64,000 bases of DNA from Mesorhizobium opportunistum WSM2075. GTDB lineage: Bacteria > Pseudomonadota > Alphaproteobacteria > Rhizobiales > Rhizobiaceae. The position numbers and the translations under genes are program-made. The stretch covers positions 5,894,001 to 5,958,000 of the forward strand of contig NC_015675.1 in the NCBI RefSeq assembly GCF_000176035.2, given 5' to 3'. Numbering within the stretch: position 1 is the first letter of the stretch; each line of letters opens with the position of its first letter. The notes beneath the pieces were generated by a model. That model did no database searches and had not been told where the DNA came from. It saw only the letters and a list, made by a program, of their open reading frames with translations. This document shows, piece by piece, positions 1 to 64,000 of this stretch.

Positions 1-282
1 GACGACGACCGCGACGACCACGTTCTGCTCCAGCACCACCATGACATAGGCGGCAGCCATCATGGCCGACGTGGCGACCGAACCGATCGAGAGATCAAAG
101 CCGCCAACGACCAGCGTGGCGGTGACGCCGAGCGCCAGCACGCCGGTGATGGCGACCGACTGGAAGATGAAGACGGCACTTTGCGGCGAGACGAACCCGT
201 CGGCCGCGATCGCGAAATAGGCGACCAGCCCGAACAGGAGGACGATGAATCCGTAACGGATGGCGGAGTCGCGAAGCGTCAT
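1..282 (-). CDS. Ribose-type sugar ABC transporter permease (partial, N-terminal part)
   Basis: Inner-membrane permease of a ribose-type (BPD_transp_2 family) importer. Only the first 94 codons are in the window; the gene runs off the left edge. The visible part has an N-terminal membrane segment (about residues 10-30), a second one (about 40-60) and the family motif GGFDLSIGS, in which the DLSIG core is typical of RbsC-like permeases. The ATG at 282 follows GGGGAAG at a good distance, and an in-frame TGA directly before it excludes a longer start. It lies 82 bp behind the ATPase gene on the same strand, so it should be the permease of that importer. The divergent mtnK-mtnA genes suggest 5-methylthioribose as the substrate; this is inferred from context only. 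Confidence 0.85.
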   Translation of the reverse strand, partial: MTLRDSAIRYGFIVLLFGLVAYFAIAADGFVSPQSAVFIFQSVAITGVLALGVTATLVVGGFDLSIGSVATSAMMAAAYVMVVLEQNVVVAVVV

Positions 283-329
283 TCAGCGCTTCCCCGCGCG
301 GTTGCCATCTTCACCCAACTCGAACTCAT
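279..329 (-). other. Possible 16-codon leader ORF coupled to the permease
   Basis: A short ATG-TGA frame encodes MSSSWVKMATARGSAE. It is preceded by GGAGAGACC and its stop overlaps the permease ATG in an ATGA arrangement. It could couple translation of the permease to that of the ATPase upstream, or it could be chance. No family is recognised. Confidence 0.3.
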
Positions 330-364
330 GGTCTCTCCATTCCAATTCCCATTCGCCGCCACAT

Positions 365-1876
365 TCAGGCCGCGCTGTGCAGCGGTCCGCCGGCGACCTC
401 GGCCAGCAGGCGATCGAGGTCGACATCGGCGTTGCGGTGTTCGCCGACGATTGCGTGCTCCGACATCACCAGGATGCGATCGGCCGTCTCCAGCGCCTCG
501 TCGAGTTCGGTGACGAACAAAAGCGTCGCGCGGCCATTGGCGCTGGCTCTCAGCTTGGCGGCGATATCGCGCCTGGCCGAAATGTCGACCCCTTGGAACG
601 GCTCGTCGAGGATAAACAGCTTCGCATCCTGCGCCATCCAGCGGGCAACCATCACCTTCTGCTGGTTGCCGCCGGACAGTGCCGACATCTCGTCCTTCTC
701 GGAGCGGCAGACGATGCCCAGCTCCTCGATCTGCCGGCGCGCGGTGGCGCGTTCGCGGCGGCGCTTGAGCACGCTGAAGTTCGACATTCGCTTCAGGAAC
801 GGGAGGCTGACATTGCGCTCGATGTTGAAGTCGCCGACGATGCCGCTGGTGGCGCGGTCCTTGGCGACGAGGAACACGCCGGCGGCAATCGCGTCGCCGG
901 CCGAGCGCGGCCTATAGGGCTTGCCGTTCATCGTCATGGTGCCGGCGAGCGGCTTGCGCACACCGAACAGCGTTTCGGCAAGTGCCGTCTTGCCGACACC
1001 GACGAGACCGGTGATGGCGACGACCTCGCCATCGCCAAGCGTCAGCGAGATCGGCCTGGCGCCCTGAGCGATGCGAAGGTTTTCGACGGTCAGGACCGGC
1101 TTAGCCGAACTCCTGGCAACGATCTGGTCGAGGCGGATCTTGCGGCCGAGCATGGCGTTGACCGCGCCTTCATAGTCGAGCGGCTTGATGTCGAAGGCGC
1201 CCGAGACGACCCCATCGCGCATCGAGACGATGCGGTCGGCAAGCCGCCGGATGTCCGACATGCGGTGCGAGATATAGAGGATCGCCACGCCTTGCTCACG
1301 CAGCCTGTCGACCAGCGCGAACAGCCGGTCGGCCTCGGCGCTGGAGAGCGACGAGGTTGGCTCGTCGAGGATCAGCACTTTCGGCTGGTGCGCCAGGGCG
1401 CGCGCAATCGCCACCATCTGGCGATCGGCCAGCGAAAGATCGTTGACCCGCGCCTTCAAATCGATGGCCAATCCCATGCGGTCGGCAACCGCCTTGGCCT
1501 CGCGGCGGACGCGGACCGGATTGAACAGGGTCGGTACGCCCCGGCCGCTCAGCCTGTCGAGTGTCAGGTTGGTGGCGACGTCAAGGTCGGCGACGACGCC
1601 ATCGTTGATGTTCTGGTGCACGGTGACGACGCCGGCGCGGATCGCTTCGGCCGGCGTGTTCGGCGCGAAATCCTGGCCGGCCAGCGTCATGGTGCCGCCG
1701 CCATTTTCATAGACACCGCTGACGATCTTGACGAGGGTTGATTTACCGGCGCCGTTGGCGCCCATCAGCACGGTCACTTCACCGGCATGCAGGTCCAGCG
1801 AGACGCCACCAAGCACCTCGTTGCGGCCAAAGGATTTCCTCAGTCCCTCTACGCGGAACACGGCACTGCCGACCAT
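365..1876 (-). CDS. Ribose-type sugar ABC transporter ATP-binding protein (double NBD)
   Basis: RbsA-like ATPase of 503 residues with two nucleotide-binding domains, which energises sugar uptake at the inner membrane. Domain 1 has Walker A GANGAGKST (about 39-47), signature LSLADRQMV and Walker B LILDEPTSS. Domain 2 has the usual degenerate Walker A (GLVGVGKTALAE), signature LSGGNQQKV and FILDEPFQGVD. The ATG at 1876 was chosen because GGGAGG lies just upstream; the frame stays open for 20 codons further, but those codons run into the operator at 1913-1941. The permease follows on the same strand. A methylthioribose importer is likely because the kinase and isomerase for that sugar are transcribed divergently from the same control region. 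Confidence 0.88.
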   Translation of the reverse strand: MVGSAVFRVEGLRKSFGRNEVLGGVSLDLHAGEVTVLMGANGAGKSTLVKIVSGVYENGGGTMTLAGQDFAPNTPAEAIRAGVVTVHQNINDGVVADLDVATNLTLDRLSGRGVPTLFNPVRVRREAKAVADRMGLAIDLKARVNDLSLADRQMVAIARALAHQPKVLILDEPTSSLSSAEADRLFALVDRLREQGVAILYISHRMSDIRRLADRIVSMRDGVVSGAFDIKPLDYEGAVNAMLGRKIRLDQIVARSSAKPVLTVENLRIAQGARPISLTLGDGEVVAITGLVGVGKTALAETLFGVRKPLAGTMTMNGKPYRPRSAGDAIAAGVFLVAKDRATSGIVGDFNIERNVSLPFLKRMSNFSVLKRRRERATARRQIEELGIVCRSEKDEMSALSGGNQQKVMVARWMAQDAKLFILDEPFQGVDISARRDIAAKLRASANGRATLLFVTELDEALETADRILVMSEHAIVGEHRNADVDLDRLLAEVAGGPLHSAA

Positions 1877-1912
1877 GCGTTCCTCCCTGACCGTGACGCT
1901 ATGGTTTACGTC

Positions 1913-1941
1913 GGCAATTGTCAACACGATTGACAATTGCC
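1913..1941. promoter_or_regulatory. Perfect inverted-repeat operator over divergent -35 boxes
   Basis: GGCAATTGTCAA and its exact reverse complement TTGACAATTGCC are separated by 5 bp. Each arm contains a TTGACA in outward orientation: plus strand 1930-1935, with TAGCTT 17 bp downstream at 1953-1958; minus strand 1924-1919, with TAGCGT 17 bp downstream at 1901-1896. One regulator bound here could block both the ABC operon and mtnK-mtnA. The regulator itself is not in the window. Confidence 0.75.
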
Positions 1942-2013
1942 AGACAGCTTCCTAGCTTGGCCCAGCCGCTAAGGCTCCCCTATGATCGGAGCACATAAGC
2001 GGGAGGGAGAAGA

Positions 2014-3288
2014 ATGACCGGGAAATTGCCGTTCGAAGCACTGTCGGTGGAGACGCTTGCAACGCGCCTCGGCCCGAACGAGGCGCTGTGCGCGAGGATC
2101 GGCAACGACACCAGCGCCTGGAAGGTCCGCGAGGTCGGCGACGGCAATCTCAACCTGGTGTTCATCGTCGAGGGTGCCTCGGGCGCTGCCGTCGTCAAGC
2201 AGGCCCTGCCCTATGTCCGCCTGGTCGGCGACAGCTGGCCGCTGCCCTTGAAGCGTTCCTTCTTCGAATACCACGCGCTGACGAGACAAGAGGCGCGCGC
2301 GCCTGGCTCTGTGCCGGCGATCTACTATTTCGATGAAGGCCAGGCGCTGATCATCATGGAGTATCTGGCACCGCCGCACATCATCCTGCGCCGCGCCCTG
2401 ATCGACGGCCGGCAATTGCCGAACATCGCCAGGGACATCGGCCTGTTCATGGCTCGCACTTTGTTTCGCGGCTCCGACCTGTCGATGGCGACCAAGGACC
2501 GCAAGGCCGACCTGGCGCTGTTCGCCGACAATGTCGAGCTTTGCGACATCACCGAGAACCTGGTGTTCTCCGACCCCTATTTCGACGCCAAGATGAACCG
2601 GCATACCTCGCCGCAGCTCGACGCCCTCGTCGCCGAACTGCGCGCCGACCGCGACCTCAAGGTCGAGGCGCAACGGCTGAAGCACATTTTCGCCGCCAAT
2701 GCCGAGACGCTGCTGCATGGCGACCTGCATTCCGGCTCGATCATGGTCACCGACCAGGAAACACGGATGATCGATCCGGAGTTCGCCTTCTACGGTCCGA
2801 TGGCGTTCGATGTCGGCATGCTGCTCGCCAATTTCTGGATGTCGTTCTTCTCGCAGCGCGGACAGGAGCAGAAGGGCAAGCGCGATGCCATGCGCGCCTA
2901 TCTGCTCGAGGTCACTACGGAGACCTGGGCCGTGTTCCGTGCCGAATTCTCGCATCTGTGGCGCACCGAGCGCACCGGCATGCTTTATCAAAAGAGCCTG
3001 TTCGAGGATCAGGGCGACATACTCGCCGCCGAGCAGGCGCTCGACCATGTGCTGCACCAGATCTGGACCGATCTGCTCGGCTTTGCCGGCATCGAGGTGC
3101 ACCGGCGCATCCTCGGCCTCGCCCACAATGCCGATTTCGAGACCATTGCCGATGAAGATCTGCGCGCCAGTTGTGAGGCGAAGGCACTGAAATTCGGCCG
3201 CCACATCGCCGTCAACCGGCGGCAGATCCACAGCATCGACGAGGTCAATAAGCTGGCCGTGCTGATCGAACAGGAGAACGGAATTTGA
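2014..3288 (+). CDS. mtnK: S-methyl-5-thioribose kinase
   Basis: Phosphorylates 5-methylthioribose to its 1-phosphate with ATP, the entry step of the MtnK/MtnA branch of methionine salvage. The 424-residue length is normal. The protein-kinase-like fold is shown by a lysine near residue 62, the catalytic-loop motif HGDLHSGS (235-242) and the metal-binding DPEF (254-257). The start follows GGGAGGGAGAAG. It overlaps mtnA by 4 bp, so the two are co-translated. Transcription probably starts at the TTGACA inside the inverted repeat at 1913-1941. No mtnB, mtnC or mtnD is seen nearby, so the fate of methylthioribulose phosphate is not visible here. Confidence 0.93.
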
Positions 3289-4379
3289 ACGTCGGCGGTC
3301 GCCACTATCGGACTATCTGGCTGAGCGACGACGGGCGTTCGGTCGAAATCATCGACCAGCGCTGGCTGCCGCATGATTTCCGCATCGAGACAGTCGACAC
3401 CGTCGCCGGCATCGCCACCGCCATCCGCGACATGTGGGTGCGCGGCGCGCCGCTGATCGGTGTCACCGCTGCTTATGGCGTCGCCATGCAGATGGCTGAC
3501 GATGCGTCCGACCAGGCGCTCGATGCGGTATGGGAGACCTTGCACGAGACGCGCCCGACGGCGATCAATTTGCGCTGGGCGCTCGACGAGATGCGGCGCT
3601 TCCTCAAGCCACTTGCGCCGGAGCAGCGGGCCGCTGCCGCCTATCGGCGCGCCGGTGAAATCGCCGACGAGGATGTCGGGCTGAACCGCGCCATCGGCGA
3701 GAACGGACTTGCCATCATCAAGGCGATCGCCGCGCGCAAGCAGCCTGGCGAGCCGGTCAACATTCTCACCCACTGCAATGCCGGCTGGCTGGCCACCGTC
3801 GATTACGGCACCGCCACCGCACCGATCTACCTGGCTGTCGAGGCCGGCATTCCGGTCCATGTCTATGTCGACGAGACGCGGCCGCGCAACCAGGGCGCCC
3901 AGCTCACCGCGTGGGAGATGGCCGGCCATGGCGTGCCGCACACGCTGATCGTCGACAATGCGGGTGGCCATCTGATGCAGCGCGGCGCAATCGACATGGT
4001 CATCGTCGGCACAGACCGCACCACCGCCGACGGCGATGTCTGCAACAAGATCGGCACATATCTCAAGGCGCTGGCCGCCGCCGACAATGACGTGCCGTTC
4101 TATGTCGCCCTGCCCTCGCCGACCATCGACTGGACGGTGCATGACGGGCTGGCCGAGATCCCGATCGAGCAGCGCTCGGCCGACGAAGTCTCCTTGGTAT
4201 GGGGCAAGAACGCCGCCGGCGAGATCGCGCAGGTGCGCATCTCGCCCGAGGCGACGCCGGCGGCCAACCCGGCCTTCGACGTGACGCCGGCACGACTGGT
4301 GACCGGGCTGATCACCGAACGCGGTGTCGCCAAGGCATCGCGCGACGGCCTGAAGGCGATGTTCCCCGAACGGCGATAG
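3285..4379 (+). CDS. mtnA: S-methyl-5-thioribose-1-phosphate isomerase
   Basis: Isomerises 5-methylthioribose-1-phosphate to 5-methylthioribulose-1-phosphate. It is 364 residues long and belongs to the eIF2B-like family. It has RGAPLIG (53-59), the catalytic cysteine in THCNAG (C164) and the catalytic aspartate in [10 protein letters not shown] (D244), then NKIGTY. The start is a TTG overlapping the mtnK stop (TTGA), with AGGAG 8 bp upstream. It ends 26 bp before the convergent oiaC-like gene. Confidence 0.93.
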
Positions 4380-4405
4380 CGCAAGCGCGGACCCAACCTT
4401 CCGGT

Positions 4406-5263
4406 TCAGGAAGCGCTGTTCCCCGCGATCTCCAGCGCCTTCACGAAATGCAGCGAGCGCTGCAGGGCGCGACGAATGGTTTCGATATCGACCGGCCTGT
4501 TTCGGCGCTGGGGATCGCGGCGCTTCGGGCGCTCCAGGCGCAAGGGCAGTTCGATGCTGACCGGCAGCGTCGGGGGAAGCATCGCCCAGTATGGCTCGTA
4601 ATCGACCGAGCCGTCCCCGACGGCACAGAATGCCCATCCCGCACCGGTGCCGACGATGTCCTTCAAATGGGCATGGCCAACGGCTTCGAGAGCCGTCGCG
4701 ATATCTTCCGCCGGCTGCGTGGCCTCATCGCTGTAGGTGAAGACGTTTCCGGCGTCGTGGTTCAGGCGGACATGCCGCGATCCGATTTCGCGGACGAAGC
4801 TCGCCCCGGATCGGGCGTTGCCAAGCAAATCGTCCTTGCCGTGCCCGGGGTTCTCGAGCGCCAGGACGATACCGGCCTGTTCGAGCCTCGGCAGAACAGC
4901 ATCGATCGTCCGGCGGATACTCGCCCGGCCCGTCATCGGGCCGGCATTGGTGATCAGGAACGATGCGCCGAGACCGGCGGCAAAGGCGACGCGCCGCAAC
5001 AGCGCATCCACCGCATCAGGTCCCGATAGGTCGAGATGAGCCGAGACGGCATTGATGCCCAGCCTGGCACTGTCGGCTGTCTGGCGAAGCTTCGAGCCCT
5101 TGGTGTCGGTAAACATGCCTTCATCGAAATCGACATAGCCGCGAATGAAGGCCGGTTCGATATGGCTGGCGCCAGCAGCCGCGATCTCTTCGATGGCCAA
5201 TTCCATGGAATAGCCATCGAAGAGCGCGGTCGATACCGAGGTGATCCGTGGCGTCGGAGGCAG
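4406..5263 (-). CDS. oiaC: Xylose-isomerase-like TIM-barrel protein, probable 3-oxo-isoapionate decarboxylase (OiaC-like)
   Basis: AP-endonuclease-2/xylose-isomerase-like barrel. Metal or substrate residues are visible in HIEPAF, LALENPGHG, RLNHDAGN, AHLKD and SIELPLRLERP. OiaC enzymes of the D-apiose pathways decarboxylate 3-oxo-isoapionate to L-erythrulose and, as far as I recall, belong to this superfamily. The assignment rests on that and on the adjacent D-apionate oxidoisomerase paralogue. The first ATG (5206) would cut off the first barrel strand, encoded by ITSVSTALFDGYS upstream. The only usable start before it is a CTG at 5263, placed 8 bp behind AAGGGAG, so that start is used here. 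The frame is the same as that of the upstream gene, with a single TGA and one codon between them. Another sugar isomerase/epimerase function remains possible. Confidence 0.62.
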   Translation of the reverse strand: MPPTPRITSVSTALFDGYSMELAIEEIAAAGASHIEPAFIRGYVDFDEGMFTDTKGSKLRQTADSARLGINAVSAHLDLSGPDAVDALLRRVAFAAGLGASFLITNAGPMTGRASIRRTIDAVLPRLEQAGIVLALENPGHGKDDLLGNARSGASFVREIGSRHVRLNHDAGNVFTYSDEATQPAEDIATALEAVGHAHLKDIVGTGAGWAFCAVGDGSVDYEPYWAMLPPTLPVSIELPLRLERPKRRDPQRRNRPVDIETIRRALQRSLHFVKALEIAGNSAS

Positions 5264-5266
5264 CGC

Positions 5267-6112
5267 TCAGGCTCCCTTGCCGTAGACGATCAGCTCGGAG
5301 GCTTCCTTCACCTTGGCCGGAGACAAGGCCTCGCGCCAATCATCGCGGACCACGACACCCTTGGCGAAACGCATCAGGCGCAGCGCCGCATCGGACGGCA
5401 CCTTTGGAGAGAAGCCGAACCACATGGCGATCTCGACATTCAGGTGGCCAATCAGAAAGTCGAGCGCGGCCTTTCTGGGAATGCCATATTTGCGTTCGCA
5501 TTCCTCGACGGCCTCGACCATGGTGTCCACGAAGGGCATGGCGATCATTTCGGAAAGGCCTGGCTCGAGGATTGCCAGTTGCTCGACGGTGACGCGGTGG
5601 CTGTCGATGATCGGCGACCACATCGCCTTGCACACCTCTTCGCCAAGCGCATAGTGCTCCTCGGGGCCCTGCATCAGGGCGCAGACGATCGACTGCCTGG
5701 CAATGCCGCCGTGATAGTCGCGGCGGGCAGCCCATTCCGTCTCCTCGTTGAACAGGGGCGGATGACAGGGATGGCCGACAAAATAGGTCAGATCGGGCCG
5801 GTCCTTCGGCAGGTCGCCGGCGTAAGGCGCGGCGGCATCGAGAATGAGAAGCATCGCGCCGCTGGCGAGCATCGGCGATATCTGCCGTGCGACCTGGCCG
5901 ATGATATTGTCCGGCAGGGCCATGACCACGACCTTGGCGCCGGGGACGCCCTCTTCCATCGAGACGGCGCTGATGCCGGCCTCCGATAGCCGCTTGCGGC
6001 CGGCCTCGCCGACTTCCACGGCACGGACATCGTAGCCCGCTTCGATCAGCTTGCGCGCGACACGGAAGCCCATCTTGCCTCCCGCTCCAAGCAACGCCAC
6101 GGATATCGTCAT
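5267..6112 (-). CDS. NAD-binding phosphogluconate-dehydrogenase-C-like protein, D-apionate oxidoisomerase paralogue
   Basis: 281-residue dehydrogenase with an N-terminal Rossmann motif LLGAGGKMG and a C-terminal PGDH_C-type helical domain. It shares HPCHPP, FNEET, MQGPE, SHRVTVEQ and LEPGLSE with the ApnO gene at 12137-12964, so the two are clear paralogues. ApnO oxidises and isomerises D-apionate to 3-oxo-isoapionate. This copy could do the same or act on a related branched acid. The ATG at 6112 follows GGGAGAGAAG. The gene directly precedes the oiaC-like gene, which would act on its product, and follows its own GntR regulator. Its separate transcription unit suggests different induction from the main apiose operon. 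Confidence 0.75.
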   Translation of the reverse strand: MTISVALLGAGGKMGFRVARKLIEAGYDVRAVEVGEAGRKRLSEAGISAVSMEEGVPGAKVVVMALPDNIIGQVARQISPMLASGAMLLILDAAAPYAGDLPKDRPDLTYFVGHPCHPPLFNEETEWAARRDYHGGIARQSIVCALMQGPEEHYALGEEVCKAMWSPIIDSHRVTVEQLAILEPGLSEMIAMPFVDTMVEAVEECERKYGIPRKAALDFLIGHLNVEIAMWFGFSPKVPSDAALRLMRFAKGVVVRDDWREALSPAKVKEASELIVYGKGA

Positions 6113-6283
6113 TCGCTTCTCTCCCAATTGCCTTGTGCGCCTCTAGCACGCCGATTCAGCCGAACCCTGCGTAGCTTCGATCTCCGGATGTGCGGCGCCT
6201 GCCGCAGCCATCTTGCAGGCTGTGGAGATACGACCGGCCCATGCCGCGTCCGCGCTGGACGGACATCCATGGAGGCGAGCGTT

Positions 6284-6325
6284 AGCACCAAAAAGATATC
6301 ATGTCATCACATGAGCTTTGGTGCT
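6284..6325. promoter_or_regulatory. Inverted repeats in the gap before the apnO paralogue
   Basis: AGCACCAAA (6284-6292) and TTTGGTGCT (6317-6325) form 9-bp arms 24 bp apart. Between them lies a 16-bp palindrome TCATGTCATCACATGA (6299-6314). Its core GTCATCACAT nearly matches GTCATCATAT in front of the GntR gene (minus strand, 7158-7149). This is probably an operator and promoter region for the 6112-4406 genes. Confidence 0.5.
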
Positions 6326-6351
6326 CAAAAAATTTTGACCGATCCGGATAC

Positions 6352-7065
6352 TCAGCCAGTCCCGCCGCCGGTCAGTTTCGAATACAGCTCATTGGCGCGG
6401 CCGATATGCTCGGCCATGGCGACGCTCGCGCCTTCCGGATCCCCGCTGGCGATCGCCTTGTAGATGCGTTCGTGCTCCTCGACCGTCAGGCGTTCGGCAC
6501 CTTTCACCGCCACCAGGTCGCGCTTGAACCGCGACAGCCATTCGAGCATTCCCTTCGCCACCGCGGCTATCATGGAATTGCCGCTCATCTCGGCAATCAC
6601 GGCGTGGAATTCCATGTCGGCGGCGACAAATCGCGCCTGGTCGCCCTTCGCATCGCGCAGGTGGCGCAGGGTCTCGGCAAGTCGCTCCAGGTTCTTGGCC
6701 GTGGCGCGCCGCGTGGCTATCCGCACCAGGCCGGTTTCCAACAAGAGCCTGACTTCCTTGAGTTCTTCGAGACCACGAGAGTTCGTCGCCAGCATCATGA
6801 CCATCGCCGCGGAAACCTGATCGACGATCACCTCGGGCGTCGGATTGATGACGCGGGCACGTTCGCCGTGGGAAATCTTGATAAGGCCCATCTGCTGCAG
6901 CGTCAGCATGGCTTCGCGGATCGACGGGCGCCCGACGCCGATCATCGTCATCAATTCCTTTTCCGACGGCAATTGAGAGCCTGGCGGAAATTCGGATGTC
7001 GAGATCGCCGCCATCAGCCGGTCAAGCACCTCTACATACAACTTCTTCTTCTGGACCGGTTCCAT
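6352..7065 (-). CDS. GntR/FadR-type transcriptional regulator
   Basis: DNA-binding regulator of 238 residues. The N-terminal winged helix has the GntR motif PPGSQLPSEKEL and GRPSIREAM. The C-terminal FCD ligand-binding domain has the metal or ligand positions D/H/H around FVAADMEFHAVI and EEHERI. It is related to the second regulator at 20625-21338. The ATG at 7065 follows GGAGGG; an in-frame ATG at 7083 is also possible. The gene precedes the apnO paralogue and oiaC on the same strand, so it probably controls them and itself through the GTCATCAYAT motifs. The ligand is likely a sugar acid of this pathway. Confidence 0.85.
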   Translation of the reverse strand: MEPVQKKKLYVEVLDRLMAAISTSEFPPGSQLPSEKELMTMIGVGRPSIREAMLTLQQMGLIKISHGERARVINPTPEVIVDQVSAAMVMMLATNSRGLEELKEVRLLLETGLVRIATRRATAKNLERLAETLRHLRDAKGDQARFVAADMEFHAVIAEMSGNSMIAAVAKGMLEWLSRFKRDLVAVKGAERLTVEEHERIYKAIASGDPEGASVAMAEHIGRANELYSKLTGGGTG

Positions 7066-7148
7066 GCATCCCTCCGCGATCATTCCTCCGGCATATCGAT
7101 CCCGAGTCGCACCGGGAGGCAAGGCCCAGCGATCGATTGACATTACAT

Positions 7149-7158
7149 ATATGATGAC
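7149..7158 (-). promoter_or_regulatory. Candidate autoregulatory site of the first GntR gene
   Basis: GTCATCATAT on the minus strand lies about 85 bp before the GntR start. It matches GTCATCACAT at 6303-6312 in 9 of 10 positions. Two matches at the two ends of this regulator gene suggest its own operator. Confidence 0.4.
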
Positions 7159-7321
7159 CTAACGTCCACCCTGACCGGCGCCGATATGCCAAGCGACCGG
7201 CCAAAAGAGTTGCCGGAGCGAGCCGGCCTGATTGGCCAAGGCAAGAAAAAGACGAACCGGGCAGGCCGCTCTCGCTCTCGTCAGCGCAATCAAATGAGTC
7301 CCGCTACCGGCTTGCCTATTT

Positions 7322-7350
7322 GGTATGCTGGTATAACATGTAGATGGTAT
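7322..7350. promoter_or_regulatory. Three GGTAT repeats before the first sugar-binding protein gene
   Basis: GGTAT occurs at 7322, 7330 and 7346, that is with 8- and 16-bp steps. The middle one is part of CTGGTATAA (7328-7336), the reverse complement of the TNATACCAG core found before apnO, the second binding protein and the RuBisCO-like gene. NanR-type FadR regulators are known to bind tandem GGTATA repeats, so this is a likely GntR operator. Confidence 0.6.
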
Positions 7351-7432
7351 GGTGTCTCTCCGAGGGTGGGACGCCGTTACGGAATGGCATGCAAGCCGGC
7401 CATGCTGGCCGGTGTTTTTGGGAGGAAGTATC

Positions 7433-8455
7433 ATGAAGTTTGCAATCGTAGCGGCGCTTGCCAGCACCGCGCTGGGGAGCGTGTTCGCACTGCCGGCAAT
7501 GGCGTCTCCGGACGCCCCGGTGATCGCACTGACCAACGCCTATTACGGCAATACCTGGCGGCACCAGATGGTGGAGGCTTTCGAGGCCTCGGCCAAGGAA
7601 GCAAAGGCCGCTGGACAGATTTCCGACTACATCGTCATGAATGGCGACGGCTCAGTGGCGCAGCAGAACAGCCAGATCGCCGAACTGATCCTGAAGAAGG
7701 TCGACGTGCTTGCGGTCGATGCCGCCTCGGAAACCGCGGTCAACGGCATCATCGAGAAAGCCTGCAAGGCCGGCATCATCGTCGTGTCCTTCGATTCCGT
7801 CGCTTCGGCGCCCTGCAACTACCAGCTCAACTTCGATTTCAAGGGCTACAAGGCAACCCAGGCCGAGGCCGTCTTCAAGATGCTCGGCGGCAAGGGCAAC
7901 GTCATCCAGGTGCGCGGCGTCAAGGGCTCGGCTCCCGACAACGACATGTTCAACGCCCAGCAGTCGGTGCTGGCGAAATATCCCGACATCAAGGTCGTCG
8001 CCACTGTCTATGGTCAGGCAACCGCCTCGGTCGCGCAGGCGGCCATCGCCAATGTGCTGCCCTCGCTGCCGCATGTTGATGCAGTGCTCGGCCAAGGCGG
8101 CAGCGACGATGTCGGCATCGCCCAGGCCTTCGTCCAATATGGTGGCGACTATGCCGGCACGATGCCGATCATCGAAGGCGGCGGCGGCACCGATTTCGTC
8201 AAATGGTGGGCCGACGAGAATGCCAAGAACGGCTACCAGACGGTCTCGATGAACACCACGCCCGGCATTGGCGGCGCCGCGTTCTGGCTCGGACTGTCGC
8301 TGCTCAAAGGCGCCAAGGCACCCAAGATGATGATCATGCCGGTGGCGACGGTCGACGCCAGCAATCTCAAGGAGTATGCCAAGCTGCCGGGCGGCCAGAT
8401 CATCAGCCCCAGCTATTCGCTCGACTGGGTCAAGCAGAACCTCTTGAGCAAGTAA
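7433..8455 (+). CDS. Periplasmic sugar-binding protein of ribose-type ABC importer 1
   Basis: Periplasmic binding protein of the LacI/RbsB fold (Peripla_BP_4), 340 residues. The signal peptide runs to about residue 24 (cleavage near AMA-SP). The mature part has the usual two-lobe pattern, for example IAELILKKVDVLAVDAAS and VDAVLGQGGSDD. The ATG at 7433 follows GGAGG. It is the first gene of an importer operon with the ATPase-permease fusion and a second permease. D-apiose, D-apionate or a related branched sugar is the expected ligand from context; which one cannot be told from sequence. Confidence 0.85.
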   Translation: MKFAIVAALASTALGSVFALPAMASPDAPVIALTNAYYGNTWRHQMVEAFEASAKEAKAAGQISDYIVMNGDGSVAQQNSQIAELILKKVDVLAVDAASETAVNGIIEKACKAGIIVVSFDSVASAPCNYQLNFDFKGYKATQAEAVFKMLGGKGNVIQVRGVKGSAPDNDMFNAQQSVLAKYPDIKVVATVYGQATASVAQAAIANVLPSLPHVDAVLGQGGSDDVGIAQAFVQYGGDYAGTMPIIEGGGGTDFVKWWADENAKNGYQTVSMNTTPGIGGAAFWLGLSLLKGAKAPKMMIMPVATVDASNLKEYAKLPGGQIISPSYSLDWVKQNLLSK

Positions 8456-8468
8456 CGCGACCAGCACA

Positions 8469-8500
8469 ATGGATCGGGCGCCGAAGGTCGCCCGGTCCAT
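8469..8500 (+). other. Hairpin behind the binding-protein gene of importer 1
   Basis: ATGGATCGGGCG pairs with CGCCCGGTCCAT over 12 positions with one G-T pair and an 8-base loop. There is no T-run, so it is more likely an mRNA-stabilising or partial-attenuation hairpin that keeps binding-protein expression high than a full terminator. Confidence 0.55.
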
Positions 8501-8523
8501 GGCCGTGAAGAAACGGAGGACGA

Positions 8524-10994
<2,471 letters not shown>

Positions 10995-10998
<4 letters not shown>

Positions 10999-12026
10999 AC
11001 GCGCTGTCCGCCTTTACCTTCTGGGCGCAGAGGAATCGCTGGATCTGGGCGGCGATCGGGGTGTTGCTGCTCTGGCTGGTGCTCTCCGTGGTCACCAACC
11101 GGTTCAGCCTCTCCAGCCTGTCGGGCATCATTCTGTCGGCATCGTTCCTGACGGTCGTCGGCATCGGCCAGATGTTCGTCGTCACCACCGGGCGCGGCAA
11201 CATCGACCTTTCCGTCGCCTCGGTGATCACGCTCAGCGCCTTCGTCGCGCTGCTCACCATCAAAGGCCAGGATGCCAACCTTGCCATTGGGGTCGCCGCC
11301 GCCGTCCTGCTCGGCCTCGCGGTCGGGCTGCTCAATTCGCTGCTCGTCGTCGGCCTTGGCATTCCGGCCATCATCGCCACGCTGGCGACCGGCTATGTGT
11401 TGGCAACCGCGACGCTCTTGTCGAACAAGGCTATCCCCGGCTTTGCCGTCAGCCCAGCGCTGAAGAGCTTGGCGACAGGCCGCATCTCGGGTGTTCCGAT
11501 CATGGCCATCATCGCCATCCTGGGCGTGATGGCCGCCTCCTTCGTGCTGCGCTACACAGTGTTCGGGCAGGTCCTGTCGGCGGTCGGCCAGAATAGAACC
11601 GCTGCCCGGCTCGCTGCCATCAAGAACGACCGGGTGATCGCGGCGGCCTTCATCATCTCGTCGGTGCTGGCCTCGCTCGATGGACTGCTGCTCGGCGCCT
11701 ATATCGGCGGCGCTTTCCTCGAAATGGGCCAGCCCTATCTGCTGCAGTCGATCGCTGCTGTCGTGCTTGGTGGCACGCTGATCTTCGGCGGTTCGGCGAC
11801 CGCGCTCGGCACCCTGTTTGCCAGCATCCTGCTGATCCTGATCGTCACCACCATGCAGGTCATCGGGCTGCCTCCGGGCGCCCAGGATATCGTCCAGGGC
11901 ATCGTCGTCATCTTCGTGCTGGCGCTGGCTGGCCGACAAGCCCTGGCGCGGCGCGCTTCCGTCGATGTCACGGACGGGGCGGCTGCAAAGACAGCACCAG
12001 GCGCGGCCACACCTCAGCCGAAGTGA
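10995..12026 (+). CDS. Ribose-type sugar ABC transporter permease, importer 1
   Basis: Inner-membrane permease of 343 residues, BPD_transp_2 family, with about 9-10 hydrophobic segments and the motif RGNIDLSVAS near residue 70. It starts in the stop of the fusion gene (ATGA) after GGAG. It should pair with the C-terminal permease domain of the fusion. It has a short polar tail. It is followed 110 bp later by apnO, with a predicted operator between them. Confidence 0.88.
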
Positions 12027-12060
12027 CCAACAGCAACCAACGATTCCACTTGCCAAATTG

Positions 12061-12080
12061 TGGTAGAGTGATCATACCAG
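12061..12080 (+). promoter_or_regulatory. Apiose-regulon operator candidate before apnO
   Basis: TGGTAGAGTGATCATACCAG ends 56 bp before the apnO start. It differs from the site at 13167-13186 at only 3 of 20 positions. TGGTA and TACCA form inverted ends within it. Probably bound by the GntR protein encoded at 20625-21338. Confidence 0.65.
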
Positions 12081-12136
12081 TATGTGAGATGACGATCGCG
12101 CGACGGTCGCCTGTTTGATCAAGGAGCAAGGGCCAG

Positions 12137-12964
12137 ATGACAACGATTGCACTGTTCGGTGCGGGCGGGAAAATGGGCTACCGCCTGGCAACCAATTTTC
12201 GCGGCTCGGACTACAAGATCCGCCATGTCGAGATCAGCGAGGCCGGCAAGGAGCGCCTGAAGACCGGGCTTGGCATCGACACGGTCAGCGTCGACGAGGC
12301 GCTCAAGGGTGCCGAGGTCGTGATCCTGGCGGTGCCGGACACCCATATCGGCAAGGTCGCCACCGGCATCGAAAGCAAGCTTGCCCCAGGCACGATGGTG
12401 ATCGTGCTGGATGCGGCAGCCCCCTTCGCCGGGCATCTGCCTGATCGTGCCGATCTTACCTATTTCGTCACCCATCCCTGCCATCCGCCGATCTTCAACG
12501 ACGAGACCGACATGGCCGCCAAGAAGGACTTCTTCGGCGGCGTCAAGGCCAAGCAGCATTTCGTCAGCGCCCTGATGCAAGGGCCGGAGGACGACTACGC
12601 CAAGGGCGAGAAGATCGCCCAGATCATCTGGGCGCCGGTGATGCGCTCGCACCGCGTGACGGTCGAACAGATGGCGCTGCTGGAACCCGGCCTTTCGGAG
12701 ACGGTGTGCGCCTCGCTGCTCGTCGTCATGAAGGAAGCCCTCGACGAGGTCGTGGCGCGCGGCGTCGACCGGCAGGCGGCGCTCGATTTCCTGCTCGGCC
12801 ACATGAATGTGCTCGGCGCCGTCATCTTCGGCGAGACCAAGGGCGTGTTCTCCGATGCCTGCAACAAGGCGATCGAGTTCGGCAAGCCGGTGCTGATGCG
12901 CGACGACTGGAAGCGGGTCTTCGAACCGCAGGAAATCGCCGCCAGCATCCAGCGCATTACTTGA
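12137..12964 (+). CDS. apnO: D-apionate oxidoisomerase
   Basis: NAD-dependent enzyme that converts D-apionate to 3-oxo-isoapionate in the known D-apiose pathways. It is 275 residues long: Rossmann domain with LFGAGGKMG (6-14), acidic residue E34 at the end of strand 2 as expected for NAD, then a PGDH_C-like domain with THPCHPP, MQGPEDD, SHRVTVEQ and LEPGLSE. The assignment rests on this family plus the presence of apsD, apnL, oiaK and a RuBisCO-like gene within 10 kb. The start follows AAGGAGCAAGGG. It probably forms its own transcript with the operator at 12061-12080. Confidence 0.8.
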   Translation: MTTIALFGAGGKMGYRLATNFRGSDYKIRHVEISEAGKERLKTGLGIDTVSVDEALKGAEVVILAVPDTHIGKVATGIESKLAPGTMVIVLDAAAPFAGHLPDRADLTYFVTHPCHPPIFNDETDMAAKKDFFGGVKAKQHFVSALMQGPEDDYAKGEKIAQIIWAPVMRSHRVTVEQMALLEPGLSETVCASLLVVMKEALDEVVARGVDRQAALDFLLGHMNVLGAVIFGETKGVFSDACNKAIEFGKPVLMRDDWKRVFEPQEIAASIQRIT

Positions 12965-12978
12965 GAGGGCGCTGTCTT

Positions 12979-13128
12979 CCCTTCTCCCCTTGCGGGAGAA
13001 GGTGGCCTCGCTAAGCGAGGTCGGATGAGGGGTGCTCCAAGGAACGCTACGTCTCACTTCGCTGGAACACCCCTCAACCGTCTCGCCGCTACGCGGCGAT
13101 CCACCTTCTCCCACAAGGGGAGAAGGAA
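12979..13128. repeat. Rhizobial long palindromic intergenic repeat
   Basis: The ends CCTTCTCCCCTTGCGGGAGA and TTCTCCCACAAGGGGAGAAG are mutual inverted copies. Further inward, GGGGTG/ACACCCC and smaller hairpins (GCCTCGCTAAGCGAGG, GCCGCTACGCGGC) add structure. This is a type of palindromic repeat common between genes in Mesorhizobium and relatives. It contains no gene and may act as a transcription barrier after apnO. Confidence 0.8.
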
Positions 13129-13166
13129 AAAAGGGCGCCCGCTTAGATACAGATCACCTGAATTAG

Positions 13167-13186
13167 TGGTTGACTCATCATACCAG
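13167..13186 (+). promoter_or_regulatory. Apiose-regulon operator candidate before importer 2
   Basis: TGGTTGACTCATCATACCAG is a near copy of the site before apnO (17 of 20 positions). It lies 220 bp before the binding-protein start, so the transcript would have a leader of well over 100 bases. Confidence 0.65.
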
Positions 13187-13196
13187 TTAGCTTTAG

Positions 13197-14348
<1,152 letters not shown>

Positions 14349-14366
14349 GCCGGCGCAACGCAAACA

Positions 14367-14397
14367 GCGAGGGGCGAGCCTAAGGTTCGTCCCTCGC
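14367..14397 (+). terminator. Strong hairpin between binding protein and DUF2291 genes
   Basis: GCGAGGGGCGAGCC and GGTTCGTCCCTCGC form a 14-bp stem (one G-T mismatch pair and one G-U) with loop TAA, followed by CTTCATTTC. It probably gives partial termination or protects the binding-protein mRNA, so that the downstream genes are expressed less. Confidence 0.65.
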
Positions 14398-14425
14398 CTT
14401 CATTTCACTGGGATGCTTGACCGCG

Positions 14426-15088
14426 ATGCTGAACAAGCCGACCTGGCCAGTCAAGGCGATCTGGCCGATCCTTGCCCTGACCGCCAGCATTGGCCTCGGC
14501 GCCTGCAAAATCCTGCCGACGCCGTCGGCGAAAGGCGACGCCAACGCGTCGGCCTTCAACCCGGACAAGATGGTCGAGGATATCTGGACTTCGAAGGTCA
14601 TCCCTTATCTCAGCCAAAAAGCCGGGCCGTTCGCCGAGGTCCATGCGCTGGCGAAAACGGATCAGGCGGCAGCCGGCGCCAAATACGGTAATCCCAAGAA
14701 GCAGGCGAATTCGCCATGGACCTTCGCGGTCCGCGTCGAAGGCAAGATCGTCGCGGCCAACACGCAGTCCCGCGCAGGCACGATGGATATCGACGTCGAC
14801 GGCGACGGCAAGGCGGATGCACGTGTCCAGATCGGACCGGCAATGCGCGGAACGGCGTTGCGCGACAGCCTCGATTTCGTCCAGTTCAACGATTTCACCA
14901 ACCAGATCGACTTCGCCCAGTTCGGCAAGGCGTTCAACGCCCATGCCGACAAGACGGTGCTTTCCAAGCTGCCGCGCGAGGCGCTGGAAGGCCGTACCGC
15001 CAAGGTGCTCGGCGCCTATACGATCGAAAGCGGCCAGGATCTGCCGTTGGTGACTCCGGCGGAGGTCGAGATCGGACCCAAGCCATGA
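14426..15088 (+). CDS. DUF2291 family lipoprotein
   Basis: 220-residue protein of the DUF2291 family, often found inside ribose-type sugar ABC operons; its biochemical role is not known to me. An N-terminal membrane segment ends in the lipobox-like IGLGAC (Cys about residue 27), so it is probably anchored to the outer face of the inner membrane. A TTG three codons upstream (14417) is an alternative start. It overlaps the ATPase gene by 4 bp. It may help assembly or substrate capture of importer 2. Confidence 0.8.
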   Translation: MLNKPTWPVKAIWPILALTASIGLGACKILPTPSAKGDANASAFNPDKMVEDIWTSKVIPYLSQKAGPFAEVHALAKTDQAAAGAKYGNPKKQANSPWTFAVRVEGKIVAANTQSRAGTMDIDVDGDGKADARVQIGPAMRGTALRDSLDFVQFNDFTNQIDFAQFGKAFNAHADKTVLSKLPREALEGRTAKVLGAYTIESGQDLPLVTPAEVEIGPKP

Positions 15089-16686
15089 GCACGGCGGCCG
15101 GTCACGACGTCATTTTGAAGCTGGCAGACGTCTCGAAGGTCTATGCCGGAACCGTCGCGGTCAAGCAGGCCAATTTCGAGGTGCGCAAGGGCGCGGTCAA
15201 TGTTCTGGTCGGCGAAAACGGCGCCGGCAAATCGACGCTGATGAAGATCATTGCCGGCGTCGAGCAGCCGACGGCTGGACGCATCCTGCTCGACGGCAAC
15301 GAAGTCTCGTTCTCGTCCTCCGGTGACGCGGTGAACCGCGGCATCGGCATGGTGTTCCAGGAACTGAATCTGTTCGGCAACATGACCGTCGCCGAGAACA
15401 TTTTCGCCACCCGGGAGATCACCAACCGGTTTCGCAAGATCGACCGCAAGGAGCAGGAAAGGCGCGCGGGCACATTCCTCGAGCGGCTCGAGGCCGGGAT
15501 ACGGCCGGATATGCTGGTCGAGGATCTGCGCATCGGCCAGCAGCAGCTTGTCGAGATCGCCAAGGCAGTTTCGCTCGACGCGCGCATCCTGATCATGGAC
15601 GAGCCGACCTCGGCGCTGAGCGCCGCCGAAGTCGAGATCCTGTTCAAGGTGATCGCCGACCTCAAGTCGCGCGGCGTGGCGATCGTCTATATCTCGCACC
15701 GGCTGGAGGAACTGATCCGCATCGGCGATTACATCACCGTGCTGCGCGACGGCCGCATCACCGGCCAGGAGGAGATGAGAAACGTCGACACACAGTGGAT
15801 CGTGCGGCAGATGATCGGCTCGGACGCCAAGGATTTCGCCAAGGCCGACGACCATGCACCGGGCGAGGAAATCTTCCGCGCCGAGGACATCTGCCTGCCG
15901 CGCGCCACCGGCGGGCTGGCGGTCGACCACGTCTCGCTGTCGCTGCGCGCCGGCGAGATCCTCGGCATCTACGGGCTGATGGGCGCCGGGCGCAGCGAGT
16001 TGTTCGACTGCATCATGGGCCGCCACGGCCATGCCAGCGGCAACATCTTCATCGACGGAAAACAGGTCCGGGAACGCGATACGACGCGCCGCATCCGGCG
16101 GGGTCTGGCGCTGATCCCGGAGGACCGGCAGCGCGAGGGCCTGGTGTCGATCCTCTCCGTCGCCAGCAATTTGACGCTGGCAAGCCTGTCGCGCTTCGTC
16201 AGCCTGTTCCACATCCGCGGCGCCGCCGAACGGCAGGCCGTGGTGCAGATGGTGCGGGAACTCGCGATCAAGGTCGCCGATCCGGCGCAGGAGGTCTCGT
16301 CGCTGTCCGGCGGCAACCAGCAGAAAGTGGTGATCGGCAAGGCGCTGCTCACCGGACCCAAGGTGCTTCTGATGGATGAGCCCAGCCGCGGCATCGATGT
16401 CGGCGCCAAGGCCGACGTCTTTCGCACCATGCGCAAACTGTCGCGCGATGGGCTCGGCATCCTCTTCGCCACGTCAGACCTCGACGAGGTGATGGCGCTC
16501 TCCGACCGGATCGCGGTGATGAGCAATGGCAAGCTGACCGGCATGTTCGAGCGCGCCGAGGCGACCGAAGCCGCGATCGTCGCCGCATCGGCGCTCGGCC
16601 ATGGACCTGTCCCCGCACATCCTGCCCCCGCAGATCTTGCCCCCATACATCTTGCCCCGCACATGGAGAGCAACGTCGATGACTGA
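15085..16686 (+). CDS. Ribose-type sugar ABC transporter ATP-binding protein, importer 2
   Basis: RbsA-like ATPase of 533 residues with two domains: NBD1 with VGENGAGKST, LRIGQQQLVEIAKA, ILIMDEPTSALS and YISHRL; NBD2 with the degenerate GLMGAGRSEL, LSGGNQQKVVIGKAL and LLMDEPSRGID. The last 30 residues are an unusual His/Pro/Ala-rich tail (PAHPAPADLAPIHLAP), coded by a short imperfect DNA repeat (16617-16664) and likely disordered. It overlaps DUF2291 (ATGA) and the following permease gene, which shows tight co-translation. Confidence 0.9.
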   Translation: MSTAAGHDVILKLADVSKVYAGTVAVKQANFEVRKGAVNVLVGENGAGKSTLMKIIAGVEQPTAGRILLDGNEVSFSSSGDAVNRGIGMVFQELNLFGNMTVAENIFATREITNRFRKIDRKEQERRAGTFLERLEAGIRPDMLVEDLRIGQQQLVEIAKAVSLDARILIMDEPTSALSAAEVEILFKVIADLKSRGVAIVYISHRLEELIRIGDYITVLRDGRITGQEEMRNVDTQWIVRQMIGSDAKDFAKADDHAPGEEIFRAEDICLPRATGGLAVDHVSLSLRAGEILGIYGLMGAGRSELFDCIMGRHGHASGNIFIDGKQVRERDTTRRIRRGLALIPEDRQREGLVSILSVASNLTLASLSRFVSLFHIRGAAERQAVVQMVRELAIKVADPAQEVSSLSGGNQQKVVIGKALLTGPKVLLMDEPSRGIDVGAKADVFRTMRKLSRDGLGILFATSDLDEVMALSDRIAVMSNGKLTGMFERAEATEAAIVAASALGHGPVPAHPAPADLAPIHLAPHMESNVDD

Positions 16687-17743
16687 TATTCCGGCCAGGG
16701 CGGCTCATTCGTCGGCCGCCAGCGGTTCCGCACTGCTGACGCTGATGAAGCTCAGGACCTTCATCGCGCTTATTGCCGTGCTGGTGTTCTTCTCGATCGC
16801 GGCGCCGAACTTCCTGTCGGCGGCCAATCTGATCCTGATGGCCAAGCATGTGGCGCTCAACGCCTTCCTCGCCATGGGCATGACCTTCGTCATCATCACC
16901 GGAGGCATCGATCTTTCGGTCGGCTCGATCGTTGGCCTGTGCGGCATGGTGGCCGGCTATCTCGTGCTCAACGGCATTGACCTGCAGATCGGCTACACCA
17001 TCTATTTCAACGTTTTCGAGATCGCCTTGATCACGCTGGCGGTCGGCATCCTGATCGGCGCCGTCAACGGATTGCTGATCACCAGATTGAACGTGGCGCC
17101 CTTCATCGCCACGCTCGGCGTGCTCTACGTGGCGCGCGGCCTGGCGCTGCTGTCCTCGGACGGGCGCACCTTCCCCAATCTGGTCGGCAAGCCGGAACTC
17201 GGCACCACCGGCTTCGGCTTCCTAGGCGCCGGCCGGCTCGTCGGCCTGCCAGTGTCGATCTGGATCCTGATCGTGGTGGCGCTGGGTGCCGCCTATCTCG
17301 CCAGATACACCCCGCTCGGCCGCCACATCTTCGCCGTCGGCGGCAACGAGCGCGCGGCGCGGATCTCGGGCGTGCGCGTCAACATGGTCAAGATGTTCGT
17401 CTACATGTTCTCCGGTTTCTGCGCGGCGATCGTCGGCCTGATCATCTCGTCGGAGCTGATGGCCTCGCATCCGGCGACCGGCGAAAGCTTCGAATTGAAT
17501 GCCATCGCCGCGGCGGTGCTTGGCGGCACCTCGATGTCGGGCGGCCGCGGTACCATCGGCGGCACCATCGTCGGCGCCTTCGTCATCGGTATCCTGTCGG
17601 ACGGGCTGGTGATGATGGGGGTGAGTTCCTTCTGGCAGATGGTGATCAAGGGCCTCGTCATCATCGTCGCGGTGGTCGTCGATCAGGCGCAGCGCCGGCT
17701 TCAGCAGCGCGTCACGCTGATGCAGATGGCAAAGGCGGGCTGA
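16679..17743 (+). CDS. Ribose-type sugar ABC transporter permease, importer 2
   Basis: RbsC-like inner-membrane permease, 354 residues, with the motif ITGGIDLSVGSIVGL and 9-10 hydrophobic segments. The ATG at 16679 lies inside the ATPase gene end (8-bp overlap). It completes importer 2 with the binding protein and ATPase. The apiose dehydrogenase gene starts 2 bp after its stop. Confidence 0.9.
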   Translation: MTDIPARAAHSSAASGSALLTLMKLRTFIALIAVLVFFSIAAPNFLSAANLILMAKHVALNAFLAMGMTFVIITGGIDLSVGSIVGLCGMVAGYLVLNGIDLQIGYTIYFNVFEIALITLAVGILIGAVNGLLITRLNVAPFIATLGVLYVARGLALLSSDGRTFPNLVGKPELGTTGFGFLGAGRLVGLPVSIWILIVVALGAAYLARYTPLGRHIFAVGGNERAARISGVRVNMVKMFVYMFSGFCAAIVGLIISSELMASHPATGESFELNAIAAAVLGGTSMSGGRGTIGGTIVGAFVIGILSDGLVMMGVSSFWQMVIKGLVIIVAVVVDQAQRRLQQRVTLMQMAKAG

Positions 17744-17745
17744 TC

Positions 17746-18780
17746 ATGGCGGAATTGCGTGGAGCGCTGATCGGCTGCGGCTTCTTCGCCGTCAACCAGA
17801 TGCATGCCTGGCGCGACATCGAGGGCGCCTCGATCATCGCCATCTGCGACCGCGATCCGGAACGGCTCCAGATCGTCGGCGACCAGTTCGGCATCTCCAG
17901 GCGCTACACCGATGCGGCGGCGATGTTTGCAGGCGAGACACTCGACTTCGTCGACATCGCCACGACCGTCGGCAGCCACCGGCCGCTGGTCGAGTTGGCA
18001 GCCAGCCACCGCGTTCCGGTGATCTGCCAGAAACCGTTCGCGCCGAGCCTCGCCGACGCCAAGGCGATGGTCGCGGCCTGCGCCGCGGCCGGCGTGCCGC
18101 TGATGGTGCACGAGAACTTTCGCTGGCAATCGCCGATCCAGGCGGTGCGCGCAGTGCTCGACAGCGGCGAGATCGGCACACCCTTCTTCGGACGCATCTC
18201 CTTCCGCTCCGCCTATGACGTGTTTTCCGGCCAGCCTTACCTGGCAACCGGAAAACGCTTCATCATCGAGGATCTCGGTATCCACATTCTCGACATCGCC
18301 CGTTTTCTGTTGGGCGACGTATCGAGCCTCACTGCCCGCACCGCGCGCATCAATCCCGCCATTGCCGGCGAGGATGTCGCCACGATGCTGATGGACCACG
18401 AAAGCGGTGCCACCTCGGTTGTGGATTGCAGCTACGCGACAAAGCTCGCCGTCGAGCCGTTTCCCGAAACACTGATCGAGATCGATGGCAGCGACGGCAC
18501 GATCCGGCTGGCGCAGGCGTACCAACTCACCGTCACCGGCAAGAGCGGCACGACGGTCAGGGACATTTCGCCGCCGCTACTGCCCTGGGCATCGCGGCCA
18601 TGGCACAACATCCAGGAAAGCGTGCTGGCGATCCAGCGGCACTGGGTCGACTGCCTTGTCGGCGGCAAGGAGCCGGCGACCTCGGGCGCCGACAATCTCA
18701 AGACGTTAGCGCTGATCGAGGCTGCCTATGCCGGCGCCGCGAGCCGCGAACCGGTGCGGATGGACGAGCTGTTGAAATGA
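17746..18780 (+). CDS. apsD: D-apiose dehydrogenase (Gfo/Idh/MocA family)
   Basis: Oxidises D-apiose to D-apionolactone with NAD. The 344-residue protein has a Rossmann motif IGCGFFAVNQ (9-18), the family catalytic lysine in CQKPF (K96; E of the usual EKP is Q here) and a conserved acidic/His pair in EDLGIHILD (H180). The gene directly follows the permease and overlaps apnL by 4 bp, which is the expected enzyme order for apiose breakdown. A related sugar dehydrogenase activity cannot be excluded from sequence alone, but the D-apionolactonase neighbour makes apiose the best call. Confidence 0.82.
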   Translation: MAELRGALIGCGFFAVNQMHAWRDIEGASIIAICDRDPERLQIVGDQFGISRRYTDAAAMFAGETLDFVDIATTVGSHRPLVELAASHRVPVICQKPFAPSLADAKAMVAACAAAGVPLMVHENFRWQSPIQAVRAVLDSGEIGTPFFGRISFRSAYDVFSGQPYLATGKRFIIEDLGIHILDIARFLLGDVSSLTARTARINPAIAGEDVATMLMDHESGATSVVDCSYATKLAVEPFPETLIEIDGSDGTIRLAQAYQLTVTGKSGTTVRDISPPLLPWASRPWHNIQESVLAIQRHWVDCLVGGKEPATSGADNLKTLALIEAAYAGAASREPVRMDELLK

Positions 18781-20615
18781 GCGTGGATGGCTTCCTCCTC
18801 TGCGGCACACGCGCGGCGGAAGCCAGACCGGTCCGGCTCAGCGCCGGCCCGCTCAGCGCCGATTTGGTCAACGGCAATTTGCGCAGCATCCGCCATGGCG
18901 GCACCGAGGTGCTGCGCGCCATCGCCTATATCGTGCGGGACCGCGACTGGGGCACCTACGAACCCGTGCTGGCGGACTTGACCATCGACCAGGGCGCCGA
19001 TGCTTTCTGCGTCGGCTACACCGCAAGCTGCACCGGACCGGGCGAAAGCCGGCTCGCCTTCCGCGCCACCATCAAGGGAGCGGCCGACGGCCGGCTGGTG
19101 TTCGACGTCAGCGCGCTGCCCGAAAGCGATTTCGAGACCAACCGCTGCGGCTTCTGCATCCTGCATCCGATCGCGGGGCTTGCCGGCAGCCCGGTGACCA
19201 TCGAGCATACAGACGGCAGCGTGGTGGACACGATACTGCCCGACCTGATCGACCCCTGGCAGCCTTTCAAGGATTTGCGCGCCATCACGCATGCGGTGCG
19301 GCCCGGCGTCACTGTCGAGTGCCGGATGGAAGGCGACACATTCGAGATGGAGGACCAGCGCAACTGGTCCGATGCCTCCTACAAGACCTATGTGCGGCCG
19401 CTGGCGCTGCCCTGGCCCTATGTGCTGCCGGCGGGCGAACCGGTGCGCCAGACAATCAGCCTGCGCATTGCGGGCGACGCCGGGCCTTCGGCCACGGCTT
19501 CGGGCAATGAGCCGGTCCGCATCGAGCTTGGCGAAGCCGGACCAAGACTGCCCGATATCGGCGTGGTCATTTATCCCGAGGATGTGGAGGCAGCGCTGGC
19601 GAACCTGCCGACGCTGTCGAAGCTCGGCCCACAGCAGCTTTTGCTCCACTTCGACCCGACGCGCGGCCACGGGGTCGAAGCCTTGCGCGCCCATGCCCGG
19701 CTTGCCGCCGCTTGCCCCGCTGCAACAACGCTCGAATGCGTTGTCGCCTGCACCGGCGATCTCGATGCCGAACTCGCAGCGGTCGCCGACATGGTGCGCC
19801 AGGCGGGCCTGCGGCTCGACGCCGTCGCGGTATCGCCTTCGGTCGACCGGCAGTCGACGCCGCCGGGCAGTGCCTGGCCGGCATGCCCGCCGCTCGAGGA
19901 TGTCTACGCCGCCGCCCGCCGCGCCTTTCCCGATATCCGTCTCGGCGGCGGCATGTTCAGCTATTTCACCGAGCTCAACCGCAAGCGCGTTCCGGCCGGG
20001 CTGCTCGATTTCGTCACCCACTGCACCTGCCCGATCGTGCATGCCGCCGACGATCTCAGCGTGATGCAGTCGCTGGAGGCATTGCCGTTCATCACCCGGT
20101 CGGTGGGGGCGATCTTCGGCGACAAGCCCTACCGGATCGGGCCGTCCACCATCGCCATGCGGCAGAACCCCTATGGCGGCGCGACCAAGGACAATTTTGA
20201 CGGCCAGCGCATCGCCATGGCCAATCGCGATCCGCGTCATGCCGCCCAGTTCGCCGCCGCATGGACGATCGGCTATGCCGCGCGCGTCGCGCCGGCCGGA
20301 TTGGAGGTGCTGACGCTGTCCGGCTTCACGGGGCCGTTCGGCGTGCTGGCGGCATCCGGGGAACCTGCCGCCGAGGGATCGCCGCGGCCGATCTTCCAGG
20401 CCATCTCCGCGCTTTGCGGATTGGCTGGGCTCGCGCACGTTGCCGCGAAAACAAGCGACGAGACGCGGGTGCTGGCGCTGGCCGGGCGCTCCGCTTCGGG
20501 CGAGACCATCGCATGGCTGGCCAACCTGACGGCGGACGATGTCGCGGTCGACGCTTCCGCGCTTGGCGGGGGCCGTCTCGTCATGTCGCCCTACGCCATC
20601 GCCCGATTTGGCTAG
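18777..20615 (+). CDS. apnL: D-apionolactonase
   Basis: Hydrolyses D-apionolactone to D-apionate. It is 612 residues long, soluble, without signal peptide. An N-terminal beta-rich part (about 1-250) is followed by a TIM-barrel-like part with IGVVIYPEDV, LGGGMFSYFTELNR and VHAADDLSVMQSL. The size and placement fit ApnL of the D-apiose pathway. The start overlaps apsD (ATGA). It ends 9 bp before the convergent GntR gene. Confidence 0.8.
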   Translation: MSVDGFLLCGTRAAEARPVRLSAGPLSADLVNGNLRSIRHGGTEVLRAIAYIVRDRDWGTYEPVLADLTIDQGADAFCVGYTASCTGPGESRLAFRATIKGAADGRLVFDVSALPESDFETNRCGFCILHPIAGLAGSPVTIEHTDGSVVDTILPDLIDPWQPFKDLRAITHAVRPGVTVECRMEGDTFEMEDQRNWSDASYKTYVRPLALPWPYVLPAGEPVRQTISLRIAGDAGPSATASGNEPVRIELGEAGPRLPDIGVVIYPEDVEAALANLPTLSKLGPQQLLLHFDPTRGHGVEALRAHARLAAACPAATTLECVVACTGDLDAELAAVADMVRQAGLRLDAVAVSPSVDRQSTPPGSAWPACPPLEDVYAAARRAFPDIRLGGGMFSYFTELNRKRVPAGLLDFVTHCTCPIVHAADDLSVMQSLEALPFITRSVGAIFGDKPYRIGPSTIAMRQNPYGGATKDNFDGQRIAMANRDPRHAAQFAAAWTIGYAARVAPAGLEVLTLSGFTGPFGVLAASGEPAAEGSPRPIFQAISALCGLAGLAHVAAKTSDETRVLALAGRSASGETIAWLANLTADDVAVDASALGGGRLVMSPYAIARFG

Positions 20616-20624
20616 ACGCAGAGC

Positions 20625-21338
20625 CTACTTCTCGGAATTCATCACATAGAGCGCGCGCGAGCGTTCGAGATGCTTGATCATTGCCTTCTCGGCGCCGTCG
20701 GCATCTTTGTGCTCGATGCGGTCGATGATCTCCTCGTGCTCGGTCAGCGTGTACTTTTCCTTGCCGGTCCAGATCAGCATCTCGGTGTGGTATTCCTTCA
20801 GCCAGCCGAGCATCGCCTCGCTGACGGCGACATAGATCGGGTTGCCCGAAATCGCCGCGATCCGGCTGTGAAATTTCATGTCGGCGGAAATGAAGGCTTC
20901 CGAATTGCCGCGTGCGCCGCGCTGCTCGGCAACGGTTTCCTTGAGCTGCTGCACATCCTCGGCGGTGGCCCTTTCGGCGGCCTCCTTGACCATGCCGCGC
21001 TCGAAGAAGATGCGCGCGCTCTTCAGATGCTCGAGCGTGTCCTTCGATGAAGACAGGATGATCTTGGCCGCACCGTCGACCTGTCTGATGATCGACTTGG
21101 CGGTCAGCTGCAGCACCTTGGCCCGCTCGCCATGCGAGATGGCGACAAGGCCCATATTGCTCAACGCCTGCATGGCCTCGCGGATCGCAGGCCGGCCGAC
21201 CTCGAAGCGCTCCATCAATTCGCGCTCCGACGGCATGTCATCGCCCGGCTGCAATTCGCCGCTGGTGATCAGCCGCTTCAGCCTCGCAAAGACTTCGTCG
21301 GAAAGCTTGCGCCGGACGATCGGTTCCGAACGGTTCAT
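20625..21338 (-). CDS. GntR/FadR-type regulator, probable apiose regulator
   Basis: 237-residue FadR-subfamily regulator. It has a winged helix with QPGDDMPSERELMERF and GRPAIREAM, and an FCD domain with ISADMKFHSRIA and LTEHEEIIDRI. It resembles NanR-like proteins. It is divergent from the RuBisCO-like gene, with the predicted operator TTATGTACTCATTATACCAG between them, and the same motif stands before the other apiose units. It is therefore the best candidate for the regulator of the regulon, probably released by a pathway acid. Confidence 0.86.
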   Translation of the reverse strand: MNRSEPIVRRKLSDEVFARLKRLITSGELQPGDDMPSERELMERFEVGRPAIREAMQALSNMGLVAISHGERAKVLQLTAKSIIRQVDGAAKIILSSSKDTLEHLKSARIFFERGMVKEAAERATAEDVQQLKETVAEQRGARGNSEAFISADMKFHSRIAAISGNPIYVAVSEAMLGWLKEYHTEMLIWTGKEKYTLTEHEEIIDRIEHKDADGAEKAMIKHLERSRALYVMNSEK

Positions 21339-21452
21339 CGCCGCGAATCACTCCCTTGCCCCGATTCCTGTGTAGCATTCCGGGCAGGACTATCGGAATG
21401 CCTGCCCTTAACCGACGCCCGTCGCGGCAGCCGGGATATTTGCTTGCAATAC

Positions 21453-21472
21453 TTATGTACTCATTATACCAG
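21453..21472 (+). promoter_or_regulatory. Apiose-regulon operator candidate between gntR and the RuBisCO-like gene
   Basis: TTATGTACTCATTATACCAG matches 14 of 20 positions of TGGTWGASTSATCATACCAG, all clustered in the right part (ACTCATNATACCAG). It ends 52 bp before the RuBisCO-like start and could also autoregulate the divergent gntR. Confidence 0.6.
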
Positions 21473-21524
21473 ATTTCATTCGCAACGAAACTTTTTTCGA
21501 ACCCTTTCGACCGGCCAGTCCATC

Positions 21525-22775
21525 ATGATCACCCTCACCTATCGCATCGAAACCTCAGGCAGCATAGAAGCCCTGGCGGCCAAGATCGCCAGCGACCAGT
21601 CGACCGGCACCTTCGTTGCGCTGCCCGGCGAGACCGAAGAGCTGAAGGCGCGCGTGGCGGCACGGGTGCTGGCGATCCGGCACCTGCCCGATGCGGAGCA
21701 GCCGTCCATTCCCGAGGCCGGAACCGGGCCTTTCAGGCGCGCCGATGTCGATATCGCCTTTCCGTTCGATGCCATCGGCACCGACCTCTCGGCGCTGATG
21801 ACCATCGCGATCGGTGGCACCTATTCGATCAAGGGCCTGTCGGGCATCCGCGTCGTTGACATGAAGCTGCCGCAAGAATTCAGGGGCGCCCATCCGGGGC
21901 CGCAATTCGGCGTTGCCGGCAGCCGCAGGCTGACCGGTGTCGAGGGCCGTCCGATCATCGGCACCATCGTCAAGCCGGCGCTGGGCCTGCGACCGCACGA
22001 GACGGCCGCCATGGTCGGCGAACTGATCGCGGCCGGCGTCGATTTCATCAAGGACGATGAGAAGCTGATGAGCCCGGCCTACTCGCCACTGGCGGAGCGG
22101 GTGAAGGCGATCATGCCGCTGATCCTCGATCACGAGCAGAAGACCGGCAAGAAGGTGATGTATGCCTTCGGCATCTCGCATGCCGACCCGGACGAGGTGA
22201 TGCGCAACCACGATATGGTGCTCAAGGCCGGCGGCAATTGCGCGGTCATCAACATCAACTCAATCGGCTTCGGCGGCATGGCTTACCTCAGAAAGCGTTC
22301 CGGCCTGGTGCTGCATGCCCACCGCAACGGCTGGGACATCCTGACCCGCCATCCCGGCCTCGGCATGGACTTCAAGGTCTGGCAGCAGTTCTGGCGGCTG
22401 CTCGGCGTCGACCAGTTCCAGATCAACGGCATCGCCTCGAAATACTGGGAGCCGGACGCATCTTTCATTGCCTCCTTCGAGGCGGTGACGACGCCGCTGT
22501 TCTCACCTGATGATTGCGCTCTGCCGGTCGCCGGTTCGGGCCAATGGGGCGGACAGGCGCCCGAGACCTACGAGCGCACCGGGCGCACGGTCGATCTGCT
22601 CTATCTCTGCGGCGGCGGCATCGTCAGCCATCCGGACGGCCCGGGTGCCGGCGTGCGCGCCGTCCAGCAGGCCTGGCAGGCCGCCGTCGAGGGTATTTCC
22701 TTGGCGGACTACGCAAGCAGCCATGTCGAACTGGCGCGCTCGATCGAGAAGTTCGGCGACGGCAAGGCCGCGTGA
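21525..22775 (+). CDS. RuBisCO-like protein of the 3-oxo-isoapionate-4-phosphate branch (OiaX or OiaT type)
   Basis: 416-residue form IV RuBisCO homologue. Conserved active-site residues are K150 (KPALGL), carbamylation lysine K176 with D178 and E179 in FIKDDEK, and histidines in HAHR (264, 266). GSGQWGGQ (337-344) and GGGIVSHPDGPGAG (363-376) mark the phosphate sites. In apiose pathways such proteins act on 3-oxo-isoapionate-4-phosphate: OiaX decarboxylates it to L-erythrulose-1-phosphate, OiaT splits it to 3-phosphoglycerate and glycolate. Downstream tetrulose-phosphate isomerases in this window favour OiaX; the sequence alone does not decide. It overlaps oiaK by 4 bp. No small subunit or phosphoribulokinase is present. 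Confidence 0.85.
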   Translation: MITLTYRIETSGSIEALAAKIASDQSTGTFVALPGETEELKARVAARVLAIRHLPDAEQPSIPEAGTGPFRRADVDIAFPFDAIGTDLSALMTIAIGGTYSIKGLSGIRVVDMKLPQEFRGAHPGPQFGVAGSRRLTGVEGRPIIGTIVKPALGLRPHETAAMVGELIAAGVDFIKDDEKLMSPAYSPLAERVKAIMPLILDHEQKTGKKVMYAFGISHADPDEVMRNHDMVLKAGGNCAVININSIGFGGMAYLRKRSGLVLHAHRNGWDILTRHPGLGMDFKVWQQFWRLLGVDQFQINGIASKYWEPDASFIASFEAVTTPLFSPDDCALPVAGSGQWGGQAPETYERTGRTVDLLYLCGGGIVSHPDGPGAGVRAVQQAWQAAVEGISLADYASSHVELARSIEKFGDGKAA

Positions 22776-24106
22776 GCGAGGCCATGCAGAAGCTGCTGCT
22801 CAGTTACTATGGCGACGATCTCACCGGCTCGACCGACGTCATGGAGGCACTCGAACTCGGCGGCGTGCCGACGGTGCTGTTCATGCGCCAGCCCGACCAG
22901 CCCTTGCTGGAGCGATTTTCGCATTGCCGCGCCATGGGACTGGCGGGCACGAGCCGCAGCGAAACGCCGCAATGGATGGACGAAAACCTGGTGCCGGCCT
23001 TCGAGTGGCTAAGGGGGCTCAAGGCGGCGGTTTGCCACTACAAGATCTGCTCGACCTTCGATTCCAGCCCGACGATCGGCAGCATCGGCCGCGCCATAGA
23101 AATCGGCAGGGGTGTCTTCGGCCAGAAGGCCGTGCCGGTGGTTGTCGGGGCGCCTCAGCTCAAGCGCTATACAGCGTTCGGGAACCTCTTCGCTGCATTC
23201 CGCGGCGACTATTTCCGCATCGACCGGCACCCCGTCATGAGCCGGCATCCGGTGACGCCGATGAACGAGGCCGATCTGCTCCTCCATCTGTCTCGCCAGA
23301 CCGGTCTCGCTTCCGGCCTTGTCGACCTGGCGGCATTGCAGGCCGACGATCTTCCACAACGGGTCGACCAGGCCTTACAAAACAGGGCAATCGTCCTGTT
23401 CGACGTCGAGAGCCGCCAGACGCAGAAGCGCGTCGGCGAACAGGTCTGGCGCATGTGCGAACAAGGCCATGGTTTCGTCGTCGGATCCTCGGGCGTCGAA
23501 TATGCCCTGCTTGCCGAATGGGCAGACAAAGGCATCGCCACAGGGCATGCGCCCTTTACGCCACCCGGTCCGGTCGACAGGCTCGCCGTGGTCTCGGGCA
23601 GTGTGTCGCCGACCACCGAGAAGCAGATCCGCTTTGCGCTTGCGCACGGATTTGACGGCATTCAGATGGACGCCATGCAGTTGGTCTCGGAGGGCGCCGG
23701 CGAGGCGATCGAGCGTGCCGTCGCCAGCGGATTGTCGAGCCTGGCGGCGGGGCGCAGCGTGATCCTCTACACCGCGCTCGGTCCCCAGGCCGATCGCAGT
23801 GCCGAGATCGACCATATCGAAGGCGCACGCAACAGGCTGGGACGGGCGCTGGGAACCATCCTGCGCCGGCTGGTGGCGACAGAGAAACTCAAGCGCGCGG
23901 TGATCGCCGGCGGCGACACGTCGAGCCACGCGCTGGGACAGTTGTCCATCGATGCGCTGACCGTGCGCATGCCGTTGCCGCAATCGCCCGGCTCGCCGCT
24001 TTGTCTCGCCCATGGCGGCGGCGAGATCGACGGGCTCGAAATCGCGCTGAAGGGCGGCCAGGTCGGCACCGACGCCTATTTCGAGACGATCCGGCTGGGA
24101 AGCTAG
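22772..24106 (+). CDS. oiaK: 3-oxo-isoapionate kinase (DUF1537 / four-carbon acid sugar kinase family)
   Basis: ATP-dependent kinase of 444 residues, expected to make 3-oxo-isoapionate-4-phosphate for the RuBisCO-like protein. The N-terminal acid-sugar-binding domain starts with YYGDDLTGSTDVMEAL. The C-terminal nucleotide-binding domain has VVSGSVSPTT and the glycine motif IAGGDTSSHAL. The GTG at 22772 overlaps the upstream stop (GTGA); an ATG four codons later is the alternative. Its position directly behind the RuBisCO-like gene is the arrangement known for OiaK. It ends 18 bp before the convergent methyltransferase gene. Confidence 0.82.
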   Translation: MSEAMQKLLLSYYGDDLTGSTDVMEALELGGVPTVLFMRQPDQPLLERFSHCRAMGLAGTSRSETPQWMDENLVPAFEWLRGLKAAVCHYKICSTFDSSPTIGSIGRAIEIGRGVFGQKAVPVVVGAPQLKRYTAFGNLFAAFRGDYFRIDRHPVMSRHPVTPMNEADLLLHLSRQTGLASGLVDLAALQADDLPQRVDQALQNRAIVLFDVESRQTQKRVGEQVWRMCEQGHGFVVGSSGVEYALLAEWADKGIATGHAPFTPPGPVDRLAVVSGSVSPTTEKQIRFALAHGFDGIQMDAMQLVSEGAGEAIERAVASGLSSLAAGRSVILYTALGPQADRSAEIDHIEGARNRLGRALGTILRRLVATEKLKRAVIAGGDTSSHALGQLSIDALTVRMPLPQSPGSPLCLAHGGGEIDGLEIALKGGQVGTDAYFETIRLGS

Positions 24107-24124
24107 GACACGCTCGATGGCAGA

Positions 24125-24937
24125 CTAAGCCAGCGCCACGACCACGTGAGCCTGGATTTTGGCGGCGACCTCGCCGCTGCCATGCCTTTCCGCGATCGCG
24201 GCCGCAGCATAGTCGGTAGCGGCTTCCAGTTTTCCGGCGTCCCTGGCCTCGATTTCGCTGCGAAGAACCGTACCCTTGCAATAGGCAACGGCCGGCAGGC
24301 GCGGCGAGGATGCACGGCTCTGTTCGGCTCTCGTCTCGATCACCACATGGGAGAACCCTGCGTCTTCCAGGTCGCGGCGGATCAGGGCCGTGTCGTGGTA
24401 GCCATGGGGCGTGCGCGCCAGAAAGCGCGGCGGATCGTCCGGAAACATCCTTGCGAGAGCATTCGTCACATCATCGGCAAACACGTTCTCCTCGATGCGA
24501 TCCCAGACGTTGAACAGGAAGTGTCCGCCGGGCTTCAGCACCCGCTTCGCTTCGCGGTAGGCGGCTGAGCGGTTGGGAAAGAACATCGCGCCGAATTGGC
24601 AACAGACGACATCGAAGGCCGCATCCTCGAACGGCAGCGCCATGGCATCCGCCTGGCGCCATGTGATGCGGCTGTCGGGAGCTTGTCGCGAAGCGGCGTA
24701 GTCGAGCATGGGCTGGTTTAGGTCGCTCACGACATAGCTTGCGTCAGGGGACAGTTTTGGCGCCAATGCGCGCGTGACAACCCCGGTGCCCGCGGCGATT
24801 TCCAAGACCGCGCCGGGCGACAGGGACGCTGCCCGCCGTGCCAGATCGGCGGCGAAAGGTTCGAAAATCAACGGCACCATATAGCGGTCGTAGTTTTCCG
24901 GGATCGAACCGGTAAAGGCCTTATCCGTTTCCAACAT
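24125..24937 (-). CDS. Class I SAM-dependent methyltransferase
   Basis: 270-residue methyltransferase of the Methyltransf_11/UbiE-like type. Motif I is VLEIAAGTGVVT, the acidic end of strand 2 is SDLNQP, motif IV region is FDVVCCQFGAMFF, and RVLKPGGHFLF is motif VI. The substrate cannot be predicted. The ATG at 24937 follows GGGGGATAG. It stands alone, convergent to oiaK, and has no visible link to the sugar genes. Confidence 0.85.
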   Translation of the reverse strand: MLETDKAFTGSIPENYDRYMVPLIFEPFAADLARRAASLSPGAVLEIAAGTGVVTRALAPKLSPDASYVVSDLNQPMLDYAASRQAPDSRITWRQADAMALPFEDAAFDVVCCQFGAMFFPNRSAAYREAKRVLKPGGHFLFNVWDRIEENVFADDVTNALARMFPDDPPRFLARTPHGYHDTALIRRDLEDAGFSHVVIETRAEQSRASSPRLPAVAYCKGTVLRSEIEARDAGKLEAATDYAAAAIAERHGSGEVAAKIQAHVVVALA

Positions 24938-25092
24938 TGCTATCCCCCGCCGTCGGTTTGAAACCTCGCGAGACCGGCATGCGATTGTCCCTCTGCGGCG
25001 CAATCGCAAGGAGCCGACCTGCTTCAGCCCCTATCTCTACCACGCCCGTGACCTGGTCGCGACAGGCTTGCTTGGGGGTCAACGAGCCACAC

Positions 25093-25632
25093 CTAATACA
25101 GCGGCCGGCTCAGATGTTGTGGCGTTGGCCATTGCGTGGTGACGCCGGGCTGCACCGGCCGCTCGAGATAGGTCGACAGCACCACGTAGCTGCGTGTCGA
25201 GGTGACGCCAGGCGTTTCATAGAGACGCGACAGCAATCCTTCGAGCGCCCTCGGATCCTCGGTACGCACCTTGAGCAGCACGCAGGTGTCGCCGGCGACG
25301 GTGTGGATCTCCTCGACTTCCGGATATTGCGAGATCGCCATCAGTTCCGGCGTCTTGCCCCAGCCCTTGGTGTCGATATGCACGAAGGCGAGCAGCGGTT
25401 TCCGCACCGCATTAGGGTCGATGATGACGGCCGTGCCGCGAATGGCGCCGCTGCGCCGCAGGCGCTTGACCCGCTCATGGGCGGCGGGCGGCGAAAGGCC
25501 GACACGGTCACCCAGTTCGGCGTAGCTGACCGTGGCGTCCTCGACGAGAACGCCTAATATCTTTCGGTCGATCGCGTCGACATCACGGGGTGCTGGCCTG
25601 TTCTGCCGAATGCCATCTGTTTCTTCATCCAT
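25093..25632 (-). CDS. Lrp/AsnC family transcriptional regulator
   Basis: 179-residue regulator. The N-terminal helix-turn-helix begins DAIDRKILGVLVEDATVSYAELG (in pieces DRKIL and YAELGDRVGLSP); the C-terminal RAM domain has HTVAGDTCVLLKVR. It usually senses amino acids. The ATG at 25632 is chosen because an earlier ATG (25671) would leave only 9 bp to the divergent transporter. It probably controls that MFS gene and itself. Confidence 0.87.
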   Translation of the reverse strand: MDEETDGIRQNRPAPRDVDAIDRKILGVLVEDATVSYAELGDRVGLSPPAAHERVKRLRRSGAIRGTAVIIDPNAVRKPLLAFVHIDTKGWGKTPELMAISQYPEVEEIHTVAGDTCVLLKVRTEDPRALEGLLSRLYETPGVTSTRSYVVLSTYLERPVQPGVTTQWPTPQHLSRPLY

Positions 25633-25680
25633 ATCGATAATCCCGATTGCTACAGAATTTAATACGGCCATTATGTTGAT

Positions 25681-26871
25681 ATGTCGAACAGTGATCAAGC
25701 CACGACCTTCGCAGCCGAGGCCAGGCCGCCGATCCCGGCGTTGGCCTATCTTTTGACCGGGTGCATCGCCGTGATCGGCTCGAACTCGCTGGTGCTGGGT
25801 CCGATTGCACCGGCGGTGGCCGCGTCGTTCGCAACCAGCGTACCGGCCGTCATGGCTGCCGCGGCCGCGTTTGGCCTGGGCACCTCGGCAAGCGCCCTGT
25901 TCCTTGCACGCTATATCGACCGGCTCGGCGCACGCCGGATGCTGCAGGGGGCGTTGCTGCTGCTGGCGCTGGCACTTGTCGCGAGCGCGGCGGCGCCAAC
26001 GGTGATCATGCTGGTCGCGGCACAGCTGGTTGCCGGCATCGCCGCCGGCGTCGCCATGCCGGCGATCTATGCCAGCTCCGCGGCGATCGCGCCGCCCGGC
26101 CGCGAAAGCGGGACGATCGGCGTCGTGCTCACCGGATGGACGCTCAGCATGGTGGCCGGCGTTTCGCTGTCGGCCGTGCTTGCCGATCTCGTGCATTGGC
26201 GCGCCGTTTTCGCAGCCGTCGCGCTCCTCGCGATGCTTGCACTTGCTGGTCTCACCATGACGTCGCTGAGCGACATCAGGAAGAGCGGCCCGGCGCCAGC
26301 GCCGCTGGCCGCGCTCGGCATTCCCGGCATTGTGCCGCTTCTGGTCGCCTGCGCGGCCTTCATGACCGCCTTCTACGGTGTCTATGGCTATCTCGGCGAC
26401 CACCTTCACAGCGGACTGGGCAAGCCGGTGAGTGCCAACGGGTGGGCCGCGCTCGCCTACGGCATCGGCTTCGGCACGGCTGCTCTACTCGACGGCGTGA
26501 TCGATCGCCTCGGCGCCCGTCGCGTCATGCCGTTCGCCTATCTGCTTGTCGCCATCGTCTACGTCGTCATTGCCGCAACGAGCGACAGTTTCGGGCTGAC
26601 CATAGCCATGGTCGCGGTGTGGGGACTTGCCAACCATTTCGGGTTGAATGTCCTAGTAATGCGCCTCTCCGCGCTCGATCCCTCGCGGCGCGGCACGATC
26701 ATGGGCCTGAACAGCGCGGTGACCTATCTGGCGGTCTTTGTCGGCACCACCGGCTTCGGCCCTCTCTATGCCACCTTCGGCTTTGCCACCTGCGCGATGA
26801 TCGCGGCCTTGCTCATGCTGGTTGCCGCCTCGGCGGCGGCATGGCGCACGCGCCACTCAAGCAGCACCTGA
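25681..26871 (+). CDS. MFS transporter
   Basis: 396-residue inner-membrane protein with 12 predicted membrane segments. The loop 2-3 motif is RYIDRLGARRML and a second copy in the C-half reads DRLGARRVMP, as in drug/proton or sugar-efflux type MFS proteins. It is divergent from an Lrp-type regulator with 48 bp between them, a pattern typical of amino-acid or metabolite exporters. The substrate is unknown. Confidence 0.87.
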   Translation: MSNSDQATTFAAEARPPIPALAYLLTGCIAVIGSNSLVLGPIAPAVAASFATSVPAVMAAAAAFGLGTSASALFLARYIDRLGARRMLQGALLLLALALVASAAAPTVIMLVAAQLVAGIAAGVAMPAIYASSAAIAPPGRESGTIGVVLTGWTLSMVAGVSLSAVLADLVHWRAVFAAVALLAMLALAGLTMTSLSDIRKSGPAPAPLAALGIPGIVPLLVACAAFMTAFYGVYGYLGDHLHSGLGKPVSANGWAALAYGIGFGTAALLDGVIDRLGARRVMPFAYLLVAIVYVVIAATSDSFGLTIAMVAVWGLANHFGLNVLVMRLSALDPSRRGTIMGLNSAVTYLAVFVGTTGFGPLYATFGFATCAMIAALLMLVAASAAAWRTRHSSST

Positions 26872-26933
26872 TCGGCCAGCGGCGTTGGCGCGGTTGACAG
26901 CCGCGCCCTGCCCTTTCATACAAAGCCGTTAAT

Positions 26934-27626
<693 letters not shown>

Positions 27627-27637
27627 AATGTTCGCAG

Positions 27638-27664
27638 CCGGGTGGAAATCGCGATAACACCCGG
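27638..27664 (+). terminator. Weak hairpin behind ribH2
   Basis: CCGGGTG (27638-27644) and CACCCGG (27658-27664) form a 7-bp stem with a 13-base loop, followed by TAGTATTT. It may end the ribH2 transcript before the kinase genes; the T-run is poor. Confidence 0.4.
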
Positions 27665-27700
27665 TAGTATTTGCGAAATGCCGAATTCGGGAGGATGCCG

Positions 27701-28708
27701 GTGCAGACCAAGAAGATCATCAATGACGGCAACCGCGCCGTCGACGAGATGCTCGAAGGGATCCTCGCCGCGCATCCTCGCCATCTCAGGAGCGCGGATG
27801 GCAGCCCGCGCTCGATCGTCGCCCGCGACGGGCCGCGGCCAGGCAAGGTCGGGCTGGTGATCGGCGGCGGCTCGGGCCACGAGCCGACCTTTCTCGGCTT
27901 TGTCGGCAAGGGACTGGCGGACGCGGCGGCCATCGGCAATGTCTTTGCCTCGCCACCACCCGATCCGATCCTGGAATGCGCCAAGGCGGTGAGCGGCGGC
28001 GCCGGCGTCCTGTTCATGTACGGCAACTATGCCGGCGACGTGATGAACTTCGACATGGCGGCCGAGATGGCCGGCATGGACGACATTGAGGTGCGCACCG
28101 TGCTGACCACCGACGACGTCGCTTCGGCACCGCGCGATCAGCGGGACAAGCGCCGCGGCGTCGCCGGCAATCTCTTCATCTTCAAGGCAGCCGGCGCCGC
28201 ATGCGACCGGATGCTCTCCTTCGACGAATGCGAGCGCATCGCGCGCAAGGCCAACGACCACACCTTCACCATGGGCGTGGCGCTGTCGCCCTGCTCGCTG
28301 CCGCAGACAAGGCGGCCGAATTTCGAGATCGGCGCCGACGAAATGGAGATCGGCATGGGCATCCATGGCGAACCAGGCATTGGGCGCGGCAAGCTCGGGA
28401 CCGCCGACGAGATCACCGACGATATGCTTGACAGGATCCTCGCCGAGATGTCGCCTTCGCGTGGCGACAAGGTCGCGGTGCTGGTCAATTCGCTCGGCTC
28501 GACGCCGCTGATGGAACTCTACATCATGAACCGCCGGGTCAAGCAAAGGCTCGACGGCATCGGTGTTTCCGTTCATGCCACCTGGGTCGGCAACTACTGC
28601 ACGTCGCTGGAAATGGCCGGCGCATCTGTGACCTTGATGCATCTCGACGGCGAACTGCAGACGATGCTCGACCACCCTTGCGACTGCGCCATGTTCCGCG
28701 CCGGCTGA
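27701..28708 (+). CDS. DhaK-type ketose kinase subunit, probable L-erythrulose/dihydroxyacetone kinase
   Basis: 335-residue DhaK-fold subunit, which binds short ketoses covalently through a histidine. GGGSGHEP (55-62), NYAGDVMNF and the catalytic H222 in MGIHGEPG are present. With the DhaL-like gene behind it, it forms a split kinase. L-erythrulose kinase (LerK) of tetrose pathways belongs to this family, and the neighbours tpiB and rpiB are the next two enzymes, so L-erythrulose is favoured; dihydroxyacetone is the alternative. The GTG at 27701 sits 6 bp behind GGGAGG; ATG 27695 and TTG 27671 are other in-frame starts. Confidence 0.82.
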   Translation: MQTKKIINDGNRAVDEMLEGILAAHPRHLRSADGSPRSIVARDGPRPGKVGLVIGGGSGHEPTFLGFVGKGLADAAAIGNVFASPPPDPILECAKAVSGGAGVLFMYGNYAGDVMNFDMAAEMAGMDDIEVRTVLTTDDVASAPRDQRDKRRGVAGNLFIFKAAGAACDRMLSFDECERIARKANDHTFTMGVALSPCSLPQTRRPNFEIGADEMEIGMGIHGEPGIGRGKLGTADEITDDMLDRILAEMSPSRGDKVAVLVNSLGSTPLMELYIMNRRVKQRLDGIGVSVHATWVGNYCTSLEMAGASVTLMHLDGELQTMLDHPCDCAMFRAG

Positions 28709-28722
28709 CGAAGGAGCGATCC

Positions 28723-29358
28723 GTGACCATCGATGCCGCCGACCTGAAAAGAATGTTCGATGAAATCGCCGTGGCGATCGAGGCCGACAAGGACCGGCTC
28801 TGCCGGCTCGACGGTGTCATCGGCGACGCCGACCATGGCATCGCCATGGCGCTCGGTTTCGGCGCCGTGCGCGATGCGCTGGCATCGCTCGACCTCGCGG
28901 CTGTCGAGCCGACCGCGCTGCTCAACGGCGCGGCGAAGTCGTTCCTCAATGCGGTTGGCGCCTCGTCAGGCCCGCTCTATGCGACGGCCTTCATGCGTGC
29001 GGCTGCCGCCGTCAAGGGCAAGGCGACGCTGGCGGACGCCGAATTCATCGCCCTGTTCCAGGCCATGGCGCAGGGCATCAAGGATCGCGGCAAGGCCGAA
29101 CCTGGCGAAAAGACGATGATCGATGCCTGGCAGCCGGCGGCCGAAGCGGCCGCGGCCGCGCATGCTGCCGGCAAGATGCTGTCCGAAAGTCTGGCCGCCG
29201 CGCTTGCCGCCGCCGAGTCTGGTGCTGAAGCGACCAAGGACATGGTCGCGGCCAAGGGCCGCTCGGCCCGGCTCGGTGAGCGCTCGCTCGGCCACATGGA
29301 TCCGGGTGCGGCGTCCGCCGTCACCGTCATCGCTGCGATGACGAAGGCTTTGGCTTAA
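28723..29358 (+). CDS. DhaL-type nucleotide-binding kinase subunit
   Basis: 211-residue partner of the DhaK-type subunit; DhaL domains carry the adenine nucleotide and Mg. Metal-binding aspartates are in [10 protein letters not shown] (30-39). [21 protein letters not shown] and [14 protein letters not shown] follow the family pattern. The GTG at 28723 follows AAGGAG. No DhaM-type PTS protein is nearby, so direct use of ATP is likely. Its TAA overlaps the stop of the convergent rpiB by 4 bp. Confidence 0.83.
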
Positions 29359-29795
29359 GCCTTTGCCGTATCGAGCCTGTTGATCGCCTGGACATTGCCG
29401 GCCGACGGCCCCTTCTCGTCGAACTCGGAAGCCAGCCACGTGTCGACGATCGCCTTGGCCAGTTCCGGGCCGATGACGCGGGCGCCCATGGTGATGATCT
29501 GCGCGTTGTTGGATTTGGCGGCGCGTTCGGCCGAATAGGTGTCGTGGGTGAGCGCGGCGCGGATGCCCGGCACCTTGTTGGCCGAAATCGAAACGCCGAT
29601 GCCTGTGCCGCAGAACAGGATGCCGCGATCGTTGTCGCCGTCGACGATCGTCTGGGCGAGCTTTTGCGACAGGTCGGCGTAGTAGCCGGCCTGGCTGAGA
29701 TCGCTGACGGTGAGACCGGGCTTGGTCGCCAGATGTGCGGCGATGACATCGAGCAGCGGCTTGCCGGCGCTGTCGGCCCCAATGGCTATTTTCAT
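29355..29795 (-). CDS. rpiB: RpiB-type sugar-phosphate isomerase, probable D-erythrulose-4-phosphate isomerase
   Basis: 146-residue member of the RpiB/LacAB family. The catalytic cysteine is in [14 protein letters not shown] (C62), and [16 protein letters not shown] is the conserved second block. In erythritol loci this protein (EryI/DerI/RpiB) converts D-erythrulose-4-phosphate to D-erythrose-4-phosphate. It is the last gene of the minus-strand trio eryR-tpiB-rpiB, 34 bp behind tpiB. The ATG at 29795 follows AAAGGA. A true ribose-5-phosphate isomerase role is possible but less likely here. Confidence 0.85.
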
Positions 29796-29829
29796 GATCG
29801 TGTCCTTTCTTGACTGGATGCGTTTGATT

Positions 29830-30588
29830 TCAGATCGCGGCCGAGGCGCGGCCGAGGATGTCGATGTAGCCTTGCGCCTGCCAGGCGGAGCGGCCGATGA
29901 AGAGACCGTCGACATTGGGCTGACCGATCAGTTCGGCGGCATTGCCGGGGTTGACGCTGCCGCCATAGAGCACCGACGGGACGGACGGCAGCAGGCTACC
30001 GGCCACGGCCTTGATCAGTCCCTGCTGTTTGTCGGCATAGTCGGAACTGGCCGGAATGCCCTTGTCCCCGATCGCCCAGACCGGCTCGTAGGCGAACAGG
30101 ATTGTTGCGCCCTTCACTTCCTCTTCGAAGAATTGCAGCGCACCCTCGACCTGCTTGGCCAGCACGGCATCGGCCTCGCCGCTTTCGCGCTCGGCCAGCG
30201 TCTCGCCGACGCAGATCAGCGGTATCAATCCGTGCTTCACGGCCGCCGCCGTCTTCAGGCCGACGGTGCGATCGGTCTCGCCGAAATGCTCGCGCCGTTC
30301 GCTGTGGCCGAGTTCGACCAGATCGAGCCCGCAATCGGTCAACATCACGGGTGAAATCTCGCCGGTCCAGGCGCCGGCATCGGCCCAATGCATGTTCTGG
30401 GCGCCGACCTTGACCCGCGTCGAGGACAGCGCCTGCTTGACCTGACGCACCGCCGTGAAGGGCGGGATGACGAAGGGTTGGATGCGATCGTCGAAACCAG
30501 GGACGAACCCGGCCAGGATCGCGGCGAAATCCATCGCCTCGGCGAGCGTCTTGTTCATCTTCCAGCTTGTACCGACCCAGTAAACCAC
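29830..30588 (-). CDS. tpiB: TpiB/LerI-type tetrulose-phosphate isomerase (triose-phosphate isomerase family)
   Basis: 252-residue TIM-family barrel. Catalytic K10 (SWKMN), H95 (ELGHSERR) and E168 (AYEPVWAIG) are present. The first Asn of the usual NWKMN motif is Ser here (S8), and the loop [16 protein letters not shown] differs from housekeeping TIM. Such homologues in erythritol loci (EryH/LerI/TpiB) isomerise L-erythrulose-1-phosphate to D-erythrulose-4-phosphate. It is co-transcribed with eryR and rpiB. Confidence 0.85.
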
Positions 30589-30649
30589 GCTTGCCGCTCC
30601 TTACCCTAGATTTGAACCGTGAGCTCCCGAAGAGAGCTCCGCTTTCGGA

Positions 30650-31420
30650 TCATGGTCCCTTGTCGATCACCGTCAGCGAAACGCCGGCGGCCTCCAGTGC
30701 CTCGCGCACTCCAGGCTCCGGCTCGCGCCCGGTGAAGACAGCGTCGAACGCGCTGATATCCGTCAGGAAATGCAGCGCCGTGCGGCCGAACTTGCCGTGA
30801 TCGACCAGCAGATAGTTGCGGGTGGCGGCCGCCATCATCAGCCGCTTGGACTGCACCACCTCCTGGTCCTGATGGAAGGCGGAAGCGCCGTGGATGGCCG
30901 ATGACGACAGGAAGGCGACATCGGCGCGCAGCGATTTGAGCGAGGCTTCGGCAAGCAGGCCGAAAAAGCCGTGGAATTTCTTGCTGTACTGGCCGCCGAG
31001 CGCGATGAGATTGATGCCGCCAGCACCGGCCAGTTCCTGGATGACGGCCAGATTGTTGGAGATCACCGTCAGCGGCCGCAAATCGGCAAGATGCCGCGCA
31101 ATGCCGCCCGCGGTCGAACCGTCGTCGATGATCACTGTCTGGCCGGGTTCGATCATGGCGACCGCGGCTGCCGCCAGGCGCTGCTTTTCCTCGGTCGCCT
31201 GCTTCTGCCGGTAGCGGAAATCGCTTTCGAAGAGGCTGCTCGGCTGGATCGAGGCACCGCCGCGCACCTTGCGCAGGAACCCGCTTTCCTCAAGTTCGTC
31301 GAGGTCGCGATGCACGGTCATCTTCGAGATGCCAAAGCGCAAGGCGAGATCATCGACGCTCGCCGCGCCGGCGTCCATCAGGAAATCCATGATGCCTTGC
31401 CGTCTGGTATCGCTCTTCAT
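30650..31420 (-). CDS. eryR: DeoR-family regulator (EryR-like)
   Basis: 256-residue regulator. The N-terminal DeoR helix-turn-helix has VDDLALRFGISKMTVHRDLD, cut here at 20 residues; the C-terminal sugar-phosphate-sensing domain has IIDDGSTAGGIA and DHGKFGR. It heads the eryR-tpiB-rpiB unit, as in rhizobial erythritol loci, and likely senses a tetrose phosphate. The divergent aldolase gene is 264 bp away and may share its control region. Confidence 0.85.
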   Translation of the reverse strand: MKSDTRRQGIMDFLMDAGAASVDDLALRFGISKMTVHRDLDELEESGFLRKVRGGASIQPSSLFESDFRYRQKQATEEKQRLAAAAVAMIEPGQTVIIDDGSTAGGIARHLADLRPLTVISNNLAVIQELAGAGGINLIALGGQYSKKFHGFFGLLAEASLKSLRADVAFLSSSAIHGASAFHQDQEVVQSKRLMMAAATRNYLLVDHGKFGRTALHFLTDISAFDAVFTGREPEPGVREALEAAGVSLTVIDKGP

Positions 31421-31684
31421 CGCAGCCGACCGCCGAACGGCGCTCCTTGATCGAGCCCAAGAGATAACAGGTATCGTCGCAAAAGTATCATGATTTTTGT
31501 TATAATGAGATATTTTCTTGGGATATACCCATGGCTTTCAACACCGTGCTGTAACAAGAATTGCAGCGGGGACCATCTCTGGCGGTTGCGGTCGCGCCGA
31601 AATCCGGCCAGAAGCATCGATGGGCTGAACGATGCGCGGACAGTCCGCAACCACAGGTTCGAAACAGATACGGGAGACTAATCG
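31421..31684. promoter_or_regulatory. Divergent eryR / aldolase control region
   Basis: A 264-bp gap without a gene. Positions 31480-31540 are strikingly AT-rich for this GC-rich genome and include TATAAT (31501-31506) in plus orientation. No clear -35 box or palindrome could be fixed. Likely promoters for both genes and an EryR site. Confidence 0.5.
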
Positions 31685-32749
31685 TTGGCTCGCATCACAC
31701 TGAGACAATTGCTCGATCACGCCGCCGAATATGGCTATGGCGTGCCGGCCTTCAACATGAACAACATGGAACAGGGCCTCGCCATCATGGAGGCGGCGGA
31801 AGAGACCAAATCGCCTGTCATCCTTCAGGCAAGCCGCGGTGCACGCGCCTATGCCAATGACGTGGTGCTGGCCAAGCTGATCGATGCGCTGGTCGAAATC
31901 CATCCCGACATCCCGGTCTGCATGCATCTTGACCATGGCAACAACGAAGCCACCTGCGTCACCGCGATCCAGTACGGCTTCACCTCGGTGATGATGGACG
32001 GTTCGCTGAAGGAAGACGGCAAGTCGCCGGCCGACTACGCCTATAATTCCGGCATCACCAAGCGCGTCGTCGACATGGCCCATTGGGGCGGCGTTTCCGT
32101 CGAAGGCGAGATCGGCGTGCTCGGCTCGCTCGAGAGCGGCGGCGGCGAGCAGGAAGACGGCCACGGCGTCGAAGGCGCCATCAGCCACGACCAGTTGTTG
32201 ACCGATCCGGAACAGGCAGTGGAATTCGTCAAGGACACCCATGTTGACGCTCTGGCTGTGGCCATGGGCACCAGCCACGGGGCCTATAAATTCTCGCGCA
32301 AGCCCGATGGCGCGGTGCTGGCGATGAACGTCATCGAGGAGATCCACCGCCGCCTGCCGAACATGCATCTGGTCATGCACGGCTCGTCCTCGGTGCCGGA
32401 GGACCTGCAGGAGATCATCAACAAGTATGGCGGCCAGATGAAGCCGACCTGGGGCGTGCCGGTGGAAGAGATCCAGCGCGGCATCAAGCACGGCGTGCGC
32501 AAGATCAACATCGACACCGACAACCGCATGGCGTTGACAGGCGCCATCCGCAAGGTGCTGACCGAGAACCCGAGCGAGTTCGATCCGCGCAAATATTTGA
32601 CGCCGGCGATGGCTGCCATGCGCAAGCTTTGCAAGGAGCGCTTCGAGCAGTTCGGCACCGCCGGCAACGCACCGAAAATCAAGCCGCTGCCGGTCTCGGA
32701 AATGGCCAAGCGCTACAAGTCGGGCAGCCTCGATCCGAAATTCGGCTGA
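31685..32749 (+). CDS. fba: Class II fructose-bisphosphate aldolase (CbbA/Calvin subtype)
   Basis: 354-residue zinc aldolase. Zn ligands and neighbours are in [24 protein letters not shown] and [21 protein letters not shown] binds the phosphate. Length and motifs fit the Calvin-type class II subfamily. The start is a TTG behind GGGAGACTAATCG. Next to the tetrose-phosphate genes it may condense D-erythrose-4-phosphate with DHAP to sedoheptulose bisphosphate as well as cleave fructose bisphosphate; this is inference. It has its own terminator. Confidence 0.87.
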
Positions 32750-32777
32750 CGACTATCCGACCGGGACGATCCGGTTC

Positions 32778-32811
32778 AACGGGCGGGCGCCTATCGGCTC
32801 CCGCCCGTTTT
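32778..32811 (+). terminator. Rho-independent terminator of the aldolase gene
   Basis: AACGGGCGGG (32778-32787) and CCCGCCCGTT (32800-32809) form a 10-bp stem with a 12-base loop, followed by TTC. The T-run is TTTT (32808-32811). It lies between convergent genes and may also stop the long minus-strand ery transcript. Confidence 0.75.
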
Positions 32812-33786
32812 CTATCCGGCCTTCGGCACGAGGCCAGACCTGCCTGTCTCGATGAAGGGCGCCCAGTAGTCGACCGATTCCCGGATCATGGCGACAACCT
32901 GATGATCGACCGGTTCGCGTTCACGGAACGACAGTTCCAGGCAAATCTCATTGTCCGTGCCGCCGCCGCGCCGCACCGTCTCCAGCAGCTTTTCCGGCGT
33001 GATGCGACCGTCCTTGTTGTAAGCCGCCGTGAATGGCCAGTGACCGCCCTTGTTCATCGACGACTGCTTGATGTGGATGATCGGTGACTTCCTGGGAAAG
33101 GCTTCGGCCCAGGCATAGGGATCGATGTCGGCCGGATTGCTGGAGGTGACGTCGCCATGGTCGATATCGACCATCATCTCCAGCGGAATGGCCATGCCGG
33201 CGGCGTCGATCGCGCTTTGCAACTGCCGGCAGTTCTCGATGGTGTGGCCGAATTCGCGGCCGACCGACATCGGCTCCCAGAACAAATAGCTCAGCCCGGC
33301 GGCGCGGGCGTGTTCGGCGACCTCGCGCCAGCACTCCAGTGCTATGTCGAACAGCCGCGCGCGGCGCTCCGGGTCGTCGAAGTCGCGATGGGTGAAGATG
33401 GCGAATTGCGTGCCCATGCCGCTGGCGCCAAGATCGGCGGAAATGTCGGCGAAGGTCTTGAACCAGTCGACATAGTAGCGGCGCACATCCGCGTCGGGAT
33501 GGCCGAAATGGTTGAGCCGGCCGTAAGGGCCGGTCATGCCCGAGGTGACGCGCACGCCGGTGCGGGAGAGCGCGTTGCGAAACAGCCGGACGAATTTGAC
33601 AATCGTCGCCGCCGGCCAGCCCGGATTGACGAATTCATGCGTGAGCTGAATGTCCCTGATGCCGATGTCATAGGCTATCGTGTCGATCAGGTCGTCCGGT
33701 TCGGCGAAGCGGTTGACCAGCGGATTGGTGTTGAGAGAGAGCGTGAAGGCCACAGCCGCGATCCTCTCAGCGCTGTCGCGTGACAT
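32812..33786 (-). CDS. eryC: EryC-type TIM-barrel tetrulose-phosphate racemase/isomerase
   Basis: 324-residue xylose-isomerase-like barrel. Metal-type residues are visible in FWEPMS, MMVDIDHGD, IHIKQSS and CLELSFRE. It is the last gene of the eryD...eryC operon and corresponds in position and family to EryC, which interconverts tetrulose phosphates after EryB in erythritol breakdown. The stop overlaps the end of the aldolase terminator region. The assignment depends on its place next to EryA- and EryB-like genes. Confidence 0.75.
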   Translation of the reverse strand: MSRDSAERIAAVAFTLSLNTNPLVNRFAEPDDLIDTIAYDIGIRDIQLTHEFVNPGWPAATIVKFVRLFRNALSRTGVRVTSGMTGPYGRLNHFGHPDADVRRYYVDWFKTFADISADLGASGMGTQFAIFTHRDFDDPERRARLFDIALECWREVAEHARAAGLSYLFWEPMSVGREFGHTIENCRQLQSAIDAAGMAIPLEMMVDIDHGDVTSSNPADIDPYAWAEAFPRKSPIIHIKQSSMNKGGHWPFTAAYNKDGRITPEKLLETVRRGGGTDNEICLELSFREREPVDHQVVAMIRESVDYWAPFIETGRSGLVPKAG

Positions 33787-33801
33787 TGGCGATGACGGAC
33801 A

Positions 33802-35319
33802 TCAGCCTGCCCTCGCCAGCCGGTTCGCACACCAATGCTCGAAGGCCGCCCTTTCCTCGGCAGACAGATGCAGCCCATGCTTGGTGCGCCGTTCCAGGAT
33901 GTCGGCTGAAGTCGCCGCCCACTCCTGTTCGAAGAGATAATTGGCCTCGCGCTCGAAGAAATCCTTGCCGAAACATCGCCCCAATCCGGCGAGCGACCCC
34001 GTGGCACCGACCAGAAGGCGGGTCCTGGTGCCGTAGAGCCGCCCATAGTGCTTGATCAGCGATGCCGGCATCCACGGATACTCACGGCCAAGGTCGCCGA
34101 GGAACTGTTCGAAGTCGGCGTTGGCGATGTCGCCGCCGGGCAAATGTTCTTTCGCCGTCCAGGGCTTGCCCATCCGGGGAAAGAACGGGGCGATCCTGTC
34201 CAGCGCGTGCTCGGCAAGCTTGCGGAAGGTGGTGATCTTGCCACCGAAGACCGAAAGCAGCGGCGCCTGCGCGTCGGGCGCATCGAGTTCGAAAATATAG
34301 TCGCGGGTGACCGCGCTCGGGTTGTCGGCATTGTCGTCATAGAGCGGCCTGACGCCGGAGAACGAATAGACGACATCGCTGCGCGCAAGGCCGCGCTTGA
34401 AATAGCGGTTGATCACCCTGATCAGGTAATCGATCTCGCTCTCATCCGCCGTCACGTCCTCGGGCCGTCCCTCGTAGGGAATGTCGGTGGTGCCGATCAA
34501 GGCGAGATCGTTCTGATAGGGATTGATGAAGATCACGCGCTTGTCGCTGTTCTGGACGAGATAGGCGTGCCGTCCCTCCCAGAATTTGGGCACGACGATG
34601 TGGCTGCCCTTGACCAGGCGCACATTGCGCTTGGAGTTCTGGCCGGCCACGCGGTTGACGATGTCGTTGACCCAGGGGCCGGCGGCGTTGATCAGGGCGC
34701 GTGCCCGAACCGTCGTCCTGGCGCCCGTCCCGCCGTCCCGCATCTCGACGACCCACAAGCCGTTCTCGCGGCGGGCGGCGGTGCAGGCGGTGCGAGTGAA
34801 AACCTTGGCGCCGCGCTCGGCGGCGTCGAGCGCGTTGATGACGACAAGGCGGGCATCGTCGACCCAACAGTCGGAATATTCGAAACCGCGCTTGAACGCG
34901 TCCTTGATCGGCGCGCCTTCGGGCGCCGTCCGCAGGTCGAGCGTGCGGGTCGGCGGCAGCCGCTTGCGGCCGCCGAGATGGTCGTAGAGGAACAGGCCGA
35001 GCCGCACCAGCCATGCCGGCCGGTCATCGGGGCTGTGCGGCAGCACGAAGCGCATCGGCCAGATAATGTGCGGCGCCGATTCCAGCAGGACCTCGCGCTC
35101 GATCAGCGCCTCCCGCACCAGGCGGAATTCATAGTATTCGAGGTAACGCAGGCCGCCATGTACAAGCTTGCCCGAGCGTGAGCTGGTGCCTTCGGCAAGA
35201 TCGTCCTTTTCGCACAGGATGACCGAAAGGCCGCGGCCCGCCGCATCGCGCGCGATGCCAGCGCCGTTGACGCCGCCGCCGACGACGAAGAGGTCGACGA
35301 TTTCGGTGCCGCCGCTCAT
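33802..35319 (-). CDS. eryB: EryB-type FAD-dependent erythritol-phosphate dehydrogenase (GlpD family)
   Basis: 505-residue GlpD-like flavoprotein, membrane-associated by family. The FAD motif is FVVGGGVNGAGIARDAAGRG, followed by SSRSGKLVHGGLRYLE; ALINAAGPWVNDI and FSGVRPLYDDN are conserved GlpD blocks. In an operon with an EryA-like kinase it should oxidise erythritol phosphate to tetrulose phosphate rather than glycerol-3-phosphate. The ATG at 35319 follows AAGGTGGG. Confidence 0.8.
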   Translation of the reverse strand: MSGGTEIVDLFVVGGGVNGAGIARDAAGRGLSVILCEKDDLAEGTSSRSGKLVHGGLRYLEYYEFRLVREALIEREVLLESAPHIIWPMRFVLPHSPDDRPAWLVRLGLFLYDHLGGRKRLPPTRTLDLRTAPEGAPIKDAFKRGFEYSDCWVDDARLVVINALDAAERGAKVFTRTACTAARRENGLWVVEMRDGGTGARTTVRARALINAAGPWVNDIVNRVAGQNSKRNVRLVKGSHIVVPKFWEGRHAYLVQNSDKRVIFINPYQNDLALIGTTDIPYEGRPEDVTADESEIDYLIRVINRYFKRGLARSDVVYSFSGVRPLYDDNADNPSAVTRDYIFELDAPDAQAPLLSVFGGKITTFRKLAEHALDRIAPFFPRMGKPWTAKEHLPGGDIANADFEQFLGDLGREYPWMPASLIKHYGRLYGTRTRLLVGATGSLAGLGRCFGKDFFEREANYLFEQEWAATSADILERRTKHGLHLSAEERAAFEHWCANRLARAG

Positions 35320-35365
35320 CCCACCTTGGCCTCGATGCCGGATTGGTATGCCATGGCCGCCACCC

Positions 35366-36406
35366 TCAGCACGGATTGACGGGCGGAAGGCCGGCGATGT
35401 AGCGGCGCACCTCTTCGGCGGCCTGCTCGGCGGCATAGGTCACGGTGCGCACCGAGGCGCCGGCGATATGCGGCGTCAGCGTCACGTTGGGGAGCTGCAG
35501 CAAAGGCCAATCCGACGGCACCGGTTCGACCGCGAACGTCTCCAGCATGGCGCTGGCGATCTGCCCCGAAACCAGCGCCTCGTTGAGCGCATCATAGTCG
35601 ACCAGCGGCCCGCGCGCGGTGTTGACGAAGATCACGCCGGGCTTCATCCGCGCGATGGTGTCCTTGCCAATCAGGCCGCGCGTCTCCTCGGTCACCCTGG
35701 AATGCAGCGTGACCACATCGGAGCGGGACAGGAGATCGTCGAGCCCAACCAATTCGACGCCGGCATTGTGATCCTCCGCGCTCAACTGCACATAGGGATC
35801 GCTGACCAGGACGTGGCAGCCGAAGGCACGCAGCAGCCGGACCACCTTGGTGCCGATATTGCCATAGCCGACGACGCCGACGGTCATTTCGCCGAGTTCT
35901 CGGCCGGTGCGGTCGGCGCGGTAGAGATCGCCGCGCCATTCTCCCTTGCGCAAGGCCTCATGGCCGACCCGGATCAGCCGCGTCTCGGCCAGGATGGCGC
36001 CGATGGTGAACTCGGCGACGGCAGTGGCGTTGCGGCCGGGCACGTTGACCACGGTGATGCCGTGATCCCTCGCCGCGGCCATGTCGATGTTGATCGGGCC
36101 GCCGCGCGAGACCGCAACCAGCTTGAGCGCCGGCAGGCGCCGCATCATGTCCTCCGACAGGGGCGCGAGCTGGGTGACGAGGATCTCGGCATCGCCGATG
36201 AACTCGACGACCTTGTCGGGGTGGCCGAAATATTCCTTGACCTTGTCGAGGCCGAGCGCCGGATTGCCGAACTCCATCGGCTCGTCGGGCCAGGCCGTCT
36301 GCAATGTGCGGATATCGAGGTCGCCGCTCGCGACCTTCTCGATTTTGGCGCGAAACACCTCCGGAAGCATGAAGTTGTCGCCAATGATCGCTATTTTCCT
36401 GGGCAT
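35366..36406 (-). CDS. D-isomer-specific 2-hydroxyacid dehydrogenase (SerA/GyaR-like)
   Basis: 346-residue NAD-dependent dehydrogenase. The NAD motif is GVVGYGNIGTKV; catalytic Arg is in NTARGPLVD, Glu in ETFAVEPV and His in LTPHIAGA. The N-terminal substrate domain contains VSRGGPIN. It lies between eryA and eryB in the polyol operon, although erythritol breakdown as known needs no such step. It may reduce or oxidise a four-carbon hydroxyacid made as a side product; the substrate is unknown. Confidence 0.82.
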   Translation of the reverse strand: MPRKIAIIGDNFMLPEVFRAKIEKVASGDLDIRTLQTAWPDEPMEFGNPALGLDKVKEYFGHPDKVVEFIGDAEILVTQLAPLSEDMMRRLPALKLVAVSRGGPINIDMAAARDHGITVVNVPGRNATAVAEFTIGAILAETRLIRVGHEALRKGEWRGDLYRADRTGRELGEMTVGVVGYGNIGTKVVRLLRAFGCHVLVSDPYVQLSAEDHNAGVELVGLDDLLSRSDVVTLHSRVTEETRGLIGKDTIARMKPGVIFVNTARGPLVDYDALNEALVSGQIASAMLETFAVEPVPSDWPLLQLPNVTLTPHIAGASVRTVTYAAEQAAEEVRRYIAGLPPVNPC

Positions 36407-36416
36407 ACTCGACTTC

Positions 36417-37973
36417 TCAATTTGCCTGCACTGAAGCCATCGCGCGCCAGACCGGCCGCAACGCCTGGTGCGCCAACATGTAGGATGGGGTCATCTTGTC
36501 GTAGATCGCTGCGAGGCTGCGGTCGCTCGGCTCGGCATCGCCGAGCAGCGGCGTCACCCATTCGCCGACGCACGCGTCCATCGACGGGTAGAGGCCGACG
36601 CCGACAGCGGCGATCATCGCTGCGCCCGCCGCACCCGCCTCCTCGCGCGCGCTGGTCCGGATGTCGGCACCCAGCGCGGCGCCAAGGATCTTGCGCAACG
36701 CCGGGCTTCTGGCGGCGCCGCCGGTGAGGCGGACTTCGCGCGGCAGCGGCCCCATGGCGGCGTAGCAGTCGCGCGCGGCGAACGCCAAGCCCTCGAAGAC
36801 GGCGCGCACGAGGTCGGCATAGCCGTGCCGCGAGGAAATGCCGACAAAGCCTGCCCGCGCATTGGCATCGACGAACGGTCCGCGCTCGCCGGCTTCCGAC
36901 ACATAGGGCTGATAGAGCAGCGAGGCGGGCTGCGAGGCGGCGATCCAGGCATCGACCAGCGCGATCATCTCGCCATTGCTGCGAGTGATGCCTTGCGAGG
37001 CGAGGATGCCCGAGGCAAGCCCGAGGACCCAGTCGATGTTGAGCGTCGCCGCCATGTTCGACTGCATCTGCGCAAACACGCCGGGCGCTGGCATCGCCAT
37101 CGTGTAGCCGGTCGCCGCTTCGTTGAGCTGCACGTCGTCGGGGGTCTCGGCCAGCCGCATGTGCATGCCGGTGGAGCCGATGATCGAGCAGCCGGGCTTG
37201 CGCTCGCGGTCGAGCAGGCCGGCGCCGAGCGCGGTGCAGACGACGTCGACATAGCCGAGCACCACAGGCGTGCCGGCCAGCATCCCGGTGGCGTCCGCCG
37301 CCGCCTGCGACAGGCCGGTGCTGTGCCTTGTGCCGTCGACGATCGGCGGCAGCAGATGCCTGAGATCGGTAACGCCGAGCACGTCGAGCACCTCGTCGCT
37401 GTAGTCGCGGGTGTGGAAGTCACCGAAGGTGAAGGTTCCCTCGGACGGGTCGGTGGCGCGCTCACCGGTGAGCTTGAAATAGAGCCAGTCCTTGCAGTGG
37501 AACGCGGTTGCCGCCTTGCCGAGCATTTCGGGCATGTTGCGCTTCATGAACACGAACTGCGAGCCCTGCTGGCAAGCGGCGAGCCCGCTGCCGGTCTTTT
37601 CGAAGCGCAGCCGATCCTGCGGCCGCGCGCGGATTTCCTCGACGATTGCCGCCGCGCGCGCGTCGAGCCAGAGCCAGCCCTTCGCCACCGGCTCGCCCTT
37701 GCCGTCGATCAGCCAAGTGCCGTCGCCCTGCCCGGTAACCGCGATCGCCACGGTCCGGCTGGCGAGATCGGGCACCTTGTCGGCGAGCTGGCGCAGGGTT
37801 GTGGCGGCATCGCTCCATGTTCGCGCCAAATCCTGTTCGGCGCCGCCACCCGGCAATGTCTCATAGTGGTTCGGCAGCGCGGCGGCGGCGATCTGCCGGC
37901 CCGCCGTGTCGAAGGCGATGGATTTGATGATCGACGTGCCGGCATCGATGCCGATCAGGACATCACCCATCAC
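36417..37973 (-). CDS. eryA: EryA-type FGGY erythritol kinase
   Basis: 518-residue FGGY kinase. The N-terminal phosphate-binding motif is IGIDAGTSIIKSIAF; VTGQGDGTWLID and CKDWLYFKLTGE are FGGY blocks; the C-terminal ATP region has RLTGGAARSPALRKILG. The length and the sequence around TDPSEGTFTFGD fit EryA, which phosphorylates erythritol. It overlaps the upstream ATPase gene by 4 bp. Other polyols such as adonitol or L-arabitol are possible substrates, since rhizobial mpt transporters carry several of them. Confidence 0.78.
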   Translation of the reverse strand: MMGDVLIGIDAGTSIIKSIAFDTAGRQIAAAALPNHYETLPGGGAEQDLARTWSDAATTLRQLADKVPDLASRTVAIAVTGQGDGTWLIDGKGEPVAKGWLWLDARAAAIVEEIRARPQDRLRFEKTGSGLAACQQGSQFVFMKRNMPEMLGKAATAFHCKDWLYFKLTGERATDPSEGTFTFGDFHTRDYSDEVLDVLGVTDLRHLLPPIVDGTRHSTGLSQAAADATGMLAGTPVVLGYVDVVCTALGAGLLDRERKPGCSIIGSTGMHMRLAETPDDVQLNEAATGYTMAMPAPGVFAQMQSNMAATLNIDWVLGLASGILASQGITRSNGEMIALVDAWIAASQPASLLYQPYVSEAGERGPFVDANARAGFVGISSRHGYADLVRAVFEGLAFAARDCYAAMGPLPREVRLTGGAARSPALRKILGAALGADIRTSAREEAGAAGAAMIAAVGVGLYPSMDACVGEWVTPLLGDAEPSDRSLAAIYDKMTPSYMLAHQALRPVWRAMASVQAN

Positions 37974-39094
37974 GCAAGCTCCCTGCCGTGCGAAATGGCC
38001 TCGCCGCTCGCCTGATCGAAGACGTGCAGATTCCCAGGATCGATGCTGACATTGATCGGTGCGCCAAGATCGAGGCGCGTGCGGTCATGTTCGACCAGAA
38101 CCAGCGAGCCACCGGCGAAGTCGGCCGCTATATGGGTCTGGTCGCCGAGCCATTGGTTGGCCGAGACCCTGGCCGGAACGCCCTCCTTCGAGCGCCGCAC
38201 GGCGTAGGGCCTGATGCCTATGACGACCCGCTCGCGGCCCAGCAGTTGATCGCGGACCGGAGCGCTGAAGGCGTCCTTGTCGTAGTCGAGCGACAGGCCG
38301 TCCGGCAGCCGCAGGCTGATACGGCCGGCAGTGGCGCCGACATAGGCCTCGAAGACGTTCATCGGCGGCTCGCCGACGAAGGTGCCGGTGAACAGGTTCG
38401 CGGGACGCTCCTTGATCTGGTCCGGCGTGTCGAACTGCTGCAGCACGCCACCCTCCATCACGGCGATGCGGTCGGCAAGCGCATTGGCCTCGGTCTGGTC
38501 GTGGGTGACCAGGATCGCGGTCAGGCCGCGCTCCTTGATGAAGTGCTTGATGCGGCCGCGCAGCACGGCGCGAAGCTGCGGTTCGAGCTGTCCCATCGGC
38601 TCGTCCAGAAGATGCAGGTCGGCCTCGCGGATCAGCGCCCGGCCGAGACTGGCGCGCTGCTGCTGGCCGCCGGAGATGGAACTCGGATAGCGCTCCAATA
38701 TGTCCTCGATCTCGAGCAGCTTGGCGATGCTGGCGACCTTGGCGTCGACCTCGCTCTTCGGCAACCTTGCCGCCTTGAGCGCGAAAGCCATGTTCTCGCG
38801 CACGGTCAGCGGCGGATAAAGCGAATAACCCTCGAAGGCCATCGCCACGTTGCGCCTGACCGGCGGCAGAATGTGCACCTGCCGGCCGCCGACCGAGATC
38901 GCGCCACGCGACACCTCTTCGAAGCCGGCGATCATGCGCAGCGTCGAGGTCTTGCCGCAGCCCGACGAGCCAAGCAGGGCGACAATCTCGCCCTTGCCGA
39001 TTTCCATCGTCAGGTTCTTGACGGCATGAACGCCCCGGTCGATCGGACCATAGAACTTGTCGACACCGGAAATGGTGAGTGCGCTCGGGCTCAT
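37970..39094 (-). CDS. Polyol ABC transporter ATP-binding protein (catalytic-type subunit)
   Basis: 374-residue UgpC/MalK-like ATPase with a C-terminal TOBE domain. It has Walker A LLGSSGCGKTST, signature ISGGQQQRASLGRAL, Walker B LHLLDEPMGQLE and switch His in VTHDQTEA. The Q-loop reads FEGYSLYPP, with Glu instead of the usual Gln. It is one of two different ATPases in the operon, as in rhizobial MptABCDE polyol transporters. It overlaps the other ATPase gene by 4 bp. Confidence 0.88.
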   Translation of the reverse strand: MSPSALTISGVDKFYGPIDRGVHAVKNLTMEIGKGEIVALLGSSGCGKTSTLRMIAGFEEVSRGAISVGGRQVHILPPVRRNVAMAFEGYSLYPPLTVRENMAFALKAARLPKSEVDAKVASIAKLLEIEDILERYPSSISGGQQQRASLGRALIREADLHLLDEPMGQLEPQLRAVLRGRIKHFIKERGLTAILVTHDQTEANALADRIAVMEGGVLQQFDTPDQIKERPANLFTGTFVGEPPMNVFEAYVGATAGRISLRLPDGLSLDYDKDAFSAPVRDQLLGRERVVIGIRPYAVRRSKEGVPARVSANQWLGDQTHIAADFAGGSLVLVEHDRTRLDLGAPINVSIDPGNLHVFDQASGEAISHGRELA

Positions 39095-40209
39095 GCCGCT
39101 TCTCCGCTGCGCAAATTGAGGACGTTCTTGGAGCCGATGCGGTCGCCGCTGGCCTGATCGAACAGCAAGGCGCTCTTGCCGTCGACGGCGATATGGGCCT
39201 TGCCTTCGCTGCGGCCCGGCGTTCCGGCCGGCCGCGAGACCAGGATCTCGCGGCCGCGCACGGTGCGCACCAGCGTGACGATCTTTTCGTTGAGCGGCGT
39301 CTCGGCCTCGACCGTCACCGGAATGGCGCCGGGCACGCCTTCCTCGACGAAGCCGAGCGCTTCGGGCCGCAGGCCGATCACGCAGTCACGGCCGACTGCG
39401 GTTTCGTAGGCGCCGGCCAGATGCACCTGAACGTTGGACAGGCCGACATAGATGCCCTTGGCGTCGCGCGCGGGCTTGACGTCGAGCAGGTTGATGGTGG
39501 GATCGCCGAACAGCCGCGCAATCTCGATATTGGCCGGCTCGCGATAGATCTGCTCGGGCGTGCCGAGCTGCCTGATGACGCCTTGCGACATCACCGCGAT
39601 GCGGTCGCCGAGCGCCATGGCTTCCTTGTAGTCCTGGGTGACGTAGACGACGGTAGCACCGCGATCGGCGAGCAGCCTCGGAAGTTCGAGCCGCATCTCG
39701 AAGCGAAGCTTGGCGTCGACATTGCGCAAGGGATCGTCAAGCAGCAGAAGCGGCGGCGAGCCGACCAAAGCGCGGGCAAGCGCTGTACGCTGCTTCTGGC
39801 CGTTGGAGAGCGCACGCGGCTTATGGGAAAGCACATGGGCGATCTTCAACAGCTTGGCGACGCTCTCGACGCCGGCCTTGATCGCGCCTTGCGACGAACG
39901 CTTGGCGGCCAGCGGCGTGGCGATGTTGTCGAAGGCGGTCATATGCGGAAACAGGGCGAAATTCTGGAACGCCATGCCGACGCCGCGGAACTCCGCATCG
40001 ACATCGGTCATGTCGTCGCCGCCGATGAATATCTTGCCTTCATCCGGGTCGATGACGCCGGCAACTAGCCGCAGCAGCACCGTCTTGCCGGCGCCAGAGG
40101 GTCCGAATAGGACGAGGGTTTCGCCGTCGGCAACCGTCAGCGACAGATTGTCGAGGACGGTCTGGCTCTTGTAGCGCTTGACGACATTTTTAAGTTCGAG
40201 GCTGGCCAT
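39091..40209 (-). CDS. Polyol ABC transporter ATP-binding protein (degenerate-type subunit)
   Basis: 372-residue MalK-like ATPase with TOBE domain. Walker A is LFGPSGAGKTVL and the Q-loop FQNFALFPHM is intact, but the signature is LSNGQKQRTALARAL, the residue after Walker B is Asp (LLLLDDPLRNVD) and the switch His is Gln (VTQDYKEA). It therefore probably forms an asymmetric pair with the other ATPase, with one weak ATP site. The gene is 2 bp behind a permease gene. Confidence 0.87.
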   Translation of the reverse strand: MASLELKNVVKRYKSQTVLDNLSLTVADGETLVLFGPSGAGKTVLLRLVAGVIDPDEGKIFIGGDDMTDVDAEFRGVGMAFQNFALFPHMTAFDNIATPLAAKRSSQGAIKAGVESVAKLLKIAHVLSHKPRALSNGQKQRTALARALVGSPPLLLLDDPLRNVDAKLRFEMRLELPRLLADRGATVVYVTQDYKEAMALGDRIAVMSQGVIRQLGTPEQIYREPANIEIARLFGDPTINLLDVKPARDAKGIYVGLSNVQVHLAGAYETAVGRDCVIGLRPEALGFVEEGVPGAIPVTVEAETPLNEKIVTLVRTVRGREILVSRPAGTPGRSEGKAHIAVDGKSALLFDQASGDRIGSKNVLNLRSGEAA

Positions 40210-40211
40210 AT

Positions 40212-41069
40212 CTATCCTTTCACCGCGCCAAGCGACAGGCCTTCGACGAGATAGCGCTGCGCATAAAGCGCGAGCGCCAGGGTCGGCGTGATCGAGAGCA
40301 CGATGGCCGCCGAAATCTGGCCGTACTGGATGCCCGAGGAAGTGATGAAGGCAAGCGCGCCGACTGTCACCGGCTGCTTGTCGGCCGAGGCCAGCACCAG
40401 CGCGAAGACGAAATTATTCCAGGCGAAGATGAAGGCAAGCAGGCCGGCGGCGGCGATGCCGGGACCGGCGAGCGGCAGCGCGATCTTGCGGAAGGTGGCG
40501 AACCAGGAATGGCCACCGATGCGGTAGGCATATTCGATGTCGGCCGGAATATCCTCAAAATAGCCGCGCACGATCCACAGGATCAGCGGCAGGCAGATCA
40601 GCTGGTAGACCCAGATCAGTCCGATATAGGTGTTGGCGAGCCCCAGCTTCTGAAAATAGAGGGTGAGCGGCAGGAGCACCAGCAGCGCCGGCGCGAACTT
40701 GAACGACAGCAGCGTGAAGGCGATGTCCTCCGAGCCACGAAATTTGTGCCGCGCGAAGGCGTAGGCGGCCGGCACGCCGAGCAGCAGCGAGACCGCGACG
40801 GATGTCACCGACAGGAATACCGAATTCCACAAATTGCGCATGAAGGCGATGTCGAGCGTGCCTGCGGCGGTCATCAGCTTGCCGGTGATCAGGGCGGTAT
40901 AGTTGGCGAGCGTCGGCTCGAAGATCAGCTGCGGGGGAATGCGCAGGATGGTCTCGTTGGTCTGGAACGACATCATGAAGATCCAGACGATCGGGAACAT
41001 GAAGAAGATCACCACCAGCGTCAGCGCCACGCCGCGCAGAATGCGTTCGAGAAGCGAGGTGTGTTCCAT
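40212..41069 (-). CDS. Polyol ABC transporter permease (MalG-like)
   Basis: 285-residue inner-membrane permease with six hydrophobic segments. The EAA-like loop is near YRIGGHSWFATFRKIALPLA (cut at 20 residues). It forms the channel with the next upstream permease. SD-like GGAGGCGG lies before its ATG. It is part of the mpt-type importer within the ery operon. Confidence 0.88.
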   Translation of the reverse strand: MEHTSLLERILRGVALTLVVIFFMFPIVWIFMMSFQTNETILRIPPQLIFEPTLANYTALITGKLMTAAGTLDIAFMRNLWNSVFLSVTSVAVSLLLGVPAAYAFARHKFRGSEDIAFTLLSFKFAPALLVLLPLTLYFQKLGLANTYIGLIWVYQLICLPLILWIVRGYFEDIPADIEYAYRIGGHSWFATFRKIALPLAGPGIAAAGLLAFIFAWNNFVFALVLASADKQPVTVGALAFITSSGIQYGQISAAIVLSITPTLALALYAQRYLVEGLSLGAVKG

Positions 41070-41078
41070 CGCCGCCTC

Positions 41079-42002
41079 CTATGCCTGTCCACGGGCGCGT
41101 TCGCGCAGCCGCAGCCAGTTCTTGATGAAGATGTTGGAGAGGAAATAGGTGATCGCCCATAGGATGATCATCAGCGCCGCCGAACGGCCGACATTGGTCG
41201 ACTGGAAGAAATTGAGATAGGCCTCGACCTGGAAGACGGTCAGCGTGTCGCCTGGTCCGCCCTGCGTCATGGCATAGATGATGTCGAACTGCTGGATGGA
41301 ATCGAGCAGCCGGAACAATGTCGCGGTCAGGATATAGGGCGTCAGCATCGGCAGCGTGATGCGGAAGAAGACGAAGCTCCGCGGCACGCCATCAAGCGCG
41401 GCGGCCTCGAAAGGCTGCGTCGGCAAGCTGCGCAGGCCGGCAAGCAGCAGGATCATGATGAAGGGCGTGTAGACCCAGATGTCGACGAGCACGACCGTGA
41501 ACAGCGCCGTCGACGGCGAGGAGGCCCAGCGGAAATCCTGCAGGCCGATCAGGCTGGCGAGATAGCTCAGCACGCCGAAGCCGGGATTGGTCATCAGCTT
41601 CCACATGAGTGCTGCAAGCGCGGGCGCCGTCATCAGCGGCATCAAGAGCATGATCGAGATGAAATTGTTCAGCGTCGAGCGCTTCTGCAGCAGCAGGGCG
41701 ATGGCGAGGCCCAGAAGCAGTTCCAGCACGACGGTGGTGCCGGCATAGAGCAGCGAGATCTTGAGCGTGTTCCAGAACTTCGGATCGGTGAAGAAGGAGA
41801 TGTAGTTGTCGCCCCAGTTGAACTGGCGCGCCCAGGGCTGGCTCAGCCGGTAACGCTGGAACGAATAGACCACCGAGGTCAGGAACGGGATCAGGATGCC
41901 GATGCAGACCAGCAAGGCCGGCAGGCTGAGCACATAGGGCAGCACCCTCTTGCTGATCCTGAAGCCGGATGGCTTGGGCCTTTGCGATACCACCGCAGTC
42001 AT
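41079..42002 (-). CDS. Polyol ABC transporter permease (MalF-like)
   Basis: 307-residue permease with six membrane segments and an EAA loop AAALDGVPRSFVFFRITLPM (20 residues). It is separated from the upstream binding-protein gene by 331 bp that hold three tandem palindromes, and overlaps nothing. It works with the MalG-like permease and the two ATPases. Confidence 0.88.
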   Translation of the reverse strand: MTAVVSQRPKPSGFRISKRVLPYVLSLPALLVCIGILIPFLTSVVYSFQRYRLSQPWARQFNWGDNYISFFTDPKFWNTLKISLLYAGTTVVLELLLGLAIALLLQKRSTLNNFISIMLLMPLMTAPALAALMWKLMTNPGFGVLSYLASLIGLQDFRWASSPSTALFTVVLVDIWVYTPFIMILLLAGLRSLPTQPFEAAALDGVPRSFVFFRITLPMLTPYILTATLFRLLDSIQQFDIIYAMTQGGPGDTLTVFQVEAYLNFFQSTNVGRSAALMIILWAITYFLSNIFIKNWLRLRERARGQA

Positions 42003-42083
42003 CGAGCTGCTCCGTTGTTACTGTCGCTTCGCCCTTGCCGGCCGCCTAAGGGAGCAAGGCGACCGGTCGGGCGAAATGGCGGC

Positions 42084-42260
42084 GCTTTTTCTCGAGCATC
42101 GGATTTTCCCAAAACCGGATTCCACTTTTGGGTCCGATGCTCGCTTTTTCTCGAGCATCGGATTTTCCCAAAACCGGATTCCACTTTTGGGTCCGATGCT
42201 CGCTTTTTCTCGAGCATCGGATTTTCCCAAAACCGGATTCCACTTTTGGGTCCGATGCTC
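42084..42260. repeat. Three identical tandem 59-bp palindromic repeats
   Basis: Three perfect copies of a 59-bp unit. Each contains a 49-bp palindrome (first at 42094-42142) with arms GAGCATCGGA and TCCGATGCTC and an inner pair CCCAAAA/TTTTGGG, joined by GCTTTTTCTC. The palindrome belongs to the same rhizobial family as the single copy at 62234-62282. It lies between the binding-protein and permease genes of one operon. The rest of the 42003-42333 gap holds no gene. Confidence 0.95.
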
Positions 42261-42333
42261 AAGGCACCGCATCGCAAACAAGAAAAAGTGTGACGAGGGC
42301 CGGCCCGTCAAGCAGGCCGGTCCTCGTTGCGAC

Positions 42334-43779
42334 TTAACCGAGACCGGCTTCCTTGAGCTGGCCGTTGATGCTTTCGGCCAGCTTGTCGAGGCCCTCGTCG
42401 ACCGGCACCTCCTTGGACACCATCTTCTGCAGCGTTGCCGCCCATTCGGTGGTGAGGTCGAAGAACAGCGGCTGTGCGGTGAACTTGATGCTGGCGCCCG
42501 GCGCCGAGGCGTCGAACATCTCGACGTAGCCCGGATAGCTCTTGTTCAGCTTCTCGCGGAACATCTCGTCCTTCCAGACCGACTGGCGGACCGGATTGAC
42601 GAAGTCCATCTTGGTGGCGCCGAACAGCCCATGCTCCGGCCCCGAGGCCCATTGCATGAAGTACCAGGTAGCGTCCTTGTCCTTCGAGAAATTGGACATC
42701 GACAGCGACCAGATCCAGATGTTCGGCGTCGGCGCCTTGGCGTCCGGGTTGGCCTTGAAGGAGGCGAAGGCAAGCTTGCCGGCCATCTTGTTGTCGCCGC
42801 CATTCATGAAGTAGCCGAGGATGTCGGCGTCGAAGATCATGGCCGAGGCGCCGGCGCCGAGATCGGTTCCGACCTGATACCAGGTGTAGGTCGACCAGTC
42901 CTTGGGGCCGCTCTCCTGGATCATCTGAACCCACTGCTTGTGGAAAGCCTTGGATTGCGCGGTGTTCATGGCGGCCGACAATTTGCCGTCGGCCGACACA
43001 TTCAAGTCCTTCTGGTCGAAGTTGGCGTAGGCCGACAGGAAGCCCGGATGGATCGTCGCCCAGGAGCGCGAGCCGCGCACGCCGATGCCGTAGACGCCGC
43101 CGCCGACATCCTTGGTGAGCTTGGCCGCGGCGGCCACCATCTCGTCCATGTTGCCGGGGACCTTGACGCCCGCCTTGTCGAACATTCCCTTGTTATAGGT
43201 GATGTTGTTCTGCTCGAAGCCCCACGGAATGCACCACTGCTTGGCGTCCTCCGAACCCAGCGCGCCGCCCGGCTTGCCGTTCCAGGCACAGGAATTCCTG
43301 ACGCCGGGCAGGAAATCGTCCCAGGCATAGTTCGGGTTGGTCTTGGCCGGGTCCTTGATCCATTCGTTGAGATCGGTGATCCAGCCGGCGGGACCATAGG
43401 TCCAGGTCATGTAGGCGCCGGTCATGAAGGCGTCGTATTCGGGCGAGCTTGCCGACAGTGCCGCCGTGACCTTGTCGAAATAGACGTCTTCGGGGAACAC
43501 GTCATAGACGACGTTCATGCCGGTCAGCTGCTTGAAGTTCTCCAGATCGGCGATCATGGCATCGGCATAGGGATGCTTGTTGAGCAGGAGCTTGATGGTC
43601 TTGCCCTTGTGCGCCTGCCAGTCGAAGTCGGCGGCGAGCGCTCGGGTCTGCCCCAGATTGAGCAGCGTGCCGGCGGTGCCGGCGGCAAGGCCCATCGCAC
43701 CCAGGCCCTTGATCAGTCCGCGACGGTCGACTTGTCCGCGCAGGAAGGCGTCAATGAGGTCTTTCTCTTTCTCATGCAT
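42334..43779 (-). CDS. Periplasmic polyol/sugar-binding protein (family 1)
   Basis: 481-residue extracellular solute-binding protein of the UgpB/MalE class. It has a twin-arginine-like export signal, RRGLIKGLGAMGLAAG, cleaved near ALA-AD. It binds the substrate of the mpt-type importer, probably erythritol and related polyols. The ATG at 43779 follows GGAGGAGAAG; the frame is open 10 codons further. It is the second gene of the eryD-headed operon. Confidence 0.88.
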   Translation of the reverse strand: MHEKEKDLIDAFLRGQVDRRGLIKGLGAMGLAAGTAGTLLNLGQTRALAADFDWQAHKGKTIKLLLNKHPYADAMIADLENFKQLTGMNVVYDVFPEDVYFDKVTAALSASSPEYDAFMTGAYMTWTYGPAGWITDLNEWIKDPAKTNPNYAWDDFLPGVRNSCAWNGKPGGALGSEDAKQWCIPWGFEQNNITYNKGMFDKAGVKVPGNMDEMVAAAAKLTKDVGGGVYGIGVRGSRSWATIHPGFLSAYANFDQKDLNVSADGKLSAAMNTAQSKAFHKQWVQMIQESGPKDWSTYTWYQVGTDLGAGASAMIFDADILGYFMNGGDNKMAGKLAFASFKANPDAKAPTPNIWIWSLSMSNFSKDKDATWYFMQWASGPEHGLFGATKMDFVNPVRQSVWKDEMFREKLNKSYPGYVEMFDASAPGASIKFTAQPLFFDLTTEWAATLQKMVSKEVPVDEGLDKLAESINGQLKEAGLG

Positions 43780-43824
43780 TTCGTCTTCTCCTCCACAGGG
43801 TAGTTTCAACTGAACGGTTGCCGG

Positions 43825-44799
43825 CTACCCGACCGGCGTCTCTTCCACGAGCGATCGTGCCGTCCGCTCGTCGGTTATCAGGCCCTTGAGATAGCGGCCT
43901 TCCAGCACCGCCTTGATGGCACGAACCTTGATCTTGCCGCCGGCGACGGCGACGATCCGGCGGCTGGCAATGTCCTCACGCGCCAAAGCCAGCGCCCGGT
44001 TGGAAACGGTCGTCGCCACCGCATTGCCGGCGCCGTCGAAGAAATGGCCAAGCAATTCGCCGACGCCGCCATTGCGGCGGATCTCCTCCATCTCGCCTTT
44101 CTCGATCATGCCGGTGGCGACCAGGGACGCCTCGCGTTCGGCGGTGCCTATGCCGGCGAACAACAGGTCGGCGGATCTGGCGAGGTCGAAGACCTCGTTG
44201 ATGCCCTTCTGGCCGAGCAGGACAGTCCGGTCTTCGGCCGTGTTGGCGAACATCGGCACCGGCATCACATAGGCTTCGGCGCCGGTGCGCTCGGCGAGGC
44301 GGTGGATGACATCATGCGGATTGGCCGAGAATTTCCGCGTCAGGCCGCCAAGCAACGAAACAAAACGGATCCGGTCGGTCGAGGTGCGCGGCAGATATTC
44401 GACGCAGGCGGCCAACGTGCGGCCATGGCCGACACCGATCAGCGCCTGCTCGCCGCGTTCGATCTCGCGCTTGAGGAACTGCGCGCCGGCGATGCCGAGC
44501 GCCTTGAGCGGCAGATCCTCGGCGTCAAAATCAGGAACGACTTCGCAGTAGTCGAGGCCGTAGCGGCGGGACAGTTCGTCCTCGAGCTCGACGCATTCCG
44601 AAACTTCGCCGTCGATATAGACCTTCACCAGCCCTTCCTGGTTGGCCTTGGTGATGAGGCGGTGAGCCTTGAGGCTGGTCAGCCCCAGTCGCTTGGCAAC
44701 CTCGGACTGGGTCATGCCGCCGGCGTAATGAAGCCACGCGGCGCGCGCCGCCATGCTGCTTTCATCGTCGCGCAGGAGACCGTTGCCGAACCCTACCAT
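43825..44799 (-). CDS. eryD: SorC/DeoR-type regulator (EryD-like)
   Basis: 324-residue SorC-family regulator. The N-terminal helix-turn-helix has MTQSEVAKRLGLTSLKAHRL; the sugar-binding domain has IGVGHGRTLAACVEYL, RFVSLLGG and LLFAGIGTAE. EryD represses erythritol genes in relatives and is relieved by erythritol. The ATG at 44799 follows AGGGTGG; a GTG two codons earlier is possible. It heads the minus-strand operon, with a palindrome just upstream. Confidence 0.84.
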   Translation of the reverse strand: MVGFGNGLLRDDESSMAARAAWLHYAGGMTQSEVAKRLGLTSLKAHRLITKANQEGLVKVYIDGEVSECVELEDELSRRYGLDYCEVVPDFDAEDLPLKALGIAGAQFLKREIERGEQALIGVGHGRTLAACVEYLPRTSTDRIRFVSLLGGLTRKFSANPHDVIHRLAERTGAEAYVMPVPMFANTAEDRTVLLGQKGINEVFDLARSADLLFAGIGTAEREASLVATGMIEKGEMEEIRRNGGVGELLGHFFDGAGNAVATTVSNRALALAREDIASRRIVAVAGGKIKVRAIKAVLEGRYLKGLITDERTARSLVEETPVG

Positions 44800-44809
44800 T
44801 TCCACCCTA

Positions 44810-44823
44810 TGATATTTTTATCA
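44810..44823. promoter_or_regulatory. AT-rich palindrome before eryD
   Basis: TGATATTTTTATCA has 5-bp arms TGATA/TATCA. It lies 10 bp before the eryD start, within an AT-rich stretch that also suits a promoter. It may be an EryD operator for autoregulation. Confidence 0.4.
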
Positions 44824-45021
44824 GTTGCTGCAAAATTTTTCACAAGGCTTCGCCAGAGTCAAGCGTCGCCGTTCAAATCGCGTGGCGGCGTGGTTTTGCG
44901 GAGCTGCCCGGGCGTCCCGCCGGAACTTCGGGAGCGAGAAAAGGTTTAGATCGACATCCCGGTGTCGCGGCATGCCAGGAAGGCACGGGCCAGAAGGCGC
45001 GGGGCCAGGAAGGAGCATGTC

Positions 45022-45180
45022 ATGAGCAAGGATCGTGACAGGGAAGGACCGGTTTTTTCCGGAAAAAATGCACGGCAAGGCGAAATCATCCTGCGCACGC
45101 GCACGCAGCGCATCATCTTCATCGCCGGCCTGGTCGGTATCGTCGTGTTGGCATTGGTGCTGACGTTCGCCATCCGGTGA
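45022..45180 (+). CDS. Small single-pass membrane protein
   Basis: 52-residue protein: a polar, basic N-terminus (SKDRDREGPVFSGKNARQGE) and one membrane segment (IIFIAGLVGIVVLALVLTFA). The ATG at 45022 follows AAGGAGCATGTC, a good ribosome site. Short proteins of this kind are common in Rhizobiales; no function is known to me. Confidence 0.72.
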   Translation: MSKDRDREGPVFSGKNARQGEIILRTRTQRIIFIAGLVGIVVLALVLTFAIR

Positions 45181-45237
45181 CCGCTGCGCGAGGTGTTGAC
45201 TGAGGGCGGGAAGCATCCCGCCCACAAGGAACCAACG

Positions 45238-45963
45238 ATGTTCGAGCCGTTTTGCTGCAATATGCCGCTTCACCCGACCTGGCCCGATCTCGCCGCACGC
45301 CTGCTGCTCACCATGCTCGCCGGTTTCCTGATCGGCCTGAACAGGGAAGCGCGCGGCCACACCGCCGGGCTTCGGACGACCATCCGTGTCGGCCTTGCGG
45401 CCGCGATCGCCATGATCCAGGCCAACCTGCTGCTCGACACGACGGGCAAGGGAGCGGACTTCTTCGCCCGCATGGATGTGCTGCGGTTTCCGCTCGGCGT
45501 CCTGACGGGCGTCGGCTTCATCGGCGGCGGCGCCATCCTTCGCCGCGGCGATCTTGTGACCGGCGTCACCACCGCCGCCACGATGTGGATCATGACAATG
45601 ATCGGACTGGCGTTTGGCGGCGGCCAGTTCGGCCTTGCGGGAGTTGCGACCCTGCTGACCCTTTTTACGCTTCAGGCGCTGAAATGGGTCGACCTCAGGA
45701 TTGCGCGCGACCACCGTGCGATCCTGTCGGTCTCCTGGGCGCATGGATCCCCGCCCGACCTTCAGGAGATGGTGCGACCGCTTGGCTACGGCGCGCGCCT
45801 CGCCATGATGGAGCACGATCCCGGCCGGGACTGCTTCGTGTACTCGTTCAATATCGAGTGGAAACAGCCCGATGCGATCGAACCGTCGACGGAAATCCTG
45901 GCGCTGGTCGCCCGGCAATGCGAGGTCGAGCGGTTCGAACTGATCGGCGAGAAGGCTTCCTGA
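45238..45963 (+). CDS. MgtC/SapB family membrane protein
   Basis: 241-residue protein. Four to five membrane segments cover about residues 15-150, with the MgtC motifs GFLIGLNREARGHTAGLRTT and GVGFIGGGAILRRG. A soluble C-terminal domain (about 160-241) follows. MgtC-like proteins are linked to magnesium limitation and envelope homeostasis. The ATG at 45238 follows AAGGA. No regulator is adjacent. Confidence 0.85.
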   Translation: MFEPFCCNMPLHPTWPDLAARLLLTMLAGFLIGLNREARGHTAGLRTTIRVGLAAAIAMIQANLLLDTTGKGADFFARMDVLRFPLGVLTGVGFIGGGAILRRGDLVTGVTTAATMWIMTMIGLAFGGGQFGLAGVATLLTLFTLQALKWVDLRIARDHRAILSVSWAHGSPPDLQEMVRPLGYGARLAMMEHDPGRDCFVYSFNIEWKQPDAIEPSTEILALVARQCEVERFELIGEKAS

Positions 45964-46084
45964 GCGGCCGAGCGTTGCTGGCCGACGCGCCTACGCGCCG
46001 GGGAAGCCACGCCCTGCACGCAAACTGGCGCCCGCTCTACTCCGCGGGCAGCCGCCGTCCGGTCCATCGAAATTGAACAGAGCC

Positions 46085-47122
46085 TTACTGCAAGATCCGC
46101 GCGGCGGGCGGCATGGAATGGTCATGCGCGATGCCGGCATCGGCATCGCCCACACCGAGTGCGCGGTCGAGACCGGTCGCCACCACCGAAACCCGGAAGC
46201 GGCCTTCCATGCTCTTGTCGAAGATGGCGCCGACGATGATATCGGCGTCCTCATAGACCTCCTCGCGGATGCGGGTGGCGGCCTCGTCGACCTCGAACAG
46301 GGTCATGTCCCTGCCGCCCGATATCGAGACCAGGACGCCCTTCGCGCCCTTCATCGACACCTCGTCGAGGAGCGGATTGGCGATCGCGGCTTCCGCCGCC
46401 TTCATGGCACGGCTTTCGCCGGACGCCTCGCCGGTTCCCATCATGGCGCGGCCCATGCCGCGCATCACCGATTTGACGTCGGCGAAGTCGAGATTGATCA
46501 GGCCTTCCTTGACGATGAGATCGGTGATGCAGCTGACGCCGGAATAGAGCACCCGGTCGGCAATGACGAAGGCGTCGGCGAAGGTGGTCTTGGCATCGGC
46601 GATCCGGAACAGGTTCTGGTTGGGGATCACGATCACCGTGTCGGCGGCTTCGCGCAGCCGCTCGATGCCCTCTTCGGCCATCTGCATGCGGCGCCTGCCC
46701 TCGAAGGTGAAGGGCTTGGTGACGACGCCCACGGTCAGGATGCCGGCCTTGCGCGCCGCTTGCGCAATGATCGGCGCAGCGCCGGTTCCGGTGCCGCCGC
46801 CCATTCCGGCGGTGACGAAACACATATGCGTGCCGGCCAGATGATCCATGATCTCGTCGAGCGATTCCTCGGCCGCGGCACGGCCGATCTCGGGGAGCGA
46901 TCCGGCGCCCAGCCCCTCGGTGACGTGAGCGCCAAGCTGGATTAGCCGCGTCGCCTTCGACATGGTCAACGCCTGCGCATCGGTGTTGGCGGCAATGAAC
47001 TCGGTCCCCTGAAGCTGCTCCGCGATCATGTTGTTGATGGCGTTGCCGCCGCCGCCGCCGACGCCGATGACGGTGATCTTCGGTCTCATCTCGGAGATCT
47101 CGGGCTTTGTGAACTCTGCCAT
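46085..47122 (-). CDS. ftsZ2: Short FtsZ paralogue (FtsZ2-like)
   Basis: 345-residue tubulin-like GTPase. It has [13 protein letters not shown] at the N-terminus, the tubulin signature [10 protein letters not shown] and the T7 loop [11 protein letters not shown]. It ends right after the C-terminal globular domain. The long linker and the C-terminal peptide that binds FtsA/ZipA-type partners in rhizobial FtsZ1 are absent, as in the second FtsZ of Sinorhizobium. No dcw genes (ftsQ, ftsA, mur) are nearby. It may co-polymerise with or modulate FtsZ1. The ATG at 47122 is followed by a normal N-terminus; upstream codons in the open frame have no FtsZ similarity. Confidence 0.9.
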
Positions 47123-47534
47123 GCCGCTTTCTCCTTCGCCAATTGCGCGCGCTTCACGGCCCACCCGCACATGTCCTTTGGGGGCAATGCAACCGGGCGG
47201 CACGACGCGAATCAGTCCGCCCAAGTGGGTACCCCAAAAAGCCAGAGAGCGGCCAGAGGTGCAAGACCGCGCAAGCTCAAGATTTATGATGAAGGGGCCG
47301 ACCTCGCGCGACCGACCTGTCCGGCCCCGGCGATCGGGCGCGGTCCGGTGGCTTTTCAGGACGCCTTGCGCTCGGAAACGTGGCTGGGTCGCCCGCTCCA
47401 TGATCGGCACGAGCGCGAACAATTCCACCTGCGATGAAAGCCGCATTGTCGTAAAAGCTGCTTGCGAAAAGCAGGGATGCGAGCGATTTGTCCAATATGC
47501 CCTCCGAGGAAGTACATAGGCCGGGATCGCGGAA
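47123..47534. other. Intergenic region between ftsZ2 and the dimethylformamidase-like gene
   Basis: 412 bp without a convincing gene. It should hold the two divergent promoters. No strong palindrome, repeat or known RNA was recognised. Confidence 0.6.
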
Positions 47535-49598
47535 ATGAAACGTCCCGTCGATCATGGCGCCATGGCCGTTTCAGGCTACACGGTACCCTGGCACACGGGG
47601 GCCGGGACGCCTATCGCTCTCCATGTCTCGTCGTCACGGCAGGTGCGCGATGTGCGGATCGTGCGGCTCGACACAGCCGAGTTCATGGACTGGCATGTCG
47701 AACCGACCGGCAATGCCCCCTCGCATCGCGACTTCGATCATGGGTCCTTCCTGAAGATCGCGGCGTCGGAACTGGCCAAGGCTGCGGAAATCACCGGTGT
47801 CGCCTTCGAGGTGTATTTGACCCGCAATGACGGTGTCCGCGTGCTCTTCGAAAGCGGAAACTTGCGCCTAGGGTTGCAGGACGGGCGGCTGACGTCAGGC
47901 GTTGACGGCAAGCCGCTCGAAACCGGGCAGAGCTTGCCGGCAAACACCTGGCTGACGGTCGAGATTTCGCTCGATGGCAGCGGGACGGCGCTACAGATAA
48001 GCTCGGACGACCTGCTGTCGCCGTTTCGCCTGCATCATCGATTCGATCGGCCCTGGTCCGCGTCCGGTGACATGGTCTTCGGCGCCAGCGCGGCAAACGA
48101 CGTCAGGTCGCTCAACGCCAAATTCTCGTCGATCGCGCTGCAAAGCGAAACCAGGCGCATTGTCTGGACCTTCCCCACCCTGCTGCCGAGCGGCCCGATC
48201 GCCTCGACAGGCGGCGATAGCGCCCTCTTGCTGGAAACGGTCAACCAGCCGGCGTTCTGCATGACCTCGCGCCGCTGGGACGGGTCGAGCTTCGATCCAA
48301 GGCTGGTGCCGTCGCATTACGACGCGGTGCATTGCCATGACGACGACATGGGCGCACTGCAGTGGCCCGCCTCATACCATTTGCAGATTCCGGCGGAAGC
48401 GTCTGCCGGCGTTTATGCTTTCGAGGTCGGGCATGGCGGTGGATCGGAGCGCATCGTCTTCTTCATCACCTCGTCGGCACCCTCATCGGCACAACGGGCG
48501 CCGCCGCTGTTCCTGGTGCCGACCGCCACCTATCTCGCCTATGCCGATGAAATCCTGCCGGCGCATCTCTACGAATGGATGTGCGAAGATCGCGGCCATC
48601 GCTTCGCGATCGACAACAATCTGAAGTCGCTCTACGACTACCACAGCGACCTCAGCGGCGTGTCGATCTCGTCCTACAAAAAGCCGAAGGCGACGCTGCG
48701 CGACGATTACAATTATCCGCTGTGCGGCTGTCCGCACAATCTGCCGGTCGACCTGCATTTTCTGCGCTTCTGCCACAACAACGGCATCGCTTTCGATCTC
48801 ATCACCGACCGCGACCTGCATGAGCGGGGCGTTGCTGGCCTCGAGGGCTACCGGGCGGTCATCACCGGCAGCCATCCCGAGTACATGTCAGTCGAGATGG
48901 AGCATGCGCTGCGCCAGTTCGCAGCGGCTGGCGGCAGCATCGCCTATCTCGGCGGCAATGGCTTTGCCGGCAAGGTCGCGTTCCAGGACGATCTGATGGA
49001 ACTACGCCGCTCGCCACTCGAGGCGGCCCGGACCTGGGACGGGCCGCTCGCCGAACAATCGCTGTCGATCACCAACCAGCCGGGTGGCTATCTGCGCGCC
49101 AGCGGGCGCGGCGAATTCTCGCTGACCGGCGTCGCCATTTCGCTGATGGGCTTCGATGGCGCGCGGCCCTTTACACGCACGTCGGAAAGCCATGACGCTT
49201 CCGCGGCATGGCTGTTCGATGGCGTCGCCAGCGAGACCTTCGGCGACGAGGGCATCGTGCTTGGCGGTGCTGCCGGTTACGAGGTCGACGCCACCGACCC
49301 GCATCTTGGCACCTCTCCCGATACGATAGTCATTGCCCGCGCGACCGGCTTCCCCGACAGCTTCGTCCACGACGCGACGCGCTGGTACGCAGGTGGCGAG
49401 GATGAGCGCGCATCGCGGCGCTGCGCGGAGATGACGCTGCGCCATCTGCCTTCGGGCGGTCTGATTTTCTGCGCGAGTTCGGTCGCCTGGTGCGGCGCCT
49501 TGCCTGCCGGCGACGCAATGAACGACGTCGGCAGGATCACGAAGAATTTGCTGACGCATCTGGCGGCGACAAAGGGTCGGGCGAACCCTGATCGATGA
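47535..49598 (+). CDS. N,N-dimethylformamidase large-subunit-like protein
   Basis: 687-residue protein. The N-terminal part (about 12-240) resembles the beta-sandwich/LamG part of dimethylformamidase large subunits ([20 protein letters not shown] opens it). The C-terminal part has a class I glutamine-amidotransferase-like fold with [34 protein letters not shown] and IAYLGGNGF. No signal peptide is seen, and no small-subunit gene is adjacent. The substrate is unknown, perhaps an amide. The GntR gene 183 bp downstream may be its regulator. ATG 47562 is a second possible start. Confidence 0.75.
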
Positions 49599-49781
49599 GC
49601 GTTCTCGCGCCGGCGAGCGGCATCACGGAACCGCGTCACTGCCGGCCGAGAACCGCGACCTCACCCGCCCGCAGCATCGCGCGTTGGCTTGCCGGTCGAT
49701 GATCGAGGCGTCTATCATGCCCCGTCCGCGGCTGTTGTCGTCAGGCCAGATTTCAGAACGAGCGAAGTAGCGCCCCCGCCA

Positions 49782-50480
49782 ATGACCGACAGAACACAAT
49801 TCGGGTTGACCGCCGTCGACACCGTCCCCTTGCATGAGAAGGTCTATCTAGAGCTCGTGCGAGCCCTGATGTCCGGCCAGTTCGCGCCCGGCCAGCGGCT
49901 GACCTCGCGCAAGCTCGCCAAGGAGCTCGGCACCAGCGACATGCCGGTCCGCAGCGCCTTCATGCGGCTGCAGGCACTGCGGGCGTTGAGCCCGATGCCG
50001 AACGGCAGCGTCGAGGTGCCCGTCATTTCGGCCGAACGGTTCTCGCAATTGACCGCCGTGCGCACGATCCTCGAAGGCTCGGCGACCGAACTTGCGACCA
50101 AACGCATCAACGGCAACAATCTGCGCGCGATCCGACGCCATTGCAATGAACTCACTCTCGCGGCGCGCGAAGGCGATATCGACGACTATCTCAGGAAGAA
50201 CCACGACTTCAAATTCTCGATCTATCGCCATTGCGGCAACGAGCAGATGATCTTCCTGATCGAGACCGTCTGGATGCAGGTTGGTCCCTTCCTGAGGAAC
50301 CTCGCCATGGGCTTCGAAGACGATCTCTCCTCCATCCTCGACATCGACTATCACGAGGAGGTGGTCGCGGCGATCGAGGCCCAGGACGCGACGCGCGCCC
50401 GCGCGGCCATCGTTCGCGACATCGACGAAGGCGCCGCGCACATCCTGCGGCAAGCCAGATTTCCGGAATCCAGGAGCTAG
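49782..50480 (+). CDS. GntR/FadR-type regulator
   Basis: 232-residue regulator: winged helix with APGQRLTSRKLAKELGTSDM, then an FCD domain with YLRKNHDFKFSIYRH and DYHEEVVAAIEAQD. The otherwise common Glu after SR in the GntR motif is Lys here (SRKLAKEL). ATG 49782. It probably governs the dimethylformamidase-like gene before it or the ligase gene after it. Confidence 0.83.
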   Translation: MTDRTQFGLTAVDTVPLHEKVYLELVRALMSGQFAPGQRLTSRKLAKELGTSDMPVRSAFMRLQALRALSPMPNGSVEVPVISAERFSQLTAVRTILEGSATELATKRINGNNLRAIRRHCNELTLAAREGDIDDYLRKNHDFKFSIYRHCGNEQMIFLIETVWMQVGPFLRNLAMGFEDDLSSILDIDYHEEVVAAIEAQDATRARAAIVRDIDEGAAHILRQARFPESRS

Positions 50481-50545
50481 GATTGGGACTTCCGACAGGC
50501 GGCTATGGTTCTTTTCACCTTGGAGATTGGCTGAAGCCTCCCAAC

Positions 50546-50726
50546 TTCGTCATTCTATGGCGGAGCAAGGAGCGACGCGGCGCAGACCATAGGATCCATT
50601 CCGTGACGTTGCTGACAGGTGCAGCGGAGCAGAATTCTCGACCGCAGTGACGCTTGTGAGTCCCGGCATGGATCCTCGGGTCTGCGCCGCGTCGTTTCGC
50701 TCCTTGCTCCGCCCGTGGATGACGAA
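50546..50726. repeat. Long imperfect inverted repeat (rhizobial intergenic element)
   Basis: About 60-bp arms: TTCGTCAT...GGCGGAGCAAGGAGCGACGC...GGCGCAGACC...GGATCCAT on the left is matched inversely by ATGGATCC...GGTCTGCGCC...GCTCCTTGCTCCGCC...ATGACGAA on the right. This kind of large palindrome is frequent in Mesorhizobium. No coding capacity. The rest of the 50481-51058 gap shows no gene. Confidence 0.8.
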
Positions 50727-51058
50727 ATCATTGATGTTTCCGCTAGTCGCAAGGCATGCGGTCCATCAACGCAAGGGGATCCGTCAAGACTTCCTGCCGG
50801 AGGACCAGCATCCGCCCAAGAACTGCGGGCCGACACCACAGCTCGAATGCCCCTTGGCTTTCCACCTTCTTGCCTCTATGTTGCGATCGCAGATCGCGCA
50901 ATTGGTTTTGAAATGCCTCCCGACATCCCAGCTAATGAGTTGATAAAATAAGGAAAACTATCCGGCATCTGCCGGATATGCTTCCCAAAAACTCATAAGC
51001 ATTTTTACCAGGGATTAGCGCAGCCAGCCGGGCTTGGGCACCTTCGAAAACCAGAGGT

Positions 51059-52420
51059 TTGAAATTGAGCGATGCAATTGCGGACGTGTTGAGCTGGCTT
51101 GAAAGCAGAAACGACATACAGAGCCTGAGGGCGGCGGTGTGCGACCTCAACGGCGTCATGCGCGGAAAACGCATCCCCGTCGAGCAGGCGCGCAAGGCGC
51201 TGGAGGGCAAGCTGCGCATGCCCTATTCGCTGATCGGGCTGGATATCTGGGGCGAGGACATCGAGGGCAACACGCTGGTTTTTTCGACCGGCGACGCGGA
51301 CGGACTTTGCCAGTGGACGGGACGCGGCATTCTGCCGGTGGAATGGACGGCGCATCCGACGGCGCTCGTCCCGCTCTGGCTCGCCGACGAAAACGGTTCA
51401 CCCTATCTCGGCGATCCCCGGCGGGCGCTGGCCCGCATCCTCGACCGCTACAAGGCGCTCGGCCTGACCCCGGTCGCGGCAACGGAACTTGAGTTCTACC
51501 TGGTCGATCCGCAATCGCAGCGGCCGGTCGGGCCAGTCTCGCCGGTCACCGGGCGGCGCCTCGATTCCGACGCGGCGCTGTCGATCGACGAGATCGACGA
51601 CTTCGAGGCCTTCATCCACGACGTCTATGAGGCCTGCCGGGCGCAAGGCATCCCCGTCGATACGGCGATCGCCGAAAATGGCGTCGGCCAGTTCGAGATC
51701 AATCTGAACCATGTCGCGGACGCGCTGCGGGCGGCCGACGACGCCGTGCTGTTCAAGCGCACGGTGAAGGGCATTGCCCGCAAGCACGGCTTTGCCGCCT
51801 GCTTCATGGCAAAACCCTATGGCGACCGGGCCGGCAACGGCTTTCACGTCCATTTCAGCGTGGTCGACGCCGAAGGGCGCAACGTGTTCGACGACGGCAC
51901 CGATCAGGGTTCGGAAACCATGCGCCACGCGGTCGGTGGGCTGCTCGCGGCAATGGCCGAGAGCACGCTGGTGTTCGCACCGCACTTCAACTCCTACCGC
52001 AGGCTTCGCCCGCGCTCCTATGCGCCGACCGCTGTCGCCTGGGGTTACGAGAACCGCATGGTCGCGATCCGCATTCCCGGCGGCCCGACCGCCGCGCGCC
52101 GCATCGAGCATCGCGTGTCGGGAGCGGACGCCAATCCCTATCTCGTGCTGGCCGCCATACTGGGCGCGGCACTGGTCGGCATCGAAAGACAGATGTCGCC
52201 GGGCGAGCCGACAGGCAGCGATGGACAAGGCGTTGTCCCAGCCAAGCTGCCGCCGGACTGGGCGTCGGCGATCGCGACGTTCGAAAGTGGAACGCATGTT
52301 GCGGAGATCTTCCCGGCGATCCTGCGCGACTCCTTCATCGCCTGCAAACGCCAGGAGCTGAACACGTTCGCCCTCAATGTCAGCGACTTCGAGATCGAGA
52401 CTTATCTCGAAAGCGTCTAG
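51059..52420 (+). CDS. Glutamine synthetase-family ligase
   Basis: 453-residue ATP-dependent ligase of the GS family. Metal and substrate motifs are ELEFYL, IAENGVGQFEINL, GNGFHVHFS and NSYRRLRPRSYAP; the ATP-side Arg region RIPGGPT is present. Length and divergence from GlnA suggest gamma-glutamylation of an amine (PuuA/GlnA-like) rather than ammonia assimilation. The start is a TTG (51059), or the TTG two codons on, 7 bp behind AGAGG. Its amine is unknown. Confidence 0.83.
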   Translation: MKLSDAIADVLSWLESRNDIQSLRAAVCDLNGVMRGKRIPVEQARKALEGKLRMPYSLIGLDIWGEDIEGNTLVFSTGDADGLCQWTGRGILPVEWTAHPTALVPLWLADENGSPYLGDPRRALARILDRYKALGLTPVAATELEFYLVDPQSQRPVGPVSPVTGRRLDSDAALSIDEIDDFEAFIHDVYEACRAQGIPVDTAIAENGVGQFEINLNHVADALRAADDAVLFKRTVKGIARKHGFAACFMAKPYGDRAGNGFHVHFSVVDAEGRNVFDDGTDQGSETMRHAVGGLLAAMAESTLVFAPHFNSYRRLRPRSYAPTAVAWGYENRMVAIRIPGGPTAARRIEHRVSGADANPYLVLAAILGAALVGIERQMSPGEPTGSDGQGVVPAKLPPDWASAIATFESGTHVAEIFPAILRDSFIACKRQELNTFALNVSDFEIETYLESV

Positions 52421-52500
52421 GCCCCGCTGACCGGCCGCTACGGCACCCGTTCCGGGCGACCTTCCGGCAGACTGCCAAGCAGCGACTTGCGATACAGTGG

Positions 52501-52713
52501 TCAACCAGGGCGGCAACGGGCGTGCCGCCGCACCGCTGGCAGATGCAGGCGCGGATCGACAGGGCCAAGGCGATGATGGCGCGTGAGACCGCCTCGCTCG
52601 GCGACATCGCCGAGGCGACCGGCTTCTTCGACCAGGCGCATCTGACGCACGTCTTCAAGGCGGTGGTCGGCGTGACGCCCGGCGCAGGGATGAAGAGCGC
52701 CGGCAAGCCGTGA
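52501..52713 (+). pseudogene. Remnant of an AraC-family regulator (C-terminal end only)
   Basis: VPPHRWQMQARIDRAKAMM (19 residues) followed by LGDIAEATGFFDQAHLTHVF is the second helix-turn-helix of AraC regulators. The ligand domain and first helix-turn-helix are missing; the codons before position 52501 have no AraC similarity. This is a decayed gene left after deletion. The remaining bases between 52421 and 52800 hold nothing else recognisable. Confidence 0.75.
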
Positions 52714-52800
52714 CATTTCCGCCTTCACGGAACCGGGCATCGATTTCTATGCGCACGTTCCAGCACCATTTCGCCGCGGCCGATATCGATCGGCTGGCAT

Positions 52801-53610
52801 CTATCCATAGGGCTGAGCCAGCCTGACCGGACTGGCGCGCAGGGATCGTTCATGTCCCGGCAGCCGCGATACGGTCGGCAGGCCCCGGGCGTCCTGCGCA
52901 CCGAAGCCCAACCGTGTCAGACAGGCTCGCGCCAGGGCCGCGTTGCTGTCGATGACGACCAATCCGCTGACATCGTTGAGGCTGGCGGCCACCACCGACA
53001 GTTCGGTGCAGCCGAGAAGGGCAGCATCGGCGCCGGCCGCTTGCGCGATATCAAGCGCGCGCTCGGTCTCGATCGCCGCGTCCGCGATCGAACCGGCCTT
53101 GACGAGGCTGATCGCGCTGTCGACGCAATGCTGAAACTCGGTGTCCGCGGGAAGGCAGAGCCCAAACCCCGCCGCCGACATCCTGTCCTGGTAGAAGCCG
53201 GAAACCAGCGTGCCCCGCGTTGCGAGAATCGCAACCTGGCCCCGGTCCAAGCTACGGCGTGTTTCCGCAACCACCGCGTCGCCGATATGGAGGATCCGCG
53301 CTTGCGAATTCGCCGCCAGTTGGTCGTACCAATGATGGGCAGTGTTGCACGGTACCGCGATACAGCTAACGCCGAGCTCATTGAGCGTCGAGACCGCGGC
53401 GATTAGAGCCGCCAGCGGTCCGTCGTGGTTGCCGAGGATCGCTTCGGTCCTGTCGGGCAGCTGTGGCACGCTGAGGATAACGGCAGGCACATGGTCGTTG
53501 TCCCTGACCGCCTGGGTCATTCGGGTCAGCTTGAAGTAGAAGTCGGCCGATGCTAGCGGCCCGAGACCGCCGATGATGCCGAGCTGGGGACGGATGCTGT
53601 CGTCGATCAT
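52801..53610 (-). CDS. Aspartate/glutamate racemase family protein
   Basis: 269-residue cofactor-independent racemase. The two catalytic cysteines are in VPCNTAHHWYD and LLGCTELS. The N-terminus has IGIIGGLGPLAS-type IGGLGPLASADFY. It probably interconverts D- and L-forms of an acidic amino acid. The gene overlaps the symporter gene by 4 bp, so uptake and racemisation are coupled. Confidence 0.85.
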   Translation of the reverse strand: MIDDSIRPQLGIIGGLGPLASADFYFKLTRMTQAVRDNDHVPAVILSVPQLPDRTEAILGNHDGPLAALIAAVSTLNELGVSCIAVPCNTAHHWYDQLAANSQARILHIGDAVVAETRRSLDRGQVAILATRGTLVSGFYQDRMSAAGFGLCLPADTEFQHCVDSAISLVKAGSIADAAIETERALDIAQAAGADAALLGCTELSVVAASLNDVSGLVVIDSNAALARACLTRLGFGAQDARGLPTVSRLPGHERSLRASPVRLAQPYG

Positions 53611-54968
53611 CGGGCGGGCTCGGCTTCGAGCTCTCCCGAGACGGCTTCGACCGGCTGCGTCGTCTCCCTGTGGCTGGGAGCGATCATTGCCGTGCTCGCC
53701 GCGACGGTGCAGACGCTGGCCAGCGTCATGAACGTGTCCACGGCCGCATCCACAGCGACGAACAGGGCGAACGCCGCTTCAAAGGGAAGCTTCAGGTAGC
53801 CGCAGACGATGGACATCTGGGACAGGATGAGCAGGCTGCCCATGCCGCCGGTCGTGAGCGCGAGAAGCGCGGAGGCGATGCCGACGAGCACGAGGTCTGG
53901 CACGCCGAGCGGATGACCGTAGAGCTGGGCGATGAACAGGGTGCCCGAGGTGTAGAGCAGCGCCGGGCCGGTGCGTAGCAATGCCGCCTGCAGCGGCACC
54001 AGCAGTTCGACGACCACCAGGCTGAACCGCAGGCGCTCGCTCAACAGGTTGATGACCCAGGGAAGCGAAGCGACGGTGGAACGCGTGGTGATGGCCACCA
54101 TGAGCAGGGGCTGGCAGGTCTTGATCGTCGTCCAGTAGCTTCGTCGCGACCGGATGGCGATAATGGCAAAGGCGCCGGCGACGAATAGGAGGCAGGAAAG
54201 CCCCATGACCAGCAGGTAACCGCCCATCAGCATGAGCGGCTTGGTTCCGGTCGACGCGGTCTGGTCCGCGATCAGGATGAAGGTTGCGAAGGGCAATCCC
54301 CAGATGAACCAGTTGGTGAGGACCGTACAGGCCCGGTAGACCGCGTTGAGCGCCTGAGAAAGACTCATGGACGTGGGCTGGGGAATCTTTCCCATGGCGA
54401 GCCCGAACAGCAGGCAGAACAGCAGGACCTGGATGGTCTGGCCCGAGGCCAGCGCGTTGAAGACATTGTTCGGCACCAGATCGAGCAGGATCGAATGCCC
54501 GCCGTCAGCGCCCTCATTGGATGGCGGCTGGAACGGGAAGGCGAGATCGGTGGAGACGCTGCCCTGCGAATTGATGAACTCGCCAAGTTCGATGCGCGAC
54601 TGCGGGTTCTCGATCTGGCCCGGCTGGAGGATCAGCGACAAGGTGCCGCTTACCAGCACGCCCAGGAACGACACGACCAGCACGGCCATGCCCACCTTGC
54701 CCAGGTAACGAACCGATTTGGGGTCCTGGACCATCGACGTGATGGAGAAGATGACCGACGAAACCAGGTAAGGCAGGACGACCATCTTGAGGAAATTCAG
54801 GTAGAGCTGCGCGATGGGGCTGATCGCATGGGCAAAGTCCGGATAGTAGAGACCGCAGAGTATCCCTGCCCCGATCATCGCGAGCGTCGTCACGGGCGAG
54901 CGCAATATGCGCCTTGCCGCAAGGCGCCAATCGAAAGGCACGGAGCCGGCTACGTCGGAGATGGCCAT
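53607..54968 (-). CDS. Dicarboxylate/amino acid:cation symporter (DAACS family)
   Basis: 453-residue secondary transporter of the GltP/DctA family with about eight membrane segments and two re-entrant loops. Serine-rich loop 1 region reads ITTRSTVASLPW, and LLALTTGGMGSL is loop 2. It has long polar ends. The ATG at 54968 is 1 bp behind the stop of the binding-protein gene. With the racemase it suggests uptake of an acidic amino acid such as D-aspartate or D-glutamate. Confidence 0.84.
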   Translation of the reverse strand: MAISDVAGSVPFDWRLAARRILRSPVTTLAMIGAGILCGLYYPDFAHAISPIAQLYLNFLKMVVLPYLVSSVIFSITSMVQDPKSVRYLGKVGMAVLVVSFLGVLVSGTLSLILQPGQIENPQSRIELGEFINSQGSVSTDLAFPFQPPSNEGADGGHSILLDLVPNNVFNALASGQTIQVLLFCLLFGLAMGKIPQPTSMSLSQALNAVYRACTVLTNWFIWGLPFATFILIADQTASTGTKPLMLMGGYLLVMGLSCLLFVAGAFAIIAIRSRRSYWTTIKTCQPLLMVAITTRSTVASLPWVINLLSERLRFSLVVVELLVPLQAALLRTGPALLYTSGTLFIAQLYGHPLGVPDLVLVGIASALLALTTGGMGSLLILSQMSIVCGYLKLPFEAAFALFVAVDAAVDTFMTLASVCTVAASTAMIAPSHRETTQPVEAVSGELEAEPAR

Positions 54969-54969
54969 G

Positions 54970-55806
54970 TCAGGCTTTGCTCCCCTGGCGATAGCGGGCG
55001 ATGATCTCGTCGGTGTTGAGTACCTGCTGGCCCCGGGCGAGATCGAGATAGAGGTCGACAAAGGCCGCGAGATGCGGATTGTCCGGCCGCACACCGACTG
55101 CAATGGTGTCGACCTTGTCCGTCAGCGTAATCGAGCGCGCGACGACCGTCATCGACGGGTCGTCGACCATCAGCTTCTTGATCTCGAAATCGTCGCGATA
55201 GGCCATGTCGAGCGTCCCGTTGCGGATCGCATCGATGATCAAATCCCAACTCGCGAAGCGGCGGATTTGTGCGTGCGGGAAGGTTGCCGGCGCATAGGTG
55301 GCGAATGAGGAGCCCTCGATGACGCCGAGATCGCCCGAGAAATCGCGGACGATCTGCTCGGGTGGCTTGCCTTGCGCAATTCGTGCCAGGTTGAGGCGGT
55401 TGGCGATCAACCCCTGGCGAAGCATGGCGTAGGGCCGGGAATAGACGATCGACCGGCCGCGCAGAAGGGTCCGGCTGAGCTTGCCGATCGCCAGGTCCGC
55501 CTGGCCGGAACTCACCAGGTTCACCATGCCGTCGAACGTTGCGGCCGACCGGTCGAACACCGGCTCCACGCCAAGCTGCGCGGCGATGCCGTGGGCCAGT
55601 TCCATGTCTATGCCATTGTCGCCCTGCCCGTCGGCCGGGAAGAACGGATTGGAAGCGAAGGACGGCATAGCGATACGCAGCGCATCGCCGCCCGCGACGG
55701 GCTTTGGGGCGTTCTGCGCCTGAGTGCCGGCCGCCTGAGCCTGCGAGATCAGCAACCCACCGCTTCCGGCCATAAGCAGCGTACGACGCGTAACCGACAT
55801 GCGCAT
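54970..55806 (-). CDS. Family 3 periplasmic amino-acid-binding protein
   Basis: 278-residue binding protein. It has a twin-arginine-like signal SVTRRTLLMAGSGG, cleaved near AQA-AG. The mature part has GDNGIDMELAHGIAAQLG, DLAIGKLSRT and YRDDFEIKKL, as in polar amino-acid binding proteins. The ATG at 55806 or 55800 starts it. It stands before a secondary symporter gene rather than ABC permease genes, which is unusual. Confidence 0.84.
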   Translation of the reverse strand: MRMSVTRRTLLMAGSGGLLISQAQAAGTQAQNAPKPVAGGDALRIAMPSFASNPFFPADGQGDNGIDMELAHGIAAQLGVEPVFDRSAATFDGMVNLVSSGQADLAIGKLSRTLLRGRSIVYSRPYAMLRQGLIANRLNLARIAQGKPPEQIVRDFSGDLGVIEGSSFATYAPATFPHAQIRRFASWDLIIDAIRNGTLDMAYRDDFEIKKLMVDDPSMTVVARSITLTDKVDTIAVGVRPDNPHLAAFVDLYLDLARGQQVLNTDEIIARYRQGSKA

Positions 55807-55955
55807 TCTCAATTCATGCGGGAGAGCAAGAAAGCAAGTCTGCCCAGTTCGCAGTATGCATGCGGAGGTTAAGTAAGCGTATATTTTACATTGTGCTCTT
55901 TCTACATAACGGGCAAAGCAGCACGACATCACGCCGGCGGTTGGAGTTGGGGTAA

Positions 55956-56270
55956 ATGATCAAGTATCTCAACGACGCAAGCGGGAATTTCCTGATGAGC
56001 AGACTTTACCGGATGAAGGCGCTTCTGGCGGCCAGTTTCGCCACCGCCGCGACGATCCCGCCGATGGCCGTCTTCGCGCAGGCCGTGCAAACCAGCACTC
56101 AACTTGAGCCTGTCGTGGTCGAGGGCGAGGCTGGAGGCGGTGCCACCGGGCCGGTCGACGGTGTCGTCGCCAAGAAGACCACGACCGGCTCGAAGACGGC
56201 AACCACCATCAAGCTCGGCGGGCCGTACCTCGTCTACTTGCTGGCCAAGGGCGTGCGGCACCAAGGGTGA
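55956..56270 (+). pseudogene. Truncated TonB-dependent siderophore receptor
   Basis: The product has a signal peptide (from M14: SRLYRMKALLAASFATAA, cleaved near FAQA) and the start of the TonB-box/plug region, LEPVVVEGEAGGGATGPVDG followed by AKKTTTGSKTATTI, typical of FpvA/FhuE-like siderophore receptors. The similarity stops after about residue 86 and the frame ends at 104, where a receptor should have about 700 residues. A deletion removed nearly the whole plug and barrel. Confidence 0.8.
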
Positions 56271-56278
56271 GTTGATTG

Positions 56279-57139
56279 CTAGGAGGATCGCTCGGCTTTC
56301 AGCACCGAGACCGCCGCCTCGCTGTTGTGGACATAGTCGTTGGCGTCGGGCTGCCTCTGCACCAAAAGGATGAACAACAGGTCGGTCAGCGCCAGCTGCG
56401 CGTCGCGCGCGGTAATGGACGAGGAGCGCGCACGCTCCTCGTCGGCGATGGTGTAGAGGCGGATGTCGGCGACGCGGCTCAGCGGATTGTCGTGCAGGCC
56501 GGTGACGGCGATCACCATCGTGCCGCGCTTGCAGGCAAGCTCGGCGATGCGCAGGGTTTCGATGCTGGCGCCGGAATAGGAGAGCGCGAACAGCACGTCG
56601 CCGGGCCCGAGCGTCGCGGCATTGGCCATCTGGATGTGGCTGTCGCTGTCATGCAGCACATTGCGGCCGAGCTTCATCAGCTTGTAGGAGAAATCGCGCG
56701 CCACCAGCGAGGAGGCACCGACGCCGGCCAGATGGATGCGGCGCGCGCCGTCCAGCAATTCCAGCGTCCTGGTGATGATACGCTCTGTATTGGCGGCGAC
56801 GGTCTGCTGCATCGACAGAAGCTTGCTGCCGACCAGCTTCTTCACGATGACCTGGTAGCCGTCGCCGACCTCGATCGGCCCGTGGATGAAGCCGGCCGGC
56901 ACCTGCCATTCCTGCGCCTTGGCCTCACTGACGGCGAGTTTGAGCTCCTGGTAGCTGGCATAGCCGAGCTTCTGGCTGAACTTGACGACGCTGGACTGGC
57001 TGCGCCCGATCTCGGCCGCAAGGGCCGCCGTCGACAGGCGCAGCATCTGGTCGGGATTGTCGACGATGTACCGGCCGATCTCGCGATCGCCGGTCGCCAT
57101 GCCGTCGAGCTTCGCATTGATCCTGTTCAGAACGGACAC
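56279..57139 (-). CDS. murR: RpiR/MurR-type transcriptional regulator
   Basis: 286-residue regulator: an N-terminal HTH_6 domain (LSTAALAAEIGRSQSSVVKF, 20 residues) and a C-terminal SIS domain (HLAGVGASSLVARDF, FALSYSGAS). MurR proteins sense MurNAc-6-phosphate. The GTG at 57139 follows GAGGGAA. It is divergent from murA2, with GGAATAAATTATTCC between them and a second copy before murQ, so it probably controls the whole muropeptide cluster. Confidence 0.82.
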   Translation of the reverse strand: MSVLNRINAKLDGMATGDREIGRYIVDNPDQMLRLSTAALAAEIGRSQSSVVKFSQKLGYASYQELKLAVSEAKAQEWQVPAGFIHGPIEVGDGYQVIVKKLVGSKLLSMQQTVAANTERIITRTLELLDGARRIHLAGVGASSLVARDFSYKLMKLGRNVLHDSDSHIQMANAATLGPGDVLFALSYSGASIETLRIAELACKRGTMVIAVTGLHDNPLSRVADIRLYTIADEERARSSSITARDAQLALTDLLFILLVQRQPDANDYVHNSEAAVSVLKAERSS

Positions 57140-57216
57140 GGATTCCCTCGCGCTTTTCGGTCCCGCACACCGACAGCCAGTTGTCATCGCTCGTGGCTGG
57201 CAGCCTATGAAACCAA

Positions 57217-57231
57217 GGAATAAATTATTCC
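57217..57231. promoter_or_regulatory. MurR operator candidate 1 with promoter of murA2
   Basis: GGAATAAATTATTCC is a perfect palindrome of 7-bp arms around one base. It ends 8 bp before TTGACA (57240-57245), with TAATTC 16 bp further as a possible -10 box. The same sequence with two changes stands before murQ. Confidence 0.72.
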
Positions 57232-57342
57232 AATTTCGATTGACAGCCAAGAACGCAGAATTAATTCTCGAACTGGATCGGGTCGAAATCCGGATTCTGA
57301 ACGGACCTGAACGCCCGGCTTTCGTCGCACAAGGTTTCAGCC

Positions 57343-58599
57343 ATGGACAGATTGCGGATCGTCGGCGGGCACAGGCTGCAGGGCGCGGTCAACATATCCG
57401 GCGCCAAGAACGCCGCTCTGCCGCAGATCGCGGCCGCCCTGCTCAGCCCCTACCCGCTCGAACTGACCAACCTGCCCGATGTGACCGACGTCGAGAACAT
57501 GCTCGGCGTCGTGAGGCTTCACGGCGCCGAAGTCACACGATCGGCGCATGCCGCGACGATCGACACCAATGCCGCCGTTTCGAAGGAGACATCCTACGAC
57601 ACGGTCCGAAAGATGCGGGCGACGGTGCTGGTGCTGGCACCGCTGCTTGCGCGCTTCGGCCACGCCCGGGTTTCGCTGCCGGGCGGCTGCGCCATCGGCG
57701 CGCGGCCGGTCGATATGCATGTTTCGGCGCTAGCAGCCTTGGGCGCCAGGATCGCCATCGAAAACGGTTCGATCGTCGCCTCGGCCCCGAACGGACTGAC
57801 CGGCACGCGCATCGTGCTCAGTTCGCCGTCGGTCGGGGCAACGGAAACCGCCATGATGGCGGCAACCACGGCCAAGGGCGAAACCGAGATCCTCAACGCG
57901 GCGCGCGAGCCCGAGGTGGCCGATCTCGCCGCTTGCCTCAACGCCATGGGCGCGCGCGTCGAGGGCGCCGGCACGCACCGCATCCTGATCGCCGGCGACA
58001 CTTCCTGGCAAGCGGCCCGGCACGACATCATCCCGGACCGGATCGAGGCCGGCACCTATGCCATTGCCGCGGCGATCACCGGCGGCCAGCTCGAGCTCAC
58101 CCATGCCCGGCTCGAACACATGGCTTCGGTGGTGCAATTGCTGGAGGCCACCGGCGTCAGCGTCTGGCCGGGCGATCGCGGGCTGATCGTATCGCGCGAG
58201 CGGCCGCTCAAGGCGGTCGACCTGGCGACGGAACCCTATCCGGGTTTTCCGACCGACCTGCAGGCACAGTTCATGGCGCTGATGTGCTGTGCGGATGGCG
58301 CTTCGCTGCTGCGCGAGACCATCTTCGAGAACCGCTTCATGCATGTGCCCGAGCTGATGCGCCTCGGCGCCAACATCAAGCTGCAGGGAACCATGGCGCT
58401 GGTGCGCGGCGGCGAGACACTGCACGGCGCGCAGGTGATGGCCACCGACCTGCGCGCTTCGGTGTCGCTGGTGCTGGCGGCGCTGGTCTCCCAAGGCGAG
58501 ACCATCATCAACCGCGTCTATCACCTCGATCGCGGCTACGAGCAGCTGGACCGCAAGCTGCGCCTTTGCGGCGCCGACATCGAGCGGCTGAGCGCATGA
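57343..58599 (+). CDS. Second UDP-GlcNAc 1-carboxyvinyltransferase (MurA paralogue)
   Basis: 418-residue EPSP-synthase-fold enzyme. It has [10 protein letters not shown] with K22 and N23, the active-site cysteine C116 in [14 protein letters not shown], and [12 protein letters not shown] with the catalytic Asp. All key MurA residues are kept, so enolpyruvyl transfer to UDP-GlcNAc or a relative is likely. It stands first in an operon with a kinase and close to murQ, not with cell-wall biosynthesis genes, so it is presumably not the only MurA. Its stop overlaps the kinase start. Confidence 0.87.
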
Positions 58600-59477
58600 G
58601 CAGCGGCCGCTCCGAATATTTTCTCGGCGTCGATGGCGGCGGCACCGGATGCCGGGCCCGCATCGAAGACGCTGACGGAACCGTGCTGGGACAGGGCCTG
58701 TCCGGCCCGGCGACGACGCGGCTCGGCATCGATGCCGCCTGGGCCTCCATTGCCGGGGCATTTGACGCGGCGGTCGAGGAGGCCGGTTTCGGGCCGGCCG
58801 ACACCGCCCGTGTCAGCGCCGGCATCGGCCTTGCCGGTATCGGCCGCAAGGGCGCGCTGGAGGCGTTGCGGGCGATCGCACATCCCTTTGCCAGCATCGA
58901 TTTCGTCAGCGATGGCGTCGGCGCCTGCCTCGGCGCGCATTCCGGCCAGGACGGCGCCATCGTCATTGCAGGCACGGGCTCGATCGGTCTCGGCTTCGTC
59001 GAGGGCCGCGACCTGCGCGTCGGCGGCTACGGCTTCCCGATCTCCGACGAAGGCAGCGGCGCCGATCTTGGCCTGAAAGCCGTGCAGTTGGCGCTGCGCG
59101 CCCATGACGGCCGGCACGAGCGGACGGCGCTGCTGGCGGAGGTGATGCAACGTTTCGAGGGCGACCCGATGGAAGCGGTCGCGTGGATGGACCGCGCGAG
59201 CGCCACGGACTACGCCGTGCTGGCGCCGATGGTGATGCGCCATGCCGACCAGGGCGACCCGGCAGGGCGGCGCATCGTGCAGAGCGCGGCCGAGCAGATC
59301 GATACGCTGGTACGGGTGCTGTTCGAGAAAGGTGCGCCGCGCGTGACCTTGCTGGGCGGCCTCGCCAGCCCGCTCGAACCATGGCTGGCTCCCGATGTCC
59401 GGCGCCGGCTGAAACCCGCCGATGGCGATGCCGTGTCCGGCGCGATCATCCTTGCCAAAAGGGCGCTTAGCGTCTGA
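58596..59477 (+). CDS. BadF/BadG-family N-acetylhexosamine kinase
   Basis: 293-residue ASKHA kinase. The phosphate 1 motif is LGVDGGGTGCRA, phosphate 2 is VIAGTGSIGLGF, followed by GGYGFPISDEGSGADLG, and LLGGLASPLEPWL is the adenosine motif. This matches the N-acetylglucosamine/N-acetylmuramic acid kinase group (NagK/MurK-like). Beside MurQ, which needs MurNAc-6-phosphate, MurNAc or GlcNAc phosphorylation is likely. The start overlaps murA2 by 4 bp. Confidence 0.82.
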   Translation: MSSGRSEYFLGVDGGGTGCRARIEDADGTVLGQGLSGPATTRLGIDAAWASIAGAFDAAVEEAGFGPADTARVSAGIGLAGIGRKGALEALRAIAHPFASIDFVSDGVGACLGAHSGQDGAIVIAGTGSIGLGFVEGRDLRVGGYGFPISDEGSGADLGLKAVQLALRAHDGRHERTALLAEVMQRFEGDPMEAVAWMDRASATDYAVLAPMVMRHADQGDPAGRRIVQSAAEQIDTLVRVLFEKGAPRVTLLGGLASPLEPWLAPDVRRRLKPADGDAVSGAIILAKRALSV

Positions 59478-59483
59478 CCCGTA

Positions 59484-59498
59484 GGAATAATCTATTCC
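59484..59498. promoter_or_regulatory. MurR operator candidate 2 with murQ promoter
   Basis: GGAATAATCTATTCC (6-bp arms, 3-bp centre) ends 9 bp before TTGACG (59508-59513), with TAAAAA 17 bp further (59531-59536) as -10 box. The layout copies that at the murA2 promoter. Confidence 0.72.
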
Positions 59499-59649
59499 AG
59501 ATATGTGTTGACGGTACGAATATTCAATTCTAAAAAGTTAACAAAGGCGAACACGGCGGCAAGCACGGACCTTATAGGCGGTACGCGGCGTTTCAGGCGG
59601 AGAGCACTGCCTCGCCGCTAGCTCCGCCGTATGGTTTGAAAGCACCGGG

Positions 59650-60573
59650 ATGACCGAGCAAGCGTTGATGTCTGAGCTGGACCGGCTTGTTTCCGAAGGC
59701 CGAAACCCTCGGACTGTCGATATCGACCTGCTGCCGACCATCGACGTGCTGCGCAAGATCAATGACGAGGACAAGGTTGTGCCGGCGGCTGTCGAAAAGG
59801 TGCTGCCGGAAATCGCCGCTGCGGTCGATTGTATCGTGCTCGCCTTCCAGAAAGGCGCACGCCTGATCTATTTGGGCGCCGGCACCAGCGGGCGCCTTGG
59901 CGTTCTCGACGCCTCCGAATGCCCCCCCACTTTCGGCGTGCCCGAAGGCATGGTCGTCGGTCTGATCGCCGGCGGCCTCGACGCCCTGGTGCGATCATTG
60001 GAAGGCGCCGAGGATGACCCGAAAATGGGCGCCAAGGCCTTGCGGGAGATCGGACTCACCCCGCACGATGTGGTGGTCGGGATCGCGGTCAGCGGGCGCA
60101 CGCCCTATGTCGTTGGCGGGCTGACCTATGCCAGGCAGGTGGGCTCAACCACGGTGGCCCTGTCCTGCAATCCGGCATCGACCATTGCCGGTATCGCCGA
60201 CATCGCGATCTCGCCGGTCGTCGGCCCGGAGGTGCTCACCGGCTCGACCCGGCTGAAGTCGGGAACGGCGCAGAAGCTGGTGCTCAACATGCTGACGACG
60301 GCCTCGATGATCCGCATCGGCAAGAGCTATGAGAATCTGATGGTCGACCTCAACCCGTCCAACAGGAAGCTGGTGGCGAGGGCGATCAGGATCGTCATGC
60401 AGACGACCGGTTGCACGGCGCAGCAGGCCAGACAGGCGCTCACCCAGACCGGCAATGACGTGAAGCTGGCGATCCTGGTGACGATCACCGGCATGGGCGT
60501 CGAAGAGGCGCGGACGGCGCTCGGCAAGGCTGGAGGATTCCTGCGCAAGGCAATCAGCGACGGGAAGGCATGA
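59650..60573 (+). CDS. murQ: N-acetylmuramic acid 6-phosphate etherase
   Basis: Cleaves the lactyl ether of MurNAc-6-phosphate to GlcNAc-6-phosphate and D-lactate. It is 307 residues long: SIS domain with [20 protein letters not shown] (20 residues), [10 protein letters not shown] and [13 protein letters not shown], plus a C-terminal UBA-like helix bundle. The etherase Glu lies in DASE. It should be controlled by the MurR site upstream. The peptide importer genes follow 121 bp later. Confidence 0.92.
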
Positions 60574-60694
60574 AGCCGCATGGGACAGACGGCGCAAGGC
60601 CGCATAGACTGGGCCGATACTGCGAAGCATGTGTGTCTGGAAGCGGTCGGCAGAAACTGCAAGGCATCAAGTCAAATCATAATGGGAGACGAAA

Positions 60695-62212
60695 ATGACA
60701 AGGCATTTCACGAGAACCCTGCTGTCGGGAATCACGGTTGCGGCGATGCTCGGCGTGGCAGCGGCCCCGGCCCAGGCGGCAACGCTGCACATGGCCTGGT
60801 CGCAGGACGCCACCGGGCTTGATCCGCACAAGCAGACGGCCTTTTCGTCGCTGCGGCTGCTGGAATTGATTTATGAGCCGCTGGTGCGGGTCGATGCCAG
60901 CCTGCAGATCATCCCCGCCATCGCCACGTCCTGGCAGTTTTCGCAAGACGGCAAGGAACTGACGTTCAAACTCGACCCCAAGGCGAAATTCCAGGACGGC
61001 ACGGCCGTCACCTCGGCCGACGTCAAGGCATCGTTCGAGCGCATCCTCGACGAGAAGACGGGGGCGGCCGCCCGCGCCAACTTCCTGTCGATCGCCAGCA
61101 TCGACACGCCTGATGCGGCGACCGTCGTGTTCCATCTGTCGCAACCCGACGTGCCGATCCTGACGGCGATGAGCGACGTCAATGCGGCCATCGTCCCGGC
61201 CAGCGAGATCAAGGCCGGCTCTGTCGGCACCAAGGCGCTCGGCTCCGGTCCGTTCAAGCTCGACAAATGGGACCCCAACGCCAAGGAAGTCTTGAGCGCC
61301 AACAAGGACTGGGCGGGCGGTTCGACCGGCGTCGACGGCATCGAGATCAGTGTGCTGCCCGACGAAGCGGCGATCCTGGCCGCCATGCGCAGCAAGCAGA
61401 TCGATTTCGCGCTGCTCAACGACCCGCTGGTCGCCACGCTGGTGCCGAAGGAGCCCAGCCTGCAGCTCAACCGCGCGCCGGTGCTCGCCTATAACGTGCT
61501 GCAGCTCAATCCGTCGCGAAAGCCGATGACCGAGCTCAAGGTGCGCCAGGCGATCTCCTGCGCCATCGACCGGCAGGAGGTGCTGGACACCGCCGCGCTC
61601 GGCGAAGGCAAGGTCACCGGCCCGCTGACCATCCCGGCGCTCGCGACCGATCCAAGCCAACTATTCTGCTACAAGCGCGACGTCGAGAAGGCCAAGAAGC
61701 TGATGGAAGAGGCCGGCTTTGCCGACGGCTTTTCGGCGACGGTGATCGGCGCCACCGGCGAGCCGCCGACGGCGGCGGCGGAAGCCCAGGTCATCCAGTC
61801 GCAGCTGGCTGAAATCGGCGTCAAGCTCGACATCAAGATGATGGAGCTCAACGTCTATGTCGACGCCTGGCTGAAGGGCGATTTCGACATGGCGGTCGCG
61901 CTCAATGGCGGACGCGCCGATCCCTATACGATGTACAACCGCTACTGGACCAAGGCAGGCAATCTGCAGAAGGTGGCGAACTACATCGACGACACGCTAG
62001 ACAGCCAGATGCAGCAGGGCCGCGCCGAGACCGATCCGGCCAAACGCAAGGCGATCTTCGCTGCGTTCGAGAAACACCTTGCCGAGATGTCGCCATGGAT
62101 CTGGCTCTACACGTCCTACAGCTACACGGCCCAGCAGAAGACCGTCGCCGGCTTCGTGCCGACGCCGACGGGCACGCTGTTCAGCCTGAGCAAGGTTACC
62201 ATCCAGCAGTAG
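60695..62212 (+). CDS. Peptide/muropeptide ABC transporter binding protein (family 5)
   Basis: 505-residue DppA/OppA-type binding protein. It has a Sec signal peptide cleaved near AQA-AT. Mature motifs are LDPHKQTAFSSLRLLELIYE, cut at 20, and FDMAVALNGGRADPY. The ATG follows GGGAGACG. Its place behind murQ suggests muropeptides or MurNAc-peptides as cargo; ordinary peptides cannot be excluded. A palindromic repeat separates it from the permease gene. Confidence 0.85.
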   Translation: MTRHFTRTLLSGITVAAMLGVAAAPAQAATLHMAWSQDATGLDPHKQTAFSSLRLLELIYEPLVRVDASLQIIPAIATSWQFSQDGKELTFKLDPKAKFQDGTAVTSADVKASFERILDEKTGAAARANFLSIASIDTPDAATVVFHLSQPDVPILTAMSDVNAAIVPASEIKAGSVGTKALGSGPFKLDKWDPNAKEVLSANKDWAGGSTGVDGIEISVLPDEAAILAAMRSKQIDFALLNDPLVATLVPKEPSLQLNRAPVLAYNVLQLNPSRKPMTELKVRQAISCAIDRQEVLDTAALGEGKVTGPLTIPALATDPSQLFCYKRDVEKAKKLMEEAGFADGFSATVIGATGEPPTAAAEAQVIQSQLAEIGVKLDIKMMELNVYVDAWLKGDFDMAVALNGGRADPYTMYNRYWTKAGNLQKVANYIDDTLDSQMQQGRAETDPAKRKAIFAAFEKHLAEMSPWIWLYTSYSYTAQQKTVAGFVPTPTGTLFSLSKVTIQQ

Positions 62213-62233
62213 CCGCCTCCAGATCAGTAGATA

Positions 62234-62282
62234 GAGCATGACGTCGTCCGAAAACCGCTTCACACTTTTCGGCATCATGCTC
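62234..62282. repeat. 49-bp rhizobial palindrome
   Basis: GAGCATG...CATGCTC with an inner pair CCGAAAA/TTTTCGG. It has the same length and layout as each palindrome of the tandem array at 42084-42260. It lies between a binding-protein gene and its permease gene and may protect or attenuate the transcript. Confidence 0.85.
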
Positions 62283-62303
62283 TAGACGAGAGGTATCCTT
62301 CGC

Positions 62304-63263
62304 GTGAACTATCTGATGCGGCGACTGGCGACGTTTCCTCTCGTCCTGCTTGGCGTGTCCATCCTGGTCTTCATCGCGATCCGGATGGTGCCGGGCGATT
62401 CGATCACGGCGATGCTGGGGACCGAAGCCGGCCTGCTGACGCCGGCGCAACGGGATTCGCTCGCCGCCTATTTCGGCATCGACCAGCCCTGGTTCGTCCA
62501 GTACTGGCGCTGGATAGGCGGTATCCTGCACGGCAATTTCGGCATCTCCGTCACCTATGGCAGGCCGGTGGTCGACGTCATCCTCGAGCGCTTTCCGCTG
62601 ACACTCGAACTGGCCGTGCTGTCGATGATCATCGCGCTCGCGGTCGGCCTGCCGGCAGGGATCTACGCCGCCACGCATAGCGAAAAAGCGTCCGATCTCG
62701 GGGTGCGCATCGTCGCCATGGTCGGCCAGTCGATGCCGAGCTTCGTGCTTGGCCTGCTGATCATCTACACGCTGTCGGCGGGCTTCGGCGTGCTGCCGGC
62801 GATGGGCGAATTCGCGCCGCTCTGGCAGGATCCCCCGCGCAATCTCAGCCAGCTGATCCTGCCCGCCATCACGCTCGGCTTCGCCTTCGCCGCGTCGGTC
62901 ACCCGCATCGCGCGCTCGGCCATGCTCGACGTTTTGAGCGACGATTATGTGCGCACCGCCCGCAGCAAGGGTGCGTCGGCGCGCAGCGTCATCTGGCGCC
63001 ATGCGCTGCCCAACGCGCTGATCCCGGTGGTGACGCTGAGCGGGATCGAGTTCGGTTATCTGCTGGGCGGCGCCGTCATCGTCGAGCAGATCTACGCCCT
63101 GCCGGGGCTCGGACGCATGGTGCTCGACGCGATCCTGCAGCGCGATTATGCGCTGGTGCAGGGAGCCGTGCTGTTCATCGCCTTCAACTTCATGATCGTC
63201 AATCTCCTGGTCGATCTCGCCTATGTCGGGCTCGATCCGCGCATCCGGCTGGGAGAGCAGTGA
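62304..63263 (+). CDS. Peptide/muropeptide ABC transporter permease (DppB-like)
   Basis: 319-residue inner-membrane permease with six hydrophobic segments. It starts MNYLMRRLATFPLVLLGVS, as is typical of DppB, and has the EAA loop TARSKGASARSVIWRHALPN. The start codon is GTG (62304) behind GAGAGG. It overlaps the next permease gene by 1 bp (TGATG). Confidence 0.9.
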   Translation: MNYLMRRLATFPLVLLGVSILVFIAIRMVPGDSITAMLGTEAGLLTPAQRDSLAAYFGIDQPWFVQYWRWIGGILHGNFGISVTYGRPVVDVILERFPLTLELAVLSMIIALAVGLPAGIYAATHSEKASDLGVRIVAMVGQSMPSFVLGLLIIYTLSAGFGVLPAMGEFAPLWQDPPRNLSQLILPAITLGFAFAASVTRIARSAMLDVLSDDYVRTARSKGASARSVIWRHALPNALIPVVTLSGIEFGYLLGGAVIVEQIYALPGLGRMVLDAILQRDYALVQGAVLFIAFNFMIVNLLVDLAYVGLDPRIRLGEQ

Positions 63264-64000
63264 TGCGCATCGCGCGCGCCATTTTCGGGCACGGCAGCGG
63301 CCGCATCGGCGGTGTCATCGTCTGCATCTATCTCGTGCTCGCCATTCTCGGCCTGCTCGGGCTGACGCCGCACAATCCGATCACGCAGTACCGCATCGAC
63401 CGGCTGCATGCGCCGGGCGCCGTCTACTGGATGGGAACCGACCTGTTCGGCCGCGACGTGGCGAGCCGGCTGATGGCCGGCATTGGCCAGTCCTTCACCG
63501 TCGCCTTCTTCTCGGTCGCCTTCGCCACACTTGCCGGCACGGTTTTGGGCCTGGCCGCCGCCTGGCTCGGCCGCCGCTGGGACGGCGTGGTGATGCGGAT
63601 CATGGATGTGCTGCTGGCCTTTCCGGCTATCCTGCTGGCGCTGCTCATCGTCACCGTGGCCGGGCCGGGCACCTGGACCAGCGTCGTTGCCATCGGCATC
63701 GTCTATACGCCGATCTTCACGCGCGTGGTGCGCGGCCCTGCCTTGTCGCTCAAGGCACGCGAATTCGTCGACGCCGCGCGCACCTTCGGCAGCAGTTCGA
63801 GTTACATCGTCACGCGCCACCTGCTGCTCAATCTGGTGGCGCCGTTGACCGTTCAGGTGACGCTGGCGCTGGCCTGGGCATTGCTGACGGAAGCCGGCTT
63901 GAGCTTTCTCGGCCTCGGCACGCAGCCGCCCGCCGCTTCGCTCGGCCTGATGCTGAGCGACAGCCGCAACCTGATGGAAACCGCGCCCTGGCTGATGATC
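63263..64000 (+). CDS. Peptide/muropeptide ABC transporter permease (DppC-like, partial)
   Basis: First 246 codons of a DppC-type permease; it continues beyond the right edge. It has MGTDLFGRDVASRLMAG, a DppC hallmark, and an EAA loop DAARTFGSSSSYIVTRHLLL. The ATG overlaps the DppB stop. The ATPase genes of this importer should follow outside the window. Confidence 0.9.
   Translation, partial: MRIARAIFGHGSGRIGGVIVCIYLVLAILGLLGLTPHNPITQYRIDRLHAPGAVYWMGTDLFGRDVASRLMAGIGQSFTVAFFSVAFATLAGTVLGLAAAWLGRRWDGVVMRIMDVLLAFPAILLALLIVTVAGPGTWTSVVAIGIVYTPIFTRVVRGPALSLKAREFVDAARTFGSSSSYIVTRHLLLNLVAPLTVQVTLALAWALLTEAGLSFLGLGTQPPAASLGLMLSDSRNLMETAPWLMI

What the first reader, a model, noticed from the sequence alone, without database searches (positions are those of the whole stretch)
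4406..33786. Apiose catabolism and tetritol catabolism appear joined into one network with two exits
One 40-kb stretch carries apsD, apnL, two apnO-type genes, an oiaC-like gene, a RuBisCO-like gene with oiaK, a split DhaK/DhaL kinase, tpiB, rpiB and the eryABC genes. From known pathways, OiaC gives L-erythrulose (needing a kinase of the DhaK/DhaL family), OiaX gives L-erythrulose-1-phosphate directly, and erythritol breakdown also ends in tetrulose phosphates. All would use the same TpiB and RpiB to reach D-erythrose-4-phosphate. Encoding both apionate exits beside an erythritol locus is, as far as I know, not described as a unit.
Basis: partly seen in the sequence, partly recalled or inferred. 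Interest (0 to 1): 0.8.

Follow-up and report, generated by a model that had tools for sequence, protein, structure and literature searches.

The report
Apiose and erythritol genes share enzymes
This soil bacterium keeps the genes for eating the plant sugar apiose next to those for eating erythritol, and both pathways appear to meet at one shared pair of enzymes; the enzymes are known, while I found no description of the joined arrangement, which recurs in related bacteria.

Summary
The gene list is right. The window (6.88-Mb genome; homologs are Mesorhizobium) holds a D-apiose-to-OiaX pathway, DhaKL, RpiB, TpiB, EryR, an aldolase and EryC-EryB-EryA. The joined-network idea is well supported. 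In 146 congeners, 83 of 86 genomes with OiaX also have EryC; the two lie within 40 kb in 48 of the 59 that have both on one contig. TpiB is in 96 of 101 genomes with either pathway (one copy in 95) and in 1 of 45 with neither; it lies between oiaX and eryC in 43 of those 48. Three congeners without eryC carry oiaX-oiaK-tpiB-rpiB-dhaK-dhaL on one strand, so TpiB/RpiB probably also serve apionate breakdown. Eight other genera show linkage. The two-exit claim is weaker. The OiaC-like gene is in 11 of 146 genomes; most close relatives sit with ApnO and often a second RuBisCO-like protein, which the window lacks, and rarely with DhaKL. DhaK accompanies OiaX with or without it. The operator-like motif of the apiose promoters has no site within one mismatch at dhaKL or tpiB. 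All enzyme steps are inferred by homology.

The parts
4406..5206 (-). OiaC-like PF01261 protein; homologous N-terminus extends to about 5257 without an ATG
   Evidence: AlphaFold model pLDDT 94.9; dN/dS 0.19-0.26 against three congeners
5267..6112 (-). ApnO-type oxidoisomerase 1 (3c24-like)
6352..7143 (-). GntR/NanR-type regulator 1 (start uncertain)
7349..12026 (+). sugar ABC transporter A (SBP-A, ATPase frame with a long C-terminal extension, permease), co-directional with apnO2
12137..12964 (+). ApnO-type oxidoisomerase 2 (5t57-like)
13173..13186 (+). operator-like site ACTCATCATACCAG upstream of sbpB
13203..14348 (+). SBP-B, 89% identical to R. etli RHE_PF00037 (4ry0); mature part from about 13482
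15100..17743 (+). ABC transporter B ATPase and permease (starts approximate)
17746..18780 (+). ApsD, D-apiose dehydrogenase (by family and position)
   Evidence: position between permease and apnL as in R. johnstonii
18786..20615 (+). ApnL, D-apionate lactonase
   Evidence: NF049900 962 bits
20625..21338 (-). GntR/NanR-type regulator 2
21459..21472 (+). operator-like site ACTCATTATACCAG upstream of oiaX
21528..22775 (+). OiaX, RuBisCO-like 3-oxo-isoapionate-4-phosphate decarboxylase
   Evidence: NF042437 780 bits; FIKDDE stretch shared with 3nwr in the alignment
22790..24106 (+). OiaK, DUF1537-type kinase (start approximate)
27114..27626 (+). ribH2 lumazine synthase, neighbour of dhaK in some relatives
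27671..28708 (+). DhaK subunit, probable erythrulose kinase
28678..29358 (+). DhaL subunit
29355..29801 (-). [quoted passage not shown]
   Evidence: NF051858 251 bits
29830..30588 (-). TpiB/EryH/LerI-type, probable L-erythrulose-1-phosphate isomerase; the only copy at E 1e-75 in the genome
30650..31420 (-). EryR, DeoR-type regulator (by family and position)
31685..32749 (+). class II fructose-bisphosphate aldolase
   Evidence: (Geddes 2013 notes it in Mesorhizobium)
32812..33786 (-). EryC, D-erythrulose-1-phosphate 3-epimerase
   Evidence: 4k3z 504 bits
33802..35436 (-). EryB (start uncertain)
35366..36406 (-). 2-hydroxyacid dehydrogenase between eryB and eryA
36417..37973 (-). EryA, FGGY-type kinase
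37970..44805 (-). ABC transporter and EryD-like regulator

Best explanation
The stretch is a fused locus in which two feeder pathways meet at L-erythrulose-1-phosphate (L-Eu1P) and share one downstream pair of isomerases. Feeder 1, D-apiose: import, ApsD, ApnL, ApnO, OiaK, then OiaX (RuBisCO-like) gives L-Eu1P. Feeder 2, erythritol: EryA, EryB, EryC give L-Eu1P. DhaKL gives a third entry for free erythrulose. TpiB then makes D-erythrulose-4-P and RpiB makes D-erythrose-4-P. Shown here: the genes, their families, their co-occurrence and linkage, and tpiB-rpiB inside apiose gene runs of relatives in which eryC was not found. Inferred from known families: every enzyme activity, the direction of flux, and the role of DhaKL. 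The OiaC-like/ApnO1 pair is an accessory branch whose reaction is unsettled.
For: Genus survey, n = 146: OiaX (89% identity or more) in 86, EryC in 98, both in 83. Of those 83, 59 have both on one contig, 48 of them within 40 kb. TpiB: 78 of 83 genomes with both, 3 of 3 with OiaX only, 15 of 15 with EryC only, 1 of 45 with neither; one copy in 96 of the 97 TpiB genomes; between oiaX and eryC in 43 of 48 near-linked genomes. G111, G112 and G046, without an eryC hit, carry oiaX-oiaK-tpiB-rpiB-dhaK-dhaL on one strand. G174, of another genus and without an eryC hit, has oiaX-oiaK-tpiB-rpiB-apnO-sbpB-atpB-permB-apsD-apnL on one strand. In G067 dhaKL and tpiB-rpiB stay with oiaX while eryC is 460 kb away. 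Family survey, 386 genomes outside the genus: both in 71, OiaX only in 13, EryC only in 27, neither in 275; TpiB in 69 of 71, 12 of 13, 27 of 27 and 11 of 275; within 40 kb in 14 of the 33 genomes with both on one contig, in 8 genera. The chain D-Eu1P -EryC-> L-Eu1P -LerI-> D-Eu4P -DerI-> E4P was seen in passages of PMC10733421.
Against: No expression, growth or enzyme data. The operator-like motif of the apiose promoters has only two sites in the genome within one mismatch, none at dhaKL or tpiB/eryR; a two-mismatch look-alike between eryR and fba (31497) is at chance level. In 11 of the 59 same-contig congeners oiaX and eryC are more than 40 kb apart, as in 19 of 33 outside the genus, and in R. 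johnstonii 3841 apnL and eryC are about 200 kb apart on one plasmid, so fusion is not required. Five OiaX genomes showed no TpiB at the cut-off (G069, G070, G090, G124, G127), and 11 of 275 genomes outside the genus have TpiB with neither pathway. Co-occurrence was not corrected for shared ancestry.
Confidence: 0.78

Rival explanations
1. One reading: the OiaC-like protein is a working 3-oxo-isoapionate decarboxylase. It gives free L-erythrulose that DhaKL phosphorylates, so the locus encodes two apionate exits that both end in L-Eu1P.
For: The gene is under purifying selection (dN/dS 0.19-0.26 against three congeners), keeps E135, D168, H197 and E236, invariant in 28 rows, in a well-predicted TIM barrel. 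An ApnO gene directly precedes it in the window and lies within 300 bp, on either strand, in 23 of the 28 close-clade loci beyond the 7 nearest. Distant relatives (23-36%) sit near dhaK in 30, tpiB in 28 and rpiB in 30 of 43 loci. R. tropici, at 43% identity and so within the range of the close clade, has OiaC-like-dhaK-dhaL in a row; the 12 other plasmids at 40-44% identity were not opened.
Against: In those 28 close-clade loci dhaK is near in 1 and tpiB or rpiB in 0, while a second RuBisCO-like protein is near in 17. DhaK presence does not depend on the OiaC-like gene (73 of 75 without it, 10 of 11 with it). No NCBIfam model or solved structure names the protein OiaC. That OiaC is a PF01261 protein is recalled, not looked up.
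Confidence: 0.4
2. The OiaC-like and ApnO1 proteins belong to a different branch together with the second RuBisCO-like protein (RLP2), perhaps the transcarboxylase/hydrolase type or an isomerisation of a related branched acid. The window has lost RLP2 and the pair now does something else or feeds OiaK/OiaX.
For: RLP2 lies about 950 bp from the OiaC-like gene in 7 of the 11 congeners that have that gene and was mapped between gntR1 and apnO1 in G111, G103 and G109. The window, G007 and G112 have only 204-269 bp there, no relic was found in the window, and G090 gave no RLP2 hit but its contig is broken near. RLP2 scores 428-452 bits against the OiaX model, cut-off 700 (three proteins), so it is not OiaX by that model. 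RLP2 (17), apsD (19), oiaK (11) and apnL (9) are neighbours in the 28 close-clade loci. The fold is closest to ketose 3-epimerases and isomerases.
Against: The pair stays under selection without RLP2 in the window. RLP2 is not seen near in 11 of those 28 loci. RLP2's own reaction is unknown.
Confidence: 0.4
3. Simple neighbourhood: the two loci sit side by side by chance of insertion, and TpiB/RpiB serve erythritol only.
For: Of 83 congeners with both pathways, 11 have them more than 40 kb apart; 24 more have them on different contigs, which in draft assemblies says little.
Against: tpiB-rpiB inside apiose gene runs of genomes without an eryC hit. Close linkage in 8 other genera. OiaX-only genomes keep TpiB in 3 of 3 and 12 of 13.
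Confidence: 0.06

Closest known systems
D-apiose OiaX pathway (Carter et al. 2018, recalled; paper not held); R. johnstonii pRL12 cluster annotated with OiaX
   Same: SBP, apnO-type gene, oiaX, oiaK, the apsD- and apnL-type genes, and dhaK-dhaL at the end of the run.
   Different: There eryC lies about 200 kb away on the plasmid; here the two loci abut and share dhaKL-rpiB-tpiB.
Mesorhizobium erythritol locus with eryR-tpiB-rpiB (Geddes 2013, PMC3599248, passages only)
   Same: Same ery genes, and the fructose-bisphosphate aldolase beside eryR-tpiB-rpiB.
   Different: The passages I saw do not mention apiose genes or dhaKL; I did not see its figure.
Tetritol pathway with LerK, LerI, DerI (passages of PMC10733421; Mycobacterium as the source is recalled)
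   Same: Erythrulose kinase, L-Eu1P isomerase and D-Eu4P isomerase as a module.
   Different: There fed by tetritol dehydrogenases; here also by a RuBisCO-like decarboxylase.
Rhodobacteraceae strain LCG007 apiose cluster (PMC11747546, one passage)
   Same: Genes for D-apionolactonase, apiose dehydrogenase, ApnO, OiaK and OiaX activities; growth on D-apiose reported there.
   Different: No ery link in that passage.

Membership tests
OiaX (NF042437) | score above curated cut-off of 700 bits | tested here: met
   780 bits
OiaX (NF042437) | decarboxylates 3-oxo-isoapionate-4-P to L-Eu1P | not testable with these tools
   needs an enzyme assay
ApnL (NF049900) | score above curated cut-off of 750 bits | tested here: met
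   962 bits
Rhizobial D-erythrulose-4-phosphate isomerase (NF051858) | score above curated cut-off of 240 bits | tested here: met
   251 bits
EryC | strong full-length match to the solved EryC-type chain 4k3z | tested here: met
   504 bits over residues 10-318; deposited as D-erythrulose 4-phosphate dehydrogenase, Brucella origin recalled
Glycerone kinase DhaK1 (TIGR02363) | score above equivalog cut-off of 406 bits | tested here: not met
   386 bits; consistent with a related substrate, not proof
OiaC (3-oxo-isoapionate decarboxylase) | PF01261 protein beside apiose genes | tested here: met
   (that OiaC is PF01261 is recalled)
OiaC (3-oxo-isoapionate decarboxylase) | sequence match to a characterised OiaC | tested here: inconclusive
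   no named OiaC among the 120 homologs listed of 170, in NCBIfam or PDB
OiaC (3-oxo-isoapionate decarboxylase) | relatives linked to an erythrulose kinase | tested here: inconclusive
   dhaK near in 1 of 28 close-clade loci beyond the 7 nearest and in 30 of 43 distant loci; R. tropici at 43% has it
L-erythrulose-1-P isomerase (EryH/LerI) | TIM-type protein in eryR-tpiB-rpiB context | tested here: met
   the models hit are triose-phosphate isomerase models, none specific to this activity

The most novel reading that the evidence does not exclude
DhaKL is a repair branch of the RuBisCO-like pathway. Free 3-oxo-isoapionate is a beta-keto acid that should lose CO2 by itself and give both D- and L-erythrulose. 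DhaKL would phosphorylate both, EryC would turn D-Eu1P into L-Eu1P, and TpiB/RpiB would recover the carbon. This would explain why dhaKL sits with oiaX in genomes where no OiaC-like gene was found, and why fusing the apiose locus to eryC pays off. The chemistry is reasoned from structure; nothing here tests it.
Probability: 0.22. Interest if true: 0.68.

Novelty: new variant of a known kind. Interest (0 to 1): 0.47.

Why it matters
It ties the breakdown of a plant cell-wall sugar to that of erythritol through one shared enzyme pair and shows how a RuBisCO-like protein is wired into central metabolism. It predicts that tpiB and rpiB mutants, usually read as erythritol mutants, also fail on apiose. 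It also points to an unassigned pair, ApnO1 with the OiaC-like protein, and to a second RuBisCO-like family in apiose clusters.
Full report
What is there. The window lies in a single-contig 6.88-Mb genome at 5894001-5958000. Close homologs of one of its proteins come from Mesorhizobium. From left to right these are: an OiaC-like PF01261 protein and an ApnO-type protein (minus strand), a NanR-type regulator, a sugar ABC transporter with a second ApnO-type gene, a second sugar ABC transporter with ApsD and ApnL, a second NanR-type regulator, OiaX and OiaK, then a methyltransferase, an MFS transporter and RibH2, then DhaK and DhaL, RpiB and TpiB (minus), EryR, a class II aldolase, EryC, EryB, a 2-hydroxyacid dehydrogenase, EryA, an ABC transporter and an EryD-like regulator. 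The SBP of transporter B is 89% identical to R. etli RHE_PF00037 (4ry0). That a later structure of that protein (5ibq, matched) holds D-apiose is recalled, not shown by any search.

Do the two parts travel together? In 146 genomes of the genus, a close OiaX (89% identity or more) is in 86 and EryC in 98. Both are in 83, OiaX alone in 3, EryC alone in 15 and neither in 45. Fisher p is about 5e-21, not corrected for ancestry. Of the 83, 24 have the two genes on different contigs, 48 within 40 kb and 11 further apart. Outside the genus (386 genomes of the 394 searched in the family) the numbers are both 71, OiaX only 13, EryC only 27, neither 275, with 14 of 33 same-contig cases within 40 kb, spread over 8 genera. 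In G091 the apiose cluster sits inside the ery locus, between tpiB-rpiB-dhaL-dhaK and eryC. In R. johnstonii 3841 apnL and eryC are on one plasmid but about 200 kb apart. So fusion is frequent and found in several genera, but not obligatory.

Is the shared step real? TpiB of the ery type is present once in 96 of the 97 genomes of the genus that have it (twice in G047). It is in 78 of 83 with both pathways, 3 of 3 with OiaX only, 15 of 15 with EryC only and 1 of 45 with neither. Of 48 near-linked genomes, tpiB lies between oiaX and eryC in 43. Outside the genus TpiB is in 69 of 71, 12 of 13, 27 of 27 and 11 of 275. Most telling are genomes without an eryC hit: G111, G112 and G046 carry oiaX-oiaK-tpiB-rpiB-dhaK-dhaL on one strand (9-141 bp between matched stretches in G111 and G112), and G174 carries oiaX-oiaK-tpiB-rpiB followed by apnO-sbpB-atpB-permB-apsD-apnL. 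G067 keeps dhaKL and tpiB-rpiB-eryR beside oiaX, with eryC about 460 kb away. This fits the known chemistry: OiaX yields L-erythrulose-1-phosphate (recalled; the NCBIfam model names the enzyme a 3-oxo-isoapionate-4-phosphate decarboxylase), and EryC, LerI and DerI convert D-erythrulose-1-P through L-erythrulose-1-P and D-erythrulose-4-P to erythrose-4-P (passages of PMC10733421). The apiose feeder therefore needs TpiB and RpiB but not EryC.

DhaKL does not depend on the OiaC-like gene: DhaK is in 73 of 75 OiaX genomes without it and 10 of 11 with it, and R. johnstonii has dhaKL at the end of its OiaX run. It also accompanies EryC without OiaX (14 of 15). It is best seen as an erythrulose kinase of the shared module (inference). 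Whether it serves outside erythrulose, a spontaneous by-product of the apionate pathway, or OiaC is open.

Regulation. A 14-base motif, ACTCATYATACCAG, is upstream of sbpB and of oiaX, is exact at both places in 7 of the 8 relatives mapped (the eighth lacks the cluster), and has no other site in the window's genome within one mismatch. It is probably the site of the second NanR-type regulator (inference). None lies at dhaKL or at tpiB/eryR at that stringency; a two-mismatch look-alike between eryR and fba is at chance level. In the window the shared module is therefore more likely controlled by EryR, perhaps through the common intermediate (inference).

Novelty. The enzymes and both pathways are known. 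The joined locus with a single shared tpiB-rpiB was not found in the searches, but the key 2018 paper could not be read. I rate it a new variant of a known kind.

Noticed in passing
window 5207-5269 (minus strand): The OiaC-like frame continues 17 or more residues upstream of its first ATG, right after the apnO1 TGA and in the same frame, with ACG where L057 and L058 have ATG and a CTG a little further upstream; L056, L059, L060 and L061 also lack that ATG. The first barrel strand of the model lies in this part, so a non-ATG start by coupling is likely.
   Followed up: partly
L034:14689-15930, L031:16676-17926: A second RuBisCO-like family (RLP2), about 45% to OiaX, sits near the OiaC-like gene in 17 of 28 further close-clade loci; relatives at 52-59% occur on plasmids of Azospirillum, Paraburkholderia and haloarchaea among others.
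   Followed up: partly
window 7349-12964: Transporter A runs into apnO2 on the same strand; G091 keeps this run without the OiaC-like pair. It may import apionate rather than apiose.
   Followed up: no
window 35366-36406: A 2-hydroxyacid dehydrogenase gene between eryA and eryB is conserved in G103, G007, G109 and G091 (89-96%); no role in erythritol breakdown is known to me.
   Followed up: no
window 42108-42250: Three copies of a 25-base inverted repeat spaced 59 bases apart, with two copies of a 30-base inverted repeat between them, in the gap between the ery solute-binding protein gene and the next permease gene.
   Followed up: no
window 27114-27626: ribH2 (lumazine synthase 2) sits directly before dhaK here and in G103, G007, G109 and G067, also where eryC is far away (G067); it is not beside dhaK in G053, G091, G111, G112 or G046.
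   Followed up: no
window 31685-32749: Class II fructose-bisphosphate aldolase between eryR and eryC; it might act on erythrulose-1-phosphate or further down.
   Followed up: no
window 14417-15088: Plus-strand frame of 223 aa between SBP-B and its ATPase, at the place of a DUF2291 gene in R. johnstonii; no NCBIfam hit.
   Followed up: no
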